64,000 nt of DNA from Sistotremastrum niveocremeum HHB9708 (Eukaryota > Basidiomycota > Agaricomycetes > Sistotremastrales > Sistotremastraceae). Within the stretch, counting starts at the first letter, position 1; each line of letters starts with the position of its first letter. The stretch lies in assembly GCA_001630475.1 (NCBI GenBank), contig KV419412.1, positions 414,692 to 478,691 of the forward strand, given 5' to 3'. The notes under the pieces were generated by a model, which made no database searches, had not been told where the DNA came from, and was given only the letters and a program-made list of their open reading frames with translations. Of the stretch, positions 1 through 64,000 are shown piece after piece. Made by a program: the position numbers and the translations under genes.

Positions 1-350
1 GACGATAAGACTGGCTGGAGTCGTACAACACGAGCACATAGATCGCTCACTGAGACGTAGAAAGACACCAAGTGCGACGAAGACTGGGCATGTCAAGTCG
101 TCATGGCTGTGGCAGGTGTCCTGAGTTCCGCTTAGGAGTGAAATCTCCGCCTCGAATCCGACCGCACCGAGGTCATTGACTCGAACATCCGAAGCGTTCA
201 TTCATACGTCCATCCCTCAGGCTCTACTACCACAGTAGCTACGAACGCCTTCGGTGATTGTCTTGGAATTTACGGTTATCCGAGGGACCTCCTAAAATCT
301 CAAAGATGAACGGTCGACCCGCGCTGTTCTCCACGGTCATCCAGAAAGAA
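1..350. other. 5' flank, no gene recognised
   Basis: I see no coding exon or repeat I can name here. The segment lies upstream of the ABHD11-like gene and probably contains its promoter. No clear TATA or CCAAT box was recognised. Confidence 0.4.
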
Positions 351-1741
351 ATGCTCCGCAATGCCACCAGGCGACCTCTACTGGGTGAGCTTAACCCGGC
401 TCTGTCCTGGAGACTACGAACTGTTCATTCAGGATATTATAGAACGCTGTCTTCAAGAGCAGTCTCACTCGCGTTTGAGAAGTATCCAGCGTCGGGCAGC
501 TTATCGTCAGAGAAAGAAGGGGCTTTAGTAATCCTTCACGGTCTTTTGTACGGTTTCCGTCACTATGAAGTGGGCCATATAACATCTGTCTCGTGTTAGC
601 GGCTCCAAGCAGAACTGGCGATCGCTTTCGAAGCTGCTTGCCCAAAGGCTCGGAACGGATGTATGGGCTCTGGTGCGTCGCAATCTTCTCGTTGATAAGC
701 AGCATCCTGATAATTGCAATCATCTTAGGACCTCCGAAATCACGGTACATCCCCCCATGCAAAACCCATGGACTATCGGTCTATGGCTGACGATGTCCAT
801 CATTTCCTGGACCAGCAGGAACTGAAAAGAGTGGTCTTGCTGGGACATTCTATGTGGGTCGAGCGTCCAAAGCGAGCCCGTCATCTGTGACTAATTGATA
901 CGGCTGGCAGGGGCGGAAAAGTCGCCATGACGCTGGCACTGACTCCAAGTCTGCAAGACGATGTTTTGTCGCAACTGATTGTCGAAGACACGGCTCCTGG
1001 GCGGGGGTCGATATCAGAAGAATTCTTGCACTATGTCGATGTCATGTCCGAGATTGAAACAGGAGGATTCAAAACAAGGAAAGAGGCTGATAGACATCTA
1101 GCGAAAACAGTACCGGTTCGGTCACATATTGTCGTACCGGGTTGACCTCCTTTCTAATCTACAATCGCTCTCAGGATCCCGCCATTCGATCGTTTCTTCT
1201 TACAAACCTCCTGCCTGCCTCGGGCTCCGGTCTCAAATTCAGAGTACCCTTAGACATTATCAGGAACTATATAGGTCACATCGGAGACTTTCCTTATACT
1301 CCGCATGAAACCACTTTCGCCAAGCAAACCCTGTTAATCAAAGGCGTAAAGAGCAGGTTGGCCTTTCTGCAATGCTAAACTTCGGGATCATTCAAGTATG
1401 CGTGACAGCTACGTCAACCGTCATAACATTCCAACAGCAGAAGCATTCTTCTCGGATTTAAAGGTACAGGCACTCGATACGGGTCATTGGGGTACGTAAC
1501 GCCCGTTTGTCAAGCTCGACGCCCGTGCTGAGATCCTGCCGTCATCAATTCATCAGTACATGCCGAAGAGTAAGCATTTGGGGTGCATTTCGCTCTTGTG
1601 ACTAATTTCTCACACTTATGGTGTAGACCGCGAGGGTTTGTGGACCTTGTTGCAAACTTTACTTCTCAACAAGACCTAGGGCCAGACGCTCGCGACGAGC
1701 GAAGTTTATGGCACAGAACACGCAAAATCACCTTAAAGTGA
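351..1741 (+). CDS. ABHD11/Imo32-like mitochondrial alpha/beta hydrolase, 8 exons
   Basis: This is a serine hydrolase of the alpha/beta fold, related to mitochondrial ABHD11 and yeast Imo32. Splicing by eye gives exons 351-547, 600-672, 729-853, 911-1110, 1175-1356, 1397-1491, 1557-1569 and 1627-1741, with introns of 40-65 bp. The joined frame gives the oxyanion motif HGLFGSKQNW, then DLRNHG, the nucleophile elbow GHSMGG (split by intron 3), and GHWVHAE with the catalytic His. Exon 7 is only 13 bp and is needed to restore VHAEEPRGFVDLVANF. The start at 351 gives an Arg-rich N terminus (MLRNATRRPLL) typical of a mitochondrial presequence. An in-frame ATG at 306 is an alternative. The fold and motifs are certain; the substrate is not known. 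Confidence 0.88.
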
Positions 1742-1926
1742 TCAGCATTGGGGTCCTTCGTCTGTGCGCAGATCTGCTATAGCATGCTATACTAACTATA
1801 ATTACATTTGCATCGAAATAGAAACACCGTGCTTTGATAGATATACACTGGTCACACTGCTTATCGAACCCAAAAGTCAGATGATATCACTGATAATCTG
1901 ATATGACCTAATAACAAGACAGTAAA

Positions 1927-4900
1927 TTACGCTCGTGGGTGTCGATGTAGCTGCGACAGGAGTTCGGCGGCTTCCATTGTACTACGATCAGTCGACAATG
2001 AAAGGTGCCTCAGTTCGCCCACGATGCGTGAGCCTTTGCCACTATCTGAATTATCATTCTGTTGAGTATCCTCCATTTCAGAATCGTTTTGCCAAGGCAG
2101 AACAGGCGAGGACCGAGGTGATACGGGATTCATAGCAGCACTCCAGAGTTCGTGAAAATTTTGATCCCTTTCAAATGTTCCTGGTAAATCGAAGAGCTGG
2201 CTCATGAATGGTCTGGGGTCGGTTTGCCAATGGAACGCATCATTGCCGGCTGCGTCAGGTCCGTCATGCATAGTCTGCTCCGACGGACCTATCTGTTTCG
2301 ACTGTTCCAGAAGCCTACGGCATACAGCTGCAGAAGGCCAAACAATCTGTCCAACAATTATTTTCGAGTCCTGAACTCGAATTGGATCCAGGCTAACCTC
2401 GATATCGCTCAAAAAGTCGATCGTACACTTCAACTCTTCGGCCGACTGTTGATCCGAAGGTTTCATTTTGACTGTGAAACGTGAGCCCCGTGATAAGGCG
2501 AGATCACGGAAATTGTTTTACCAACTGCAGCCCTGATGATCCCCGCGCCGAATATTTCGAAGCTTACAAAAGGTGGAATAGTCTCTAGCGAAAAATTGAG
2601 CCTATAAGCGGAGACTGCCAGGAGTAAATATCATATATATGTATATCTCAAATATGATAATGATACCTAGTTCGGAAATCTTGTCGCAAGCCTCAATGCA
2701 CTTGGTGAGAGGCGCTGGGAGCTCAGGATCCTTCGAGTCTGCTCTATCATACGTGTGAATGGGAAGGAATGGAAGTCAGAACTTTATCGATACTTACTCA
2801 AACCGAATGCTATTGAAAGATGAGAAAATTAAAGATTGCCTGGACTGAGAAGATAGGGTACTTGCAAAGGTCTATGAAGGAGTACCACCGCTGTCCAATA
2901 TTGCAAATGTAATATCAGCACGTGAGGAGGAGCTCTTGAGATGGCCTCGTAATCCGGTAACTGAAGCAGTTCAGGCAAGTGCTCCTGCCAAGTCTCCAGA
3001 TCCTGGTTCAATGTCGTCCGAGATGCACGGTCGCTCCGGCTGCGTGTCTTTTGTATGAGGTACAGACTGTCCAGAATTCGAGCAATTATGCGACCTGAGA
3101 TAGCTTTTCGTCAGGCGGTCATGTGCGGTTCGAAGGCCTTACACAAGCGACTGTCAGCGTGGCAGCATGATGTAACTCCTCCTTGAACAGGCTTATAATG
3201 GGGTGCCTGAGGTCGCTCAGGATCGGGTCTCCAGAAATCTTGTTCTTCGTCCTGATCTCGAATTAGATCAGAAGTTATTCAGGATTAACAACAAAACTCG
3301 AATACCGCTAACTCTTCAGGTAGTTCTGTGTCATAGTCGGACTCGTGTATCATGATTGGGCGACCTTCGTCAACAAATTAAGAAGTTATCTCAACGCGAA
3401 AGTAAAGAAGTGAACCCATATACATGGAGATGTACCTGTGTACGAGCAGGAGTATACAGAACATCATGTATTTCGACTTCAGTAACTCACCTGTCGAGTT
3501 TCACGCAAGAGGACCAGATGCGCTTTCGAAGCCATTTCTGTGCCGAGGTAAAAACGCTCTGACCGTTACGCCTCCACCCATCGGCGGCACGGTGCATACC
3601 AAGGTCTTGAGCCATGCGAATAGCCATGCCTGAAAACAATAGCGCATTGTCAGGGAGTAAAACTTAAAGAACACCAATTTTACCCGTATACAGCCAGGCT
3701 TCAGCCATTGCGCCTACAATGTGCTGTAAATCTTTCATAGATACCAGTACGGACTGAGAACGCACCAACGCCAAACTCTCGCGTTGCAAGCAGAAGTAGA
3801 GCTTGGCATGTTTCCGGCTTACTTACGTCATATGTACGGTCTGTCAAGTCAAGAAAATCTGGTATCTAGAGGTGCCCATGTAGATTACAGACTTACTTAT
3901 AATCTCTTTTGCTTGATTGAAATAGTTGTTCCCTGCTTCCCAAAGCATAATTCCCTGAGTCTCATGCCGTGCTGCGGAGAATCTCGTTGAGTGACGCGCT
4001 GATAGACTGAATATAGCGAGAAGGATAAGTCGAAATTCCACAGAACAATTAAATTCCGAACTGCCGTTCCAGCTGTTCATTATCAAATGAGGTGTAGAAC
4101 AAATGAGGCTGCGGACAATATCACACCATTGCCGAAACTTCTCCATGACTTCACTTGGGTGAACAATTGGGAAACACGCGTAAGTGTAGGTAAAATGAAT
4201 ATTGAGGAGATGCTCCTGGACCTCTCGTGAAGGCATGTCAAGGGTCGAAGAAGCTTGCATGCGGTTGAGAGGTACATTCCTTGGGGAGAATTAGAATGCT
4301 CGCTAGCTCGCTTACGAGGCGCATACTCACCAAATCGGCGCTTGTGACTCTGTAGATTCTCTGCTCCCTCGGAGAAAAGGGAGCCCACTCGCATCGCCAT
4401 AATAACGAATCTATGAGAGTCATCAGAAACTTCATCATGAACAATTGCAATGAAACGCCCCTGGTGACTATCATCTGTGGAAAGTTGACCGCGTGATGAA
4501 AGCGCATTATCTCCGGGGCCTGGATTTGAACCGAGATTGCCATGATCTACATGGATGATGAATCACAGGTTCAAATTTTTCTCTCATGCTCTACCTTCGT
4601 CACTTTCTTTGGAAGATCTCCCATCGTCTCCCGAGACAGCTATGTTCACTGCGGTGGAGGAGGGTTGCCGAGGGTCAGTCATCGACGAGCCCACGGAGAA
4701 CGCCGACGAAGCTTGGCGATCTTGATCGGTAAGACGAGTAACGCTCTGGTTATTGGAAACTCTTTGCGTAAATTCTTCGATGATTTGCAACTGCCATTGG
4801 TTGGTTGGTCCAGTTACAAGCGGATCAACAGTCGAACCAGAGCTGTCCTCTAACGGATTGGGTGAATTCAAAAATCGAAGGTGGGATAAAGGTTCTCGTA

Positions 4901-5543
4901 CTCGAAGAACTCGCTGGTGGCCCAGAATGCGATTGACGTCCGGAAGGACCAAACGCGCTGGCGTCGACTTGAGAAAAGATGGACTTAATATAACTATTAT
5001 CTGACAGATCAGCAACGAGTGTCTGAGCCCTCGGGTCTGGGAGAGAGAGAACGATTCCGAGTAGAGCTTCGGCGTCATGCAGTCTTCGTTCGACAGCATG
5101 CAGATATCTACGGAAGTGAAACTCCAAGGATACTAAGAACAAGCGGTATACTCACCCTTTGGCTGGGCCTCGTTTACGGGAAGGTCCTGAATTGTAGCTT
5201 TAGAATAGCCGGATCCCAACTATGCTCAAGCTGTGGAACATACCACTATATTCACAAGCTGGAAGGACCGCGCTGTGTATGATATGATGTAGACTAGAAT
5301 GAATGTTGAAACTCACATAGATTGGTAGTCTCACAATTAGCGCATCGACCGCTTCGAGTTCCAGGTTTGCACTTGCTCTTGGACTTGCGGCAATGGTCGC
5401 AAGCTGAGTGATACGATAAGCGCTGGCTGAAAAGATGGTATTCCTTGCGAACCCCTTGTACTCCGAAGTCGAGAACCAGGTGGGCTGGGTTCTCTAGCAG
5501 TCTGGCTTTCAGGCATTGTGACGTCCTCGGCAGACTCATCCAT
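1927..5543 (-). CDS. Zn(II)2Cys6 fungal-specific transcription factor 1
   Basis: This is a nuclear DNA-binding regulator of the fungal C6 zinc cluster class. The start at 5543 gives MDESAEDVTMPE, because the longer open frame upstream has no ATG. An intron joins RSTR to ACDHCRKSKSKC; the cluster continues with CANC, and the sixth Cys is made by the next splice. A basic linker RKRGPAKG and a helical segment (YLHAVERRLHDAEALLG) follow. The middle region near 3.8-4.3 kb matches the fungal transcription factor domain (motifs LLAIFSLSARHST and HFTYTYACFPIVHPSE). The last exon ends at HPRA before TAA at 1927. The gene has many short introns, whose internal boundaries I did not all fix. It is clearly paralogous to the gene at 7180-10575. 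Its targets are unknown. Confidence 0.82.
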
Positions 5544-6066
5544 GGGTCGAGATTCGAGCGAACGGGAAAGCAAAGAGTTACGACGCACTGCCTAACTTAG
5601 CAACCTAGGTGCTCCCCGGATTCGGGGTGTGCTTTCGGAGTATATTGGGTTACTAACTCCGCGGGGGGCATCTTTTTTCCGCGCTCACAGCATATTCGAA
5701 TACTAGTATTCACGGTTCGATCGGATGCGTGATGCGTCAGTGGTGTCGAGGGGAATCGCATCCGGATCCACTCATATGATCATTACATATAAAGTGACGA
5801 CAACGTTCTACACGTCAGTACGGTACCGGTGGGCCGCCGTCTGGCTTTACTAAGCACTGGGCATAGGTCGAGCAAGTTGGAGGAACCGATTTTGAATATG
5901 CAAGGCGGGTCGTTTACTTCGAAGGCAAAATGGTGTCCGCATCTTAAGATCTTAAAGGAAGTGTCTTTGCTACAAAGGTCTAGCTAAGATGCCCAACACA
6001 GTCTACACTCATCTCAACGGACCCAAACCAGGCAAACCTACACTGATTCCCGTACATCTGTGCATT
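5544..6066. other. Intergenic, nothing recognised
   Basis: This stretch lies between regulator 1 and the secreted cysteine-rich gene. It should hold the promoter of regulator 1 (read leftward) and the 3' end of the secreted gene. I see no further exon, repeat or RNA gene. Confidence 0.4.
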
Positions 6067-6747
6067 TCAAGGGCTGGGAACATCAAGATTGCTCAGAATA
6101 TAAAGCGCGCTAAGCCCCAAGATAGCACCGAAACCGACTACTACCACAGTAGCAGGGGTGTTCAAGAGGACGTTGGTGGGACCATCCCAATCCGGCGGTG
6201 TTGTCAAAGCAAGAGACTGCAAGGTAATATTGAAGGTACCACAAGCAGTGGAATAGGCTATAACGAAGGTTAAGCAAGCTCTGCGTCATAGAGAGCGAAC
6301 GTACAGGAAAGAGCCGGATTGCTGCCAACAAGCGGGTCGGCTTCGATATTCTTCTCAATTAAGAAATTCAACAGGCATTGCTCGCAGGTTTGTAAATCCA
6401 CAAAGGTCGAGTTGGTGCAGAAGCAAGTGGGATCATTGGTCCCCGAAACGCATGACTGCACATCGGCTTGGATAGCAGTACAATTAGAGGAACACTGGAG
6501 CATGAATGTATCACTCCTGGAAAAGCGGGACCTGTGACAAAGAGTTCTTACAGCTGACGTCCAGTCTCCTTGAGGGAAGTTGATAAGCTCCGAGGGGGTC
6601 GGAAAGGTATTTCCAAATGTCACATTAAAGTTTGCGAAGACTATTGAGGGTGTTCAGAAAGGTCAGTCGACGAAGATTGAGAATATTGCACTGACCGTGA
6701 CTTGCGATCACAAGGGAAAACGTAGCCAGATTCAGAATGTATCTCAT
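6067..6747 (-). CDS. Small secreted cysteine-rich protein with hydrophobic C-terminal tail
   Basis: The ATG at 6747 opens a hydrophobic leader (MRYILNLATFSLVIAS), which suggests a signal peptide. A first intron follows SH and rejoins at VFANFNVTFGNTF. The cysteine core has the spacing CSSNC, then CVSG, CFC, and CEQC. A second intron (GTACG to TTATAG) sits after NPALS and joins to SYSTACGTFNITL. The protein then ends in a Thr/Pro-rich stretch and a hydrophobic segment (TPATVVVVGFGAILGLSAL) close to the stop at 6067. The layout fits a GPI-anchored or membrane-tethered cell-surface protein. I cannot assign a named family. It lies between two paralogous zinc-cluster regulators on the same strand, so co-regulation is possible but not shown. 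Confidence 0.72.
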
Positions 6748-7179
6748 TGTCAGAAATAGGCTAGAAATTTGAAGGAGGGTAAAAAGCGAATCCTGCGCAA
6801 CAGAGGGCCTTCCAGAGGTCAAGAGAAAGAGAGGATGATGAGAGCGAGAGCAAGAGATAGATATGGATGGTTACTGCGACAGCATCTGCTCGTTGCGATG
6901 CTGATCGTCGGCTAGCAACGCATCCGAACCGGCGGTTTCCGGATGTGATTTGTCATCTTTCTCGGCGATGCGGATGAAACCCTGATTATCGTAAATACAA
7001 CGACTCAATCATATACTGGCGGCGCTTGGCCCACTAGTACTGTAACGAAGTCCCAAGACGAATTCTCTGCGGTGTGGCAATAGAATATTCTCCGAACGAA
7101 TATTGTTGAATTGTCTTATTAATACTAGTACATGACTTTTGTTCCGCAGTCTTGAGCAAAATGTCGCGATACGATCTCA
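6748..7179. other. Intergenic, promoter side of the secreted-protein gene
   Basis: No coding exon is seen. Read leftward, the stretch before the ATG at 6747 is pyrimidine-rich, as is common in fungal promoters. The right edge is the 3' end of regulator 2. Confidence 0.4.
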
Positions 7180-10100
7180 TCATAAATGATTATCTGAGTA
7201 TGATGGAAAGTGTGGGGACGGCGGGTATGCAATAGAAGAAGTCCAGAAATCAGGTATCTGGTGTTCTTCTGCGAATGACGCCTCTTGACCAAAGAGTTGC
7301 TGCATGAAGCTCGTGTTGTCTGCGATTTGATCCAAGGAAGGGGCATCCGGGTCATCGGACACGAATGAAAAGGCATTTGTTGAATTAGTATCAGGCAAAG
7401 TTGCTTGGGCGAGGAGTTGTCGGCAAGTACCAGCCGCAGGCCACACAAACTAACATGATGAGAATAAACTTTCGGCCTAGGCAGCTTGGTGAATTATTAC
7501 CTCTATCTCCTGTAAGCTGTTGAGACAAAACTGGAGCCCATCGCTTGCTTGAGCACTCGTTGGATCGATCTTGGCTACAAAATGAAATATGAGACTCCAA
7601 GTTCACCTGGCAAAATTCAAGCTTACTTGTAGCTGCCCAGATAATACCTGCTCCAAAAATCTCGAAGACGACAACTGGTGGTATCACTGACAACGAAAAG
7701 TTCGCCCTGAAAGCAGAGACTGATTTTGCGCTCATCAAAACTGTCATTCAGATACGAAACGGAATAATCGTCGCACCCAATTCTTTGATCTGTAAGCAGG
7801 CTTCAACGCATTTGTCAAGAGGAGTGACGGCAAGCCCATGTGGTGTCTTGCTCGATGATTTGAATCGGATGCTGTGAAGAGAATGATAAGAGCAGTAATT
7901 CCTCGACCCCGGGATGAACTTACAACGGCCTGTGAATAAGAATCATTGCAGTCCAATATTGCAGATGCAACATTAGGAAGTGAGGGGGCACTTCGTACAT
8001 GCGTTGGACATTCTGTACTTGGAGATCTTCCGGCAAGTCATCGAGCCAGGATTGTAGATTTTGCACCAGTTCCTGTCGCGTCTCCTTATCTGTTTTCAAC
8101 CTCTCAATGTGAACTGCATATAGGCGTTCGAGAATTCTCCCCACGACACGGGCTGAAAACCTGTGAGATTCACTCGACGCGCTTTCAGATAATGCTTACA
8201 CAATCGGCTGTTTGCATGACAACATTGCATCAGTCGAGCTGAGACCGGAAGATAATTTGTCCGGATCGATCGCAAAGCATCAGGGAACCATAGATTCAAT
8301 TCATCTCCCTTCAGCGACTTCAACATTTTCACACTGTGACAAATGATGAGACACGCTTACGTCTTCCAAAGGAGGTAGATCCGTATCGTAAGCATCCTCA
8401 TGAATCGCAATGGGTCGACCTAAGATGCGTAAATGAGAAGAAGCCATGCTAGCGGAACACGCACCCATGTACATGGAGATGTATCTTTCCTCAAATAAGC
8501 CAAAGCGAAGTCGCAGATTGAAGTACATACTTGTCTAGTTTGACGCAAGATGACCAGATTCGTTTGCGTACAGTTTTCTGGTGCTCTGTGAAAACATGCC
8601 TCCCATTACGTTTCCAGGTTTCCCCCGAGCGGTTCATTCCCATATCTAGAGCCATTCGGATAGCTATTCCTAATTTCGGGGCTATAAGCAACGCTTGCCG
8701 GGTGCGAGATGTACGAACCAGTATAAAGCCAGGCTTCAGTCATCCCGCCTAGGGTTAAATGAGCCCAAATCTCGGTGATGAATGGCAAATGTACCCATCC
8801 CAAATTCGCGGATGGCAAGCAGTAGGAGTGCTTGGCACGTTGACGGTCTGCTGGACTTGTATGCCTGGTCGGCTGAAATACACTAAATTTTCAACAATTC
8901 GGAGAAAGATCAGAACCTGTTTACCTAGCATAGACTTAGCCTGATCCGAAAATTCATCTCCGGCTTCCCATACAAGTATGCCGTTTCTTTCGTGCTGTGA
9001 TGCTGTTACAAGCGTGGAATGTCGAGCAGACAAGCTGTACATGGCGAGAAGAAGAAGTCGGAAATCGGAAGAGCATCGGAACTGCCCTTTCTCGTCCCAG
9101 CTAGGACGAGCTGTCAGGATCGCCCGGTTTCCGTATCCCATATTGATAGTACCTACCTCTGAGCAAACTGAGTCAAGATATCTTCCTGGCGTACGAAAGG
9201 AAATGCAGCATATGTATAAACGAAATACAGGCCGAGCAAATGTTCTTGGACAGTCCGATCAGGCATGTCTTGAGTAACCATGGGCCGTGAGTTCGACGCG
9301 GGATCGTCCCTATCAGTTCGCACGGAAGATTAAGAGATGCAGCGCAGAGATGACACTGTCACATTACAATTGAGCTGCTTCCTCTGCTGCCGCTTTGACA
9401 TTCTTCTCGAGGAACGGAAGCCCACTGGCGTCTCCATAATAGTGAAGCTGACACAAATCAGTACAAGTTCTGCACTGCGCAAGAAGGCTGACCTCGTCGG
9501 CGTCGTCCAAAGAGAGATGTCCCATCGCAGGAGTCGAGGATGTTGTAGAGGCTCCGCCACCGGGATTTTCTAGGCCTAGTAGATCAAATTCGCGTATCAT
9601 AATTTCGTCAATTACAACCCTACCTTCTTCGTCTTCAGAAGACACAGATTTTTCCTTATGACTGAAGTGGTCTGCACTCATGGGTCTGGAGGGGAAAGCA
9701 GTGGAGCTCCTTGTGGAGCTCTCCGAGATGAGAGGGCCAGCGGCCGGTGCGTTGCAAACGGATAACGGAGTAAACTTCGCAATTACCAGGTCTTGCCACT
9801 GGTTCGTCGGCCCTTTGATCCACGGATCATACGAAGAGTGATCACTGGGTCCGTCATGATCTTCGCCTTGCGCTGAAGACGAAGATGAGATGAGTGCCAG
9901 TCCACAAGGGAAGCATTTCAGAGAATCTGACCCGTGGCTCCTCCCTCTTGAGATTTCCTATTCGCACTTCTACCAGACGGTCCGAATGGACTGACGTTGA
10001 CTTGGGAGAGAACATCTTTGACGTAGTCATGAGAAGAAGATAGGTCGGCCAACAGGGACTGAGCGCGGGGGTCTGATAGGGAGAGTACTATTCCAACCAA

Positions 10101-10575
10101 AGCTTCAACGTCGTGGAGGCGTCGCTCCAACGCGTGTAGGTATCTGCCATAACATAGCTCTTCAGAATACTGGCCTCTAGGAGGGACAAGTAAGCGCACC
10201 CTTTGGGGGGTCCACGTTTTCGATTTGGCCCTAGTATTAGACCTGTTTAAGTGCGATTGCGACAACGTCTGAGACAAACTTGCCAATGTATTCACAAGCT
10301 GCATAGAGAGATCAGGAACAGAACCACGCTCGTTGCACACCGACTCACGAACATCCAGATTATCACAGTTTTTGCATCGAGCTGATGCTGGATTAGCCTC
10401 GCACTTGCTTTTGGTCCGTCTGCATCGATCGCATGCTGGTCGGGAGTCTGAATTAATCCATGGGGTTTTTGTCTTAGCACAGCGCACCTCTTGAGCTTCG
10501 CGGTTTTGATGGCATGGGCTTCCTAGCCAACTTCTCGAGCGAGTCTTGAGGAGTAGATAGCCTCTCAGCCATCAT
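7180..10575 (-). CDS. Zn(II)2Cys6 fungal-specific transcription factor 2
   Basis: This is a paralog of the regulator at 1927-5543. The first exon starts at 10575 (MMAERLSTPQDSLEK; 10572 is an alternative ATG) and ends at RSSR. An intron then joins to ACDRCRRTKSKCEANPASAR, the start of the C6 cluster, which continues CKNC and ends with a Cys in the next exon (PCEYIGKF). A linker GPNRKRGPPKG and the helix YLHALERRLHDVEALVG follow. The fungal regulatory domain is visible near 8.3-9.1 kb (RMALDMGMNRSGETWKRNG and RKRIWSSCVKLDKYV). The end at 7180 follows PSYSDNHL and matches the WPSAAVCRRLL-type tail of its paralog. It has many short introns and is probably a nuclear regulator with unknown targets. 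Confidence 0.83.
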
Positions 10576-11354
10576 TCCCTCCTCCATGGAATCCAGGGGG
10601 CAAGATGTCACTATAAAGGAGGGGTTTGTTCGGGTGGACCGTGCACCGGATGTTTATCTCCGTATGACGCGCTTCGACAGCAGAATTTAAATTAAAATCG
10701 AAATCATGAACTTTTAGTGATAAGTACAGTTGGGAATCTCTAGACACCATCCGGATTCGATCATCGAGTCACTAGCTCCAGCTCAATCCATAATACCGAC
10801 TTACTCCTGCATCTAGGCCAGGGTCAGATTATTGAGTCGGCAGAGGGACGTCATTGTCAACGTCGATTGAATATTAGAATCCGTGGAGCAGGTCACAGAT
10901 GTTTGAATTACAAAATTTACCGTCAGCACTGGCCCGAGAATCTGAATGTTAACGCATTGAACAGAAATTACTCAATGAACATGCTATAGTATAGAGCGTG
11001 CGCGTGCGCGCAATCCTGCAAGCATGCCGTCACTCTAGCTAATGAGATACACACAAGGTGATTGCAACTCTCAATACATCCGAATAAACGAGATCGATAC
11101 TGAACTATATATTATAGCTTCCATGCCGCAGTAGAGACTATAATTATTTCTTAGGAAGCATCCGACATCATCGTGCCTCCATTCGCATGCGTGGGAAAGG
11201 AGAAGAATATGTGAGCAAGAGATGAACAATTCGAGAATATGAGACGGCGGGTCATCTCATCACCAGGCGACGACATCAGTCTATACGCCCTGCAGATGTA
11301 TTTTATAGCCGTGTATATATAAAACGGTGTACTGTATATATGAAATGTGTAGAC
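10576..11354. other. Intergenic, AT-rich, no gene recognised
   Basis: The stretch lies between the F-box gene (3' end at 11355) and regulator 2 (start at 10575). It contains short alternating runs (CGTGCGCGTGCGCGC near 10998 and TATATATA near 11320) but no exon or RNA gene that I can support. Confidence 0.4.
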
Positions 11355-13046
11355 CTAATATTGTATGCGATACACATGCCGAGTAGGACCCGAATAGTGC
11401 GCTTCATCAGACTGATCAATGTACTTGTCCACGTATATACCGCCATACGCCATATCGACAGCGATGATTGAAAATTCACCCGATAGGGGTGATATCACAC
11501 GAGAGCCCTCAGGGGGGCTATCAGCTATAACTTCCAACGGAAGTATGACTTTCGTCCATCGCAGTTGGCCCGGCTGCAACAGAGAGTCGCGGAGGAACAC
11601 AGTGAATACACCGGGATAAGGCCCCGGGTGGGTCAGAGTTTGATGGAGAGAGGTTGAACTAGAGTCCGCCCACGACATGGTAGTCGCAGTCGAGAATACT
11701 CGCGTTTGTACGGAGAGTGTGTTGCCGGACAGGGTGAACCATGCGCTAGTGATTTCGTTGAGGCGGTAACCCGAGGAGTTGTGCATCGAGCAAAGCAGAG
11801 TCGACGATGAAGATGTATGTTGGGACGGGCTTCTAGGGTCAAACCATGGAATGGGAACGCTGATTTCATCTGGTAGAACAACGATAGCAATATAGGACAG
11901 GGGTGTCCGCACGAAGGTCAAAGTTTTCGCAGTCTTTTGCAGAGGCGGGAGCTTCTCTGGAATATCAAGGACGCAGAATTTGCGCGTAGTCCAAGTGGAG
12001 AAAGGGGCATCTAGATTGCGCTCTTCTATAGCACAGAGGACGTACGGTAAATAGGGATGGATGTGAGCATCCCATGGTCCGGTCTAGGCATATGTCAATT
12101 AAGGTGAATGTAGCTACGTGACATAGACATACCACTTTCAGGCCATTGGGTTCGGGGATCCTTGTGTAAGTGATACCTGTCTCTTTTTCCCAATCTATGA
12201 AGACTATATCTTGATTTCTGGAGAGGCAGACCAGAAGCGCTCCCCTCAAAGATATCTTTCGCACATCGATGGCCTCCGTTCGAGAAGGCATCTGCCACTT
12301 TAATGTGATAGTCGGGAGACCATCTGTGTGGCCACAATCAGGAAATTTGAGAGAAAATATTGTCACAGAGCTAGAGAAAAGGCGAGTTCAGTTTTGGAGC
12401 GGCTATTGTGTCAGGCCTACGGCAAATACGCCTACCTTCCGCTCTCCGTATGCCCACTGCACGCAAACAATGACTCATTCCCTCCAGTCGGTGTATCCAG
12501 TGCGCAGGTCAGACTCATTGGCCTTGTACCAACACATATCATGGCTGATTTGCGAGTTTTGAGGCTGTAGAGAAGAACTTGAAGATCGGTGTGGCAATGG
12601 ACGTGTGACGCCAAAATGACCCATTCGTTTCCCGGGATAGCCGAGACGAATTCTGATGGGCCCCAGAAAGGCCATCCAAGGTCTTTGATTGCATGATAGC
12701 TTTTCGGAGTGCGCGGACAATTTGGGTCATCCAGTGCAGCTCGTATACTGACGGCTCGGGCAGCGAGTGAAGGGAGAGTATCGAAGGGTACAGAGTCGGC
12801 GGTCTGTCCGGTTGGAAGGGGGAGGTAGCATGAATCAGTACCGTCTCTCCAGATTTCTTTGAAGCTTAGAGAAATCGAACGAAAATAACTGGACGTCTGA
12901 TTATGATTTTAGTATCTGACAGTGCCGGAACGCTATAGTCTGAGGCTGAAGTCACTTACTCGACTGGTGTTCAAGATATCGGAAAGGGTTGAATGCTTGA
13001 AGATTAGTAGGATCAGTTCAGTGGGTAAATCACTAAAGTCGCCCAT
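11355..13046 (-). CDS. F-box domain protein
   Basis: The N terminus from 13046 reads MGDFSDLPTELILLIFKHST, a typical F-box, followed by LSDILNTSR at the first splice site. F-box proteins recruit substrates to SCF ubiquitin ligases through Skp1. The joined frame continues through TSSYFRSISLSFKEIWRDG, then GPSEFVSAIPGNEWVILASH, then an intron to SSVTIFSLKFPDCG, and another after PNGLKV into TGPWDAHIHPYLPYVLC. The last exon runs to HVYRIQY before TAG at 11355. Three introns of normal size keep the frame open throughout. The long C-terminal half resembles the poorly conserved region found after the F-box in many Agaricomycete proteins. I see no leucine-rich or WD repeats, so the substrate is unknown. 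Confidence 0.8.
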
Positions 13047-13417
13047 GAGCCTTGTTCGTGGCTGGTTTGTCGAGGCTGTTAACAGCCTACTCCTGAGTGA
13101 GAAGCGGAGAGCTCTGGTAGATATAAGAAAAGACGGTCAAGCTCTGTCGATCACTCCCGCGATAGCTGCCGTTTCTTCACGCCAGGTCACGGTCAACCCA
13201 GAACCACCCCTGATCTCGCTCCCGATGTTCGCAAGCGGCGGCGACGCGGGATCCCTGAAGGCCTGGTGGTGGTTGGCCAGACCAGCGTGCTCTTCTTTCA
13301 AAAACCAGGTCTCATGTGAGAATTCGCTCTAAATATTGGCTCGCGTCTGGCAGGTAAGTGAGCGAGAGTAGGAGTATAGAAGACTATTATAAGTTGTTGG
13401 CGTGACGACACGCGTCT
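13047..13417. other. Intergenic, promoter side of the F-box gene
   Basis: Open frames exist on the plus strand here but none looks like a real exon. The segment probably holds the upstream region of the F-box gene, read leftward. Confidence 0.35.
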
Positions 13418-13907
13418 CTAGAGGGTCAAGGTCTGTTTTATGACATCATCGATATCCCTCGACAACAAATATCCGGCGACACACCGTGCCTTGGAATATT
13501 GGGACAGCACCCTCTTTGGGTTCAGGCACCTTACTGTGGCTCGTGTTAGTCTTCGGACGAACACCGACGCCGGTCGCTCTCGTAGGGTTTCACACACGTC
13601 ACATACTAAGAATATAACGTGAGACTCATTTTCATTCTGGGAGAACTGCGATGAGGCGAATGCTGATATTCACAGAATCACACAATTACTTCCATTACAC
13701 CTTCTCGAAGCATCAAGGACGAGACACATCGATGAAACATGGGAAACGGTCGATGATCAGAATATAGTCTATAGGGCCTCTGCCAGCTATTTGAGCAACA
13801 TATGCTGGCATGCCGATTTGAATGTGACGAAATGAAACAGATGTCCAACTGTGCCCGTCCAAATTGCAAAGTGTCTTGGCCAGATCAAACTTCGAGTTTT
13901 CGGACAT
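13418..13907 (-). CDS. Hypothetical two-exon protein (weak)
   Basis: A possible gene starts at 13907 (MSENSKFDLAKTLCNLDG). If an intron with donor GTTTCATC and acceptor ATATCAG is accepted, it joins a second open exon of about 80 codons that ends at TAG (13418-13420). The second exon contains VFVRRLTRATVRCLNPKR. The donor is weak and I recognise no domain. It could equally be a chance open frame or a decayed gene. Confidence 0.28.
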
Positions 13908-16502
13908 GATTGAAGCTCGAGGAAGTACTAATGGGTTGGTAGAAAGGTGCAAACACCTGAACCGAGGTGATGCGCACCACAGAAAAAAACGTGAATTTTA
14001 CTCGAGAAGATAGAGCCCCGCCAGGGAGAAGAAAAGGAGCGTCAAGTGAAGCAGTCGCTAGAAGAAGGTGAGGTCTCTCAAGGCCTGATCATATCACGTA
14101 CCGGCAGACATTGATGCTTTATCTAACAAGGGCCCCCGACTTCCGGTATAGCTGAGGCTAAACGTCATCCCGAGTTCGATGAACGCGTCATCAAAAATGC
14201 GGCTGAAATCGTTGCCGGTGAAAGAATTGACACATAAGTAGCTAGCAAATGTTGAGTCGGGACTGCTTTGTTGGCCTTATTATAACTCGATCTTGGGCAG
14301 CCATGTATTTGGGAGCGTGTGAGTCGACTAGTCTCGAGATGAATCAATTATGATTTGCCTCACGGTTTGTCCAAAATATCTGAATGCTTGCAACAGAAGC
14401 CAGAAGTGCTTCGTCTGTTTTACTGAGCAGATCACGCCTGACATTCCCAGAATTCCAAATAGTGGGTTGAGAAAGTACACATCCGAAAATTTGCGCAACG
14501 GGCGACGGGTTTCCAAGATTTGTTCGATCTGCGAATGCTGGTTCCCGAGATTTTGCAGGTATCAAATTTCCTTCGTGGACGACGAGAACAGAACGTCAAG
14601 AGCCGAGCGACACAAACGCCTTCTCCGGAAATACACAGACGGAACAGGAAGCCGTGGATTATAGCAGTTGCAATGATCGGGGATGCGTATGGCCATAAGA
14701 ATAGTCATTGTTGTGTAGCCCGAGCGCTATCAGTCATAGGACGCCCCACAGTTCGGGTCTATTGAAATTGTGATAGGGAGCAGTAGGAAATAACTGCTGA
14801 ATCATGCGACCACCGTGTACGCCTATAAAGACGGCCCAGGAAAGGGTAATAAAACCTATAAAACCCGGATCAGTATGTGGATGATCTGTACGAGATTGGT
14901 ACGACATGGATGTCCATCAATCACAAAGGGAATGGTAGCGGAAGACACACGGATTGCGTAGTACTCTTTCAAGGCGGACAGACGACTATCTGGCCATGGT
15001 ACAGCTGTTCGTGGAATCCGCCGCCGCCGGATGTTTCTTGCACCGACCGTCGATTATCACTTCAAGTTGCAGCCCACGGGACGCCTGATCCACCACACCA
15101 TACAGCTTCAGCCCTTGTTCATCTTCATCTTCATCAGCTCTCCTCCGTGCCAACGGCCTCTGTGAAATAACACTCTGAAGATCTTGTCCTGTCGTGAATC
15201 TTGTTGCCAGCTGAATCCACGCTGCGGGACCTCTTTCATCCTCCAGGGGAAAGAAGGAAAGGACTACAAGGATAGTCGGGGGACATGATCAACATGTCTT
15301 CGTGAGGCGTACGCAGGGTGAGTCCTGGAAAATACTTTGGTAAGTTCAATCTCTCTGGAAACTCGAAGGGGCGCCAGGATGGGAAGATTTTCTGCTTGAG
15401 ATCACCGGGCTGTATATGGCCAAAACAATCGTCCGTTGAACCAAACTATGCGCGCTTGGGTATGTTCTCTTTGCTAGAGTGATGATGGGGGACGCCCAGT
15501 CCAAAATCAATATCCCCAAAGATGAGTCGCCGGACCTGCCGCCCTCAGCGTTCGTCGTTGAGGATCTTGAAGGCCATGCCATTCGGAAAGTGATACGATT
15601 CAGCTGCCTTGCTATTTATCCTGTAATGATGCCATATTCTGATATGCAATTTTGTAACAGCCCTCAAAAACGAAACCTTACTTGGCATCGCTCTAAGGAT
15701 CACAAAGAGCTTCACGTATGCAGGAAACCAAATCCAAGCCAAAGCTTTCTGATCATGTGTGCCCGATTACGGTTCTGGTGTCACTGCAAGACTCATCCTC
15801 TGTCATGGGTGAAGCCTTTGCGGTAGTGACGCCTCGAATGATGTGTCTTGTTAGCATCTCTGACCTATAAATTAGCTCCCTTCAACAAATACAGAGATCT
15901 GGACACACTGGGACTGAACGAAGCTACGGCGCACGACGTCCGTCGAGTCACATCGACTGCTCCACGTCACTCAAAAGGCACATCTTGAGCGAGCCTGGTA
16001 CAGATTGGCTCCGGTCGCACAAAAAGTAGAGTAGTTGCACCAACATCGAGGAAAAATCTGACAACGTATTGAAGACGCCGGTTACCAGGCAGACTTGTAG
16101 GAAAGTCAGCTTATGGTATGGAAGGCTTGCGCTGTGCTGTGCTTCAATTGATGTTAATAAGCTGCTTATGATGAGCACATCCAGGATTGTCCGGGTTCAC
16201 TGGACCTCCCACCGTCCAGCTAAGCAGGGAGAATTGGACAGGCGGCATCCTCGCGCACCTGGTCTAGGAATCTGCCGAACAATTCATTCTTGCTTCAAAT
16301 TCCTGACCCGACCACTCCAAAATGTAAAGCCACTCTGCCTCTCCGACTTAAGCCACTCTGCCTCTCCGACTTAAGCCTATATCCCCTTCCAAACTATCCA
16401 CCGATCAACGGCCTATTTTGAGGCCTTCACGCGCTGTACATGTGTGGCCCTATTGAACACTCTTTGCAGTTTCGCGCTCCGCCTTCACAAAAAACCATCA
16501 CA
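13908..16502. other. Long region without a supportable gene
   Basis: Several short open frames occur on both strands (for example minus strand near 14.2-14.6 kb and 15.3-15.7 kb), but none shows a domain or a convincing splice chain. The region may hold decayed genes. A 23-bp tandem duplication lies at about 16325-16373. Confidence 0.35.
16325..16373. repeat. Two-copy 23-bp tandem repeat
   Basis: The unit AGCCACTCTGCCTCTCCGAC plus TTA occurs twice in direct succession, about 130 bp before the short zinc-cluster gene. It may simply be a small replication-slippage duplication in its promoter. Confidence 0.75.
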
Positions 16503-17429
16503 ATGCAAGCTACCAGCTCGATTTCAAGCAATCCGGGAGATGGCCCCGAAAAGAATCGACAAGGAGAAGTTGACAAGCCAACCACAGTGGGCGTCCGCAT
16601 CCGAAGTACAAAGGGTCTGATCTCTATCTTGCCAGATGTCGTCGACGTGAGATTCTGATAAGGATGGACAGCTTGTGATCGCTGTCGAGCCTCAAGAATC
16701 AAGTGTGAACCGAGTGGTCACGATAAGGCATGTCGAAGCTGTCTGAGTCATGAAGTCGGTGAGTCGCACACCCTTTCGTTCTCTCATCGCTCGCAAACCC
16801 CCTATTTCTTCAGAATGTGTTTTCACGTGTAAGGAGCCTAAGATTCCTCATAGTCAAGAAAATGTTACGAACGCATCAACTTAGATCCAACACGCAAACG
16901 AGGACCGCCGAAAGGGTGCGTTTTTCAGGATGTCCTTAGGACCTCCTCTACTCTGAATCCTGATCACGAACTGATTTTCCTGCTCATTGTCTAGCCACTT
17001 GAGAATGGTAGAGAACCAACTCTACGAAGCGGAAGCTATCCTCGGAATCCTGCAATCGCTGCCTGATGGCACTGTCCGTGCCGTTTTCCGAGAGATAGCA
17101 CGAGACCCGATTGCGGGCAGAGTCCTACAGCGAATTGCACAGGAGCCGTACGGAAGATTTGGACTGGATCATGATCATGATCATTATGAGAGTAGGGACT
17201 CCGAAAGCGAAGAAACAGGTGTGCTCTCTGATCACTTCCATCTCACTCGTACCTCATCCGAGTTTGAACCGGACGATTAGCAGGAAGTGTACAATCGGTT
17301 ACCGCCCATCAAGCTAGTCCAAGCGTCGAGTGGCAGGAGCGACTCATTGCAAGGATCACACATGCTGGACCGGACGCCGAGGACGACATCGAATCCGAGG
17401 ACGAAGAAGACGAAGAATCAGACGAGTAG
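16503..17429 (+). CDS. Short Zn(II)2Cys6 protein lacking the regulatory domain
   Basis: The first exon starts at 16503 (MQATSSISSNPG). An intron at 16615-16671 rejoins at the zinc cluster CDRCRASRIKCEPSG, CRSC, and an intron at 16759-16813 precedes the last Cys (ECVFTC). The full C6 pattern is C-x2-C-x6-C-x8-C-x2-C-x6-C. The linker RKRGPPKG follows, then a helical segment (HLRMVENQLYEAEAILGIL). A further intron at about 17220-17280 removes an in-frame stop and leads to a tail rich in Asp and Glu, ending at 17429. The same pre-cluster intron and linker occur in the two regulators to the left. The usual fungal regulatory domain is absent. It is probably a DNA-binding protein, with an acidic tail that could activate. 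Confidence 0.75.
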
Positions 17430-19169
17430 CTCAAGATATAACCAGCACCCTTCTTATGTTGCGATCACTTCGACTCTGAACCGTATCTCTATGCCACCGA
17501 AGGCCCTAAGTTTCTCGTATAGCTGATGATTCGTTTCCCGTGACTGAAGATTTTGAATTTAGGGCTGATAGTGGCACATTGACATAATTCCCGACCTTGA
17601 ATGTCCTGCCGAAAAATACATAAAACCGCATCGTGCGTTTCAGAGTCCATAGCGTTATTGGGTTCATCTCTTTTCTGATAACTATAGTATACGTGGTCCG
17701 GATCTCAGGTATGACTCGTTTGGTACAAATCTCGATATATACAAGTGTATACCGATACGGCGATAGCAAAAGAAACGATTATATTTCTTGATACAAAAGC
17801 AGATTTGGCTTGGTCAGGGTGCGGGCTCAAGAAACACGCTTGAGGAAGCGAAGAGGGAGAATTAACAGCATGACAAAGCGCAAAGGATATTCTACCATTC
17901 GGCGGAATCATAGTGGTCCGGAGCAAGGCGATGGACCACCAGGTATGTGAACGGATTTCGTGCGTTTGGATAATCGGTCGGGTAAGCTGTTTGAACTGTG
18001 AAATAGATGTTTTGATCATCCATGCAGAAAAATAAACCATACGTCGACTGAAAAGAACGCCTTACTTAAACTGCTGTGGTCAAATGCCTCTAGGTTTTCC
18101 TGTCCGAAGCAAGAGAAACATTGGCTTTACGACCGTTCGTGGTGATGATGGAGTCCTTCGCAGTGAAAGACTGATACGTGGGAAGAAGAAATGAAGTGAA
18201 TTCGTTGAGCGGGAACATGGAGAGCCAAAGTCGACGTTGGGGATCGGGAACCGAAAAGACTGTCGATTTTCTGTTCATTGTACACAGTTGCATACACTCC
18301 TATAACACAGGTTGCAGAAGAGACAGTTAGCTACAGCATCGTGGATAGAAAGAAAGCTAATAGAGACGCACCGTCGGCATTCACGTCGCTCGGCAGCAAG
18401 CAAGGATATATAAATTCTTCGATTGACAGGCTGGGGCTCAGGATTCCAGGTGATGTGAGATCATTCAGATGACCATCTTCGGAGGCCGAAGACATGGTTC
18501 TTGATATTGAGAATGATGACCAGGATCGATAATTGTCAGGAACAGCCTGAGCACTGCGGCGGTAAATTCGTGATCATTTTACAGATTTTTGGGCTCACCG
18601 AGTTCATGAAGGCCGCATATTACTCGTAAGAAATGCATGGGAGGACCGCAATTGATATGCTACGACCACAAGACATGCCAACCGCATCGCTGAGCGAAGA
18701 AAGAACTTCAAGCTTAAGTTGGCCCGGGCAAAGGCCGCGGCGTCATCCGCCGAGTCCGAGGTCAGTACTACTAGTGCTGCTCAATTCTTTCATTTTCCGA
18801 GTCAGCGCATCTCTCACGAGTTTCGACGACGTAGACCCTCTTCGAAGCCATCCTCGATTTACTGGCGTCCTATCATCATCCTGGATTGTCATGGTTCCCC
18901 CTGCCTCTCCTGGGATAGCAGCGATATTACTCGTCAGCTGGACGCTATATAAAGCTCGACTAACATGTCAATTAACTCATCTGCTCATCCGAAAAAGCCC
19001 ATTCACTCGTCTTTTAATCAATCCGGGTTTCTTCGTCGCGATAGCCTCATAACTTGCGACACACAAGACCTGCATTGCGTGCAGCCTCGTCATATATTAA
19101 CGACATACCGTATGGATTCCTCGTTATAAGCATGAGGACAAGGTGCGTATCTAATAAACTGGAAGATAT
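17430..19169. other. Intergenic stretch before the DUF6535 array
   Basis: Open frames on the minus strand (17.7-18.3 kb) and plus strand (18.6-19.0 kb) show no recognisable domain and no good splice chain. I do not support a gene here. The segment marks the left border of the tandem array. Confidence 0.35.
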
Positions 19170-19190
19170 TACAAGTGACTGATTTTACTA
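19170..19190 (+). promoter_or_regulatory. Decayed copy of the array promoter block (gene A)
   Basis: The other array genes have ATTGGCTGATTTTCC at this relative place. Here the aligned bases read AGTGACTGATTTTAC, so the inverted CCAAT core is lost. The following block (TGTCAAGG, then CCTCATTGTA) still aligns with the upstream regions of C, F and G. Confidence 0.5.
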
Positions 19191-19400
19191 CTCATTACTA
19201 GAGCTCAGATGATCACGATCAAAGGGCCATGTCAAGGCTGCCTGACGGAAGCCCTCATTGTACACACGACTCCGTGCTCCTGCACCCTTTTCTCTTCCTT
19301 CGTCTTTCTCATCAACTCCCCCATCAACTCCCCCCTCTGACTGGTCTCTTTCCAACATTAGTGGCTGGCCTCCACGCTATCCACGCTCGCCACGCTCGCC

Positions 19401-22400
19401 ATGGCGGATACCGAACACCCGAAGACTCCTCTCACAGTTCCTGCAGCTGCAAATGGGGATTTAGGCTCCAAATTCGACACAATGATTGGATTGATGCAGC
19501 AGCAAAACCAAATAATGGCTGATCAAGGGAAAACTTTGAAAGACCATAGCACGATGTTGGAGACATTAAAGACTGATGCGCTCAAAAGTACGTTCTTTCA
19601 TTTTGGTTAGAGGATGGTGATGAACGAGCGCTAGACGATCAAGCAATGGAAGGACGTAGTCTCAAAGACCGACTCACGTGGAACGTTCTGCGGAAAGAAG
19701 CAAATGTTGAGACTAAAGAAAAGGTCGACGAATGGAAGGACTTGATGCAGTTATCTCTGGTCTTCGTAAGCGCTCTTATTGACCCACGACAAATCCAAGT
19801 GCTGACATCAAGGCTCCCAGAACGCCATTTTCTTGACAGTCGTCACGGCGTTCATTGCACCTGTAATACAGGCATTCACGTCCGTGACAACGAGTTCCAG
19901 CTCTCAATCATTGTCGAAACCGACACTGCCGCCTCTCTCCACGCAATTTGTGGCGTTGTTCTTTTACCTCGCACTCATCGTCAGCGTAAGTTCATTCCAA
20001 ATCGAAGGTGGTTATAAGTAACCTGATGAACTATTCGACCAGATTCTCAACGCTGTTCTTTGCGTGCTTGGCATGCAATGGGCAAGCAGATTGCTCGCCA
20101 CCCCTGTCGGCAAGGACGACTTAGAGCGAACGCTTGCCCACGAGAAACGCCGAGCACTCGCTGAGGGCAAGCTCCTCCCTCTTATGGGCGTCCTCTTCTG
20201 GACGCTGCTTCTCTCCATTGGATTCTTTATCGTGGGCCTCCTCATCCAGCTATGGGCACTTTCGTTCTCGTGCAACAAGCCATCCTTTGTCCTGATTTTT
20301 GGCGCTGCATACGCTACGGCACTATCCATGATTATTCTTGGCGTTATTCTCGCAACGACGTACCATGCTGCGATCACTAAGAACTCGCCGTTTGAGAGTC
20401 CGTTGAGCGCTGCGCTGCGACCAGCGCTTCAATGGTTCAAACTCTCTGATCAGAATAAATGCGTGGAACGCGAATTTGCAGAGGGCTTGAAGGAGAAGAC
20501 CGTCGACCAACTCGTGAGAGCGGAGGAGCAGGACACCGATACGGTGAAAGCGCTCAAGACCTACGCGCGTCTAGTCCTCAACACGACTGATGCCGAGGTT
20601 CTAGAGAGAGCCGTACCCTCGTTCGAGATCGGAGAATGGTACAGCGTTCGAGACACGTTGTGGGACGTCTTCTTGGCTGTGCGGGAGCGATTCCTGGCAA
20701 CAGACACCTCGTTTCGGGTGAAGGACACAGTGCATAAGCAGTTGGTCTACTTTGTAGAATGGGGCGGATGGAGAAGGGATCGGGGGTTGTGGAAAGAGAA
20801 TCTTGAAGGAAATGCAATCACGGAATGGTGTAGAGATCAATGCAAGGATCGGGTCCAAAAATTCCCCGAATATCGCCGACAATTCTTCCCTGCCTGGGTT
20901 TTCTTCACTTCACTCGACCCAGACAACAGCGACCTCCGGGGCCTTATGTCTGATTCCATCTTCGGATCTGAATCATACGAGCACTGTGTCGGCCGAGTTC
21001 TCTCTTCCTTTGACCGAACGAGGGAATTAGGAGACCCGATAGATGCAAGGGAAGATGTCTTCTGGTGGGCTGTCTGGACGTGCGGATATCTCCTCAAAGA
21101 CGGTAGATCAGATGTCATCACCCTCATTGTTGATATGGGTGGTCGATCTTCTATTCTCCGATCTCTGGTCCCGAGTCAGCACGAGCTCATGGACTGGGAT
21201 TTCATCAACGAGGTTGTTGCATTTATCATACGAGGAAACGAAGTTGCTGTATTGGAAGAGATGGCGGAATTCTTCTCTACCCTCCTTGACATCAAACCCG
21301 TGGGGGGTGAACTGCGTGTGATTGAATTCCTGGGATCTCTTCAATCTTGCCCCTACCCTCAGTCTTTTCCTCCACTATCGCTCAACGATTCGGCTCTCAC
21401 TGTCGCATTACAGTGACACACTGATTTATTTCCTCAATCACGGCGGCTTCGAAGGACTCTCCTCCCTTTGGCCGGCTCACGACTTCTTCCAACTCTGCCT
21501 CACGCTATCTTCTGATGACACACCCCAAAGCATGAATAGGCGAGACCGCGCCAAATTCTATCTGGAGCCACATCGAGGTCTCGTTGGTACGTACAGTACT
21601 TTCCCTGAGCGTCTATTTCATTCGTGACGTGTTTTACTAGCTCTCCCGCCACCGTCTCCCGAAGAACTTCGGAATCTCCTCGATGATCTTCAGTCATATC
21701 AACATAACAGGGCCTCAGAAGATCTAGAGAAGAATTTCATTAATGCTGTCATAGAATGTGACTATCTCTCCCGTGAAGGCAGACAAGCTGAGATCAAAGT
21801 CTTTCTGTCGCAATTCGATCGTGTTCCCCTTCTGAGGCTTGTCCTTCAAAATCCACACTTCTCAGGGCAGCGAATCTCGTCTCTCATCCGCGTAATCATA
21901 GAACCAAACGAGCTAGAATGCATAGGCGCTGCTCCGGCTATGCTCGCCAACATTCCGCCGATAGCACGATCTGACGGAGACCTTCCAGTTCTTGCATTCC
22001 TTGCGGCCCTCATTCCATTCCTCCCTCCAGACTACATTGTTCCTCCAGATTTTAATCTCTCTCAGACCATCACACTCTTCATGCAAAATGATCTTAATAA
22101 GCAAACCTGGCGCAAAAATTCAGATACCTTGATGCACTACCTGGATCGGGGAGCTATTGAGACATCATCTGATGTCAACTCTGTCCGACGTTTCCTGAAC
22201 CTCTGTAGGGATCCTTACGATGATGTTTTTGCGTGGTGGAGTCGGGATCACCGAACTGGCGATCATACGCGTGATCGTGCATTGGAACTCTTAGCACAAC
22301 TTGATGCGTCTCGTGAAGGTGCGTGTTATCTTTATTGGGGCCGATTTCAACGTTTCACTCACACGATAATATGACAGGCCTCGCTCAACCGGCTTCTGAA

Positions 22401-22610
22401 GCTGATCTCGTGATGGATACCGCTAATATCCCAGCACCGGTGGAAACCGAAACTGTAGACCACAAAGAATCACCGCCTCATCAAAATTGGCCTGTATTCG
22501 GTCGATGGATAGGGGAGTTGTGGAGAGGGAAGCGAAGAGCACGAGAACCAAGTAATCTTGGGGATGTAGAGATGGCTTTGCGATCACCGGGCACAATTGA
22601 GGATACTTGA
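19401..22610 (+). pseudogene. DUF6535-type membrane protein, array copy A, frameshifted
   Basis: Six exons match the other array members: coiled coil (GDLGSKFDTMIGLMQQQN), DDQAMEGRSL-type exon (here NDQAMEG), first membrane segment (TVVTAFIAPVIQAF), long exon from about 20043, helical C-terminal exon, and tail ending GDVEMALRSPG. Within the long exon, after VIEFLGSL, about 41 bp are missing compared with copy E (the IPSLPSTFTVPQSF stretch). This shifts the frame and gives a stop at 21414-21416. The downstream sequence stays open in the old frame (HGGFEGLSSLWPAHDFFQ), so the damage looks recent. No alternative splice restored the frame. A truncated membrane protein of the N-terminal half could still be made. 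Confidence 0.78.
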
Positions 22611-24500
22611 ATTGTACTGGTCCTACTTTACTTTATATATACCAGAATTCCCTGATGTATTGTCTGGTGTACAAACTTCACTTACAATGGTGAATCGGGC
22701 TACGAACGGAAGAAAATCTCGCGTCTATCACGGCGCGTCGTCACATTTTTTCGCTGTCCCGAGCCCACAGTGATTTCTTTTGGCGCTGACAATCTTACTT
22801 CTCCAAGCTATATAGGTCAGACTCAGTCTGCTACCCCGATCTATGCGAGACTGAATTTTGAGGCTTGGCTCAAACTCCTGGAATCTGAGGACTGGTATTA
22901 CGGAGAAGACAGTTGAATCGCTATGGCGCTTGAATTCCAGAATCCAGGATCGGACACTCGTCAAGCCTCTTGTCCGAGACGTCTAATCAGTTTAATGACT
23001 CTGGGAATAAAATCCCTCTCTTTACAAAATCGACTTGAAGAAAGCGATTGAGACTAGAGCAACAAACAGAGGAAGTGTATAATGGGACTTGTCGAACACT
23101 ATCGGAACGAACAAGGGGGTGTGGAGACCGGGAAAGCACGCCCATTTTGGCATAGGAACGTTTAGCAAGCAATCTGTTTGAAATCACAGTCGTCTTTAGC
23201 AGCGGAGGACGGCTGATAAGATCGTCTGGCAGAACCGCCGAAAGGGTTCTGACATGTTAGACGGTCTAAGCGTGGATCGATTAGTGAGCGGACTGGGATC
23301 GGATGCAAGGGAAGTGTTGAAAGATGAGGTTGAGATGAGGTTGAGACTGAGAGCTGGGATTGATAGGATCCGCCGGGGTTTGCACATGGAGAGTCGAAAG
23401 GTGCAGAAGCATGATCCATCCCATGAGTCCGTGATCAGTGATGACATATCGTTGAGGGGTTTAGAGCCATGAAATTTTTTTGTCAGCCATTGCAGGAGTA
23501 TTGGGAGTTGCCAGAAGCCAGAAATATGCGACAAAAGATATCGATTGATTCGAGGGGCCCGCCCTCAGGGAAAGACCAGCACAACTCTCGTTTAATATCA
23601 ATGTCGCATCAAGAGGACACACATAGTGCTGGAGGAAACGCTCGCTTGTCTGAGCAGGAACATAGGTTAAACATGCCTTCAATGTCGTCCAGACTTGTCC
23701 GAGTTGCGCGACGAACCAATTCATCAGAGGGAACACACTGGGATCCGAAATCTACTTCATTTTGGTCTTGCCATTCCTAAAGATCCTTGCCGTGATCTGG
23801 TTGATATCAGAATCCCCGCTGGTGACATGCCTGCAGCCCTTCAAGCTGTCTGTGAGTGTGAACTGTATGATGTGAAATCAACGAGCAACGGGCACAAGAG
23901 TCGCTTTTAATCCGCGGCAGTTCTGGTTCAGGCAGAAATCAGATTCAGACATCAAGAGTATCCCCAGTTTTTCAAGAACAAGTCGAAAATAGTTGTTCGG
24001 CGAAAATGCGGCATCCAATAAGCGCCGGCGAGCTCTTTCTCTGCTGGACGACGTGCTTGACGATCATGCATTACCTCTGCCTGTGGCGATCTTCTACTGC
24101 CTTCTAGCCTTGATCCATCACGCTCGCGTCATGAATCTCTACTACAATGTATGTTGATTAACTTCAAATGCTGCGTGGATATTCCTGCTCACTCGCATGC
24201 CACCTCACGTCAGTTCCGAGTCTTATTCGACAGGCATCCCGATGCAACCGTGGTCTTCACCTCGATCCAAAACCGAACCACCCACCTCTCAGATTCAGAA
24301 CACCCGGGTACTCATCCTCTCGCCGGATCCAATCATCCGGACCGGAATTGACAGTATTAGTGCCATCGCCGACAACTCTGCGTTGTCCAGTCTCGACACC
24401 TTGAGTAAAGCAGTCTCATCGTGCAGGCATGCCACAGGGTGCTCCTGTGTCTCTGACAGCCTGAACCTCTGGCATTTCTCAGGTGCGAATATAATGACCT
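22611..24500. other. Spacer between array genes A and B
   Basis: Minus-strand open frames at 22.7-23.7 kb overlap in several frames and show no domain. Near 24012 there is the spacer motif AATAAGCGCCGGCGAGCTCT found in other spacers, followed by a possible open segment reading VAIFYCLLALIHHA that resembles one at 33.8 kb. This could be a decayed shared gene. Confidence 0.4.
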
Positions 24501-24540
24501 GCAAATATTTTCATTGGCTAATTTTCCTTGTAGCAGACGC
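24501..24540 (+). promoter_or_regulatory. Array promoter block, gene B
   Basis: Contains GCAAATATTTTCATTGGCTA followed by ATTTTCC, with the inverted CCAAT core (ATTGG) about 171 bp before the ATG at 24684. The same block precedes genes C to G. Confidence 0.7.
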
Positions 24541-24683
24541 CGAAAGCTATGCTCAGGCACGCTCACCACGTTCCCTCAGTGCACCCGCCCTCTCATCTCT
24601 GACACCATCTCTCACACTCCCATCATCTCGAAGCTCCCTCTCCCCAACGCCCGTAGCTCGAGCCCTGTTACATCCTCGTCACC

Positions 24684-27600
24684 ATGCGAAGTCGAAAGAC
24701 GCCCGCCAGTTCGTCGAGGGAGGCACCTGCGATGGCTGCGAAAGATGACTTAGCACCGAAATTTGATCGAATGATCAGCTTGATGGAGGAGCAGAATAAG
24801 ATGATGGGAGAGCAGGGGAAGACTTTGAAGGAGCATAGTAAGATGCTGGAAGCCCTTGAAAAGGACGCAACCCGAGGTCTGACAGCGTCTTCTTGCATCA
24901 GGAGATATTCACTGACCATAGTATATCATTGTCTAGATGACACGGCGCACGAAGGAAGAGGTCTGAAAGATGAATCTACGTGGGGTGCTTTGGATAAAGA
25001 AGCGCTAGCGAGGCTCAAAATTTTGGTTGATGGATGGAAAGACCTTATGAATGTTTCGTTGATCTTCGTAAGCCGTCGTGTTCACTCGAAGAAATCTGGA
25101 GCTAACACAAACCATATTGATAAGATCGCGCTCTTCTTGACGGTCGTCACAGCCTTCATATCACCTATCATCCAACTATTCTCAACACCTTCATCGACGA
25201 AGGCAAAACCACCGCTCCCTCCGACATCATTACAGCTCGTCGCTTTGTTCTACTATTTGGCGCTCATGTTTAGTGTGAGTTAGTGTTTTCATAATAGGTG
25301 ATCGCAGACTCACTCGTACGATCACAGATCTGCAATTCGGTGATGTGTGTCCTGGGGCTCCAATGGGCAGGAAGGCTGCTCTCTGTGCCTCTGGGAAAAA
25401 CAAATCTAGAACGCGCGCTGAACCGGGAACGTCGTAAGGTCCTGGCCGAACAGCGCCTCCTCCCTCTTATGGGAGTTCTTTTCTGGACCCTTCTTCTCTC
25501 CATCGCGTTCTTTGTGATTGGCTTCCTCATCCAGTTGTGGGCCTTATCCTTCTCATTCGAGGAAAGAGCTTCGATTCTCATAGTCGGCGCTGTTGCCGCT
25601 ACGGCCCTTGCAATCACTATCCTCGGCCTCATTCTCGCGACCACATATCACGCCGCAGTACACAAGAACTCACCGTTCGAGAGCCCTCTGAGCTCTGCTT
25701 CGGTCGCGACTTGGGCTTGGCTGAAACACGTGACGACGAAGCCCAAGAACGTGAGCAAGATAGAGAAGGGAGGAGCACGTCAATGGTCTCAGCAAGGATT
25801 CACGATCAAATGTCTTAAGTCACTCCGACATTGTATCCAAGACTTTTCTCGATGGAGCGTTGGGAAGCTACCTGTGTCGGCAGGATTACCGTCTCTCGAA
25901 GAGGAAAAAGGGCCTCGAGACGAGGCTGAGCCTGCGACGCAAGAGGAGAAGCCAATCGAGGAGCTACTGAAGGAAGACGAAGACGACAACGAAAACGTGC
26001 AAGCACTAAAAGCCTACGCACGTCTAGTCATCAATACGAATGACGCTGAGGTGTTGGAGAGAGCAGTGCCTTCATTTGAGATTGGAGAGTGGTCCAAGAA
26101 CGGAGGAGACTTGCTGCCGGTGTTGTTAGCAGTGCGAGAACGATTTTTGGCGACAGATACCTCATTCCGGGTGAAGGAGACAGTGGACAAGCAGTTGCTC
26201 CGCTGCAGACAGTGGAGTGGATGGAGGATTTATGGGTATTGGAGAGACGACCTCGAAGGAAATATGATCACATGGTGGTGCAGAGATCATTGCGCTGCTT
26301 TGGCTAGAGGAGCCCATGAATCTCGCCGCCAGTTCTTCTCTGCTCTTGTCTTCTTCACTTCATTCGATCCGGGCAACAGCGACCTGCGGGGTGATCCAGG
26401 GATCGACTCGTATGAGGATAGCGTCGCCCGAGTTCTCTCTTCATTCGACCAAGAGGGAACATTAGGATTCCGATTCTTTGTCTTCGTCACGGCTGTTGAG
26501 GAGTGCAGATCTCTCCTTGGAGTTGGCAACTCTGATGTCACTGGCATTCTTTCTCTACGTGGTCGACCTTCTCTTCTCCGTTCTTTGCTGCGGAATCCGT
26601 ACATCGATTGGGATGAGATCAAAGACATTGTTGCATTCATCACACAAGGCAACGAAGTTGCTGTATTGGAAGAATTAGCCGAATTTTTCTCCAACCTTCC
26701 TGACATCAGGCTCGTGTGGCATGATCTCCTAGTGATTGAATTCCTTGCTTCTCTCATCCCGTTGCTACCATCAAACTTCTCCGTCCCTCAATATCTTGAT
26801 CTTAGCCCTACCCTCAGTCTTTTCCTCCGCTATCAGTCAGACATTCCAGATTCACTATCACGTTACATCGACACACTTCTTTACTTCCTCGATCACGGGG
26901 GTTTCGGGCTCCTCTCGTCCCTTCTAGTGGCTCACGAATTCTTTCAGTTCTGCCTCGCATTATCATCAGATGATAATCTCCTGAGCACGAATAATCAAGA
27001 TCGCGCTAAATTCTATTTGGAGCGACATGGGGCTCTCGTTGGTACGTATTTCCCATAAGCTTCTGTTTCACTTTGTGACATCTTTTCATAGCACTTCCTC
27101 CAGCTTCTCCTCGGGACCTTCAGGATCTCGTCGATGCCATTCAGCTGTATCAGGACAACCTGACCTCGGAAGATCTGGAGGGGAGTTTTGTTGACGCTGT
27201 CAAGGAGTGTGACTCTCTTTGTCGAGAAGGCAGACAAGCTGAAATCAAGATCCTCCTTTCGCACCTTGACTTGGCTTCTCTTCCTCTTTTAGTCCTTCGA
27301 TGTCCAGGTTTTTCTGGGCGTCATATTTCCGCGCTCATCAATTTGATCATACAAGAGAACGGGCCAGAGCATGTGCGTACTGCTCCTGACGTCCTTGCCA
27401 ACATTCCACCGATGGCGCGATCTCATGGCGACCTCCCTGTTCTCTCATTCCTTGCGTCTCTCATTCCGTTCCTCCACCCAGAATATATTGTTCCTCCAGA
27501 CTTTGACCTGTCTCAGACGCTCACACGCTTGATGCGCAGCGACCCTCATGAACAAACTTGGCGGAAACACTCTGATACCTTGATGCTCTACCTTCATCGC

Positions 27601-28029
27601 GGTGCTTTTGATACCCTTTCTGACCGAGCCTCGGTCGGAACCTTCCTCGACACTTGTGCAGAGAGCGACACTTGGGCTATGAGACATTGGAGGCAGGATC
27701 AACGAACAAGTGCTCCCACCCGCGAACGAGCCATCCAACTCAAAGAGAAGCTCGAGTCGCTTCATGCAGGTGGGCCACCGTGACTTTCATTGTCTGCCTG
27801 TGTTCCTGACTGACAGCCTGTTTCTCTTCTAGACCCATGTCCCGCCGTTGACGTCCCCCACGCTCTCTCCACCCCTCGAGAAGAGAACAAGCCGCGGCCA
27901 ATGGCTCTTCAAATATGGCATGCAGTCACACGACGGCTGAAAGGCATCTGGAGATCAGGGAGGAAGGGTGGGAGATTGGTCGCAGCTGGGGACGTAGAGA
28001 TGGCTTTGAAAGATCAGACAGAGACATAA
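24684..28029 (+). CDS. DUF6535-type membrane protein, array copy B
   Basis: The coding frame looks intact over six exons. The start at 24684 gives MRSRKTPASSSREAP, then a coiled coil (FDRMISLMEEQNKMMGEQGK), the exon GRGLKDESTWGALDKEALAR, and four membrane segments: ALFLTVVTAFISPIIQLF, LVALFYYLALMFS, LLPLMGVLFWTLLLSIAFF and ATALAITILGLILATTYH. The long exon (from about 25327) continues with ALKAYARLVINTNDAEVLERA and a long helical region. After an intron (GTACG to CATAG) the C-terminal exon carries EGRQAEIKILLSHLD, and the last exon ends GDVEMALKDQTET. The membrane part is of the type shared with C, D and G, but the C-terminal exon is of the type of A, E, F and G. Probably a multi-pass membrane protein of unknown role. 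Confidence 0.85.
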
Positions 28030-28587
28030 ATATGTGTAGAGCGAGCTTCTGCGCTTTGGCAGAAACAGATCATTTGAAGCCAGAGCAATTATCCATGACT
28101 TGAAAGAGCCTGACACCGTCATCGCGTCGTCCGAGGTGGATAATAAGCGCCTGCGGGCTCTGTCCGTACGATCATCAGAGCCGGCTCCTCCTCGATATCC
28201 CGCTCGTCGTTTGCAAGCTGCAGCCTGTATCTAATTTGATTTTTCTTTTCTCTGTCCCGAAATTTATTTTGAACGATCATATACGTCGCTTTGTCGACAT
28301 TCGTCGATGTGGCACGAGAGTCTCCCATGTCTCCGGCTACCGTGCATGGCAGCAACCTTATAGTTTAGCTGGACGTCACCGCTAGACGATTCAAAATCTC
28401 GTCCGCTGCATGGAGAGTTCCAGCCATTCGGCGTCCTTTCTCCACGATTCTTCAGCGCGACTCACGGTAACCTCAAACTGAGACGGATTACTCGAGATGA
28501 CCGAGATTTGGTCCTTCATAAACTGATCATACCTGTAAGTGCTCCCTCTGTTATGAACATATTGTGCGTGATTACAGTAATGAACTC
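28030..28587. other. Spacer between array genes B and C
   Basis: Holds the spacer motif (ATAAGCGCCTGCGGGCTCT near 28143) and no supportable gene. Minus-strand open frames here have no domain. Confidence 0.4.
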
Positions 28588-28625
28588 GCAAATATTCTAA
28601 TTGGCTGATTTTCCTGCTCAGACGC
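28588..28625 (+). promoter_or_regulatory. Array promoter block, gene C
   Basis: Contains AAATATTCTAATTGGCTGAT then TTTCC, with ATTGG about 205 bp before the ATG. It is followed by CAGACGCTGAGGAGGCAGTG, which aligns with genes F and G. Confidence 0.72.
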
Positions 28626-28804
28626 TGAGGAGGCAGTGTCAAGGCACTAACCTGACAGGTTGCCCCATCGTAGCGCGACTCCGTGCTCTCACTTTCACAC
28701 CCATACCCACACCCCTCTCTCCGCTCTTATCATCTTCCATCATCTCCCATCGTCGCCCTATCGTCCCCCGTCGTTTCCGCCAACTCTCACCAACTACGCT
28801 CAAG

Positions 28805-31800
28805 ATGGCGGATCCTGAACCGCCGGTCATCGTGACTGCAAAAGATGGGTCTGCCTCCTCGATAGGAGATCTGGGCACGAAATTCGATGTCATGATTGAC
28901 TTGATGAAGTCGCACATTGCTATCGTCACTGAACAAAGCAAGACGCAGACCGAACAGAGCCAGATCCTGAGGGATCACAGCAAGATGTTGGAGGCACTAG
29001 AGAAGGACGCAACAAGAGGTATCGTATCATTACGTCCGTTTCTTGAGAACAATTCGCTGATAAAATGGTAGACGATAAAGCCTACGAAGGAAGAGGTCTA
29101 AAAGATGAATCAACGTGGGGTGCGTTAGATAAGGAAGCGTTAGCGAAGATCAAAGTGCTTGTAGATGGATGGAAAGACCTCATGAATGTATCCCTTATTT
29201 TCGTAAGTCATCATACTCCGCGATACAAATTTGTAGTTCATGTGTGAATCTCATCCCATTTAGATTGCTCTCTTCCTGACAGTTGTAACCGCTTTTATAG
29301 CTCCTATTATCCAACTATTCTCGACTCCTTCGTCGACAAAGGCAAGACCACCGCTCCCTCCGACCTCATTACAGCTCGTCGCTTTGTTCTATTATTTAGC
29401 GCTTATGTTCAGTGTAAGTTAGATTTCGGAATGCTTGATCAGAGAGTTACTCATATGTTTACAGATTTGCAATTCAGTAATGTGTGTGCTTGGCCTGCAG
29501 TGGGCAGGAAGGTTACTCTCTGTACCTCTCGGGAAGACAAACCTAGAACGCACTCTGAATCGCGAGCGCCGCAGAGTCCTCGCCGAACAACGTCTCCTCC
29601 CTCTGATGGGAGTTTTGTTTTGGACCCTTCTCCTTTCCATCGCCTTCTTCGTCATCGGATTCCTTATCCAATTCTGGGCGTTATCATTTTCTTTTGACGA
29701 ACGCGCGCCTATGCTCATCATCGGCGCTGTTTCTGCTACCGCGCTCGCGATCACTATCCTCGGCGTCATTCTTGCCACCACTTACCATGCCATGGTACAC
29801 AAAAACTCTCCATTTGAGAGCCCCCTGAGCACTGCTTCGGTCGCGACTTTGGCGTGGCTGAAGCGAGTGACAGGGAAGAGCGAGAAGAAGACCACAAAGA
29901 AGAGCGATGAAAGACGACGATGGTATCAGCAAGGATTCATGATCAAACATGCCAACTCGTTCCGACATCGCGTCCAAGGCTTCCCCCGGTGGGTCGCTGC
30001 CAAGCTAAACCTCTCACCAGGATCGCCGTCTCACAAGTCGTCGGGAGAGAAAGAAAGACATCAAGACAATCCTGAGCCTGAGACGGAAGAGGAGAAGCCA
30101 ATCGAGGTCTTGATGAAAGAAACTGCCGACGACAATGAGACCGTGCAAGCACTCAAAGCCTACGCGCGTCTAGTCGTTAACACGAATGACGCCGAGGTAC
30201 TGGAGAGAGCGGTACCCTCATTCGAGTTGGGAGAATGGTGCATCAGCGGAGGAGATCTGCTACCGGTCTTCCTGGCAATGCGAGGACGGTTTCTGGCGAC
30301 AGACACTTCGTTTCGAGTGAAGGAGACAGTGAACAAGCGGACGGTTGATTGTAGAGAGTGGAGCGGATGGACAGACGAGTATGGGAGATGGAGAGAGCAT
30401 TTGGAAGGAACCGAGATCCCTCGCTGGTGCAGAAATGAATGCTTTGATCTGGTCGATCGATCACACGAATCTCATCGACAATTCTTCCCTTCATTGGTTT
30501 TCTTCGCTTCCCTCGATCCGCACAACGCAGATCTGCGAAGACGTCGGCTTGAGTCATACGAGGAAAGTGTCGCACGGGTTCTCTCTTCATTCGACCAAGA
30601 CGAGGAATTGGGATACCGATTCGATGTCTTCCTTTCAGCTGTCATCGAGTGCACATCTCTCCTCAGCGATGGCAGATCGGATGACGTCACTCGCATTCTT
30701 TCTAGCGGTGATCGACCTTCTCTTCTCCGCTCTTTACTCCGGAACCCGTGGTACGTGTGGGATGGCATCAAGGACATTGTCGCGTTGATCACAGGAGGGA
30801 ACGAAGTTGCTGTATTGGAGGAAATGGCCGAATTCTTCTCCAATCTCCCTGACATGGATCTCGTGCATGGAGATCTGCTTGTGATCCACTTCCTCGAATC
30901 CCTCATTCCGTCTCTGCCCCCGACTTTCACTGTCCCCCAGTCCTTCGATCTTATCCCTACTCTCACGCTGTTCCTCCGCGTTCAGTCACGCATCGAGTAT
31001 TCACTGCCGCGTTACACTGACCCACTCCTCTACTTCCTCGACCACGGCGGCCTTAAGCAGCTCTCCTCCCTTCGTCCCGCTCACGACTTCTTCCGACTCT
31101 GCCTCACGCAATCGTCCAATGACCAGCTCGACACTGTTTCGGATCGTGCCCGATTCTATCTTTCCGAACATCATGAGGCATTCACTCGTAAGTTATTGCT
31201 CTTTGCCTTGGATTCATTTCTGACTATTTTCGACAGCTCTCCCGGGTCCGTCCGACCAAGATCTCGAGGATCTCGTTGATGCCCTCGTTTCGTACAAGAA
31301 GAACACGTCATCCCAAGATTTACAAGGGAACTTTATAGATGCAGTTATGGGGTGCGACTGTCTTTTACGTGAACAGAAGAAGGACGAGGTTACAGATATT
31401 CTGCTGCGCGTGGGCCACCTCCCCATCCTCGAGGCTTTCATCCGGAATCCTCGCCTCCGCCTCAAACACATCTCGGCTCTTGTCCTTCTCATTATAGAAG
31501 GAGGAGAATATACCTATCTCCGTTGTCTGAGTCCTGCCATCACCGATCCGTCACTGTTAGACCTCCCTGGCGCCTATAACCCTATTCTCGAGTTTCTCGC
31601 ACTCCTTCTCCGACATCTTCCCTCCGCCTTCACCGTCCCTCGAGAATTTGATCTGTCTCAAACATTCAGCCTATTCATGCGCAACAGGCCCGATAAGGAC
31701 ACCTGGCGCAAATTCTCCGATGCCTTGATCCAATATCTCGATCATGGCGCCCTAGGGGCACTTTCCGATCAGATCTATGTTCGACGTTTCCTCAAACTCT

Positions 31801-32184
31801 GCGTCAACCCTTATGGCCCTGAATTCTTGTTTTGGGAGCCGAATGAACGAACTAGTGAATCGACTCGTCAACGAGCCGCTGAATTGATGAAGAAACTTGA
31901 TGCCGGTGAGCACATTTTGTCGTAAACTACTATTTCTTGCTTACGAATCTAATTCATGGCGTGAAGATCAACAGTCCTCGGGTGGTGATCGTACCGCTGG
32001 TGATGTGAATCCGCCAGAGCCTATCAACACCGATATAGCAGAGCCTCGAGGACCGTTCGCGATTCGAGTGTGGCACGCACTCGCCTCACGGCTCACGGAA
32101 GCCTGGCCTTGGAAGAGAGGTGGAAAGACAGGCGGCCAAGTCGGCGATGTGGAGATGGCTTTGCGATCGCCTGGCGGTGCGTAG
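28805..32184 (+). CDS. DUF6535-type membrane protein, array copy C
   Basis: Six exons, frame intact. Exon 1 (28805 to about 29020) encodes MADPEPPVIVTAKDG and a coiled coil with repeated EQSKTQTEQSQ. Exon 2 is DDKAYEGRGLKDESTW, and exon 3 holds the first membrane segments (TVVTAFIAPIIQLF and LFYYLALMFS). Exon 4, from about 29465, has the remaining membrane helices (LLPLMGVLFWTLLLSIAFF, then ALAITILGVILATTYH) and the helical body. A GTAAG-GACAG intron near 31190 leads to LPGPSDQDLEDLVDAL, and the tail ends GDVEMALRSPGGA. Its C-terminal exon (REQKKDEVTDILLRVGHLP) is shared in type only with copy D. Exon 1 is identical in sequence to that of copy G over 237 bp including upstream bases. Confidence 0.86.
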
Positions 32185-34180
32185 AGGTCAGGTAGTTGAT
32201 CTTCTAATCCGTCACTTTTCGAGATGACGTGTTGCCTACGGCATTACTGCATCTGTTTATATCTGAGGTGTATCAGACATAATATCTATTTCTCAGCTAC
32301 CAACCGAACCTCTTCCTTCGTACAATTGTGGTACTAATTGTATTTGATCTTCGATTCGATCCCAAGAAAGAGCTTGAGAGACGGAGGGTCTCGCGGTCGT
32401 CACGACGCGTTGTCACACTCTCCAGAGCTTCCGGTGTTGCTCAAGGTGTTGCTTTTGATCCATCACTCGCGTTACTGGTCGTAATTTGCTGTCTCTACTA
32501 CTGAAGCAAAATGGGAGGTCCTCCCATGGTCCTAGATAAATTCATTTCTGGGGAAGATCGCATATAACTTCGCAGACAGAAAGCTCCGATCACAAGATGA
32601 GACTCGGACAACAACGAACTTGCAGATAAAAAAGCTCGAATGTGTCCCATATCTTAAAGGTTCGCATGCCGTTAGTCTGAGTGCTGAAAGTAGAGTCCAA
32701 CAAATAGCAAAAATCTTGATGGAGGCGGAGTTGAGGTCATCATGCGTCGTATCAAGACGAGCACCATTATGACTATCATAACTTGAGAGATGTATCACAA
32801 TCAGTCAGAGGTTGAGTCGACGGATGAAGCTTTTGATGAGGGTGAATAGAGCGATTGAGATGCCGAGGAGAATAGCGAAAAATTCGAGGCTGATTCTGTA
32901 CAGAAAAATATCTTCGCGCCGCGGACTGACTGATGGCCATACGATTTTGACAGACGAAGTTGAGGCTAAGAGCTGGAATTGAAAATTGACTTCGAGGGTG
33001 CTGTAGTAGTGCGAGAAATGGACGGTGCGCCTGAGTCTGGACATCCGGACTCGAACGAAGCGCTGGCGCATGGAATGTTTGATTTTCCGAGCATCCACAC
33101 GATCATCTCTTTCAAGAATTGGCAAGAATTTTCTTAGTGCCGGAGAGCGAGTTCGGCTATCGTGTGGGTGTTGGGGCTAGCTAAAGAATACGGAACAGAT
33201 ATCGACCCATATGAGGCGACGCGAACATCTCGTCGACAGGGCCAGAAGTGTTGGAGTCTGATCTTGATATCGCATCGGACACAGATGTATCTCTGGCTTG
33301 CAAACCGCTGTCTGTAGAGGGAAAATCGTTGGATCAGTCTTGTATTTTGTCGAGATTTTGTGGGACGACGCACCAAGGCATCAGAGGGAGAACGTACTGC
33401 AATCTAAAATCTGCCGCATTGATTTCTAGTTTCTAGCTGCTCACTATCGTTCCTGTTCCCTCATTTCTCAAGGTTTTGTATCGCTGTTCTCATGCCTGAT
33501 GATTCTATAAGTGGATGCAATGATGGCATCGATGAGCAATATTTTGCTACGCACAAGGATATCGATAATCCCTCATTGGCAGGTCTTAACCCGGGCATAA
33601 GTAAGCTTCAGATCTCAAGAGCGCTTCGTCATTCAAGACGAGATCTGCGAATTAGATGGCAGTGAGTTTCAGAATAGTCGTGCGGCAACAAAGGTGAAAG
33701 AAAACGCAGCATACGATAAGCGCTGGCGAGGTCTTTCTCTCCTCGACCATTATGCATCGTCTTTCCCTGTGGCGATCTTCTACTTCTTGATGACTATATT
33801 CCATCACGCTGTTTCTATGAATCTCTACCGTGATGTACGTCGATCAGCGTCAAATTCGGCGTGGATATTTTTGCTCACTCGCGTGCCACCTGATCTCAGG
33901 TCTCATTCGACAGGCATCCCGACTAAATCGTATTATGCTCTTAATCTCGAGCGAATAATGCCCGCTCCACCCCTCGTTTTCAATACGTCGAGATGCTCAT
34001 CCTCTCATGAACCCACGTTCAATCATTCGGCCTTCGCAGTGTCACCGCCGTCGACTCCCTCGACAAGTCCCAGTACCTCGAGTACAACAGTTCGAATCAT
34101 TCGAACATGCCCCAGGGTACTCCTGGCTCTCTGACAGCCTAAACCTTTGGACCTCGCTCAAGTGAGGATATATTTACCTG
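32185..34180. other. Spacer between array genes C and D
   Basis: A minus-strand open frame at 32.8-33.1 kb ends in a hydrophobic stretch (ISLEFFAILLGISIALFTLI) and could be a remnant of a membrane protein, but I find no start or splice chain. The spacer motif (GATAAGCGCTGGCGAGGTCT) lies near 33716, in an open stretch DKRWRGLSLLDHYAS then FPVAIFYFLMTIFHHA that has a counterpart in the A-B spacer. Confidence 0.4.
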
Positions 34181-34218
34181 CGAATATTTTTCATTGGCTG
34201 ATTTTCCTTCCAGACGCT
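34181..34218 (+). promoter_or_regulatory. Array promoter block, gene D
   Basis: Contains CGAATATTTTTCATTGGCTG then ATTTTCC, with ATTGG about 177 bp before the ATG at 34370. The bases before it (CTGACAGCCTAAACCT) also match the upstream region of gene B. Confidence 0.72.
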
Positions 34219-34369
34219 CGATGCTATGCTATGCTCAGGCACTGGGAACACGTTCCCTCGGTGCACCCACCCTCTCGTCTCTCTCACCACCTCTCACTCC
34301 CATTAACCCGACTCTCTCTCTCCCTCTCCCCGACGCCCCTAGGTCGACCCGTGTTACACCCTCGTCACC

Positions 34370-37300
34370 ATGCGAAGTCGAAAGACTTCCACGAGTTCTT
34401 CGAAAGGAAGTCCTGTAACGACTGCGAAAGATGATCTAGCGCCGAAATTCGATCGAATGATTAGTCTGATGGAGGAGCAGAACAAGATAATGACACAACA
34501 GAGTCAGACGCAGACGGAACAAAGTCAGCTCTTGAAGGATCATAGTAAGATGCTGGAAGCGTTAGAGAAGGATGCGACTCGAGGTTTGACAGCCATTTTT
34601 ACTGAGACGATGATCGCTGACGATAAGGTCGTAGACGATAAGGCATATGAAGAAAGAGGCCTGAAAGACGAATCCACCTGGGGCGCTTTGGATAAGGAAG
34701 CTTTGGCGAAGATCAAAGTGCTTGTAGATGGATGGAAAGATTTGATGAATGTTTCACTGATCTTTGTAAGCCAACGTGTTCTCGGACAAATCTTGAGCTA
34801 ATACGATAGATGTTGATAAGATCGCGCTCTTCTTGACTGTCGTCACCGCTTTCATCTCTCCAATTATCCAGCTATTCTCGACTCCTTCATCGACGAAGGC
34901 GAAGCCCTCCCTCCCTTCTACATCCTTGCAGCTCGTAGCGCTATTCTATTATTTAGCGCTGATGTTCAGCGTAAGTCAGACCCAGAATTGTATGATCAAT
35001 AGCTCACCCATGCTCTGCAGATCTGCAATTCCGTGATGTGTGTTCTTGGTCTACAATGGGCCGGACGACTGCTCTCGGTTCCATTAGGAAAAACAAACCT
35101 GGAGCGCGCTCTAAATCGCGAGCGTCGTAAAGTCTTGGCCGAACAGCGCCTCCTCCCTTTAATGGGAGTTTTATTCTGGACACTCCTCTTCTCTATCGCC
35201 TTTTTTGTCATCGGGTTCCTTATCCAGCTCTGGGCACTATCCTTTTCCTTCGATGAACACGCGCCAATTCTCATCATCGGTGCCATCAGTGCTACAGCGC
35301 TCGCCATCACCATCCTCGGCGTCATTCTTGCGACGACTTATCACGCTACTGTGCACAAAAACTCGCCGTTTGAGAGCCCTCTTAGTTCTGCGTCAATGGC
35401 AGTTCTGGAGTGGATAAAGCGAGTCATGAAGAGCCAGCAGGAGACTTATGCAGAGAAAACCAAAACACCGCAATCGAAGCAGCCCTACCTCCCGTCCGCA
35501 CAACTTCACTCCTTCCTGCGTCGCATCCAGCGCTTTACCAACAGAATTTTAAAGAAGCCGTATCTTGCTCCAGAGGCACCGTCCGACGAGTTATCGGGAG
35601 GACAAGGAGTGACTCGGAATGAGATCGAGCAGAAGCAGGGAGAGCCGATCGAGGTGTTGTTGGAAGAGAAAGTAGATGATGATGAGATTGTGCAAGCGCT
35701 TAAAGCCTACGCGCGTCTAGTCATCAACACCAACGACGCCGAAATCTTGGAGCGAGCCGTGCCTTCCTTCGAGATTGGAGAATGGTGCATGAGTGGAAAG
35801 GAGCTGTTTCTGGTCTTCGTGGCTGTACGACAACGGTTCTTGGCAACAGATACTTCGTTTCGGGTGAAGGAGACGGTGAAGCAGCAGTTGGCCGCTTGCA
35901 GAGAGTGGAGTGGATGGACAGGTTACGGAGACGAGTACGGGGACTGGAGATCTGATCTTGAAGGAAATTGGATCACTCAATTCTGCGGAGATCAATGCAA
36001 TCATCTGGTCCGAGAATCACATGAATCCCACCGACAATTCTTCTCTTCATGGGTTTTCTTCAGATCACTCGATCCACTCAACAAAGATCTGCGTGGATAC
36101 TCGCCTGACTCGTACGAGGAAAGTGTCGCGCGAGTTCTCACTTCATTCGGTCGAGACGGTGAATTGGGAAACAGAAGTGATGTCTTTTCGTGGGCTGTGG
36201 TCGAGTGCAGATCTCTCCTCAAAGATGGCAGATCGGATGACGTCACCCGCATTCTTTCCAGCGGTGATCCATCTACTATTCTCCGATCACTGCTCCGGAA
36301 TCCGCACATGGAATGGGATTACATTGCAGACGTTGTTGCGTTTATCACAAGAGGGAACGAAGTTTCCATATTGGGAGAATTGGCAGAGTTCTTCTCCGAC
36401 CTGCCTGACATCAAACCCGTGGTACAAACTCTGCTTGTGATGAATTTCCTTGGTTCCCTCATTCCATCGCTGCCCTCGACGTTCACTGTCCCCCGATCCT
36501 TCGATCTTGCCCCTGTCCTCACTCTCCTCCTCCGCTATCAGTCAGACGTCGAGTATTCACTGTCGTGTTACAGCGACATACTCTTCTACTTTCTCGATCA
36601 CGGCGGCTCCGAAGTCCTCTCGTCCCTTCGTCCCGCTTACAACTTCCTCCAACTGTGTCTCACCCTTTCCTCTGATGATCCCCGCAACAAGACTGTCTCT
36701 GATCGTGCCCAGCTCTATCTCGCTGTACATCATGCAGCTTTCATTCGCAAGCCATCTCTCTTTGCCTCTGATTCACCTCTGACTCACTCGGATAGCTCTC
36801 CTGGGACCCTCTGATCAAGATTTGGAAGATCTCATTGATGCAATCGTAGCATACAAAGAGGACACCTCGTCAGACGACTTGGAATTTTCTTTTATAGATG
36901 CAGTGACAGAATGCGACGCTCTTATTCGAGAACAAAAAGGGCCCGAGATCAATGACGTTCTATCTCGTGTGGGTCACCTTCCAATCCTCGACGTTCTCAT
37001 CCGCAATCCGGCTATCCCGCTATCAAACTTTTCGTCCCTCTTCCCCCTTGCTATCAAAGGACAAGAGCATACTTACCTACGCGATCTGAGTCCTGTCATC
37101 AACGACCCATCGTTACTGGACCCTTCTCATGTTTCCAGACCTATCATCGAGGTTCTCGCGTTCATTCTACCATCTCTGCCCTCCGACTTCACCGTCCCGC
37201 TGCCATTTGATCTTGCGCCGACAATTTCACTGTTCATGCGGAATGAACCTGAGAGGGACACCTGGCGTCAATATTCAGAGACATTGGTCCAGTATCTCGA

Positions 37301-37752
37301 TCGGGGTGCTTTCGAAGCAGTCTCTGAGAAAAAGCCTTTGCAATCTTTCCTGAAGCTCTGCACCCGCCCTTCCCGTACTCCTGGCAGGTGGCAGAGTTGG
37401 TACTCGAGTCAACAGACTAGCGAAGCAACTTATGAACGGGCAGCAGAGCTCTTGGCAAAGCTTGATGGACTTGAAGCAGGTTCGTAACTTCTTCTTCAAT
37501 CCAGATCTTGCGCTGACACATATCTCAGGCCGATCGTCCGAAGCTGTTCCCGCCGCCGTCGCTGCCATTCCTCCGCAGCCTCGCAGTACAGAGGTAGAGG
37601 ATCAGTCACGGCCTTTTACTCTTCGGATATGGCACTTAATTACACAACGGCTGAGAGACACTTGGATATGGAAATGGGAAGCACCCGAGGAAGAGACACC
37701 GGTTGTAGCTGAGGACCTGGAGATGGGACAGAGGCATCAAGACGAGACGTAA
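34370..37752 (+). CDS. DUF6535-type membrane protein, array copy D, with a GC-AG intron
   Basis: Six exons, frame intact if one intron uses a GC donor. The start gives MRSRKTSTSSSKGSP, close to copy B, then a coiled coil (LMEEQNKIMTQQSQTQTEQS). Membrane segments include TVVTAFISPIIQLF, LLPLMGVLFWTLLFSIAFF and ALAITILGVILATTYH. The helical body contains ALKAYARLVINTNDAEILE. The intron after AAFI has the donor GCAAGC and acceptor GGATAG, where copy C has GTAAGT. It rejoins at LLGPSDQDLEDLIDAIVAYK. The C-terminal exon (REQKGPEINDVLSRVGHLP) is of the C type, and the tail is divergent (VAEDLEMGQRHQDET). A multi-pass membrane protein of unknown role. Confidence 0.83.
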
Positions 37753-38294
37753 ACTTGGTTTAGGAGCAAGGCTTTCGATATCGATGTTCGAATCCGTGTC
37801 ATGCACTTTGGTTAGAGAGAACTCGCTCGTTGCTCGATGTCAAAAGGACCTAAGAAATTTTCATATACTATCACGTGAACCACAAGCTTGATGATTTGTT
37901 TGACTTGTGAGATGTGGGTCGACTGGTGGTGGTGTACTATTGTTACTTGACATTGTCGACTCGAAATAAGCGCCGGCGATCTCTGCTCGCTCCGGCTCTG
38001 CGACGTGCTACGCTCGAGTTGTTCCTCCAGGGCCTTCAGCTTGACGAAGTAATCGATATTATCTCTCTAAGGACCTCTCTCAACTTCCCTACGTCCCTCA
38101 TTAATCGACATTGCATGAACAAACGGAATGTCAAGATAACTCATGCGACTCAGACTGTCGGACGTTGACGTTACAACAAAAATCAATCACCTTCAAACAA
38201 GACCTTGACGATTCAGCCGTGCGTGATGCATGATGTCAGATGCATAGCTAGAAGTCCCCATTCGAAGACTTGTGCGTATTCATGAATCCATCTA
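37753..38294. other. Spacer between array genes D and E
   Basis: Holds the spacer motif AATAAGCGCCGGCGATCTCT near 37967 and no supportable gene. Confidence 0.4.
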
Positions 38295-38330
38295 CAAAAA
38301 TTCTCATTGGCTGATTTAATTATAGCCCTC
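38295..38330 (+). promoter_or_regulatory. Array promoter block, gene E
   Basis: Contains CAAAAATTCTCATTGGCTGA then TTTAATT. ATTGG is about 206 bp before the ATG at 38512. The TTTTCC part is changed here. Confidence 0.65.
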
Positions 38331-38511
38331 ATAACCTCTAGACGCTCAGCGCTCAGAGGCGATGTCAAGGGACCACCAACACGTTCCATCAGTGCATGCA
38401 CCGTGTTCTCTCTCATATCCCCATCCACGCCTCCCTCAAACCCCCCATCATCCGTCATCATACTCGCTCCCCTGTCAGCTCCAGTACTGGCCGTTCAGCT
38501 CCTTGCTCAAC

Positions 38512-41500
38512 ATGGCAGATCCTGACTCTCATGCTTCGTCTCAGGCTATTCCCACAGCACCAGCAGGAGATTTGACGTCTATCTTCGCTGAAATGGTGCA
38601 ACTGATGAGAGGCCAGAGCGAAGTGGTGCATTTGATGAAACGCCAGAACGAATTGATGGAAGAGCAAGGAAAGACTTTGAGGGAGCACAGTACGAAGTTG
38701 GATACATTGACAAGAGATGCTCTTAAAGGTACTTCTTTTGGTTAGAGCTTCTGAAAATCGGGACTCATGTGTGTCAGATGATCAGGCTTACGAACGCAAG
38801 GATTTCCGAGATCGGTTGACTTGGAATGTGCTGGGCAAGGAAGCGTGGCTGAAGACGAAAGAGAAAGTGGACGGATGGAGAGATCTAATGCAGATCTCTT
38901 TGGTTTTCGTACGTGACGCCTATCATAATACACGGAACGATAAATTGACGTTGTTTGATTACAGATCGCCATCTTTTTGACTGTGGTCACTGCATTCATT
39001 ACACCCGTCATCCAAACATTCACTTCTCCGGCCACCCCTTCTAGCGGCGATCAATCTACTAAATCATCCAAACCGCCGCTTCCACCACTGTCAACCCAGT
39101 TCATCGCATTGTTCTTCTACCTGGCTCTTATCGTCAGCGTATGTCCGGCTCTCATTTCTTGGAGTATTCGAGTTAACGGATTTGAAAGATCTTCAATTCT
39201 GTGCTCTGCGTATTAGGTATGCAGTGGGCTGGACGTCTACTGGCGATACTGTACGGAAAGGACGACTTCGAACGCACGATGGCTCATGAGCGCCGAAAAG
39301 CTCTCGCCGAAAAGAAGCTGATCCCACTCATGGGTGTGCTCTTTTGGACTCTCCTCCTTTCCATCGGGTTCTTCATCATTGGCCTACTCATCCAACTTTG
39401 GGCTCTCGCTTTCTCATGCGATGAACCGGCCTCTACCATCATCGTTGGAGCGGTTTTGGCGACTGCGCTCTCCGTTGCTATTCTTGGGGTCATCATTGCG
39501 ACGACTTATCACGCCGCAGTCACTGAGAACTCGCCTTTTGAGAGCCCGTTGAGTGCCGCAATGCGACCAGCCCTGCAATGGTTCAGGTCACGCAGTTGGG
39601 GGCAGCCTGACGCCAAAGCATCAGGAGGGGCGATTGGAGGTTCAGAACACCCGGAGACGAAGTTGACGGTTGATGACTTGGTCAAAGCGAGAGATGATGA
39701 GAACGAAAACGTGGAAGCGCTGAAGACGTATGCGCGACTAGTCCTAAACACGAATGACGCGGAGGTGCTGGAACGAGCGGTACCTTCGTTTGAGATCGGA
39801 GAATGGTGCAAGAGCGGAGGAGAGCTGCTACCTGTCTTCTTGGCAGTGCGAGACCGATTCTTGGCGACGGATACGTCGTTTCGGGTCAAGGAGACAGTGA
39901 AGAAGCAGTTGGTCTATTGCAGACGGTGGAGCGGTTGGAGAAACGGTATTGGTTGGCGGAGATCAGATTTTGAAGGAAATGCGGTCACTCGATGGTGCAG
40001 AGATCAATGTAACCATCTGACTCGTCAATCACACGAATATCACCGACAATTCTTCTCTTCCTTTGTTTTCTTCGCTTCGCTTGATCCACACAACAAAGAT
40101 CTGCGGGGAGATCCAAATGACTCATACCAGGAAACTATCGTGCGCGTTCTCTCTTCATTCGATCGAGACGGGAAATTGGGAGAACGATACCGTGTCTTCG
40201 AGTCAGCTGTCCGAGGGTGCAAATTTCTCCTCCGCGATGGCAGATCGGATGACGTCACTCGCATTCTTTCGTGCGGTGATCGATCTTCTCTTCTCCGATC
40301 TCTGCTCCGGAATCCGCACACGGTCTGGGCTTACATCAAAGACATTGTTGCATTGATCACAAGAGGGAACGAAGTGGCCGTATTGGAAGAATTGGCGAAA
40401 TTCTTCTCCAATCTCCCTGACATCTATCCTGTGTTTAATGGTTTGTTTGTGCTTGATTTCCTTGGTTCCCTCATTCCGTCTCTGTCCTCGACGTTCACTG
40501 TCCCCCAATCCTTCGATCTTGCCCCTACCCTCAGTCTTCTCCTCCTCCATCAGTCAGACATCGAGTCTTCACTGTCGGAATACAGTGAAATACTTCTCTA
40601 CGTCCTCGATCACGGCGGCTTCGCAGCACTCTCCTCCCTTCGTCCCGCTTACGACTTCTTCCAACTCTGCTTCACGCTATCTTCGTATGACGATATCCGG
40701 GACACGAAGATCCAAGACCGCGCCAGATTCTATTTAGGACACGAAGCTTTCGTTGGTACGTTTCTTGTCTGAGCGTCTATTTCGCTTGTGACACCTTTTA
40801 CTAGCTCTCCCGCCACCATCTCCTGAAGAGCTCCAGCATCTTATCGATGTCCTTCAGTCATACCAGGATAACATGGCCTCGGAAGACTCGGAGAAGAATT
40901 TCATTGATGCTGTCATAGAATGTGACTATGTCTGTCGGGAAGGCAATGAAGCTGAGATCAAGGGCCTCCTCTCGCACGTTGATTGCGTTGCTCTTCTAGG
41001 TGTGATCCTTCAAAATCCACACTTCTCAGGGCAGCAAATCTGGTCTCTCATCCCCGTAATCATAGAAGCGAATGACCTGGAGTGCATATCCGCTGCTCCT
41101 GCTCTGCTAGCCAACATCCCGTTGGTGGCACGATTTGACGGAGACCTCCCAATTCTCGCATTTCTTACGTCTCTGATTTCGTTCCTACCCCCTGGATATA
41201 TTGTTCCTCCACGATTCGATCTCTCTCAGACCCTCGCGCTCTTCATGCTTAACGACCCCGATCGACAAACGTGGCGCAAGCACTCTGAGACCTTGATGCA
41301 CTACCTCCATGCTGGTGCCTTTGATGCCCTTTCTAATCAAGATTCGGTCCGAAGGTTCCTCGACATCTGCGCAGATCCCTCCTATTGGTGGATGAGAGAT
41401 TGGAGTCAGGATCAACGAACAAGTATACTTACCCGTGAACGAGCGATCGAACTCCAGAAGAAAATTGATGCACTTGAAGCAGGTGCGTTTTGATGAATTA

Positions 41501-41756
41501 TATTGCTGGGCTGTGTTTCTTACTGCCAAATCTCGCACGTGTAGTTCCGACCCCTGTCATTGCAACTCCCCCCGTCAATGCTCCAGATCCTCCCAGCCAC
41601 GCAGAAGAAATTGAGCCACAGTCATTAGTAATTCGTCAACCATGGGACATGTTCAGACAACGGCTGGCAGATTTCTGGAGATGGAGATGGAGAGGTCGGA
41701 CAGCGGAAGTGGCTCGGGATGTAGAGATGGCTGTGAGAAATCCCAACGAGACATGA
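38512..41756 (+). CDS. DUF6535-type membrane protein, array copy E
   Basis: Six exons, frame intact. Exon 1 starts MADPDSHASSQAIPT and has a coiled coil with a duplicated heptad region (MVQLMRGQSEVVHLMKRQNE). Exon 2 is DDQAYERKDFRDRLTWN, exon 3 the first membrane segments (TVVTAFITPVIQTF and LFFYLALIVS). The long exon from about 39191 carries LIPLMGVLFWTLLLSIGFF and ALSVAILGVIIATTYH, then the helical body. The intron after AFVG (GTACG to ACTAG) leads to LPPPSPEELQHLIDVLQ, and the tail ends ARDVEMAVRNPNET. The membrane type (LGMQWAGRLLA, KDDFERTMAHE) matches copies A and F. It has the longest N-terminal coil of the set. Confidence 0.86.
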
Positions 41757-43960
41757 TCATCCGCCGTTCGAGATAGGTGTCTTTTCGTGATAGGAAGGAA
41801 GCTGTTATTTGAATGATGACAGACTCTGGATGGGAAGCCAATGCTATCAGTGACCCGAATATTCGAAGTCTGAGATCTGAGATTCTTCAACTGTTTGAGC
41901 TGGTCATAATACACAAGTGCTTCTGTGGGCCTGTACCATGCAGATGCCAAGTTTTCGTGACGTGTCGCATACTTCCCACCTTTGAAATTCATCATATACT
42001 GAGCTATGTACATTCAATGTCAACATATCTTCGCAGCACGGTCTCGAGATCTCGCGTCTGTCACAGCGTGCTCACATTTTTTCGCCAATGCCGAGAACTT
42101 TCTTGAGCTCGTAAGGTTATTTCGTCGCTGCAAATTCTGCTCTTACGACTCATTTGGACGATCCAGACTTCTCAGGCTATTTTATTGCAGACAGGATTAT
42201 AATCAGTACATGATGGATGCTCCGATTGGGAAATCTGAAACAGACCAGTCAAGATGGTCGAAGTCAAAGTTGAGGATCCTGGTATCAGGAGTTTGAGGAA
42301 AACATTTGATGATGGTCGATTGCCAGGAAAGTCAGGCTGGAAGACTCGTCGAGACTCGTCGCAGATACGATTGGTGCCGACGACTCGGTATGTAACATCA
42401 CGTTCTTGTAAGGTCGGACTGGCGAAAGTGGCGTCCAATCGGATCGAGGGCACAGGGAAAGGGCTTAGACAAGAAAGCAGAGCAGGAACAGCATGGAATG
42501 TGACTTTGGAGACCCTGGGTTGAAAGCTCTGGAGTAAACGAGGAGGTGGATGGCGTGGATGCAAGCAATGTGGAAGAGTTATGGCCTTGAGTAGACGAGG
42601 ACAGGCAAGGGAATGACTACATATAGCAAGACTGCGGAAGACATTCGGGCATGTTGAGCAGTCCATCGCCTATAGACGTTCGGAGTGTAAGACATTGTGA
42701 TGATAAATGTGGAACAATGAAAACGTACCTCGTTCTACACGGCACATCAAAGATATTTAAGCTGATACCTGCAGGGTCATTCTTCGGATTGATAAAGTCT
42801 TGACTCATTCATCCTGATGTGCATGTGGGTGTTCATTGCGCTGGAAAATGTGGTCGATCGGAAGGAGCGATTCATGAGCTTCATTGAACTTTTGATTGTG
42901 GAAAGGAATAAGGTAAACGAGAGACATAGGCAAACTTGGAGGTGGAATTGAGAACTGAGATAGACGTGGCAGACTCGGAAATCGTAAAGATTGAGGTAAC
43001 GACGAGGCGTTAGGTGATTATTGGATTGACAGAGAGATGTCACCAGTCATGTACAAGAGCTGGATAGACACACTCTATCAGCTACGATGTTTAAATATTG
43101 AGATGCAGCAGACGCACCATCGATTTGACGTTCAACTCTTTCAACTATAGAACTGCAGGGACGCTCTGGGTCATTGGAATGACGAATGCACTGCTTCTGC
43201 TATAGAAACTTTAATGATGATGGTCTTATCAATATATCGATCTTCAAAAGTAAAGACCTGACTCCTGACAACGGAAATCTGACCCAGAAACTAAGAGCGA
43301 ATCGCAGTGCCTTGAGAAAATCATAGCCATCTCAGTCATTCCTCGGATACATTGAGCTCACAGAGGCCAAAATTATTTCAGTAGTATTCACATGAGTAGT
43401 GTGATTGATATCTTTGAGCTGAAAGATACAAGCATGTCTCATCGACGAGCGAAGGAAGAAGCAAATGAGGATTCGGTAAGCACCGGCGAGCTCTCTTCGC
43501 TCGAGGATGAGCCCAGCATGTCCAAAATTTCAATCGCACGTCTGGGACGAATTGGCAGCTCCTCAGCCTTCCTTCCGATCCACTGTTTTTTCCCATCCAC
43601 ATTCTCGATTATCGCAGTCCTGGAATTCATCTCAAAACCACCAGTCGATGTTACGAGTTCCTCACAGTCCTGCTTGCGTCGCAGCGATCTCGTATTTTGG
43701 ACACTTGATATAATTAAATATTGGTTCGCCAAAGGCATCCAAATCTCTCATCCGCTGCTTTGATATCGATTAACTCCTCCATATTTTCGAAGTCACCCGC
43801 CATCTTTCGTCGGTCGCCTCATTCCAAATTTCCAATCATGGGATATCCATGGAACTTGAGACATGATACGAACGCACCCTCAACCTACAGAACCTCGAAT
43901 CATGTCTATTATTTGGACCTATCTTTACGACGAGACCTAAACGTGCGTATTAATGAACCG
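41757..43960. other. Spacer between array genes E and F
   Basis: Long minus-strand open frames at 42.2-42.7 kb and 42.8-43.0 kb show no domain and low-complexity codon patterns. A version of the spacer motif (GTAAGCACCGGCGAGCTCTC) lies near 43476. I do not support a gene. Confidence 0.35.
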
Positions 43961-44000
43961 GGAAATATTCGTATTGGCTGATTTTCCGTTCAGACGCTCA
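43961..44000 (+). promoter_or_regulatory. Array promoter block, gene F
   Basis: Contains GGAAATATTCGTATTGGCTG then ATTTTCC and CAGACGCT. ATTGG is about 207 bp before the ATG at 44180. Confidence 0.72.
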
Positions 44001-45398
44001 AAAGGCAGTGTCGAGGCACGTCTGACAGGTGGCCTCATTGTATGCACCACTCTGTTCTCCCACACCCACATCTCCCTACTCTGTCCTCCCATCATCTCCC
44101 GTCTCCCGTCGTCTCCCCACCTCCCATCGACTTCGAGTGATACCTAATCGCCTTCGAGTGACTGTGCTCCTCGATGAACATGGCGGATCCTGAGCCACCG
44201 GCTCCTATCCCTGCTCCTGCAGCTGGGAACGGCGATTTGGGCGCCAAGTTCGATAAGATGATTGAGCTGATGCAGCATCAGAATGACTTGATAGCTGAAC
44301 AGGGGAAGACTTTGAAAAGTCATGGTACGATGTTAGAGACTTTGAAGACCGATGCGCTCAAAAGTACGTCCTTTTGGTTTCTTGACGAGAATAACGATGT
44401 TAAACGAGCGCTAGACGATCAGGCCATGGAAGGACGAAGTCTGAGAGATCGGTTGACCTGGAATGTCCTACGGAAAGAAGCGACAGCGAAGACGAAGGAA
44501 AAGGTCGACGAATGGAAGGATTTGATGCAGTTATCTCTGGTCTTCGTAAGCATTGTCGTTGACCCACGACAAACTCAAGTTCTGAGATCAAGGCTCTTAG
44601 AACACCATTTTCTTGACAGTCGTCACGGCGTTCATTGCACCCGTGATACAGGCATTCACCTCCACGCCGTCTGACTCTAGCTCTGGCTCGGCCTCAAAAC
44701 CGTCGTTGCCACCGCTGTCAACGCAATTTGTCGCTTTGTTCTTTTACCTCGCCCTCATCGTTAGCGTGAGTTCATTCCAACTCGAAGAGATTAATAGGGA
44801 TCTGACAACTTTTAACTAGATACTCAACGCTGTTCTTTGTGTTCTAGGCATGCAATGGGCAAGCAGATTACTTGCAATGCCTATGGGCAAAGATGACCTC
44901 GAACGCACGCTCGCTCACGAGAAGCGCAGAGCCCTCGCTGAGGGAAAGCTACTCTCTCTCATGGGTGTCCTCTTCTGGACCCTCCTCCTCTCTATCGGAT
45001 TCTTCATCGTCGGACTCCTCATCCAAGTCTGGGCTCTCTCCTTCTCTTGCAGCAAACCATCCTTCGTCCTCATCGTCGCTGCGGCAATCTCTACCGGATT
45101 ATCCGTGACTATCCTCGGCGTCATACTATCTACGACGTATCATGCCGCCATCACCGAAAACTCGCCCTTTGAAAGCCCTCTCAGCGCGGCAATGCGACCC
45201 GCACTTCAGTGGTTCAGATTGCATACCCAGCGCAAGGATGCGCCCCAGACAGATGAGAAAGACGAAGATGCACGGGAGACACAAAAGAAGAGCGTCGATG
45301 AGTTGATCAGGACGGAGGAGAAGGACACCGACACCGTAAAAGCGCTCAAGACGTATGCACGTCTAGTCCTCAACACGACTGACGCCGAGGTACTGGAG

Positions 45399-45698
45399 TA
45401 AGGTTTAACACGAGTCCAGGCAAAAAACAGGTACCCGCAGGTATACCTGGCAAGGTACCTGCTTACTAAGCAAGGGGCAAGTACCAAGTATCAACTTTTT
45501 GGAAAAAACACTGACAAAGCAGGTACTTGGACCAGGTACCTGCTGTTTTTAGTAGGGAAAACAGGCAGGTACCCAGGTATGAGTACCTGATTTTGGGGGT
45601 TTTTTGGAGGCAAGTATGAGCTCAGGCCCTGAAAAAAGCAGGGAGGTACCTGCCACAGGTACCCAGGTATGGCAAGTATGGACTCGTGTTAAACCTTA
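45399..45698 (+). mobile_element. MITE X, copy 1 (hAT-like)
   Basis: A 300-bp element with perfect 19-bp terminal inverted repeats (TAAGGTTTAACACGAGTCC). It is flanked by the 8-bp target duplication TACTGGAG (45391-45398 and 45699-45706). Its body is full of CAGGTACC-type short palindromes. The TAAGG end fits the hAT consensus TARNG. It has no coding capacity for a transposase. It is inverted and identical relative to copy 2 at 51324-51623. Confidence 0.93.
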
Positions 45699-46929
45699 TA
45701 CTGGAGAGAGCGGTCCCTTCATTCGAGATCGGGGAATGGTACAGGGCAGGAGACACGTTGTGGGATGTTTTTTTGGCAGTGCGGGAGAGATTCTTGGCGA
45801 CGGATACATCTTTTCGGGTTAAGGAGACAGTGCACAAGCAATTGGTCTATTTTTCAGAGTGGAGCGGATGGAGAGGAGATCTTGAAGTAAATGCGATGAC
45901 TCGATGGTGCAGAGATCATTGCAGAGTTCTGGTTCGACGATCGCACGAATCTCACCGAGAGTTCTTTCCTGCGTGGGTTTTCTTCACTTCCCTTGACCCA
46001 GGCAACGAAGATCTGCGGGGATATCGGTCTGATTCGCACGAGCAAAATGTCGCACGAGTTCTCTCTTCATTCGATCGAGACCGGAAATTGGGAGACCGAG
46101 AAGATGTTTTCGCTTCAGCTGTCGTCAAGTGCAAATCTCTCCTGCGCGATGACAGATCAGAGACCGTCACCCGCATTCTTTCTCCCGATATTCGATCCTC
46201 TGTTCTCCGCTCTTTGCTCCAGAATCCAATCTTCTCGTGGGGTGGCATCAAAGATATTGTTGCATTCATCACAAGAGGGAATGAAGTAGCCGTATTGGAA
46301 GAATTGGTAGAGTTCTTCTCCAACCTCCCTGACATCAAGCCTGTGGGACGCTATATTGAACTGCTTGTGATCGACTTCCTATCTTTTCTTATTCCATCTC
46401 TCCCCTCAATGTTCACTCTCCCCCGACCCTTTGATCTTGCCCCTACCCTCGCTCTACTCCTCCGCTATCCCTCAGAGATCGAGAATTCACTGTGGCCTTA
46501 CAGTGACGCACTCATTTACTTCCTCGATCACGGCGGGTTTGAACAGCTCTCCTCCCTTCGTCCAGCTTATGACTTCTTCCAACTCTGCCTCACGCTTCCT
46601 TCTGATGACGGTCCCACAAGCACGAGTAGCCAAGGCCGTGCCAGATTCTATCTAGAGCCACATTGGGGTCTCATTGGTACGTCCGTTGCCTGAGCGTCTA
46701 TTTCCCTTCTGACACCTTTTACTAGCTCTCCCGCCTCCGTCTCATGAAGAGCTTCAGAATCTTGTCAATGCCCTTCAGTCATACCAGAACGACATGGCCT
46801 CGGAAGATCTGGAGAAGAATTTCGTTGACGCTGTCATAGAATGTGACTATCTTGCTCGGGAAGGGAGCCAGCTCGAAATGAAAGCCCTTCTCCATCAAGT
46901 CGATCGTGTCTCTCTGCTTGGTCTGCTCT

Positions 46930-47387
46930 AGTGTTTGCAAGTCAGGTCACGTAACCGCCAAATAACTGTGACTTAGCCGTAACTTAACCGTTTGTGACCT
47001 AACCATGGTTAAGGTCATGGTTCAGAGCTGGTGGTCAAGTCACAGTCATGGACCTCCCCGGAATCCTTGACCGCTTGCCTTGACCAACATGGGTAGATCC
47101 TTGTCTACAGCCTTCCACAGGCCTTCTGGTGTGTTCTGCTTGTCATATACATCATTTATGAGGTCCAGTGACCTAGATTAAGTAGTAAAAAGTGGAGATT
47201 TATGACTTTTTTGAGGTCATAACCGCTTTAACCGGTCAAAGTCAGGTCACGGTCACCCAATTTTGGCTTAACCGTGACCGTTGGCGGTTATAGGTTACAG
47301 CAAAACCCCCCAAAATAACCGCAGTTAGGTTACGGTTAGGGCCTCTGAGGTGCCCATAACCTAACTTAACCCGACTTTCAAACACTA
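46930..47387 (+). mobile_element. MITE Y, copy 1 (hAT-like)
   Basis: A 458-bp element starting TAGTGTTTGCAAGTC and ending GACTTTCAAACACTA, with the target duplication GTCTGCTC at 46922-46929 and 47388-47395. The body is rich in GGTTA/TAACC runs (CCGTAACTTAACCG and similar). It interrupts the C-terminal exon of gene F. A close copy lies at 57095-57553. No transposase is encoded. Confidence 0.92.
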
Positions 47388-48682
47388 GTCTGCTCATCCG
47401 GAATCCACACTTCTCTGGTCGGCAAATCTCGGCTCTCATGCCCTTAATAGTGGAAGGAAACGAGCTAGAGCATATACATACTGCTCCTGCTTTGCTCGCC
47501 AACATCCCGCCGGTGGCCCCATCTGACGGAGACCTGCCAATTCTCGCATTCCTGGCATCACTCATGACCTTCCGCCCCTCAGACTACTATATCGTTCCTC
47601 CTCATCTTGATCTGTCTCAGACCCTCACAATCTTTATGGCCAATGACCCTGATCAGCGAAGCTGGCGCCGATGTTCTGATACTTTGATGCACTACCTCCA
47701 TCGTGGCGCTTTTGATGCCCTTTCTGATCAAGATTCGGTCCGACCTTTCCTCAACATCTGTACCTCTTCTCCTTGGTGGATGTACCGTTGGGATCAGGAT
47801 CAACAAACGAGTACACTTACCCGCGAACGAGCCATCGAGCTCAAAAAGAAACTTCCAGCGCTCAATGCAGGTGCGTCTTCGTGAATCTTGTTGCCGGCTG
47901 TGTTCCTTACTGAGAATTTTTATTTATTTTTAGCCGCAGATCCTGTGACCGAAAGTCATTCTGTTGATGATTCTCTCGTGCCTCCCATCCCTGAAGCACA
48001 GGCTCCTACACAGACGTTAGGTCTTCGAACATGGGATGCGTTCACACGACGGTTGGAAGATATCCGGAGATGGAAGTGGAGAGGCCGAACAGTGGCCACA
48101 GCTAGCGATGTAGAGATGGCTTTGAGAGATCGACGCAACACGTAAAGATGTAGTGTTCTCGAGTCTCTTCCTTTTCGACCAACCGACTTTTGTTTTGGAT
48201 TTGATCGATGGAGTGTCGGCTTTCTATTACATCCATGGCGTATCTAGTAGCCAGATGGAAATGCGGAAAGGATATAGTATATAGAGCGAATCAGCACCTT
48301 GACAGTTGACACTAGACATTTTCAACCTGCAAAACGCTCAGGCTGCAGTTTCCTACAATAATACAATAAGCGCCGGTCGCTTCCTTCCTTCTTGAAGGCT
48401 TCGACATCGACATCCTATGCTGGTGTCAGACCCTCCGTCTCGTTCTTCATGTGCAAGTACATCAAGTGTCCTCTTCGTATTTCAGGAAGAGTTGACTCTC
48501 CACCAGCTCTGGATTTATGCGACCCTGGATCGTTGATGCCACCGAATCGCACTGCGGTTCGTCTGCGGATGGAAACTCCAAACTCCAGCGATACCGCCGC
48601 AATTCAGCCATGCCTAGTCTCAAAATTATCACCAGAAGTTTTCCATGCGATCCGGGTACAGGTGCATATTCAAGGATGAACC

Positions 48683-48710
48683 TACAAATATTCTAACTGG
48701 CTGATTATGG
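48683..48710 (+). promoter_or_regulatory. Orphan, decayed array promoter block
   Basis: Reads TACAAATATTCTAACTGGCT then GATTATGG, matching the block before genes C and G, but with the CCAAT core changed (ACTGG). No coiled-coil exon follows within the usual 200 bp. Confidence 0.6.
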
Positions 48711-50091
48711 TCTCCGAGTCCTCTCAAGTCCCTGCTGTCCAAGCTACGACACGATCAGGGGTCTAACCCATGTTTCAGCTACTGCGCATGCACTGTCTCT
48801 TCATTTCTCTGATCCGAAGCGTTCAAGGCCCGTTCCACTGAAATTCCGTGGCTGTCGAGACAGAATTGAGGAATAAAGACGCGCTTGTATTTGTGAGTGT
48901 GGAAACGTATAACTCATCGCCACTTCTTTCAGCTGCCGTCCTCTCAAGAGTCAAGAGCATCCCCACTTTCAGATCTCCATGCCATTGCTGAAGTACCGGC
49001 GGCCAAAGGGAGCACGAGATCGAAACACGCAGAAACGACATTTGTGGCGGCTGTCGAAGACTGGACCCTCTTGACGCGATTGGCGAATGCAGCGCGACCA
49101 ACATCAACACAATTTCTTTTGGCCTGATGAGCAAGCTCTTCTCGCGTAAACTACTGATACAGATGCTATTCTGCGTATCATCAACTCCCTTTCCTCCACT
49201 TCTTCTATCAACCTGCCTTGCACTCTCAGAGCTTGCCTTCATTCGGACCTATCTTTCTTGACCTTTCGCGATGTTTGTTCAGGATCATGCGAAGAGACTT
49301 GGCTCCCATCCTTAGCTGTCTTGATCCGCCAAGTTACCTCAATTCAGTGCTCCCGTGGTTCTTTCTTCGAGGAAAACCCGATAATACCTTTTATGGCGGA
49401 CCTGCTCTTCTGACGCGACGACAAGATGAAATTCCAAGCGTGTTCTGATCGAACGAGGAATCTCTTGGATGACAAATCAACATACCACTTGCTCCCAGGC
49501 ATACATGGCAGGAACTCCTTCATGGCGATGATTTTCTTGATATAGTACTTTTCGGAGATCGTGGCTTCAAAGTTTGAATATTGGGATTGACATCAGTGGA
49601 TGAGGATATTTTGACAATGTGCAGTGCAGTGCTAATCGTACTGTAGACTGCGGCGAGAATGATAGTGATAATCTCAGATATTCTTGAACAAAGTGAAATT
49701 CTTAGAGAGCGGTCGACATGCTTGACTTGACACAATATGTGCATGCTGATTCGATGGTCCGAAATCTGAAAGAGCTCGAGGCCGTTAGAGCTGCCGTTGG
49801 TTGAAATTGATAAGCGCCGAAGAGCTCTCTCCGGACGATAATAACATCGGTATTCAGTCCTGCTCGGTATGCGCTATGCTTGATATCTAGCGCTTCGTTC
49901 GCAAGCTTAGATAGCATGACAGGCTTTTGAGTCTCTGTTTTCAAGTCGATATCGGCCGTCTGTCTACTATCCTCTATTCTCATTAATTTCCTGCCTTTCG
50001 TCTGTGAGCCACGGACCGCGCATGGTTGTGTGACCCTGCCCCTCGGGGAACGTCGCCCAAACCGCTGTTCTCTCGAAGGACAACATAGCGG

Positions 50092-50094
<3 letters not shown>

Positions 50095-50125
<31 letters not shown>
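50095..50125. repeat. (CA)n microsatellite
   Basis: About 31 bp of uninterrupted CA dinucleotides in the F-G spacer. Confidence 0.97.
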
Positions 50126-50127
<2 letters not shown>

Positions 50128-50403
50128 GTCTCCCATCGCTCCTGCTAGCATGGCAGCAATCTCAAACATCGGCTAGCCATCGCCTTCATCCAATTCATGA
50201 TCGAACGACTTCCTCGCCCCCCAAATAGTTCCATACCCCGTATCCAAATTTTCAACGACTCTTCACCGCGATTCGCAATTGCCTCGAATCGAGATGTAAA
50301 ACTCAAAACGACCACGACCCACAACCTCTAGACTCATTCTTCTCGAGGCATCTCAACTCCTCCCTCTTCTAAACGTTTCCAACGTGCGTAATGAACCAAC
50401 TCA

Positions 50404-50445
50404 AAAATATTCTAATTGGCTGATTTTTTGTCTTCAGACGCTGAA
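50404..50445 (+). promoter_or_regulatory. Array promoter block, gene G
   Basis: Contains AAAATATTCTAATTGGCTGA then TTTTTTG and CAGACGCTGAAGAGGCAGTG. ATTGG is about 198 bp before the ATG at 50613. Confidence 0.72.
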
Positions 50446-51098
50446 GAGGCAGTGTCAAGGCACATCTGTTCGATGGGGGGCTTCATCGTAGCACGACCTC
50501 GTGCTCTCACTCTCACACCCACTCCCTCAACCCATACTCCTCTCCTCCATTCCCCCATCATCTCCCTATCGTCCCCCGTCGTTTCCGCCAACTCTCACCA
50601 ACTACGCTCAAGATGGCGGATCCTGAACCGCCGGTCATCGTGACTGCAAAAGATGGGTCTGCCTCCTCGATAGGAGATCTGGGCACGAAATTCGATGTCA
50701 TGATTGACTTGATGAAGTCGCACATTGCTATCGTCACTGAACAAAGCAAGACGCAGACCGAACAGAGCCAGATCCTGAGGGATCACAGCAAGATGTTGGA
50801 AGCTCTCGAGAAGGACGCTACGAGAGGTATCGCACAATTATCAATTTCAGTCAAGAGACAGTTGACTGATGAGGTTGTAGACGATAAAGCATATGAAGAA
50901 AGAGGCCTGAAAGACAAATCTACCTGGGGTGCTCTGGATAAGGAAGCGTTGGCGAAGATGAAAGTTATAGTTGATGGATGGAAAGACCTCATGAATGTAT
51001 CGCTTATTTTTGTAAGTCGTCATGTTCCGCGATACCAATGTCAACCTGATATGTGTATTTCATCACAATCAGATCGCTCTCTTCCTGACCGTCGTGAG

Positions 51099-51314
51099 TC
51101 CTAGGGTTTCGAGGTCCAGTCGCGGTCCAAAATTTGACTTTTTTTCTAGCAGTCGGATTGCTCTGAAACCTTCAGTCATGGGGGGTCTTTTACCTATCCA
51201 ATGGTAGATCCACTCACGGGTTGCCACTTTTTGCCCTGGGTTGCCTGGAAAGTGCAAAAAAGGGGCGGCAACTGGGGTAAAACGGTCCAGTCATGACTGG
51301 ACTTCGAAACCCTT
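51099..51314 (+). mobile_element. MITE V (hAT-like), older partner of nested pair
   Basis: The left end reads TCCTAGGGTTTCGAGGTCCAG and the right end, reversed, AAGGGTTTCGAAGTCCAGTC, so the terminal repeats are imperfect. The flanks GTCGTGA(G) at 51091-51098 and GTCGTGAC at 51315-51322 form a 7-8 bp target duplication. The exact ends may shift by a few bases (TAGGG begins at 51102). It interrupts the first membrane-segment exon of gene G. No coding capacity. Confidence 0.75.
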
Positions 51315-51323
51315 GTCGTGACT

Positions 51324-51623
51324 TAAGGTTTAACACGAGTCCATACTTGCCATACCTGGGTACCTGTGGCAGGTACCTCCCTGCTTTTTTCAGGGCCTGA
51401 GCTCATACTTGCCTCCAAAAAACCCCCAAAATCAGGTACTCATACCTGGGTACCTGCCTGTTTTCCCTACTAAAAACAGCAGGTACCTGGTCCAAGTACC
51501 TGCTTTGTCAGTGTTTTTTCCAAAAAGTTGATACTTGGTACTTGCCCCTTGCTTAGTAAGCAGGTACCTTGCCAGGTATACCTGCGGGTACCTGTTTTTT
51601 GCCTGGACTCGTGTTAAACCTTA
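51324..51623 (-). mobile_element. MITE X, copy 2 (hAT-like)
   Basis: A 300-bp element, the reverse complement of the copy at 45399-45698 with no difference that I can find. Target duplication TCGTGACT at 51316-51323 and 51624-51631. It landed in the target duplication left by element V, one base past the right end of that element, so it came second. Confidence 0.93.
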
Positions 51624-53802
51624 TCGTGACTGCCTTCATTTCTCCTCTTATCCAACTTTTCTCGACACCTTCGTCAACATCAAAGCCGGCCCCGCCCCCT
51701 ACATCATTGCAGCTGGTTGCTCTATTTTATTATCTAGCGCTCATGTTCAGTGTAAGCAAAACCTCGACATGGCTGACAGAAAATTGATTGAGACTTTATA
51801 GATCTGCAATTCGGTGATGTGCGTCCTCGGGTTACAATGGGCAGGTCGCCTGCTCTCGGTGCCCCCAGGCAAAACCAATCTCGAGCGCGCGTTAAATCGC
51901 GAACGGCGAAAGGTCCTCGCCGAGCAGCGCCTGCTCCCTCTTATGGGAGTTTTATTTTGGACCCTTCTCCTTTCCATCGCCTTCTTCGTCATCGGCTTCC
52001 TGATCCAATTCTGGGCTCTGTCATTTTCCTTTGACGAAAGGGCGCCAATTCTTGTCATTGGTGCAGTTGCCGCCACCGCTCTGGCTATCACGATCCTCGG
52101 AGTTATCCTCGCGACCACCTACCATGCGACTGTGTACAAGAATTCACCATTTGAAAGCCCGCTCAGCACAGCAGCACGAGCATCGTGGGCTTGGGTGAAG
52201 CAAGTGACGAAGAAGCATGACAAGGAGCGCAGGAAAATGAAAGACAAGCAGAAGCGATGGCATCCACATCAATTCACAATCGCACATCTCAAATCTCTCC
52301 TCCACTGCATCCGCCGCTTTGCCCAATGGGTACTCCGAAAGCGGTCGCTCGCGACAGAATTATCATCCCACGAGTCGTCAGAAAAGGAACGAGTTCCGGA
52401 GGAGACCAAAAAGGAGTTGGAGGAAGAAAAGCCAATCGAGTTGATGATGAAGGAGAGTGAAGATGATAGGGAAAATGTGCAAGCACTCAAGGCCTATGCG
52501 CGTCTAATCATCAACACGAATGACGCTGAAGTCTTGGAAAGAGCGGTCCCTTCATTCGAGATTGGAGAGTGGTACAACGCTCGAGACACATTGTGGGAAG
52601 TCTTTTTGGCAGTGCGAGAGAGATTTTTGGCGACGGACACATCGTTTCGGGTGAAGGAGACAGTGAACAAGCAGTTGGTCTATTTTATGCAGTGGAGCGG
52701 ATGGAGAGACAGATGGATGTGGAGAGATGATCTTGAAGGAAATGCGATCACTCGCTGGTGCAGAGATCAATGCAAACATCTATCATTGGGATCCCATCGA
52801 CAATTCTTCTCTGCTTATGTTTTCTTCGCTTCCCTTGAACCACACAACGAAGATCTGCGGGGAGTTCCATGGCGTGACTCGTACGAGGAAGATGTCGCTC
52901 GGGTTCTCGCTTCATTCGAGCGACATTGGAAATTGGGAGACCGAGAATATCTCTTCTATTCAGCTGTCATCGAGTGCAGATCTCTCCTCTACCATGGCAG
53001 ATTGGATGACGTCACGCGCATTCTTTCCCGCGGTGATCGGACTTCTATTCTGCGCTCTTTGCTCCGGAATCCGCACAGGGGGTGGATTGAGATCGAAGGG
53101 ATTGTTGCATTGATCACAAGAGGAAATGAAGTTGCCGTATTGGGAGATTTGGCCAAGTTCTTCTCCAATCTCCCTGACATCTACCCTGTGGCTAGTGAAC
53201 TGCTTGTGCTCAATTTTCTCGGCTCTCTCATTCCGTCTCTACCCTGGACGTTCACTCTCCCCCGGTCGTTTGATCTCACCCCTACCCTCATTCTTCTCCT
53301 CCGCTATCAGTCACGCATCGGGTATTCACTGTTGCGTTACACTAACACACTCATTTACTTCCTCGATCACGGCGGCTTCGAAGTCCTCTCCTCTCTTCGT
53401 CCCGCTTACGACTTCTTCCAGTCCCTCCTCACTCTGTCCTCCGATGACGACTCCCAGCGCAGGGCTGAACGAAACCGCGCCAGAATCTATCTGGGACATG
53501 AGGCTTTCGTTGGTACGTTCCTTGCCCAAGCGTCTATTTCGATTGTGACACCCTTCACTAGCTCTTTCGCCGCCGTCTGCTCAAGACCTTCAGAATCTCC
53601 TCAAGGACCTGCAGTCATACCAGAATAATATTGACGCAGAAGATCGGGAAGAATGTTTCATTGATGCTGTCAAGCAATGTGACTCGCTTTCGCGGGAAGG
53701 CAGACAAGATGAGATTAAGCTCATTCTTTCGCAAGTCGATCGTGTTCCTCTTCTTGGTCTAATTCTTCGAAATCCTCACTTTTCCGGTCGGCACATCTCA
53801 GC

Positions 53803-54548
53803 TAGTGTTGCAAAGATATGATATTTCATATCGCAAAATATCGCATATCATATCATATCATATCACTTTGCGATATGATATCTGATATGATATTCTGATC
53901 TTGGAGGTGATATTGATATGAAAATATCCCCCTTCCCAGAATTTGCGATATCGCAAAATATCGATCAAAACTGATAAAAACTGATGTGATTTTGGGGTCA
54001 TCTGGGGTCAATTTGGGGTGCAACTTGGGGTATATGGGGCTCAATATCTCAGTATATATCACCTTCCAAGTGATATATAGCCTCCTATATGCTATAATAC
54101 TGTGATATCCCTCATATATAGGCAAGTTCCCACCCTCTGGGGACCAGATGTCACCCATGTCACCCTCCGTCACAGGTCCCACAGGTGCCAAACCTTCCCA
54201 TGAGGTCATCACTCACTCACAGATATCACTGGCAACTGTATGTAGAGGCTGATATAGCACCACTGTACCATGATATCATGATATACTGGAGGATATATGT
54301 AGATTACAGAAGGATTTGAGAAAAAAATTGCAATTTAAACTGATAAAAACTGATATCAAACTGATTTATATCGCACAAGTGATAAAATCGATTTAAATCA
54401 ATACGATATTTTGATTTTGAAAACAAAATATCGATATCGCGATATTGATATGATATTTCCAAGATTCTGGGATTTGTGATATTGATATTGATATTGATAT
54501 TCCAAAATTTGGGTAAAATATCATATCATATCATATTTTGCAACACTA
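53803..54548 (+). mobile_element. MITE Z, copy 1 (hAT-like, AT-rich)
   Basis: A 746-bp element beginning TAGTGTTGCAAAGATATG and ending ATTTTGCAACACTA, with target duplication ATCTCAGC at 53795-53802 and 54549-54556. Most of it is built of GATAT/ATATC words, which make long stems. A minus-strand open frame inside (53853-54212) is shared with the other copy but looks like a side effect of sequence similarity. Confidence 0.92.
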
Positions 54549-55283
54549 ATCTCAGCCCTCATTGCCTTAGTCGTAGAAGGAAACGAGCTGGATCATAGCC
54601 GTTTGGCTCCTGCGTTAATCGCCACCATCCCCTCGATCGCTCGATCCGACATAGACCTCCCAATTATCGCATTCCTTGCCTCCCTCATTCCGTCCCTCCC
54701 CTTGGAAGATATTGTTCCTCCGGAATTTGATCTTTCTCAGACCCTCAAACTCTTCATGGCCAATGGCCCCACTCCGCGAACTTGGCGCAAACATTCAGAT
54801 ACCTTGATGCACTACCTTCATCGCGGCGCCTTTGAGGCCCTTTCTAATCAAAAATTGGTCCGACGCTTCCTCAACCTCTGCAGAAAGCCTTCCGATTGGT
54901 GGATGAACGATTGGAGTCAGGATCAACGAACAAGTACACTTACCCGTGAACGAGCTATTGAACGCAAGAAGAAACTGCACGTGCTTAATGCAGGTGTGTC
55001 CTCGTGAATTTCGTTGCTCGCTGTGTTCCTTACTGCCAAATTTAGCACGTCGGCAAGCTTGTCATCCCGTCATCACGACTCCTGCGGTTATAATTAATGA
55101 GCCTTCAGATCCTTCCACCACTGGAGAAGAGGTTCAGCCAAGGTTGCCGACTCCCCGAACATGGGATGCATTCGCAATTTCGCACGACGGCTGGGAGACA
55201 TCTGGGGAAGGATGTGGAGAGTTCGGACAGCAGCTGCAGCTGGGGATGTGGAGATGGCTCTGAGGGATCAGAGCGAGACCTAG

Positions 55284-56028
55284 ATATCTAGTGTTTATAA
55301 TCTTTTACTTTTTCGCTCGCCGACTTTTGTTTGGGATTCAAAGACATTGAAAGAACGAGTAGCGTCTCTCTTATGCTTTAGTACATTATGCTCAGTAGAC
55401 AGATGGAAATCCGCAAAGGATGTGTCATAAAGCGACTCATGATTTGAACTTCGACCGAAATCACTCCCTAGTGCTGGATAAAATAAGCGCCGGCGAACAC
55501 TCTTCGGACGACGATCATCGGTGTCCACCTCTCTCGATATCCAGCTCATCGTTCCCAACCTCAGAGAGAGTATCTGGCCTCAAGTCCGTGTTTGACTTGG
55601 ATCCCGTATCCCGAATTTTATTTGAAGGATTATCGCCGTGGAGTCCTAGACTCCTAGTACAGTAGTGACCACTGACCATCTGCCCCTTCATCAGGAAAGT
55701 GCTAGATCGGAATATGCCGGTATAGACGGTACATACCCGTGAGACCAGGATTCCTAGGGTCCCGATCACAGACTTGCACAGACTTGCACAGACTAGAGTA
55801 GACTTGAGACACTTTGCATAGTTTGAGATAGGATGGCATGTTTTGGAAGGATTTTCACTCAGACCAGAGAGGACATCACTCAAAAATTCGATATTAAATA
55901 AATAAATTCGTGTTTTAGCAAAAGAAATACAAGGCAATCAATATGTACATAAGAGAGATGGCGAGACGGGAAGATAGAAGGGTATACAGAAACTCTAGAT
56001 ATGGCAAGAGACGACAATAGATAAATGA
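55284..56028. other. Intergenic, right border of the array
   Basis: The spacer motif (AATAAGCGCCGGCGAACACT) occurs once more near 55486, after the last array gene, showing that the repeat unit ends to the right of it. No gene is supported. Confidence 0.45.
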
Positions 56029-57997
56029 TTAGAAAAGGGAGGCTTCAAATTCTTCGCGAGACATATTGTTCTCCATGTCCAAGTCCTCGTCGTCTTGATC
56101 AAGTCCGAGACAAAGGCTACGAGAGAATGAGAGCTGAAGTTACATAAGAGGAGAGTCACGTACTGAGCATTGCGAGTAAGAGTCTCGCGGATTCCCAATA
56201 TATACTCAGGGTGAGTCTCTTCGCGCTCGGTCAGTTCACGGAGTACCTTTTCATACAGAGGACGAGCACGATCGGCCTTGAAGTCTTGCACATCACGCTT
56301 GCCGTGGCGGAATTCCAGAATAGAATATTGAACCTAAAAAATATCAGAAAGAACATTAGAGATGGCGATGTGAATGGACTTACCGCCGAGAGGATCAGGG
56401 CAATCAAGGGTTTGGGTGCCGGCTCAAACATGTCTGGGTAGGCAGGGCCTTCATCCTTGCGGTTTTGATAGAACATCGCGTTTAATATTTCTTGTATAAT
56501 CGAATGCTGGAATGGTTTACAAGGGGTGAGACCATTGACGAGTTCGAGGGCGTGATATCGGCCTTTGGGAATGAGGAGTTCGGCCTTGACTCGGTTTGCC
56601 TCGTGAGCTTTGGCGGTGGGAGAGAGATCAAATTTGTATGCGTTGACGACTGCGAGACGAGTTTTGCCGATGGTCTCCGAATTCACTTGCGTCTGACGTT
56701 TGCCGAGCTGATGTCATGTCAGACACCAGAACAAGAAGGTAAAACGGGATGAACGTACACTGCAGCCAACATTGTCGGTGAGATGGTAGTTACGATTGTG
56801 GATTTCGTTAGCCATTGTCCACGCATCTTGGATGAAAGCCTGGAGCTTGCCGTGCTCAGGCCAAGCGTTTTCGGTCACGACACGGGCGCGGATGATGCGC
56901 CAGGCGGTTTTGGTGACCTGACGCATCATGGGAGGTTGATCGTTTAAAGGAGCAATGTGCTCAGTACCAGTGTGAAATTGGAGTGGAAGGCAGGGAGGGA
57001 GGGGATGGATGGGAGGGTCTTCAGACCAATCGAGTAGGACGGAGATGGGTGGAGCTTCGGGGAGGATGGGTGTGTTGTCGTCGTCGTCAATGAGTAGTGT
57101 TTGCAAGTCAGGTCACGTAACCGCCAAATAACTGTGACTTAGCCGTAACTTAACCGTTTGTGACCTAACCATGGTTAAGGTCATGGCTCAGAGCTGGTGG
57201 TCAAGTCACAGTCATGGACCTCCCCGGAATCCTTGACCGCTTGCCTTGACCAACATGGGTAGATCCTTGTCTACAGCCTTCCCCAGGCCTTCTGGTGTGT
57301 TCTGCTTGTCATATACATTGTATATGAGGTCCAATAACCTAGATTAAGTGGTAAAAAGTGGAGATTTATGACTTTTTTGAGGTCATAACCGCATTAACCG
57401 GTCAAAGTCAGGTCACGGTCACCCAATTTTGGCTTAACCGTGACCGTTTGCGGTTATAGGTTACAGCAAAACCCCCAAAAATAACCGCAGTTAGGTTACG
57501 GTTAGGGCCTCTGAGGTGCCCATAACCTAACTTAACCCGACTTTCAAACACTATCAATGAGCTCGTCTTCGGCGATGTCTTCGTAGTACTCTTCGCCGCG
57601 AGGAGGAGGGACCCGGGGTGCAGGAGCTTTAGCGTTAGCAGCCTATGGGATGGGTTGGTGTCAATATTATGAGATACATGGAGCTTTGGCTGAAAACTGA
57701 CCGGCAAATTGTAGGCATCCTTATCGGACGGAATGTCCTCAAACAGCGGACTACTCTCCGGAGTCTTTCGCGGAGCAGTGAATGGGAGTTGACGAGCTTT
57801 GGTGACCTTCTTTGTCGGTTTGGCAGGAGACGGAGCATCAAAGCCCGAGACCTGGATGTTGTGAGAAAAGAGAATGAACTCGGTCAAGAGAGACGTACCG
57901 TGGGAATCTGAGTAGCTGGCAACTTAACGACCTTTTTCCCTTTGCCTTTCCCTACTATCGGCTCGTCGTCCTCCGAGAGTTCTTCATCAATGTCCAT
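56029..57997 (-). pseudogene. DUF6532-type protein gene, split by MITE Y
   Basis: The N terminus (MDIDEELSEDDEPIVGKGKG) from 57997 is acidic then Lys-rich and could hold a nuclear localisation signal. A splice acceptor just before it suggests an earlier exon. After an Arg/Pro-rich linker (RVPPPRGEEYYEDIAEDELID) the frame runs into MITE Y and a stop after two codons. Past the element the frame resumes LIDDDDNTPILPEAPP, then the DUF6532 core: VTKTAWRIIRARVVTENAWP, FQHSIIQEILNAMFYQNRKD, YPDMFEPAPKPLIALILSA. Introns are short. The end is MSREEFEASLF at 56029. DUF6532 proteins are common in Agaricomycetes and of unknown function. Without the MITE the gene would look intact. Confidence 0.8.
57095..57553 (+). 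mobile_element. MITE Y, copy 2 (hAT-like)
   Basis: A 459-bp element nearly identical to the copy at 46930-47387 in the same orientation, differing at a handful of bases. Target duplication TCAATGAG at 57087-57094 and 57554-57561. It sits in a coding exon of the DUF6532 gene. Confidence 0.92.
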
Positions 57998-60829
57998 ATC
58001 TCCATCCTGGAAGCAGACAAGTGCGAGTAACAGCAAAACTTGGGAAAACAACTCGAGACGTGACAATGACTGAATATATACAAACGCGACATCAGGACAG
58101 GGGGGGCGATGTGTCGAATGCTCAGTTCGGGAAGGGGAACATCGAATGACGTGGAGTCGAGACATTGATCAAAGAAGTCGCAGGTACAGTGCTCGGCGAG
58201 ACCTGCGTGTGTTGTCGAGAAAGTATGCTGTATTGAGAGGGTCGTCGACGACAGTATGTTGGTATCTGTTGGATAAACTTGAAGATAGCAAGGCACGATT
58301 CGGACCCAGAAAGGAGTCCAGATGAGCGCGTCAGCTAGAGCATCTCGAAAACAGATGAATATGTTACGCACTTGAGATTGCTTCCAGAACTCTCAGTAAT
58401 CCATGTCTCACTCTCTTAATACGGTATTATTGCTGATGCAACGCGTGATGGCACGGCCCCGGTCCAGTATTGACCTATCGACGTCTCGACAGCGACGCGT
58501 GTGTCGTTATTGCTTGAGTCTGAGGGAAGAGCCGAAAGGGCGATGCGAGGGTCAGTTGATTTTAATGAGGAATATTGGGATAGATTGACACTACAGAGAC
58601 GATGTGGAAAGTGCGTGAGCATGGTGCGAGTCTGCGACTTGACTGGCGGCGAAGGATGGAGGAATGACTCGGAGATGCGGCACTTGAATTGCTTACTAAT
58701 CATGACGCGTCGAACACTGCTCGAACCCAACCTTAGTCGTCAGTTGGAATCTATCGCAGCTCGCCGTTAATCTTTTCTCTACAATGTCTGTATCATAGGT
58801 GAAAGTAATTGGACCATATCAGTGAGCTCCAGTATCCTATAGCTCTCGAAAACGACGGCTAACCTATTTATAGTGACAAGCGCTGGCTCCCTCGACGACT
58901 TGAACAATGGCAACGTTCGCCCGGGAACGTTAATACCACGATGGATCTAGGGATGAGAGTCGGATATCTTGAGCATGGGAGAAGCACAGAGGAAGGATGT
59001 AGAGTGCTTCAGCATGAATGTTGCTTCAAGGTCTGGTGTGTGGTCCATTTTCGCTCTCATGTTTATCAAGATAACGCTACCTATGGCCTTCAAATTATAC
59101 CCTTGGGACTCTTCCCCTCCCCAGATTTTCCGTCAACTACATAATGTTCACACCGTGCCCTCTCGATCTCCAATGATTCTCCATTCCTGGATTGGCTTTT
59201 GCTGGCCTCGGCTTTCAACTTGGAAGGGTACGATCTGATCAGCACGCCCACCGTCTTACTCATCTCGACCTGCCTCTCCACGTTGCCTTTCGTTCACATT
59301 CACCCATCATATGACAGATATGAGCATCAAAGAGTTGAGCCGCCGCTCAAAGAACTAGCACGAACGAGGTTCAAAACGGTACGTCGCCTGGCCAATCTAC
59401 GTCGAGCATGGACTAACTATAAGATTGTGCCGTATATTCAAGCTACGGCACATGTGTCACCTTTATCTTTCTTCTAACACCGCTCGATATCCCTCAGCAT
59501 GACTTCCGACGCCTGCTCGTTCGTCGAATGGACACCTTCCTCCCCTTGTCTCATCCCTTCCGCTTTCACCGACACTGCAATCCGTATCGACTACCTCAAG
59601 ATAGTTTCGCATTCTGTCAAAGCCCAAGTCCTCTATGACTGAACCTCAGGAATGGCCAAATATCTAGGTACGCAGGTCATTATCCTTGCTTTCGTTCGTC
59701 CGCTAATATGAATGATCTTCATCCAGAGTACCGCCATACTGCCATGCGACCACGACCACCGTTGTGCACAACTCGTCAGACTTTCGATTCAATATAGCAA
59801 TATTCATTCAAGACATGGGACGTAAGGCGAGTCTTGGAGTTTGTGTAGGAATTCAAGTCTCACGGGATTTCCAGTGATCATACTTGTAAGATCGCAAGCG
59901 GACAGGACCTCGCACCTGTTGTCTCGCGCTTGTGCCAACATTTATCTGCATATTGTATATAACCCTTGAAGGCATTTAGACTCTTGTAATGGCTTTCAAA
60001 ATTATATTTCCATCATTTTGAGCCCGATGAACCAATAATAACGTCTCGCAACCGGTCAGAACGCAACCCGTTGCGCTTAGTGCTCGTCCGGATCCAGGTT
60101 CCGAAAGCAAATTTGCTTACGTGTATGTCTTCCTCCATCATTAGGCCCGTCATCTTGCTCGTCCACGCGTCAGCGATGGTCTCGTATGTCTACGACGCGT
60201 CTTGGCACTTATCGACCCCTCTCTGCCTCTGCAACCTTCATTTCTCTACCGCTCTACATCATGGCCCTGAAGATCTCTGCAAAATCACGTCATTGGATAG
60301 AGTAGACTCGGATAGCTCGACAACGAGAGAAGACCAGAGTCAGTGAATATTGTGACCGCTAGTACGTACCGATAATTCCACGACATCAGGACGACTCTGA
60401 TGTTTTGATCTTTCAAACTGCTCTCGTGCTCCTCGGTCTATCTCAGCGGCCATTGCCATTGCCAGTGCCATCTCTCTCTTGCCCTCGCTTTCGCCTTCTC
60501 AAACTCAAATGTCTTTTCATCCAATCACGTTGACTTCATCATTCACTCTCAATCTCCTCGATAGCTTGTTCGCGCTCTCTTGAACAGGTCTATGCTCAGT
60601 TATTCACAGCCGATGCCCTCTTGTGAGACCAACTGCCACGCTCTGGATTGAGCCGGGCGGTTGAATCTCAAACACCCTTTGTACAACCACGCTTGTCTCA
60701 TGCCGCGTGCAGGGATTTATACCACCCTCACCACATCCGACAGTGTTGCTGTAGATAGGACTCGGTCCTTAGCAGAGAGAATGTTTGGTAATGATAGTTA
60801 GTGTCTCGGTTGCCTCTCTGTGCTGTGGT
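57998..60829. other. Gene-poor region
   Basis: The left edge may hold the 5' exon of the DUF6532 gene (candidate ATGs near 58100-58170, read leftward). Plus-strand open frames at 58.9-59.5 kb contain hydrophobic stretches (LISTPTVLLISTCLSTLPF) but no domain or splice chain that I can support. No RNA gene is seen. Confidence 0.35.
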
Positions 60830-60834
60830 TAATA

Positions 60835-61040
60835 CGGTCAAGACCGGTCTACATTGATGCAACCGGTCATAAAAAAACCGGTCTGAACCAGTCAGACCGG
60901 ACTGAACAAACCGGTCTCTGGTCTGGACTGGACCACCGGTTGCCAGTCGCGAAAAACAAGGCAACCGGCAACCGGTTTCGGTCTCCGGCCGCGCCTGCGG
61001 CGGGCTCATGGTCCGGTCTAGACCGGACTTCGGAACTCTA
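60835..61040. mobile_element. Partial MITE U (hAT-like), ACCGGT-rich
   Basis: Dense in ACCGGTC and GCAACCGG words like element W. The right end at 61040, reversed, reads TAGAGTTCCGAAGTCCGGTC, close to the ends of V and W. No matching left end or target duplication was found, so the left side is truncated or diverged. On the minus strand it follows a short start MAPSKPN (ATG near 61061), which may be a gene broken by it. Confidence 0.6.
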
Positions 61041-61640
61041 GTTGGGTTTGGAAGGTGCCATGGTAATGATAGCAAGAGTGACAGAGAGGAGTGTGAGGAG
61101 ATGTGAGTGAGAGTGCAAAGTGCGAAGTTGAAGAAGGGCGAGCCTCTGGCCTTTATATTATTTCGCTCATGCCACACACCCCTACCATAGACTCGGCGTC
61201 GCAGTGGCTCACAACAACGCTGACGCGTTCTTTGTCGGCAGCCACATTGTCGAAGAGGGTGGTCGTCCAGTTTATTGTCGTGGAGGTGAAGAGAACAGTA
61301 AAAAGACAAGGAAAATACGTGGCGAAAACGAGAGACAAAATTTTGTTGTCTTGGCAGACCATTCCGGGTGATTGAGGTCGCATCGAGGTGACCCAGACAA
61401 TTGATTTGGTGGATTGACGACAATCAGAATTGGAGGAAAAGGCGAAACAGCAAAGAATTGGGAGGATCGACCGTGAAGATGGCGGCAAGGAAGACAAGGT
61501 CGCGTTGTTTGTTTGTGTATACGTGTTCTTGGACTTAACGATTTCCGCGTCTTGTTCTCGCGTCTCGGTTGTCCAAGCTCAAACGTGCAAATATATCTCT
61601 CTAAACATCCTCCGCCTTCAAATTCTCTCCATGTCAGGGG
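61041..61640. other. Probable promoter region, minus-strand remnant and transposase upstream
   Basis: Read leftward there is a TATA-like AATATAAAGG near 61155 and a pyrimidine-rich leader before ATG GCACCTTCC near 61061, a plausible start of a gene now lost behind element U. The right half lies upstream of the Plavaka-type gene. Confidence 0.35.
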
Positions 61641-62813
61641 ATGGTATACTATCGATGTCAATATTGCCACAAAGACGACTTCAAAGCGAGCAAAGGCTTC
61701 ACTCAACATCAAACCCAATCTCGATGTAAAGTCCATTATCAAGCAGCTCAGGCCCAGGAGCACCTTCGCAGAGCTCAGGAGAGGAGAGTTACTATTCAGA
61801 ACCCCGCGTTGAGACGTGTAGGCAACGCTCGACACGTTCCTGCCCGCCCCCTCGTCAACCCCACGATTGCTCCCAGTCGCGCTGGCCTTGATGTTCAACT
61901 CGGCGACGAGATGAATCTCGATGGGACACCTCCTGTAGAATCACCCCCAACACCTCCTCCTCAACAGGATGACGCAGAAGAAGAAGAACCTCCCCCGTCA
62001 GTGCCAGGCACGATACGGGTGGAGAAATATCCTGCCCCTGCCGGGACACCACTAAGCTCGGACGAATACGCTGGCATTCGGGAAACAGCGTTCATGAGGA
62101 GACGTAGAGAGGAGATAGAGCAGGAACTAGGTCCTTGGGGCTCTTTTGAGACTGCAGAGAACTGGAGGGTTGCGGAATTCCTCATGACAAGCGGTCTGAG
62201 TGGATCCAAACGCGATGAATTTCTCAAGCTCTCTGCAGTACGTCAACATTCTATCAAGGCGTTGAATGGAACTCATCACTATCCACAGATTCAGGAACGC
62301 CTCGATCTCCCTTTCGATGATGACACCAAGTTGTGCGAAATGATCGACGATCTCCCTCAATCCCCAGACTGGCATTCCCGCACCCTCACCATTCAGGGCG
62401 ACGCTCTGGATGACGCAGGGAAGATCATGAAAGAAGAACACACCATGTATTATCGGAATCCTATTGAATGCGTCCAAGCGTTGCTCGGGTCTACGCATCT
62501 CCGCGACCACCTTGAGTATGAACCTGTAAAGAAGTGGTTGGAGTCACAGGATGCTCCCCGTGAGCGTGTCTTCGACGAGATGAACACCGGAGATCTTTGG
62601 CACGAGCTCCAGGTAAGCACAGTCTTATCATCTGGTCACTACGAAGACTGTAGGCTGACTATATGACAGTCCAAACTACCGTCTGGCGTCACTGTTGCCC
62701 CCATCATTCTATCTTCCGACAAAACTCAGCTGTCCAGAATGAGCGGGGATAAACAGGCCTGGCCAGTCTATCTTACGCTTGGGAATATCAATAAATCGAT
62801 GCGTCAAAAGTAG
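61641..62813 (+). pseudogene. Plavaka-type transposase, N-terminal part, truncated by MITE W
   Basis: The frame starts MVYYRCQYCHKDDFKASKGF, a C2H2-like zinc finger as found at the start of Plavaka proteins. It is followed by a Pro/Glu-rich linker (PPTPPPQQDDAEEEEPP), then WRVAEFLMTSGLSGSKRDEF and HSRTLTIQGDALDDAGKIM. An intron (GTAAGC to TGACAG, about 62613-62669) leads to the family hallmark LPSGVTVAPIILSSDKTQLS then SGDKQAWPVYLTLGNINKS. The frame stops at TAG 62811-62813, which is the first three bases of element W. The rest of the catalytic region lies beyond the nested elements or outside the window. Plavaka is a basidiomycete DNA transposon group related to the KDZ elements. Confidence 0.82.
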
Positions 62814-64000
62814 TGTTCCAAGGTCCAGTTGCTGTGACTGGTGGCAACCGGCAGTCGCGACCGGACCGTGACCGGACCGCAGTTGCCGGTTGCCTAGGTT
62901 CTTGGAAAATCAGGCAACCGGCAACCGCAGTCATGACCGGTCGTGACCGTGGTCGCAACCGAGGACCCTTAAGGGTCCCCAACTAGGGTACCCAGAGGGT
63001 ATTTTGGGTAGTGTTGCAAAATATGATATGATATGATATTTTACCCAAATTTTGGAATATCAATATCAATATCGATATCGCAAATCCCAGAATCTTGGAA
63101 ATATCATATCAATATCGCGATATCGATATTTTGTTTTCAAAATCAAAATATCGCATCGATTTAAATCGATTTTTATCACTTTGCGATTTAAATCAGTTTG
63201 ATATCAGTTTAAATCAGTTTTTATTGCAATTTTTTCTCAAAACCTTCTGTAATCTACATATACCCTGCAATATATCATGATATCATGGCACTGTGGTGCT
63301 ATATCAGCCTCTACATACAGTTGCCAGTGATATCTGTGACTAAGTGATGACCTCATGGGAAGAGTCAGCACCTGTGTGATGTGTGATGGAGGGTGACATG
63401 AGTGACAACTGGTCCCCAGAGGGTGGGAACTTGCATATATATGAGGGATATCACAGTATTATAGCATATAGGAGGCTATATAGCACTTGGAAGGTGATAT
63501 ATCCTGAGATATTGAGCCCCAGATACCTCAAATTGCACCCCAAATTGACCCCAGATGACCCCAAAATCACATCAGTTTTTATCAGTTTTGATCGATATTT
63601 TGCGATATCGCAAATTCTGGGAAGGGCGATATTATCATATCAATATCACCTCCAAGATCAGAATATCATATGATATCAGATATCATATCACTTTGTGATA
63701 TGATATGATATGATATGCGATATTTGGTGATATGAAATATCATATCTTTGCAACACTAATTTTGGGTCTCAAATGGGTATTTACAGTGACATATCTGGTA
63801 CATATTGGTCTCTATATGCATGTACCACATCATATGAGGTGTATATACAGTATATATAATATAATAATGATTAAAATATTGATATAAGACCAGTTGTGAC
63901 TGGAAAAAGTGGCCATGACTGGTTGCGCAACCGGTCGCAGCCGTGACCGGTTGCCGGACCGCAACCGCAGTCGCAGTTGCCAGTCACGCCAAATTTTGGA
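62811..64000 (+). mobile_element. MITE W (hAT-like), holding MITE Z; runs off the window
   Basis: Begins TAGTGTTCCAAGGTCCAG at 62811 after GTCAAAAG, inside the transposase gene. The body is rich in GCAACCGG/CCGGTTGC words on both sides of the nested Z element. The window ends with CCAAATTTTGGA. If the right terminal repeat mirrors the left, the last bases ACACTA lie just outside. The right target duplication therefore cannot be checked. Confidence 0.72.
63009..63758 (-). mobile_element. MITE Z, copy 2 (hAT-like, AT-rich)
   Basis: A 750-bp element, inverted relative to the copy at 53803-54548, starting TAGTGTTGCAAAATATG and ending CATATCTTTGCAACACTA. Target duplication ATTTTGGG at 63001-63008 and 63759-63766. 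It lies inside element W. Confidence 0.92.

What the first reader, a model, noticed from the sequence alone, without database searches (positions are those of the whole stretch)
19170..55290. Seven-gene tandem array of DUF6535-type membrane proteins
Seven paralogs in the same orientation share six exons, a coiled-coil start, four membrane helices and a DVEMAL-type tail. Four are intact and three are damaged in different ways. Such gain-and-loss arrays are typical of genes under changing selection, for instance in recognition of other individuals or organisms. That role is inference only; the family function is unknown.
Basis: partly seen in the sequence, partly recalled or inferred. Interest (0 to 1): 0.75.

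Follow-up and report, generated by a model that had tools for sequence, protein, structure and literature searches.

The report
Diversifying membrane-protein gene array in fungus
Seven neighbouring fungal genes encode membrane-anchored proteins of unknown function whose helical part is reshuffled between gene copies and changed by selection, as expected of a recognition protein, while three of the seven copies have been broken.

Summary
In detail: seven same-strand, six-exon DUF6535 genes, four intact, three broken. It is one of at least three arrays of this subfamily; the genome has about 128 DUF6535 places, a lower bound.

New here. (1) The part after the membrane domain is all-helical and holds two tandem ~195-aa modules. 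(2) Intact copies are not young duplicates: best regional nucleotide identity about 0.86, and copies of one array are no more alike than copies of different arrays. (3) Gene conversion is active: copy 1 broke at the edge of a ~950-bp tract matching a copy in the next array. (4) Copies 6 and 7 carry hAT-type MITEs with perfect 8-bp target duplications. (5) The membrane domain is under strong purifying selection; residues 436-575 show diversifying selection, exceeding 40 of 40 recombination-aware null simulations, with five sites on one helix face. Sister arrays alone are not significant.

Best reading: membrane-tethered intracellular recognition proteins, working like, but not related to, fungal HNWD/NLR proteins. 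Ligand, partner and function are untested.

The parts
19401..22610 (+). copy 1 (broken): frame lost in exon 4 at 21340 where 41 bases are missing; read on, it stops at residue 619
21340..22292 (+). conversion tract in copy 1 matching copy E6 of the inverted array at C19:546978 downwards: 97-100% per 150 bp inside (first full block 21393), 58-78% before, 63-73% after
24684..28029 (+). copy 2 (intact, 1020 aa); exons 24684-24876, 24937-25067, 25125-25274, 25328-27041, 27092-27769, 27833-28029
28805..32184 (+). copy 3 (intact, 1034 aa); exons 28805-29018, 29072-29202, 29264-29413, 29465-31187, 31237-31905, 31967-32184
34370..37752 (+). copy 4 (intact if intron 36747-36795 is GC-AG, 1037 aa); exons 34370-34583, 34635-34765, 34821-34970, 35021-36746, 36796-37479, 37544-37752
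38512..41756 (+). copy 5 (intact, 992 aa; second membrane-domain type); exons 38512-38728, 38778-38908, 38965-39138, 39189-40755, 40805-41482, 41545-41756
44180..48145 (+). copy 6 (broken by two insertions; coding pieces between them open)
45399..45698 (.). 300-bp MITE M1 in exon 4 of copy 6; 8-bp target duplication TACTGGAG; 22 full-length copies at 96-100% in the genome
46929..47387 (.). 459-bp MITE M2 in exon 5 of copy 6; 8-bp target duplication GTCTGCTC; 28 full-length copies at 93-100% counting itself
50613..55283 (+). copy 7 (broken by three insertions; also 8 bases more than copy 6 in exon 6 near 55175, which shifts the tail frame)
51100..51318 (.). element with inverted ends (51103-51121 / 51295-51313) in exon 3 of copy 7, flanked by GTCGTGA; limits approximate, not searched genome-wide
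51324..51623 (.). second M1, 100% identical to the one in copy 6 but inverted; 8-bp target duplication TCGTGACT
53803..54548 (.). 746-bp MITE M3 in exon 5 of copy 7; 8-bp target duplication ATCTCAGC; 11 full-length copies at 89-100% counting itself
28756..28992 (+). 237 bp identical to 50564-50800 (5' leader and exon 1 of copies 3 and 7)
25328..27041 (+). exon 4 of copy 2: membrane helices 2b-4, variable linker, region A and first helical module (aa 525-721)
27092..27769 (+). exon 5 of copy 2: second helical module (aa 743-945)
26159..26578 (+). codons of aa 436-575 of copy 2, the stretch under diversifying selection (18 sites over 0.95)
28591..28611 (+). example of the shared upstream motif AATATTCNNATTGGCTGATTT, 214 bp before ATG; others at 24504, 38297, 43964, 50406 (and 48687 in a spacer)

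Best explanation
The genes encode membrane-tethered intracellular recognition proteins. Shown by sequence: a conserved DUF6535 four-helix membrane domain, an amphipathic (probably coiled-coil) start, and a long all-helical part that includes two duplicated modules. Inferred from charges: start and helical part are cytosolic. Shown statistically: the membrane domain is held constant, while amino-acid changes in residues 436-575 are favoured and the DNA of that region is exchanged between copies and between arrays. Inferred: the helical solenoid is the ligand-binding surface; diversity is made by ectopic gene conversion on an old set of copies, and copies are lost by failed conversion or MITE insertion. 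Inferred and least certain: binding clusters the proteins through the coiled coil and signals through the membrane bundle, in non-self recognition (a pathogen, virus or another mycelium's factor after fusion).
For: Likelihood-ratio statistic 30.0 in residues 436-575, 0 of 40 null simulations as large in either design (one tree, or three recombining blocks; largest 14.6); 524-735: 14.3, 0 of 40 twice; 436-735: 21.0, 0 of 40; membrane domain 0.0. Dropping any one of 15 sequences leaves 15.2-30.4, dropping a whole array 10.5-16.1. Sites 541, 545, 549, 552, 556 fall on one face of a predicted helix (with 539 included, clustering p 0.024; helix). In 16 sister exon-4 copies 3 of the 4 sites over 0.9 are among the same 18 (p 0.007). 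Omega about 0.05 in the membrane domain against 0.34-0.42 in the helical part. Recombination: PHI 0 of 500 permutations in 7 of 8 tests, 8 of 500 in the other; all four combinations of two membrane-domain types and two module-2 types occur. Third-position identity 0.43-0.51 in start and membrane domain, 0.58-0.69 in aa 440-739. The HNWD non-self recognition genes of Podospora are described with the same pair of forces, concerted evolution plus positive selection on interaction-surface positions (PMC2873952, Background section read).
Against: No function, ligand, expression or population data. Codon tests are own code on a coarse grid, and post-hoc region choice. No pair of copies has dN above dS over any large region (0 of 105 pairs in 8 of 9 regions, 3 of 105 in the tail); 3 of 105 pairs have pN above pS in 436-575. 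Sister arrays are not significant alone: 5, 4 and 5 of 40 simulations reach the observed value. Module 2, the duplicated twin, shows no signal as a whole (0.8) though one of its 60-codon windows does (876-935: 11.6). No domain of known immune receptors was found.
Confidence: 0.48

Rival explanations
1. Neutral birth-and-death. The membrane domain does a conserved job, the helical part is only weakly constrained, and conversion and MITE insertions are passive consequences of repeated sequence.
For: Omega stays below 1 over every large region and almost every pair. Exchange tends to raise false positives in codon tests. Sister arrays give no significant test. Three of 7 window copies are broken without visible replacement.
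Against: Null simulations with recombination do not reach the signal (0 of 40 in five designs covering 436-735). Fifteen of 21 copies stay open over about 1000 codons. The same sites recur in sister copies.
Confidence: 0.27
2. Cytosolic adaptor, scaffold or channel-regulator family that diversified to hold many endogenous partners (paralogue specialisation), with no non-self recognition.
For: Conserved membrane domain, ARM/HEAT-like helical part (weak), old copies with divergent modules, a short conserved tail motif.
Against: Partners that are endogenous and fixed would not predict frequent exchange between copies or recent loss of copies; neither point is decisive.
Confidence: 0.15
3. Selfish killer genes of the wtf or Spok type (multi-copy, exchanged, often broken, in wtf membrane-spanning). 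Families named from memory.
For: Membrane protein family with paralogue exchange and broken copies.
Against: Very large old family, at least 128 places, with saturated synonymous sites and omega 0.05 in the membrane domain; no second short product or alternative start was looked for.
Confidence: 0.06

Closest known systems
Pfam PF20153 / InterPro IPR045338 (DUF6535)
   Same: Full-length match to the model, 3.1e-25 and 3.8e-29.
   Different: The model covers the stretch before the membrane through helix 3 (aa 80-230 of copy 2); the fourth helix, the linker and the duplicated helical modules lie outside it. In the paper library only PMC12387923 holds the name, as one table row of a down-regulated Flammulina transcript (passage seen; searches).
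HNWD genes of Podospora anserina (het-d, het-e, het-r)
   Same: Works alike on paper: multi-copy, exchange between copies, positive selection on a recognition surface (PMC2873952, abstract and Background section).
   Different: No NACHT, HET or WD40 domain in copies 2 and 5 at E up to 1; membrane anchored; diversity lies between full paralogues and not in an internal near-identical repeat run.
Fungal NLR repertoire of Agaricomycetes
   Same: Large families with N-terminal signalling part and C-terminal repeats (PMC9815663, passages only; PMC4986451, search listing only).
   Different: No nucleotide-binding domain here; the term transmembrane does not occur in the main text of PMC9815663.
ARM/HEAT helical-repeat proteins (API5, importin alpha, APC)
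   Same: Weak fold resemblance of the two models: API5 E 0.021, prob 0.99; APC-ARM prob 0.97, TM-score 0.56 but E 0.40.
   Different: No match at E 0.001 or better; best hits by E are designed repeat proteins; no sequence match of note in the PDB.

Membership tests
PF20153 DUF6535 | profile match above the curated cut-off of 23.9 bits | tested here: met
   89.5 and 102.2 bits for copies 2 and 5; exon pieces of copies 1-5 and 7 over the cut-off, copy 6
PF20153 DUF6535 | known function of the family | not testable with these tools
   Pfam calls it a family of unknown function
HNWD / fungal NLR | NACHT or NB-ARC nucleotide-binding domain | tested here: not met
   absent at E up to 1 in copies 2 and 5
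HNWD / fungal NLR | HET effector domain and WD40 repeats | tested here: not met
   absent at E up to 1 in copies 2 and 5
HNWD-like mode of evolution | exchange between copies together with diversifying selection on a surface | tested here: met
   surface position rests on a predicted helix only
ARM/HEAT repeat proteins | significant fold or sequence match | tested here: inconclusive
   no Foldseek hit at E 0.001 or better; models of partial chains, mean pLDDT 65.2 and 84.9
hAT-type MITEs (insertions) | terminal inverted repeats, 8-bp target duplications, multi-copy, no coding capacity | tested here: met
   four of four elements M1, M2, M1, M3: perfect 8-bp duplications, multi-copy; superfamily assignment by these features from memory, no transposase linked
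wtf/Spok-type killers | biased transmission, poison and antidote products | not testable with these tools
   no crosses or transcripts

The most novel reading that the evidence does not exclude
A mushroom-type fungus carries an immune or allorecognition receptor system that is not built on NLRs: more than a hundred DUF6535 proteins, each a coiled coil, a four-helix membrane bundle and a cytosolic helical solenoid with a duplicated module, whose recognition face is renewed by ectopic gene conversion between arrays; ligand binding clusters the proteins and opens or disturbs the membrane.
Probability: 0.2. Interest if true: 0.9.

Novelty: new variant of a known kind. Interest (0 to 1): 0.6.

Why it matters
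DUF6535 is one of the most numerous gene families in this genome and I found nothing in print about what it does. Pointing to a short list of selected positions in a defined module turns an anonymous family into a testable recognition hypothesis. If true, fungi of this group would have a membrane-anchored recognition system outside the NLR framework. If false, the array is still a clear worked example of how gene conversion and small transposons break copies in an old array.

Tried and rejected
Simple tandem-duplication burst: rejected, copies of one array are no more alike than copies of different arrays. Copy 1 as a plain 41-bp deletion: rejected, identity to copy E6 jumps at that point and falls again about 950 bp later. 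C91 as a second allele of C19: rejected, 9 differences in 9,671 bases all lie in the last 151 aligned bases (556140-556290) of C19; the rest is identical, so the contigs overlap. HEPN_AbiU2 (12.5 bits against 26.8) and ABC_membrane (15.3 against 28): below cut-off. A first codon model without synonymous rate variation gave larger values (123 and 104); not used for the claim. PDB sequence search: nothing below E 0.3. The species was not identified: no fungal collection is held for comparison. Two more distant copies on C19 (248 kb, 352 kb) showed no match to the last exon in the span searched; the third (356 kb) gave an unreliable model.
Full report
What is there. The window is C19:414692-478691 of a 34.7-Mb, 111-contig genome. 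It looks like an agaricomycete: a Plavaka transposase, short introns, and DUF6535 in none of 14 control genomes; the group is inference. Seven DUF6535 genes lie on the + strand from 19401 to 55283, all with a start and a stop codon in place. Four are intact with 992-1037 residues and six exons; copy 4 needs one GC-AG intron. Copies 1, 6 and 7 are broken.

Wider setting. A search with exon 4 of copy 2 shows two further groups of the same subfamily: an inverted array at C19:521-553 kb that runs off the contig end and continues on C91, and one on C75:16-47 kb. Over the aligned spans 6 of 7 copies (E1-E7), 5 of 6 (F1-F6) and 0 of 1 (G1 on C91) are open, so with the window 15 of 21; the two C91 copies that repeat E6 and E7 in the contig overlap are left out. 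Starts and stops were not checked outside the window. The DUF6535 profile alone gives 150 listed matches that merge into 128 places on 35 contigs, one of them counted twice because of the C19/C91 overlap; only 150 of 312 candidates were scored, so this is a lower bound. With the exon-4 hits the union is 161 merged places.

Protein anatomy. DUF6535 spans aa 80-230 of copy 2. Four hydrophobic segments are found in 4 of 4 intact window copies; the loop between helices 2 and 3 carries 8 Lys/Arg against 3-5 Asp/Glu, which puts it, the start and the long helical part on the cytosolic side by the positive-inside rule (the rule is recalled, topology not shown). Exon-4 and exon-5 models are almost wholly helical (mean pLDDT 65.2 and 84.9). 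The two exons hold a duplicated module: exon-4 residues 367-563 align with exon-5 residues 13-215 over 196 columns at 29% identity, E 2.3e-29, that is aa 525-721 and 743-945 of copy 2. Fold searches give only weak ARM/HEAT-like resemblance. The membrane helices could not be modelled whole because they are split by introns.

How copies broke. Copy 1: against copy E6 of the inverted array, identity per 150 bp is 58-78% up to 21242, 82% in the block that holds the junction, 97-100% from 21393 to 22292, then 63-73%. The missing 41 bases lie exactly at the switch. The simplest reading is a conversion tract with a faulty left edge; direction is inferred from E6 being open. Copies 6 and 7: four insertions with perfect 8-bp target duplications and inverted ends, and one further element with inverted ends whose limits are approximate. 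The 300-bp element M1 sits in both copies, identical; 22 full-length copies at 96-100% exist in the genome. M2 has 28 and M3 11 full-length copies of high identity. The coding pieces tested around the insertions are still open, so the loss looks recent.

Exchange between copies. Exact shared tracts include 237 bp over leader and exon 1 of copies 3 and 7, and tracts of 81-221 bp between copy 1 and E6, 122 bp between copy 3 and F3, 98 bp between copy 4 and E2, 96 bp between copy 3 and E5. The PHI test rejects no recombination with 0 of 500 permutations in 7 of 8 tests and 8 of 500 in the eighth. Membrane-domain type and module-2 type occur in all four combinations, 7, 5, 2 and 1 copies. The highest mean nucleotide identity in any region between two intact copies is 0.863, and same-array and different-array means are equal within 0.013: the intact copies are old and exchange as one pool.

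Selection. Median dN/dS is 0.05 in the membrane domain and 0.34-0.42 in the helical regions. Third-position identity is 0.43-0.51 in start and membrane domain and module 2 region 740-979, but 0.58-0.69 in aa 440-739, so this stretch is homogenised at silent sites while its protein varies. A site model with synonymous rate variation gives 30.0 for aa 436-575, against at most 14.6 in 40 simulations with three recombining blocks and at most 12.4 in 40 with one tree; 14.3 for 524-735 (maxima 11.5 and 10.3) and 21.0 for 436-735 (maximum 19.3). The membrane domain gives 0.0 and module 2 gives 0.8. Eighteen sites exceed 0.95 in 436-575; simulations average 0.8-0.9 with maxima of 8 and 14. In 17 sixty-codon windows with their own trees, 5 exceed 9: 436-495, 476-535, 516-575, 636-695 and, in module 2, 876-935. 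Removing single sequences or arrays lowers but does not remove the signal. At the 18 sites, chosen after the fact, pooled pN is 0.609 and pS 0.490. Sites 541, 545, 549, 552 and 556 share one face of the helix at 538-557; 539 does not (p 0.024 with all six).

Independent copies. Exon 4 of 16 relatives on C39 and C21 is open in 16 of 16. Tested alone they do not reach significance: 4.7, 7.3 and 2.6, with 5, 4 and 5 of 40 simulations as large. Yet 3 of the 4 sites above 0.9 in all 16 (462, 541, 545, 570) are among the 18 (p 0.007; in the second run with another scale set 2 of 3, p 0.043). The C39 group also has lower silent divergence in the helical part (0.39-0.45) than in the membrane part (0.60).

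Regulation. AATATTCNNATTGGCTGATTT with up to two mismatches occurs 23 times in the genome, 19 of them in these arrays (two of those are the C91 repeat of C19 sites); the reversed control gives 0. In copies 2, 3, 5, 6 and 7 it lies about 180-216 bp before the ATG. Copies 1 and 4 have no site within three mismatches.

Reading. A constant membrane part, a helical part whose one region is both exchanged and selected, many old paralogues and recent losses fit a recognition protein best. The published HNWD genes combine concerted evolution and positive selection on a protein-interaction surface (PMC2873952, Background), so these genes work like them in that respect; they fail the defining domain tests of that family. 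Signalling mode, ligand and biological context are inference. I give about one half to recognition in the broad sense and one fifth to the boldest form.

Noticed in passing
window 61605-62666 (+): Plavaka transposase match (8.7e-23) close to the array.
   Followed up: no
window 57095-57553 and 63009-63758: Further copies of the MITEs M2 (97.6%) and M3 (93.5%, inverted) outside the genes.
   Followed up: partly
window 24018, 28143, 33716, 37966, 43476, 49810, 55483: Second spacer motif, close to ATAAGCGCCGGCGAGCTCT, one per spacer about 550-800 bp before the next ATG; 19 places with up to two mismatches in the genome, 13 in these arrays, control 0. Meaning unknown; four outside places share one variant.
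   Followed up: partly
L023, about 4450-5011 (C19:409142-409703): DUF6535 match with several stops just upstream of the window, probably a relic copy.
   Followed up: no
window near 55175, exon 6 of copy 7: Eight bases more than copy 6 with a partly repeated TTCGCA, which might be a hAT excision footprint.
   Followed up: no
C19:546620-556290 and C91:23712-33382: Contig ends overlap by 9,671 bases with 9 differences, all at the repeat-bearing C19 end: the array was cut by the assembly and is longer than either contig shows.
   Followed up: yes
C75:44162-44678, C91:4602-5119, C91:23491-24007, C19:555995-556290: Another 517-bp repeat with ends like TAGGGTTTTAAAGTCC at 97-100% identity inside or beside the arrays.
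   Followed up: no
window 50095-50126: Dinucleotide CA repeat in the spacer before copy 7.
   Followed up: no
window 1927-12908 (-): Chain of minus-strand open frames without a Pfam match above cut-off in the 8 pieces tested; one has a weak Zn(2)-Cys(6) match, 15.6 bits against 21.
   Followed up: no
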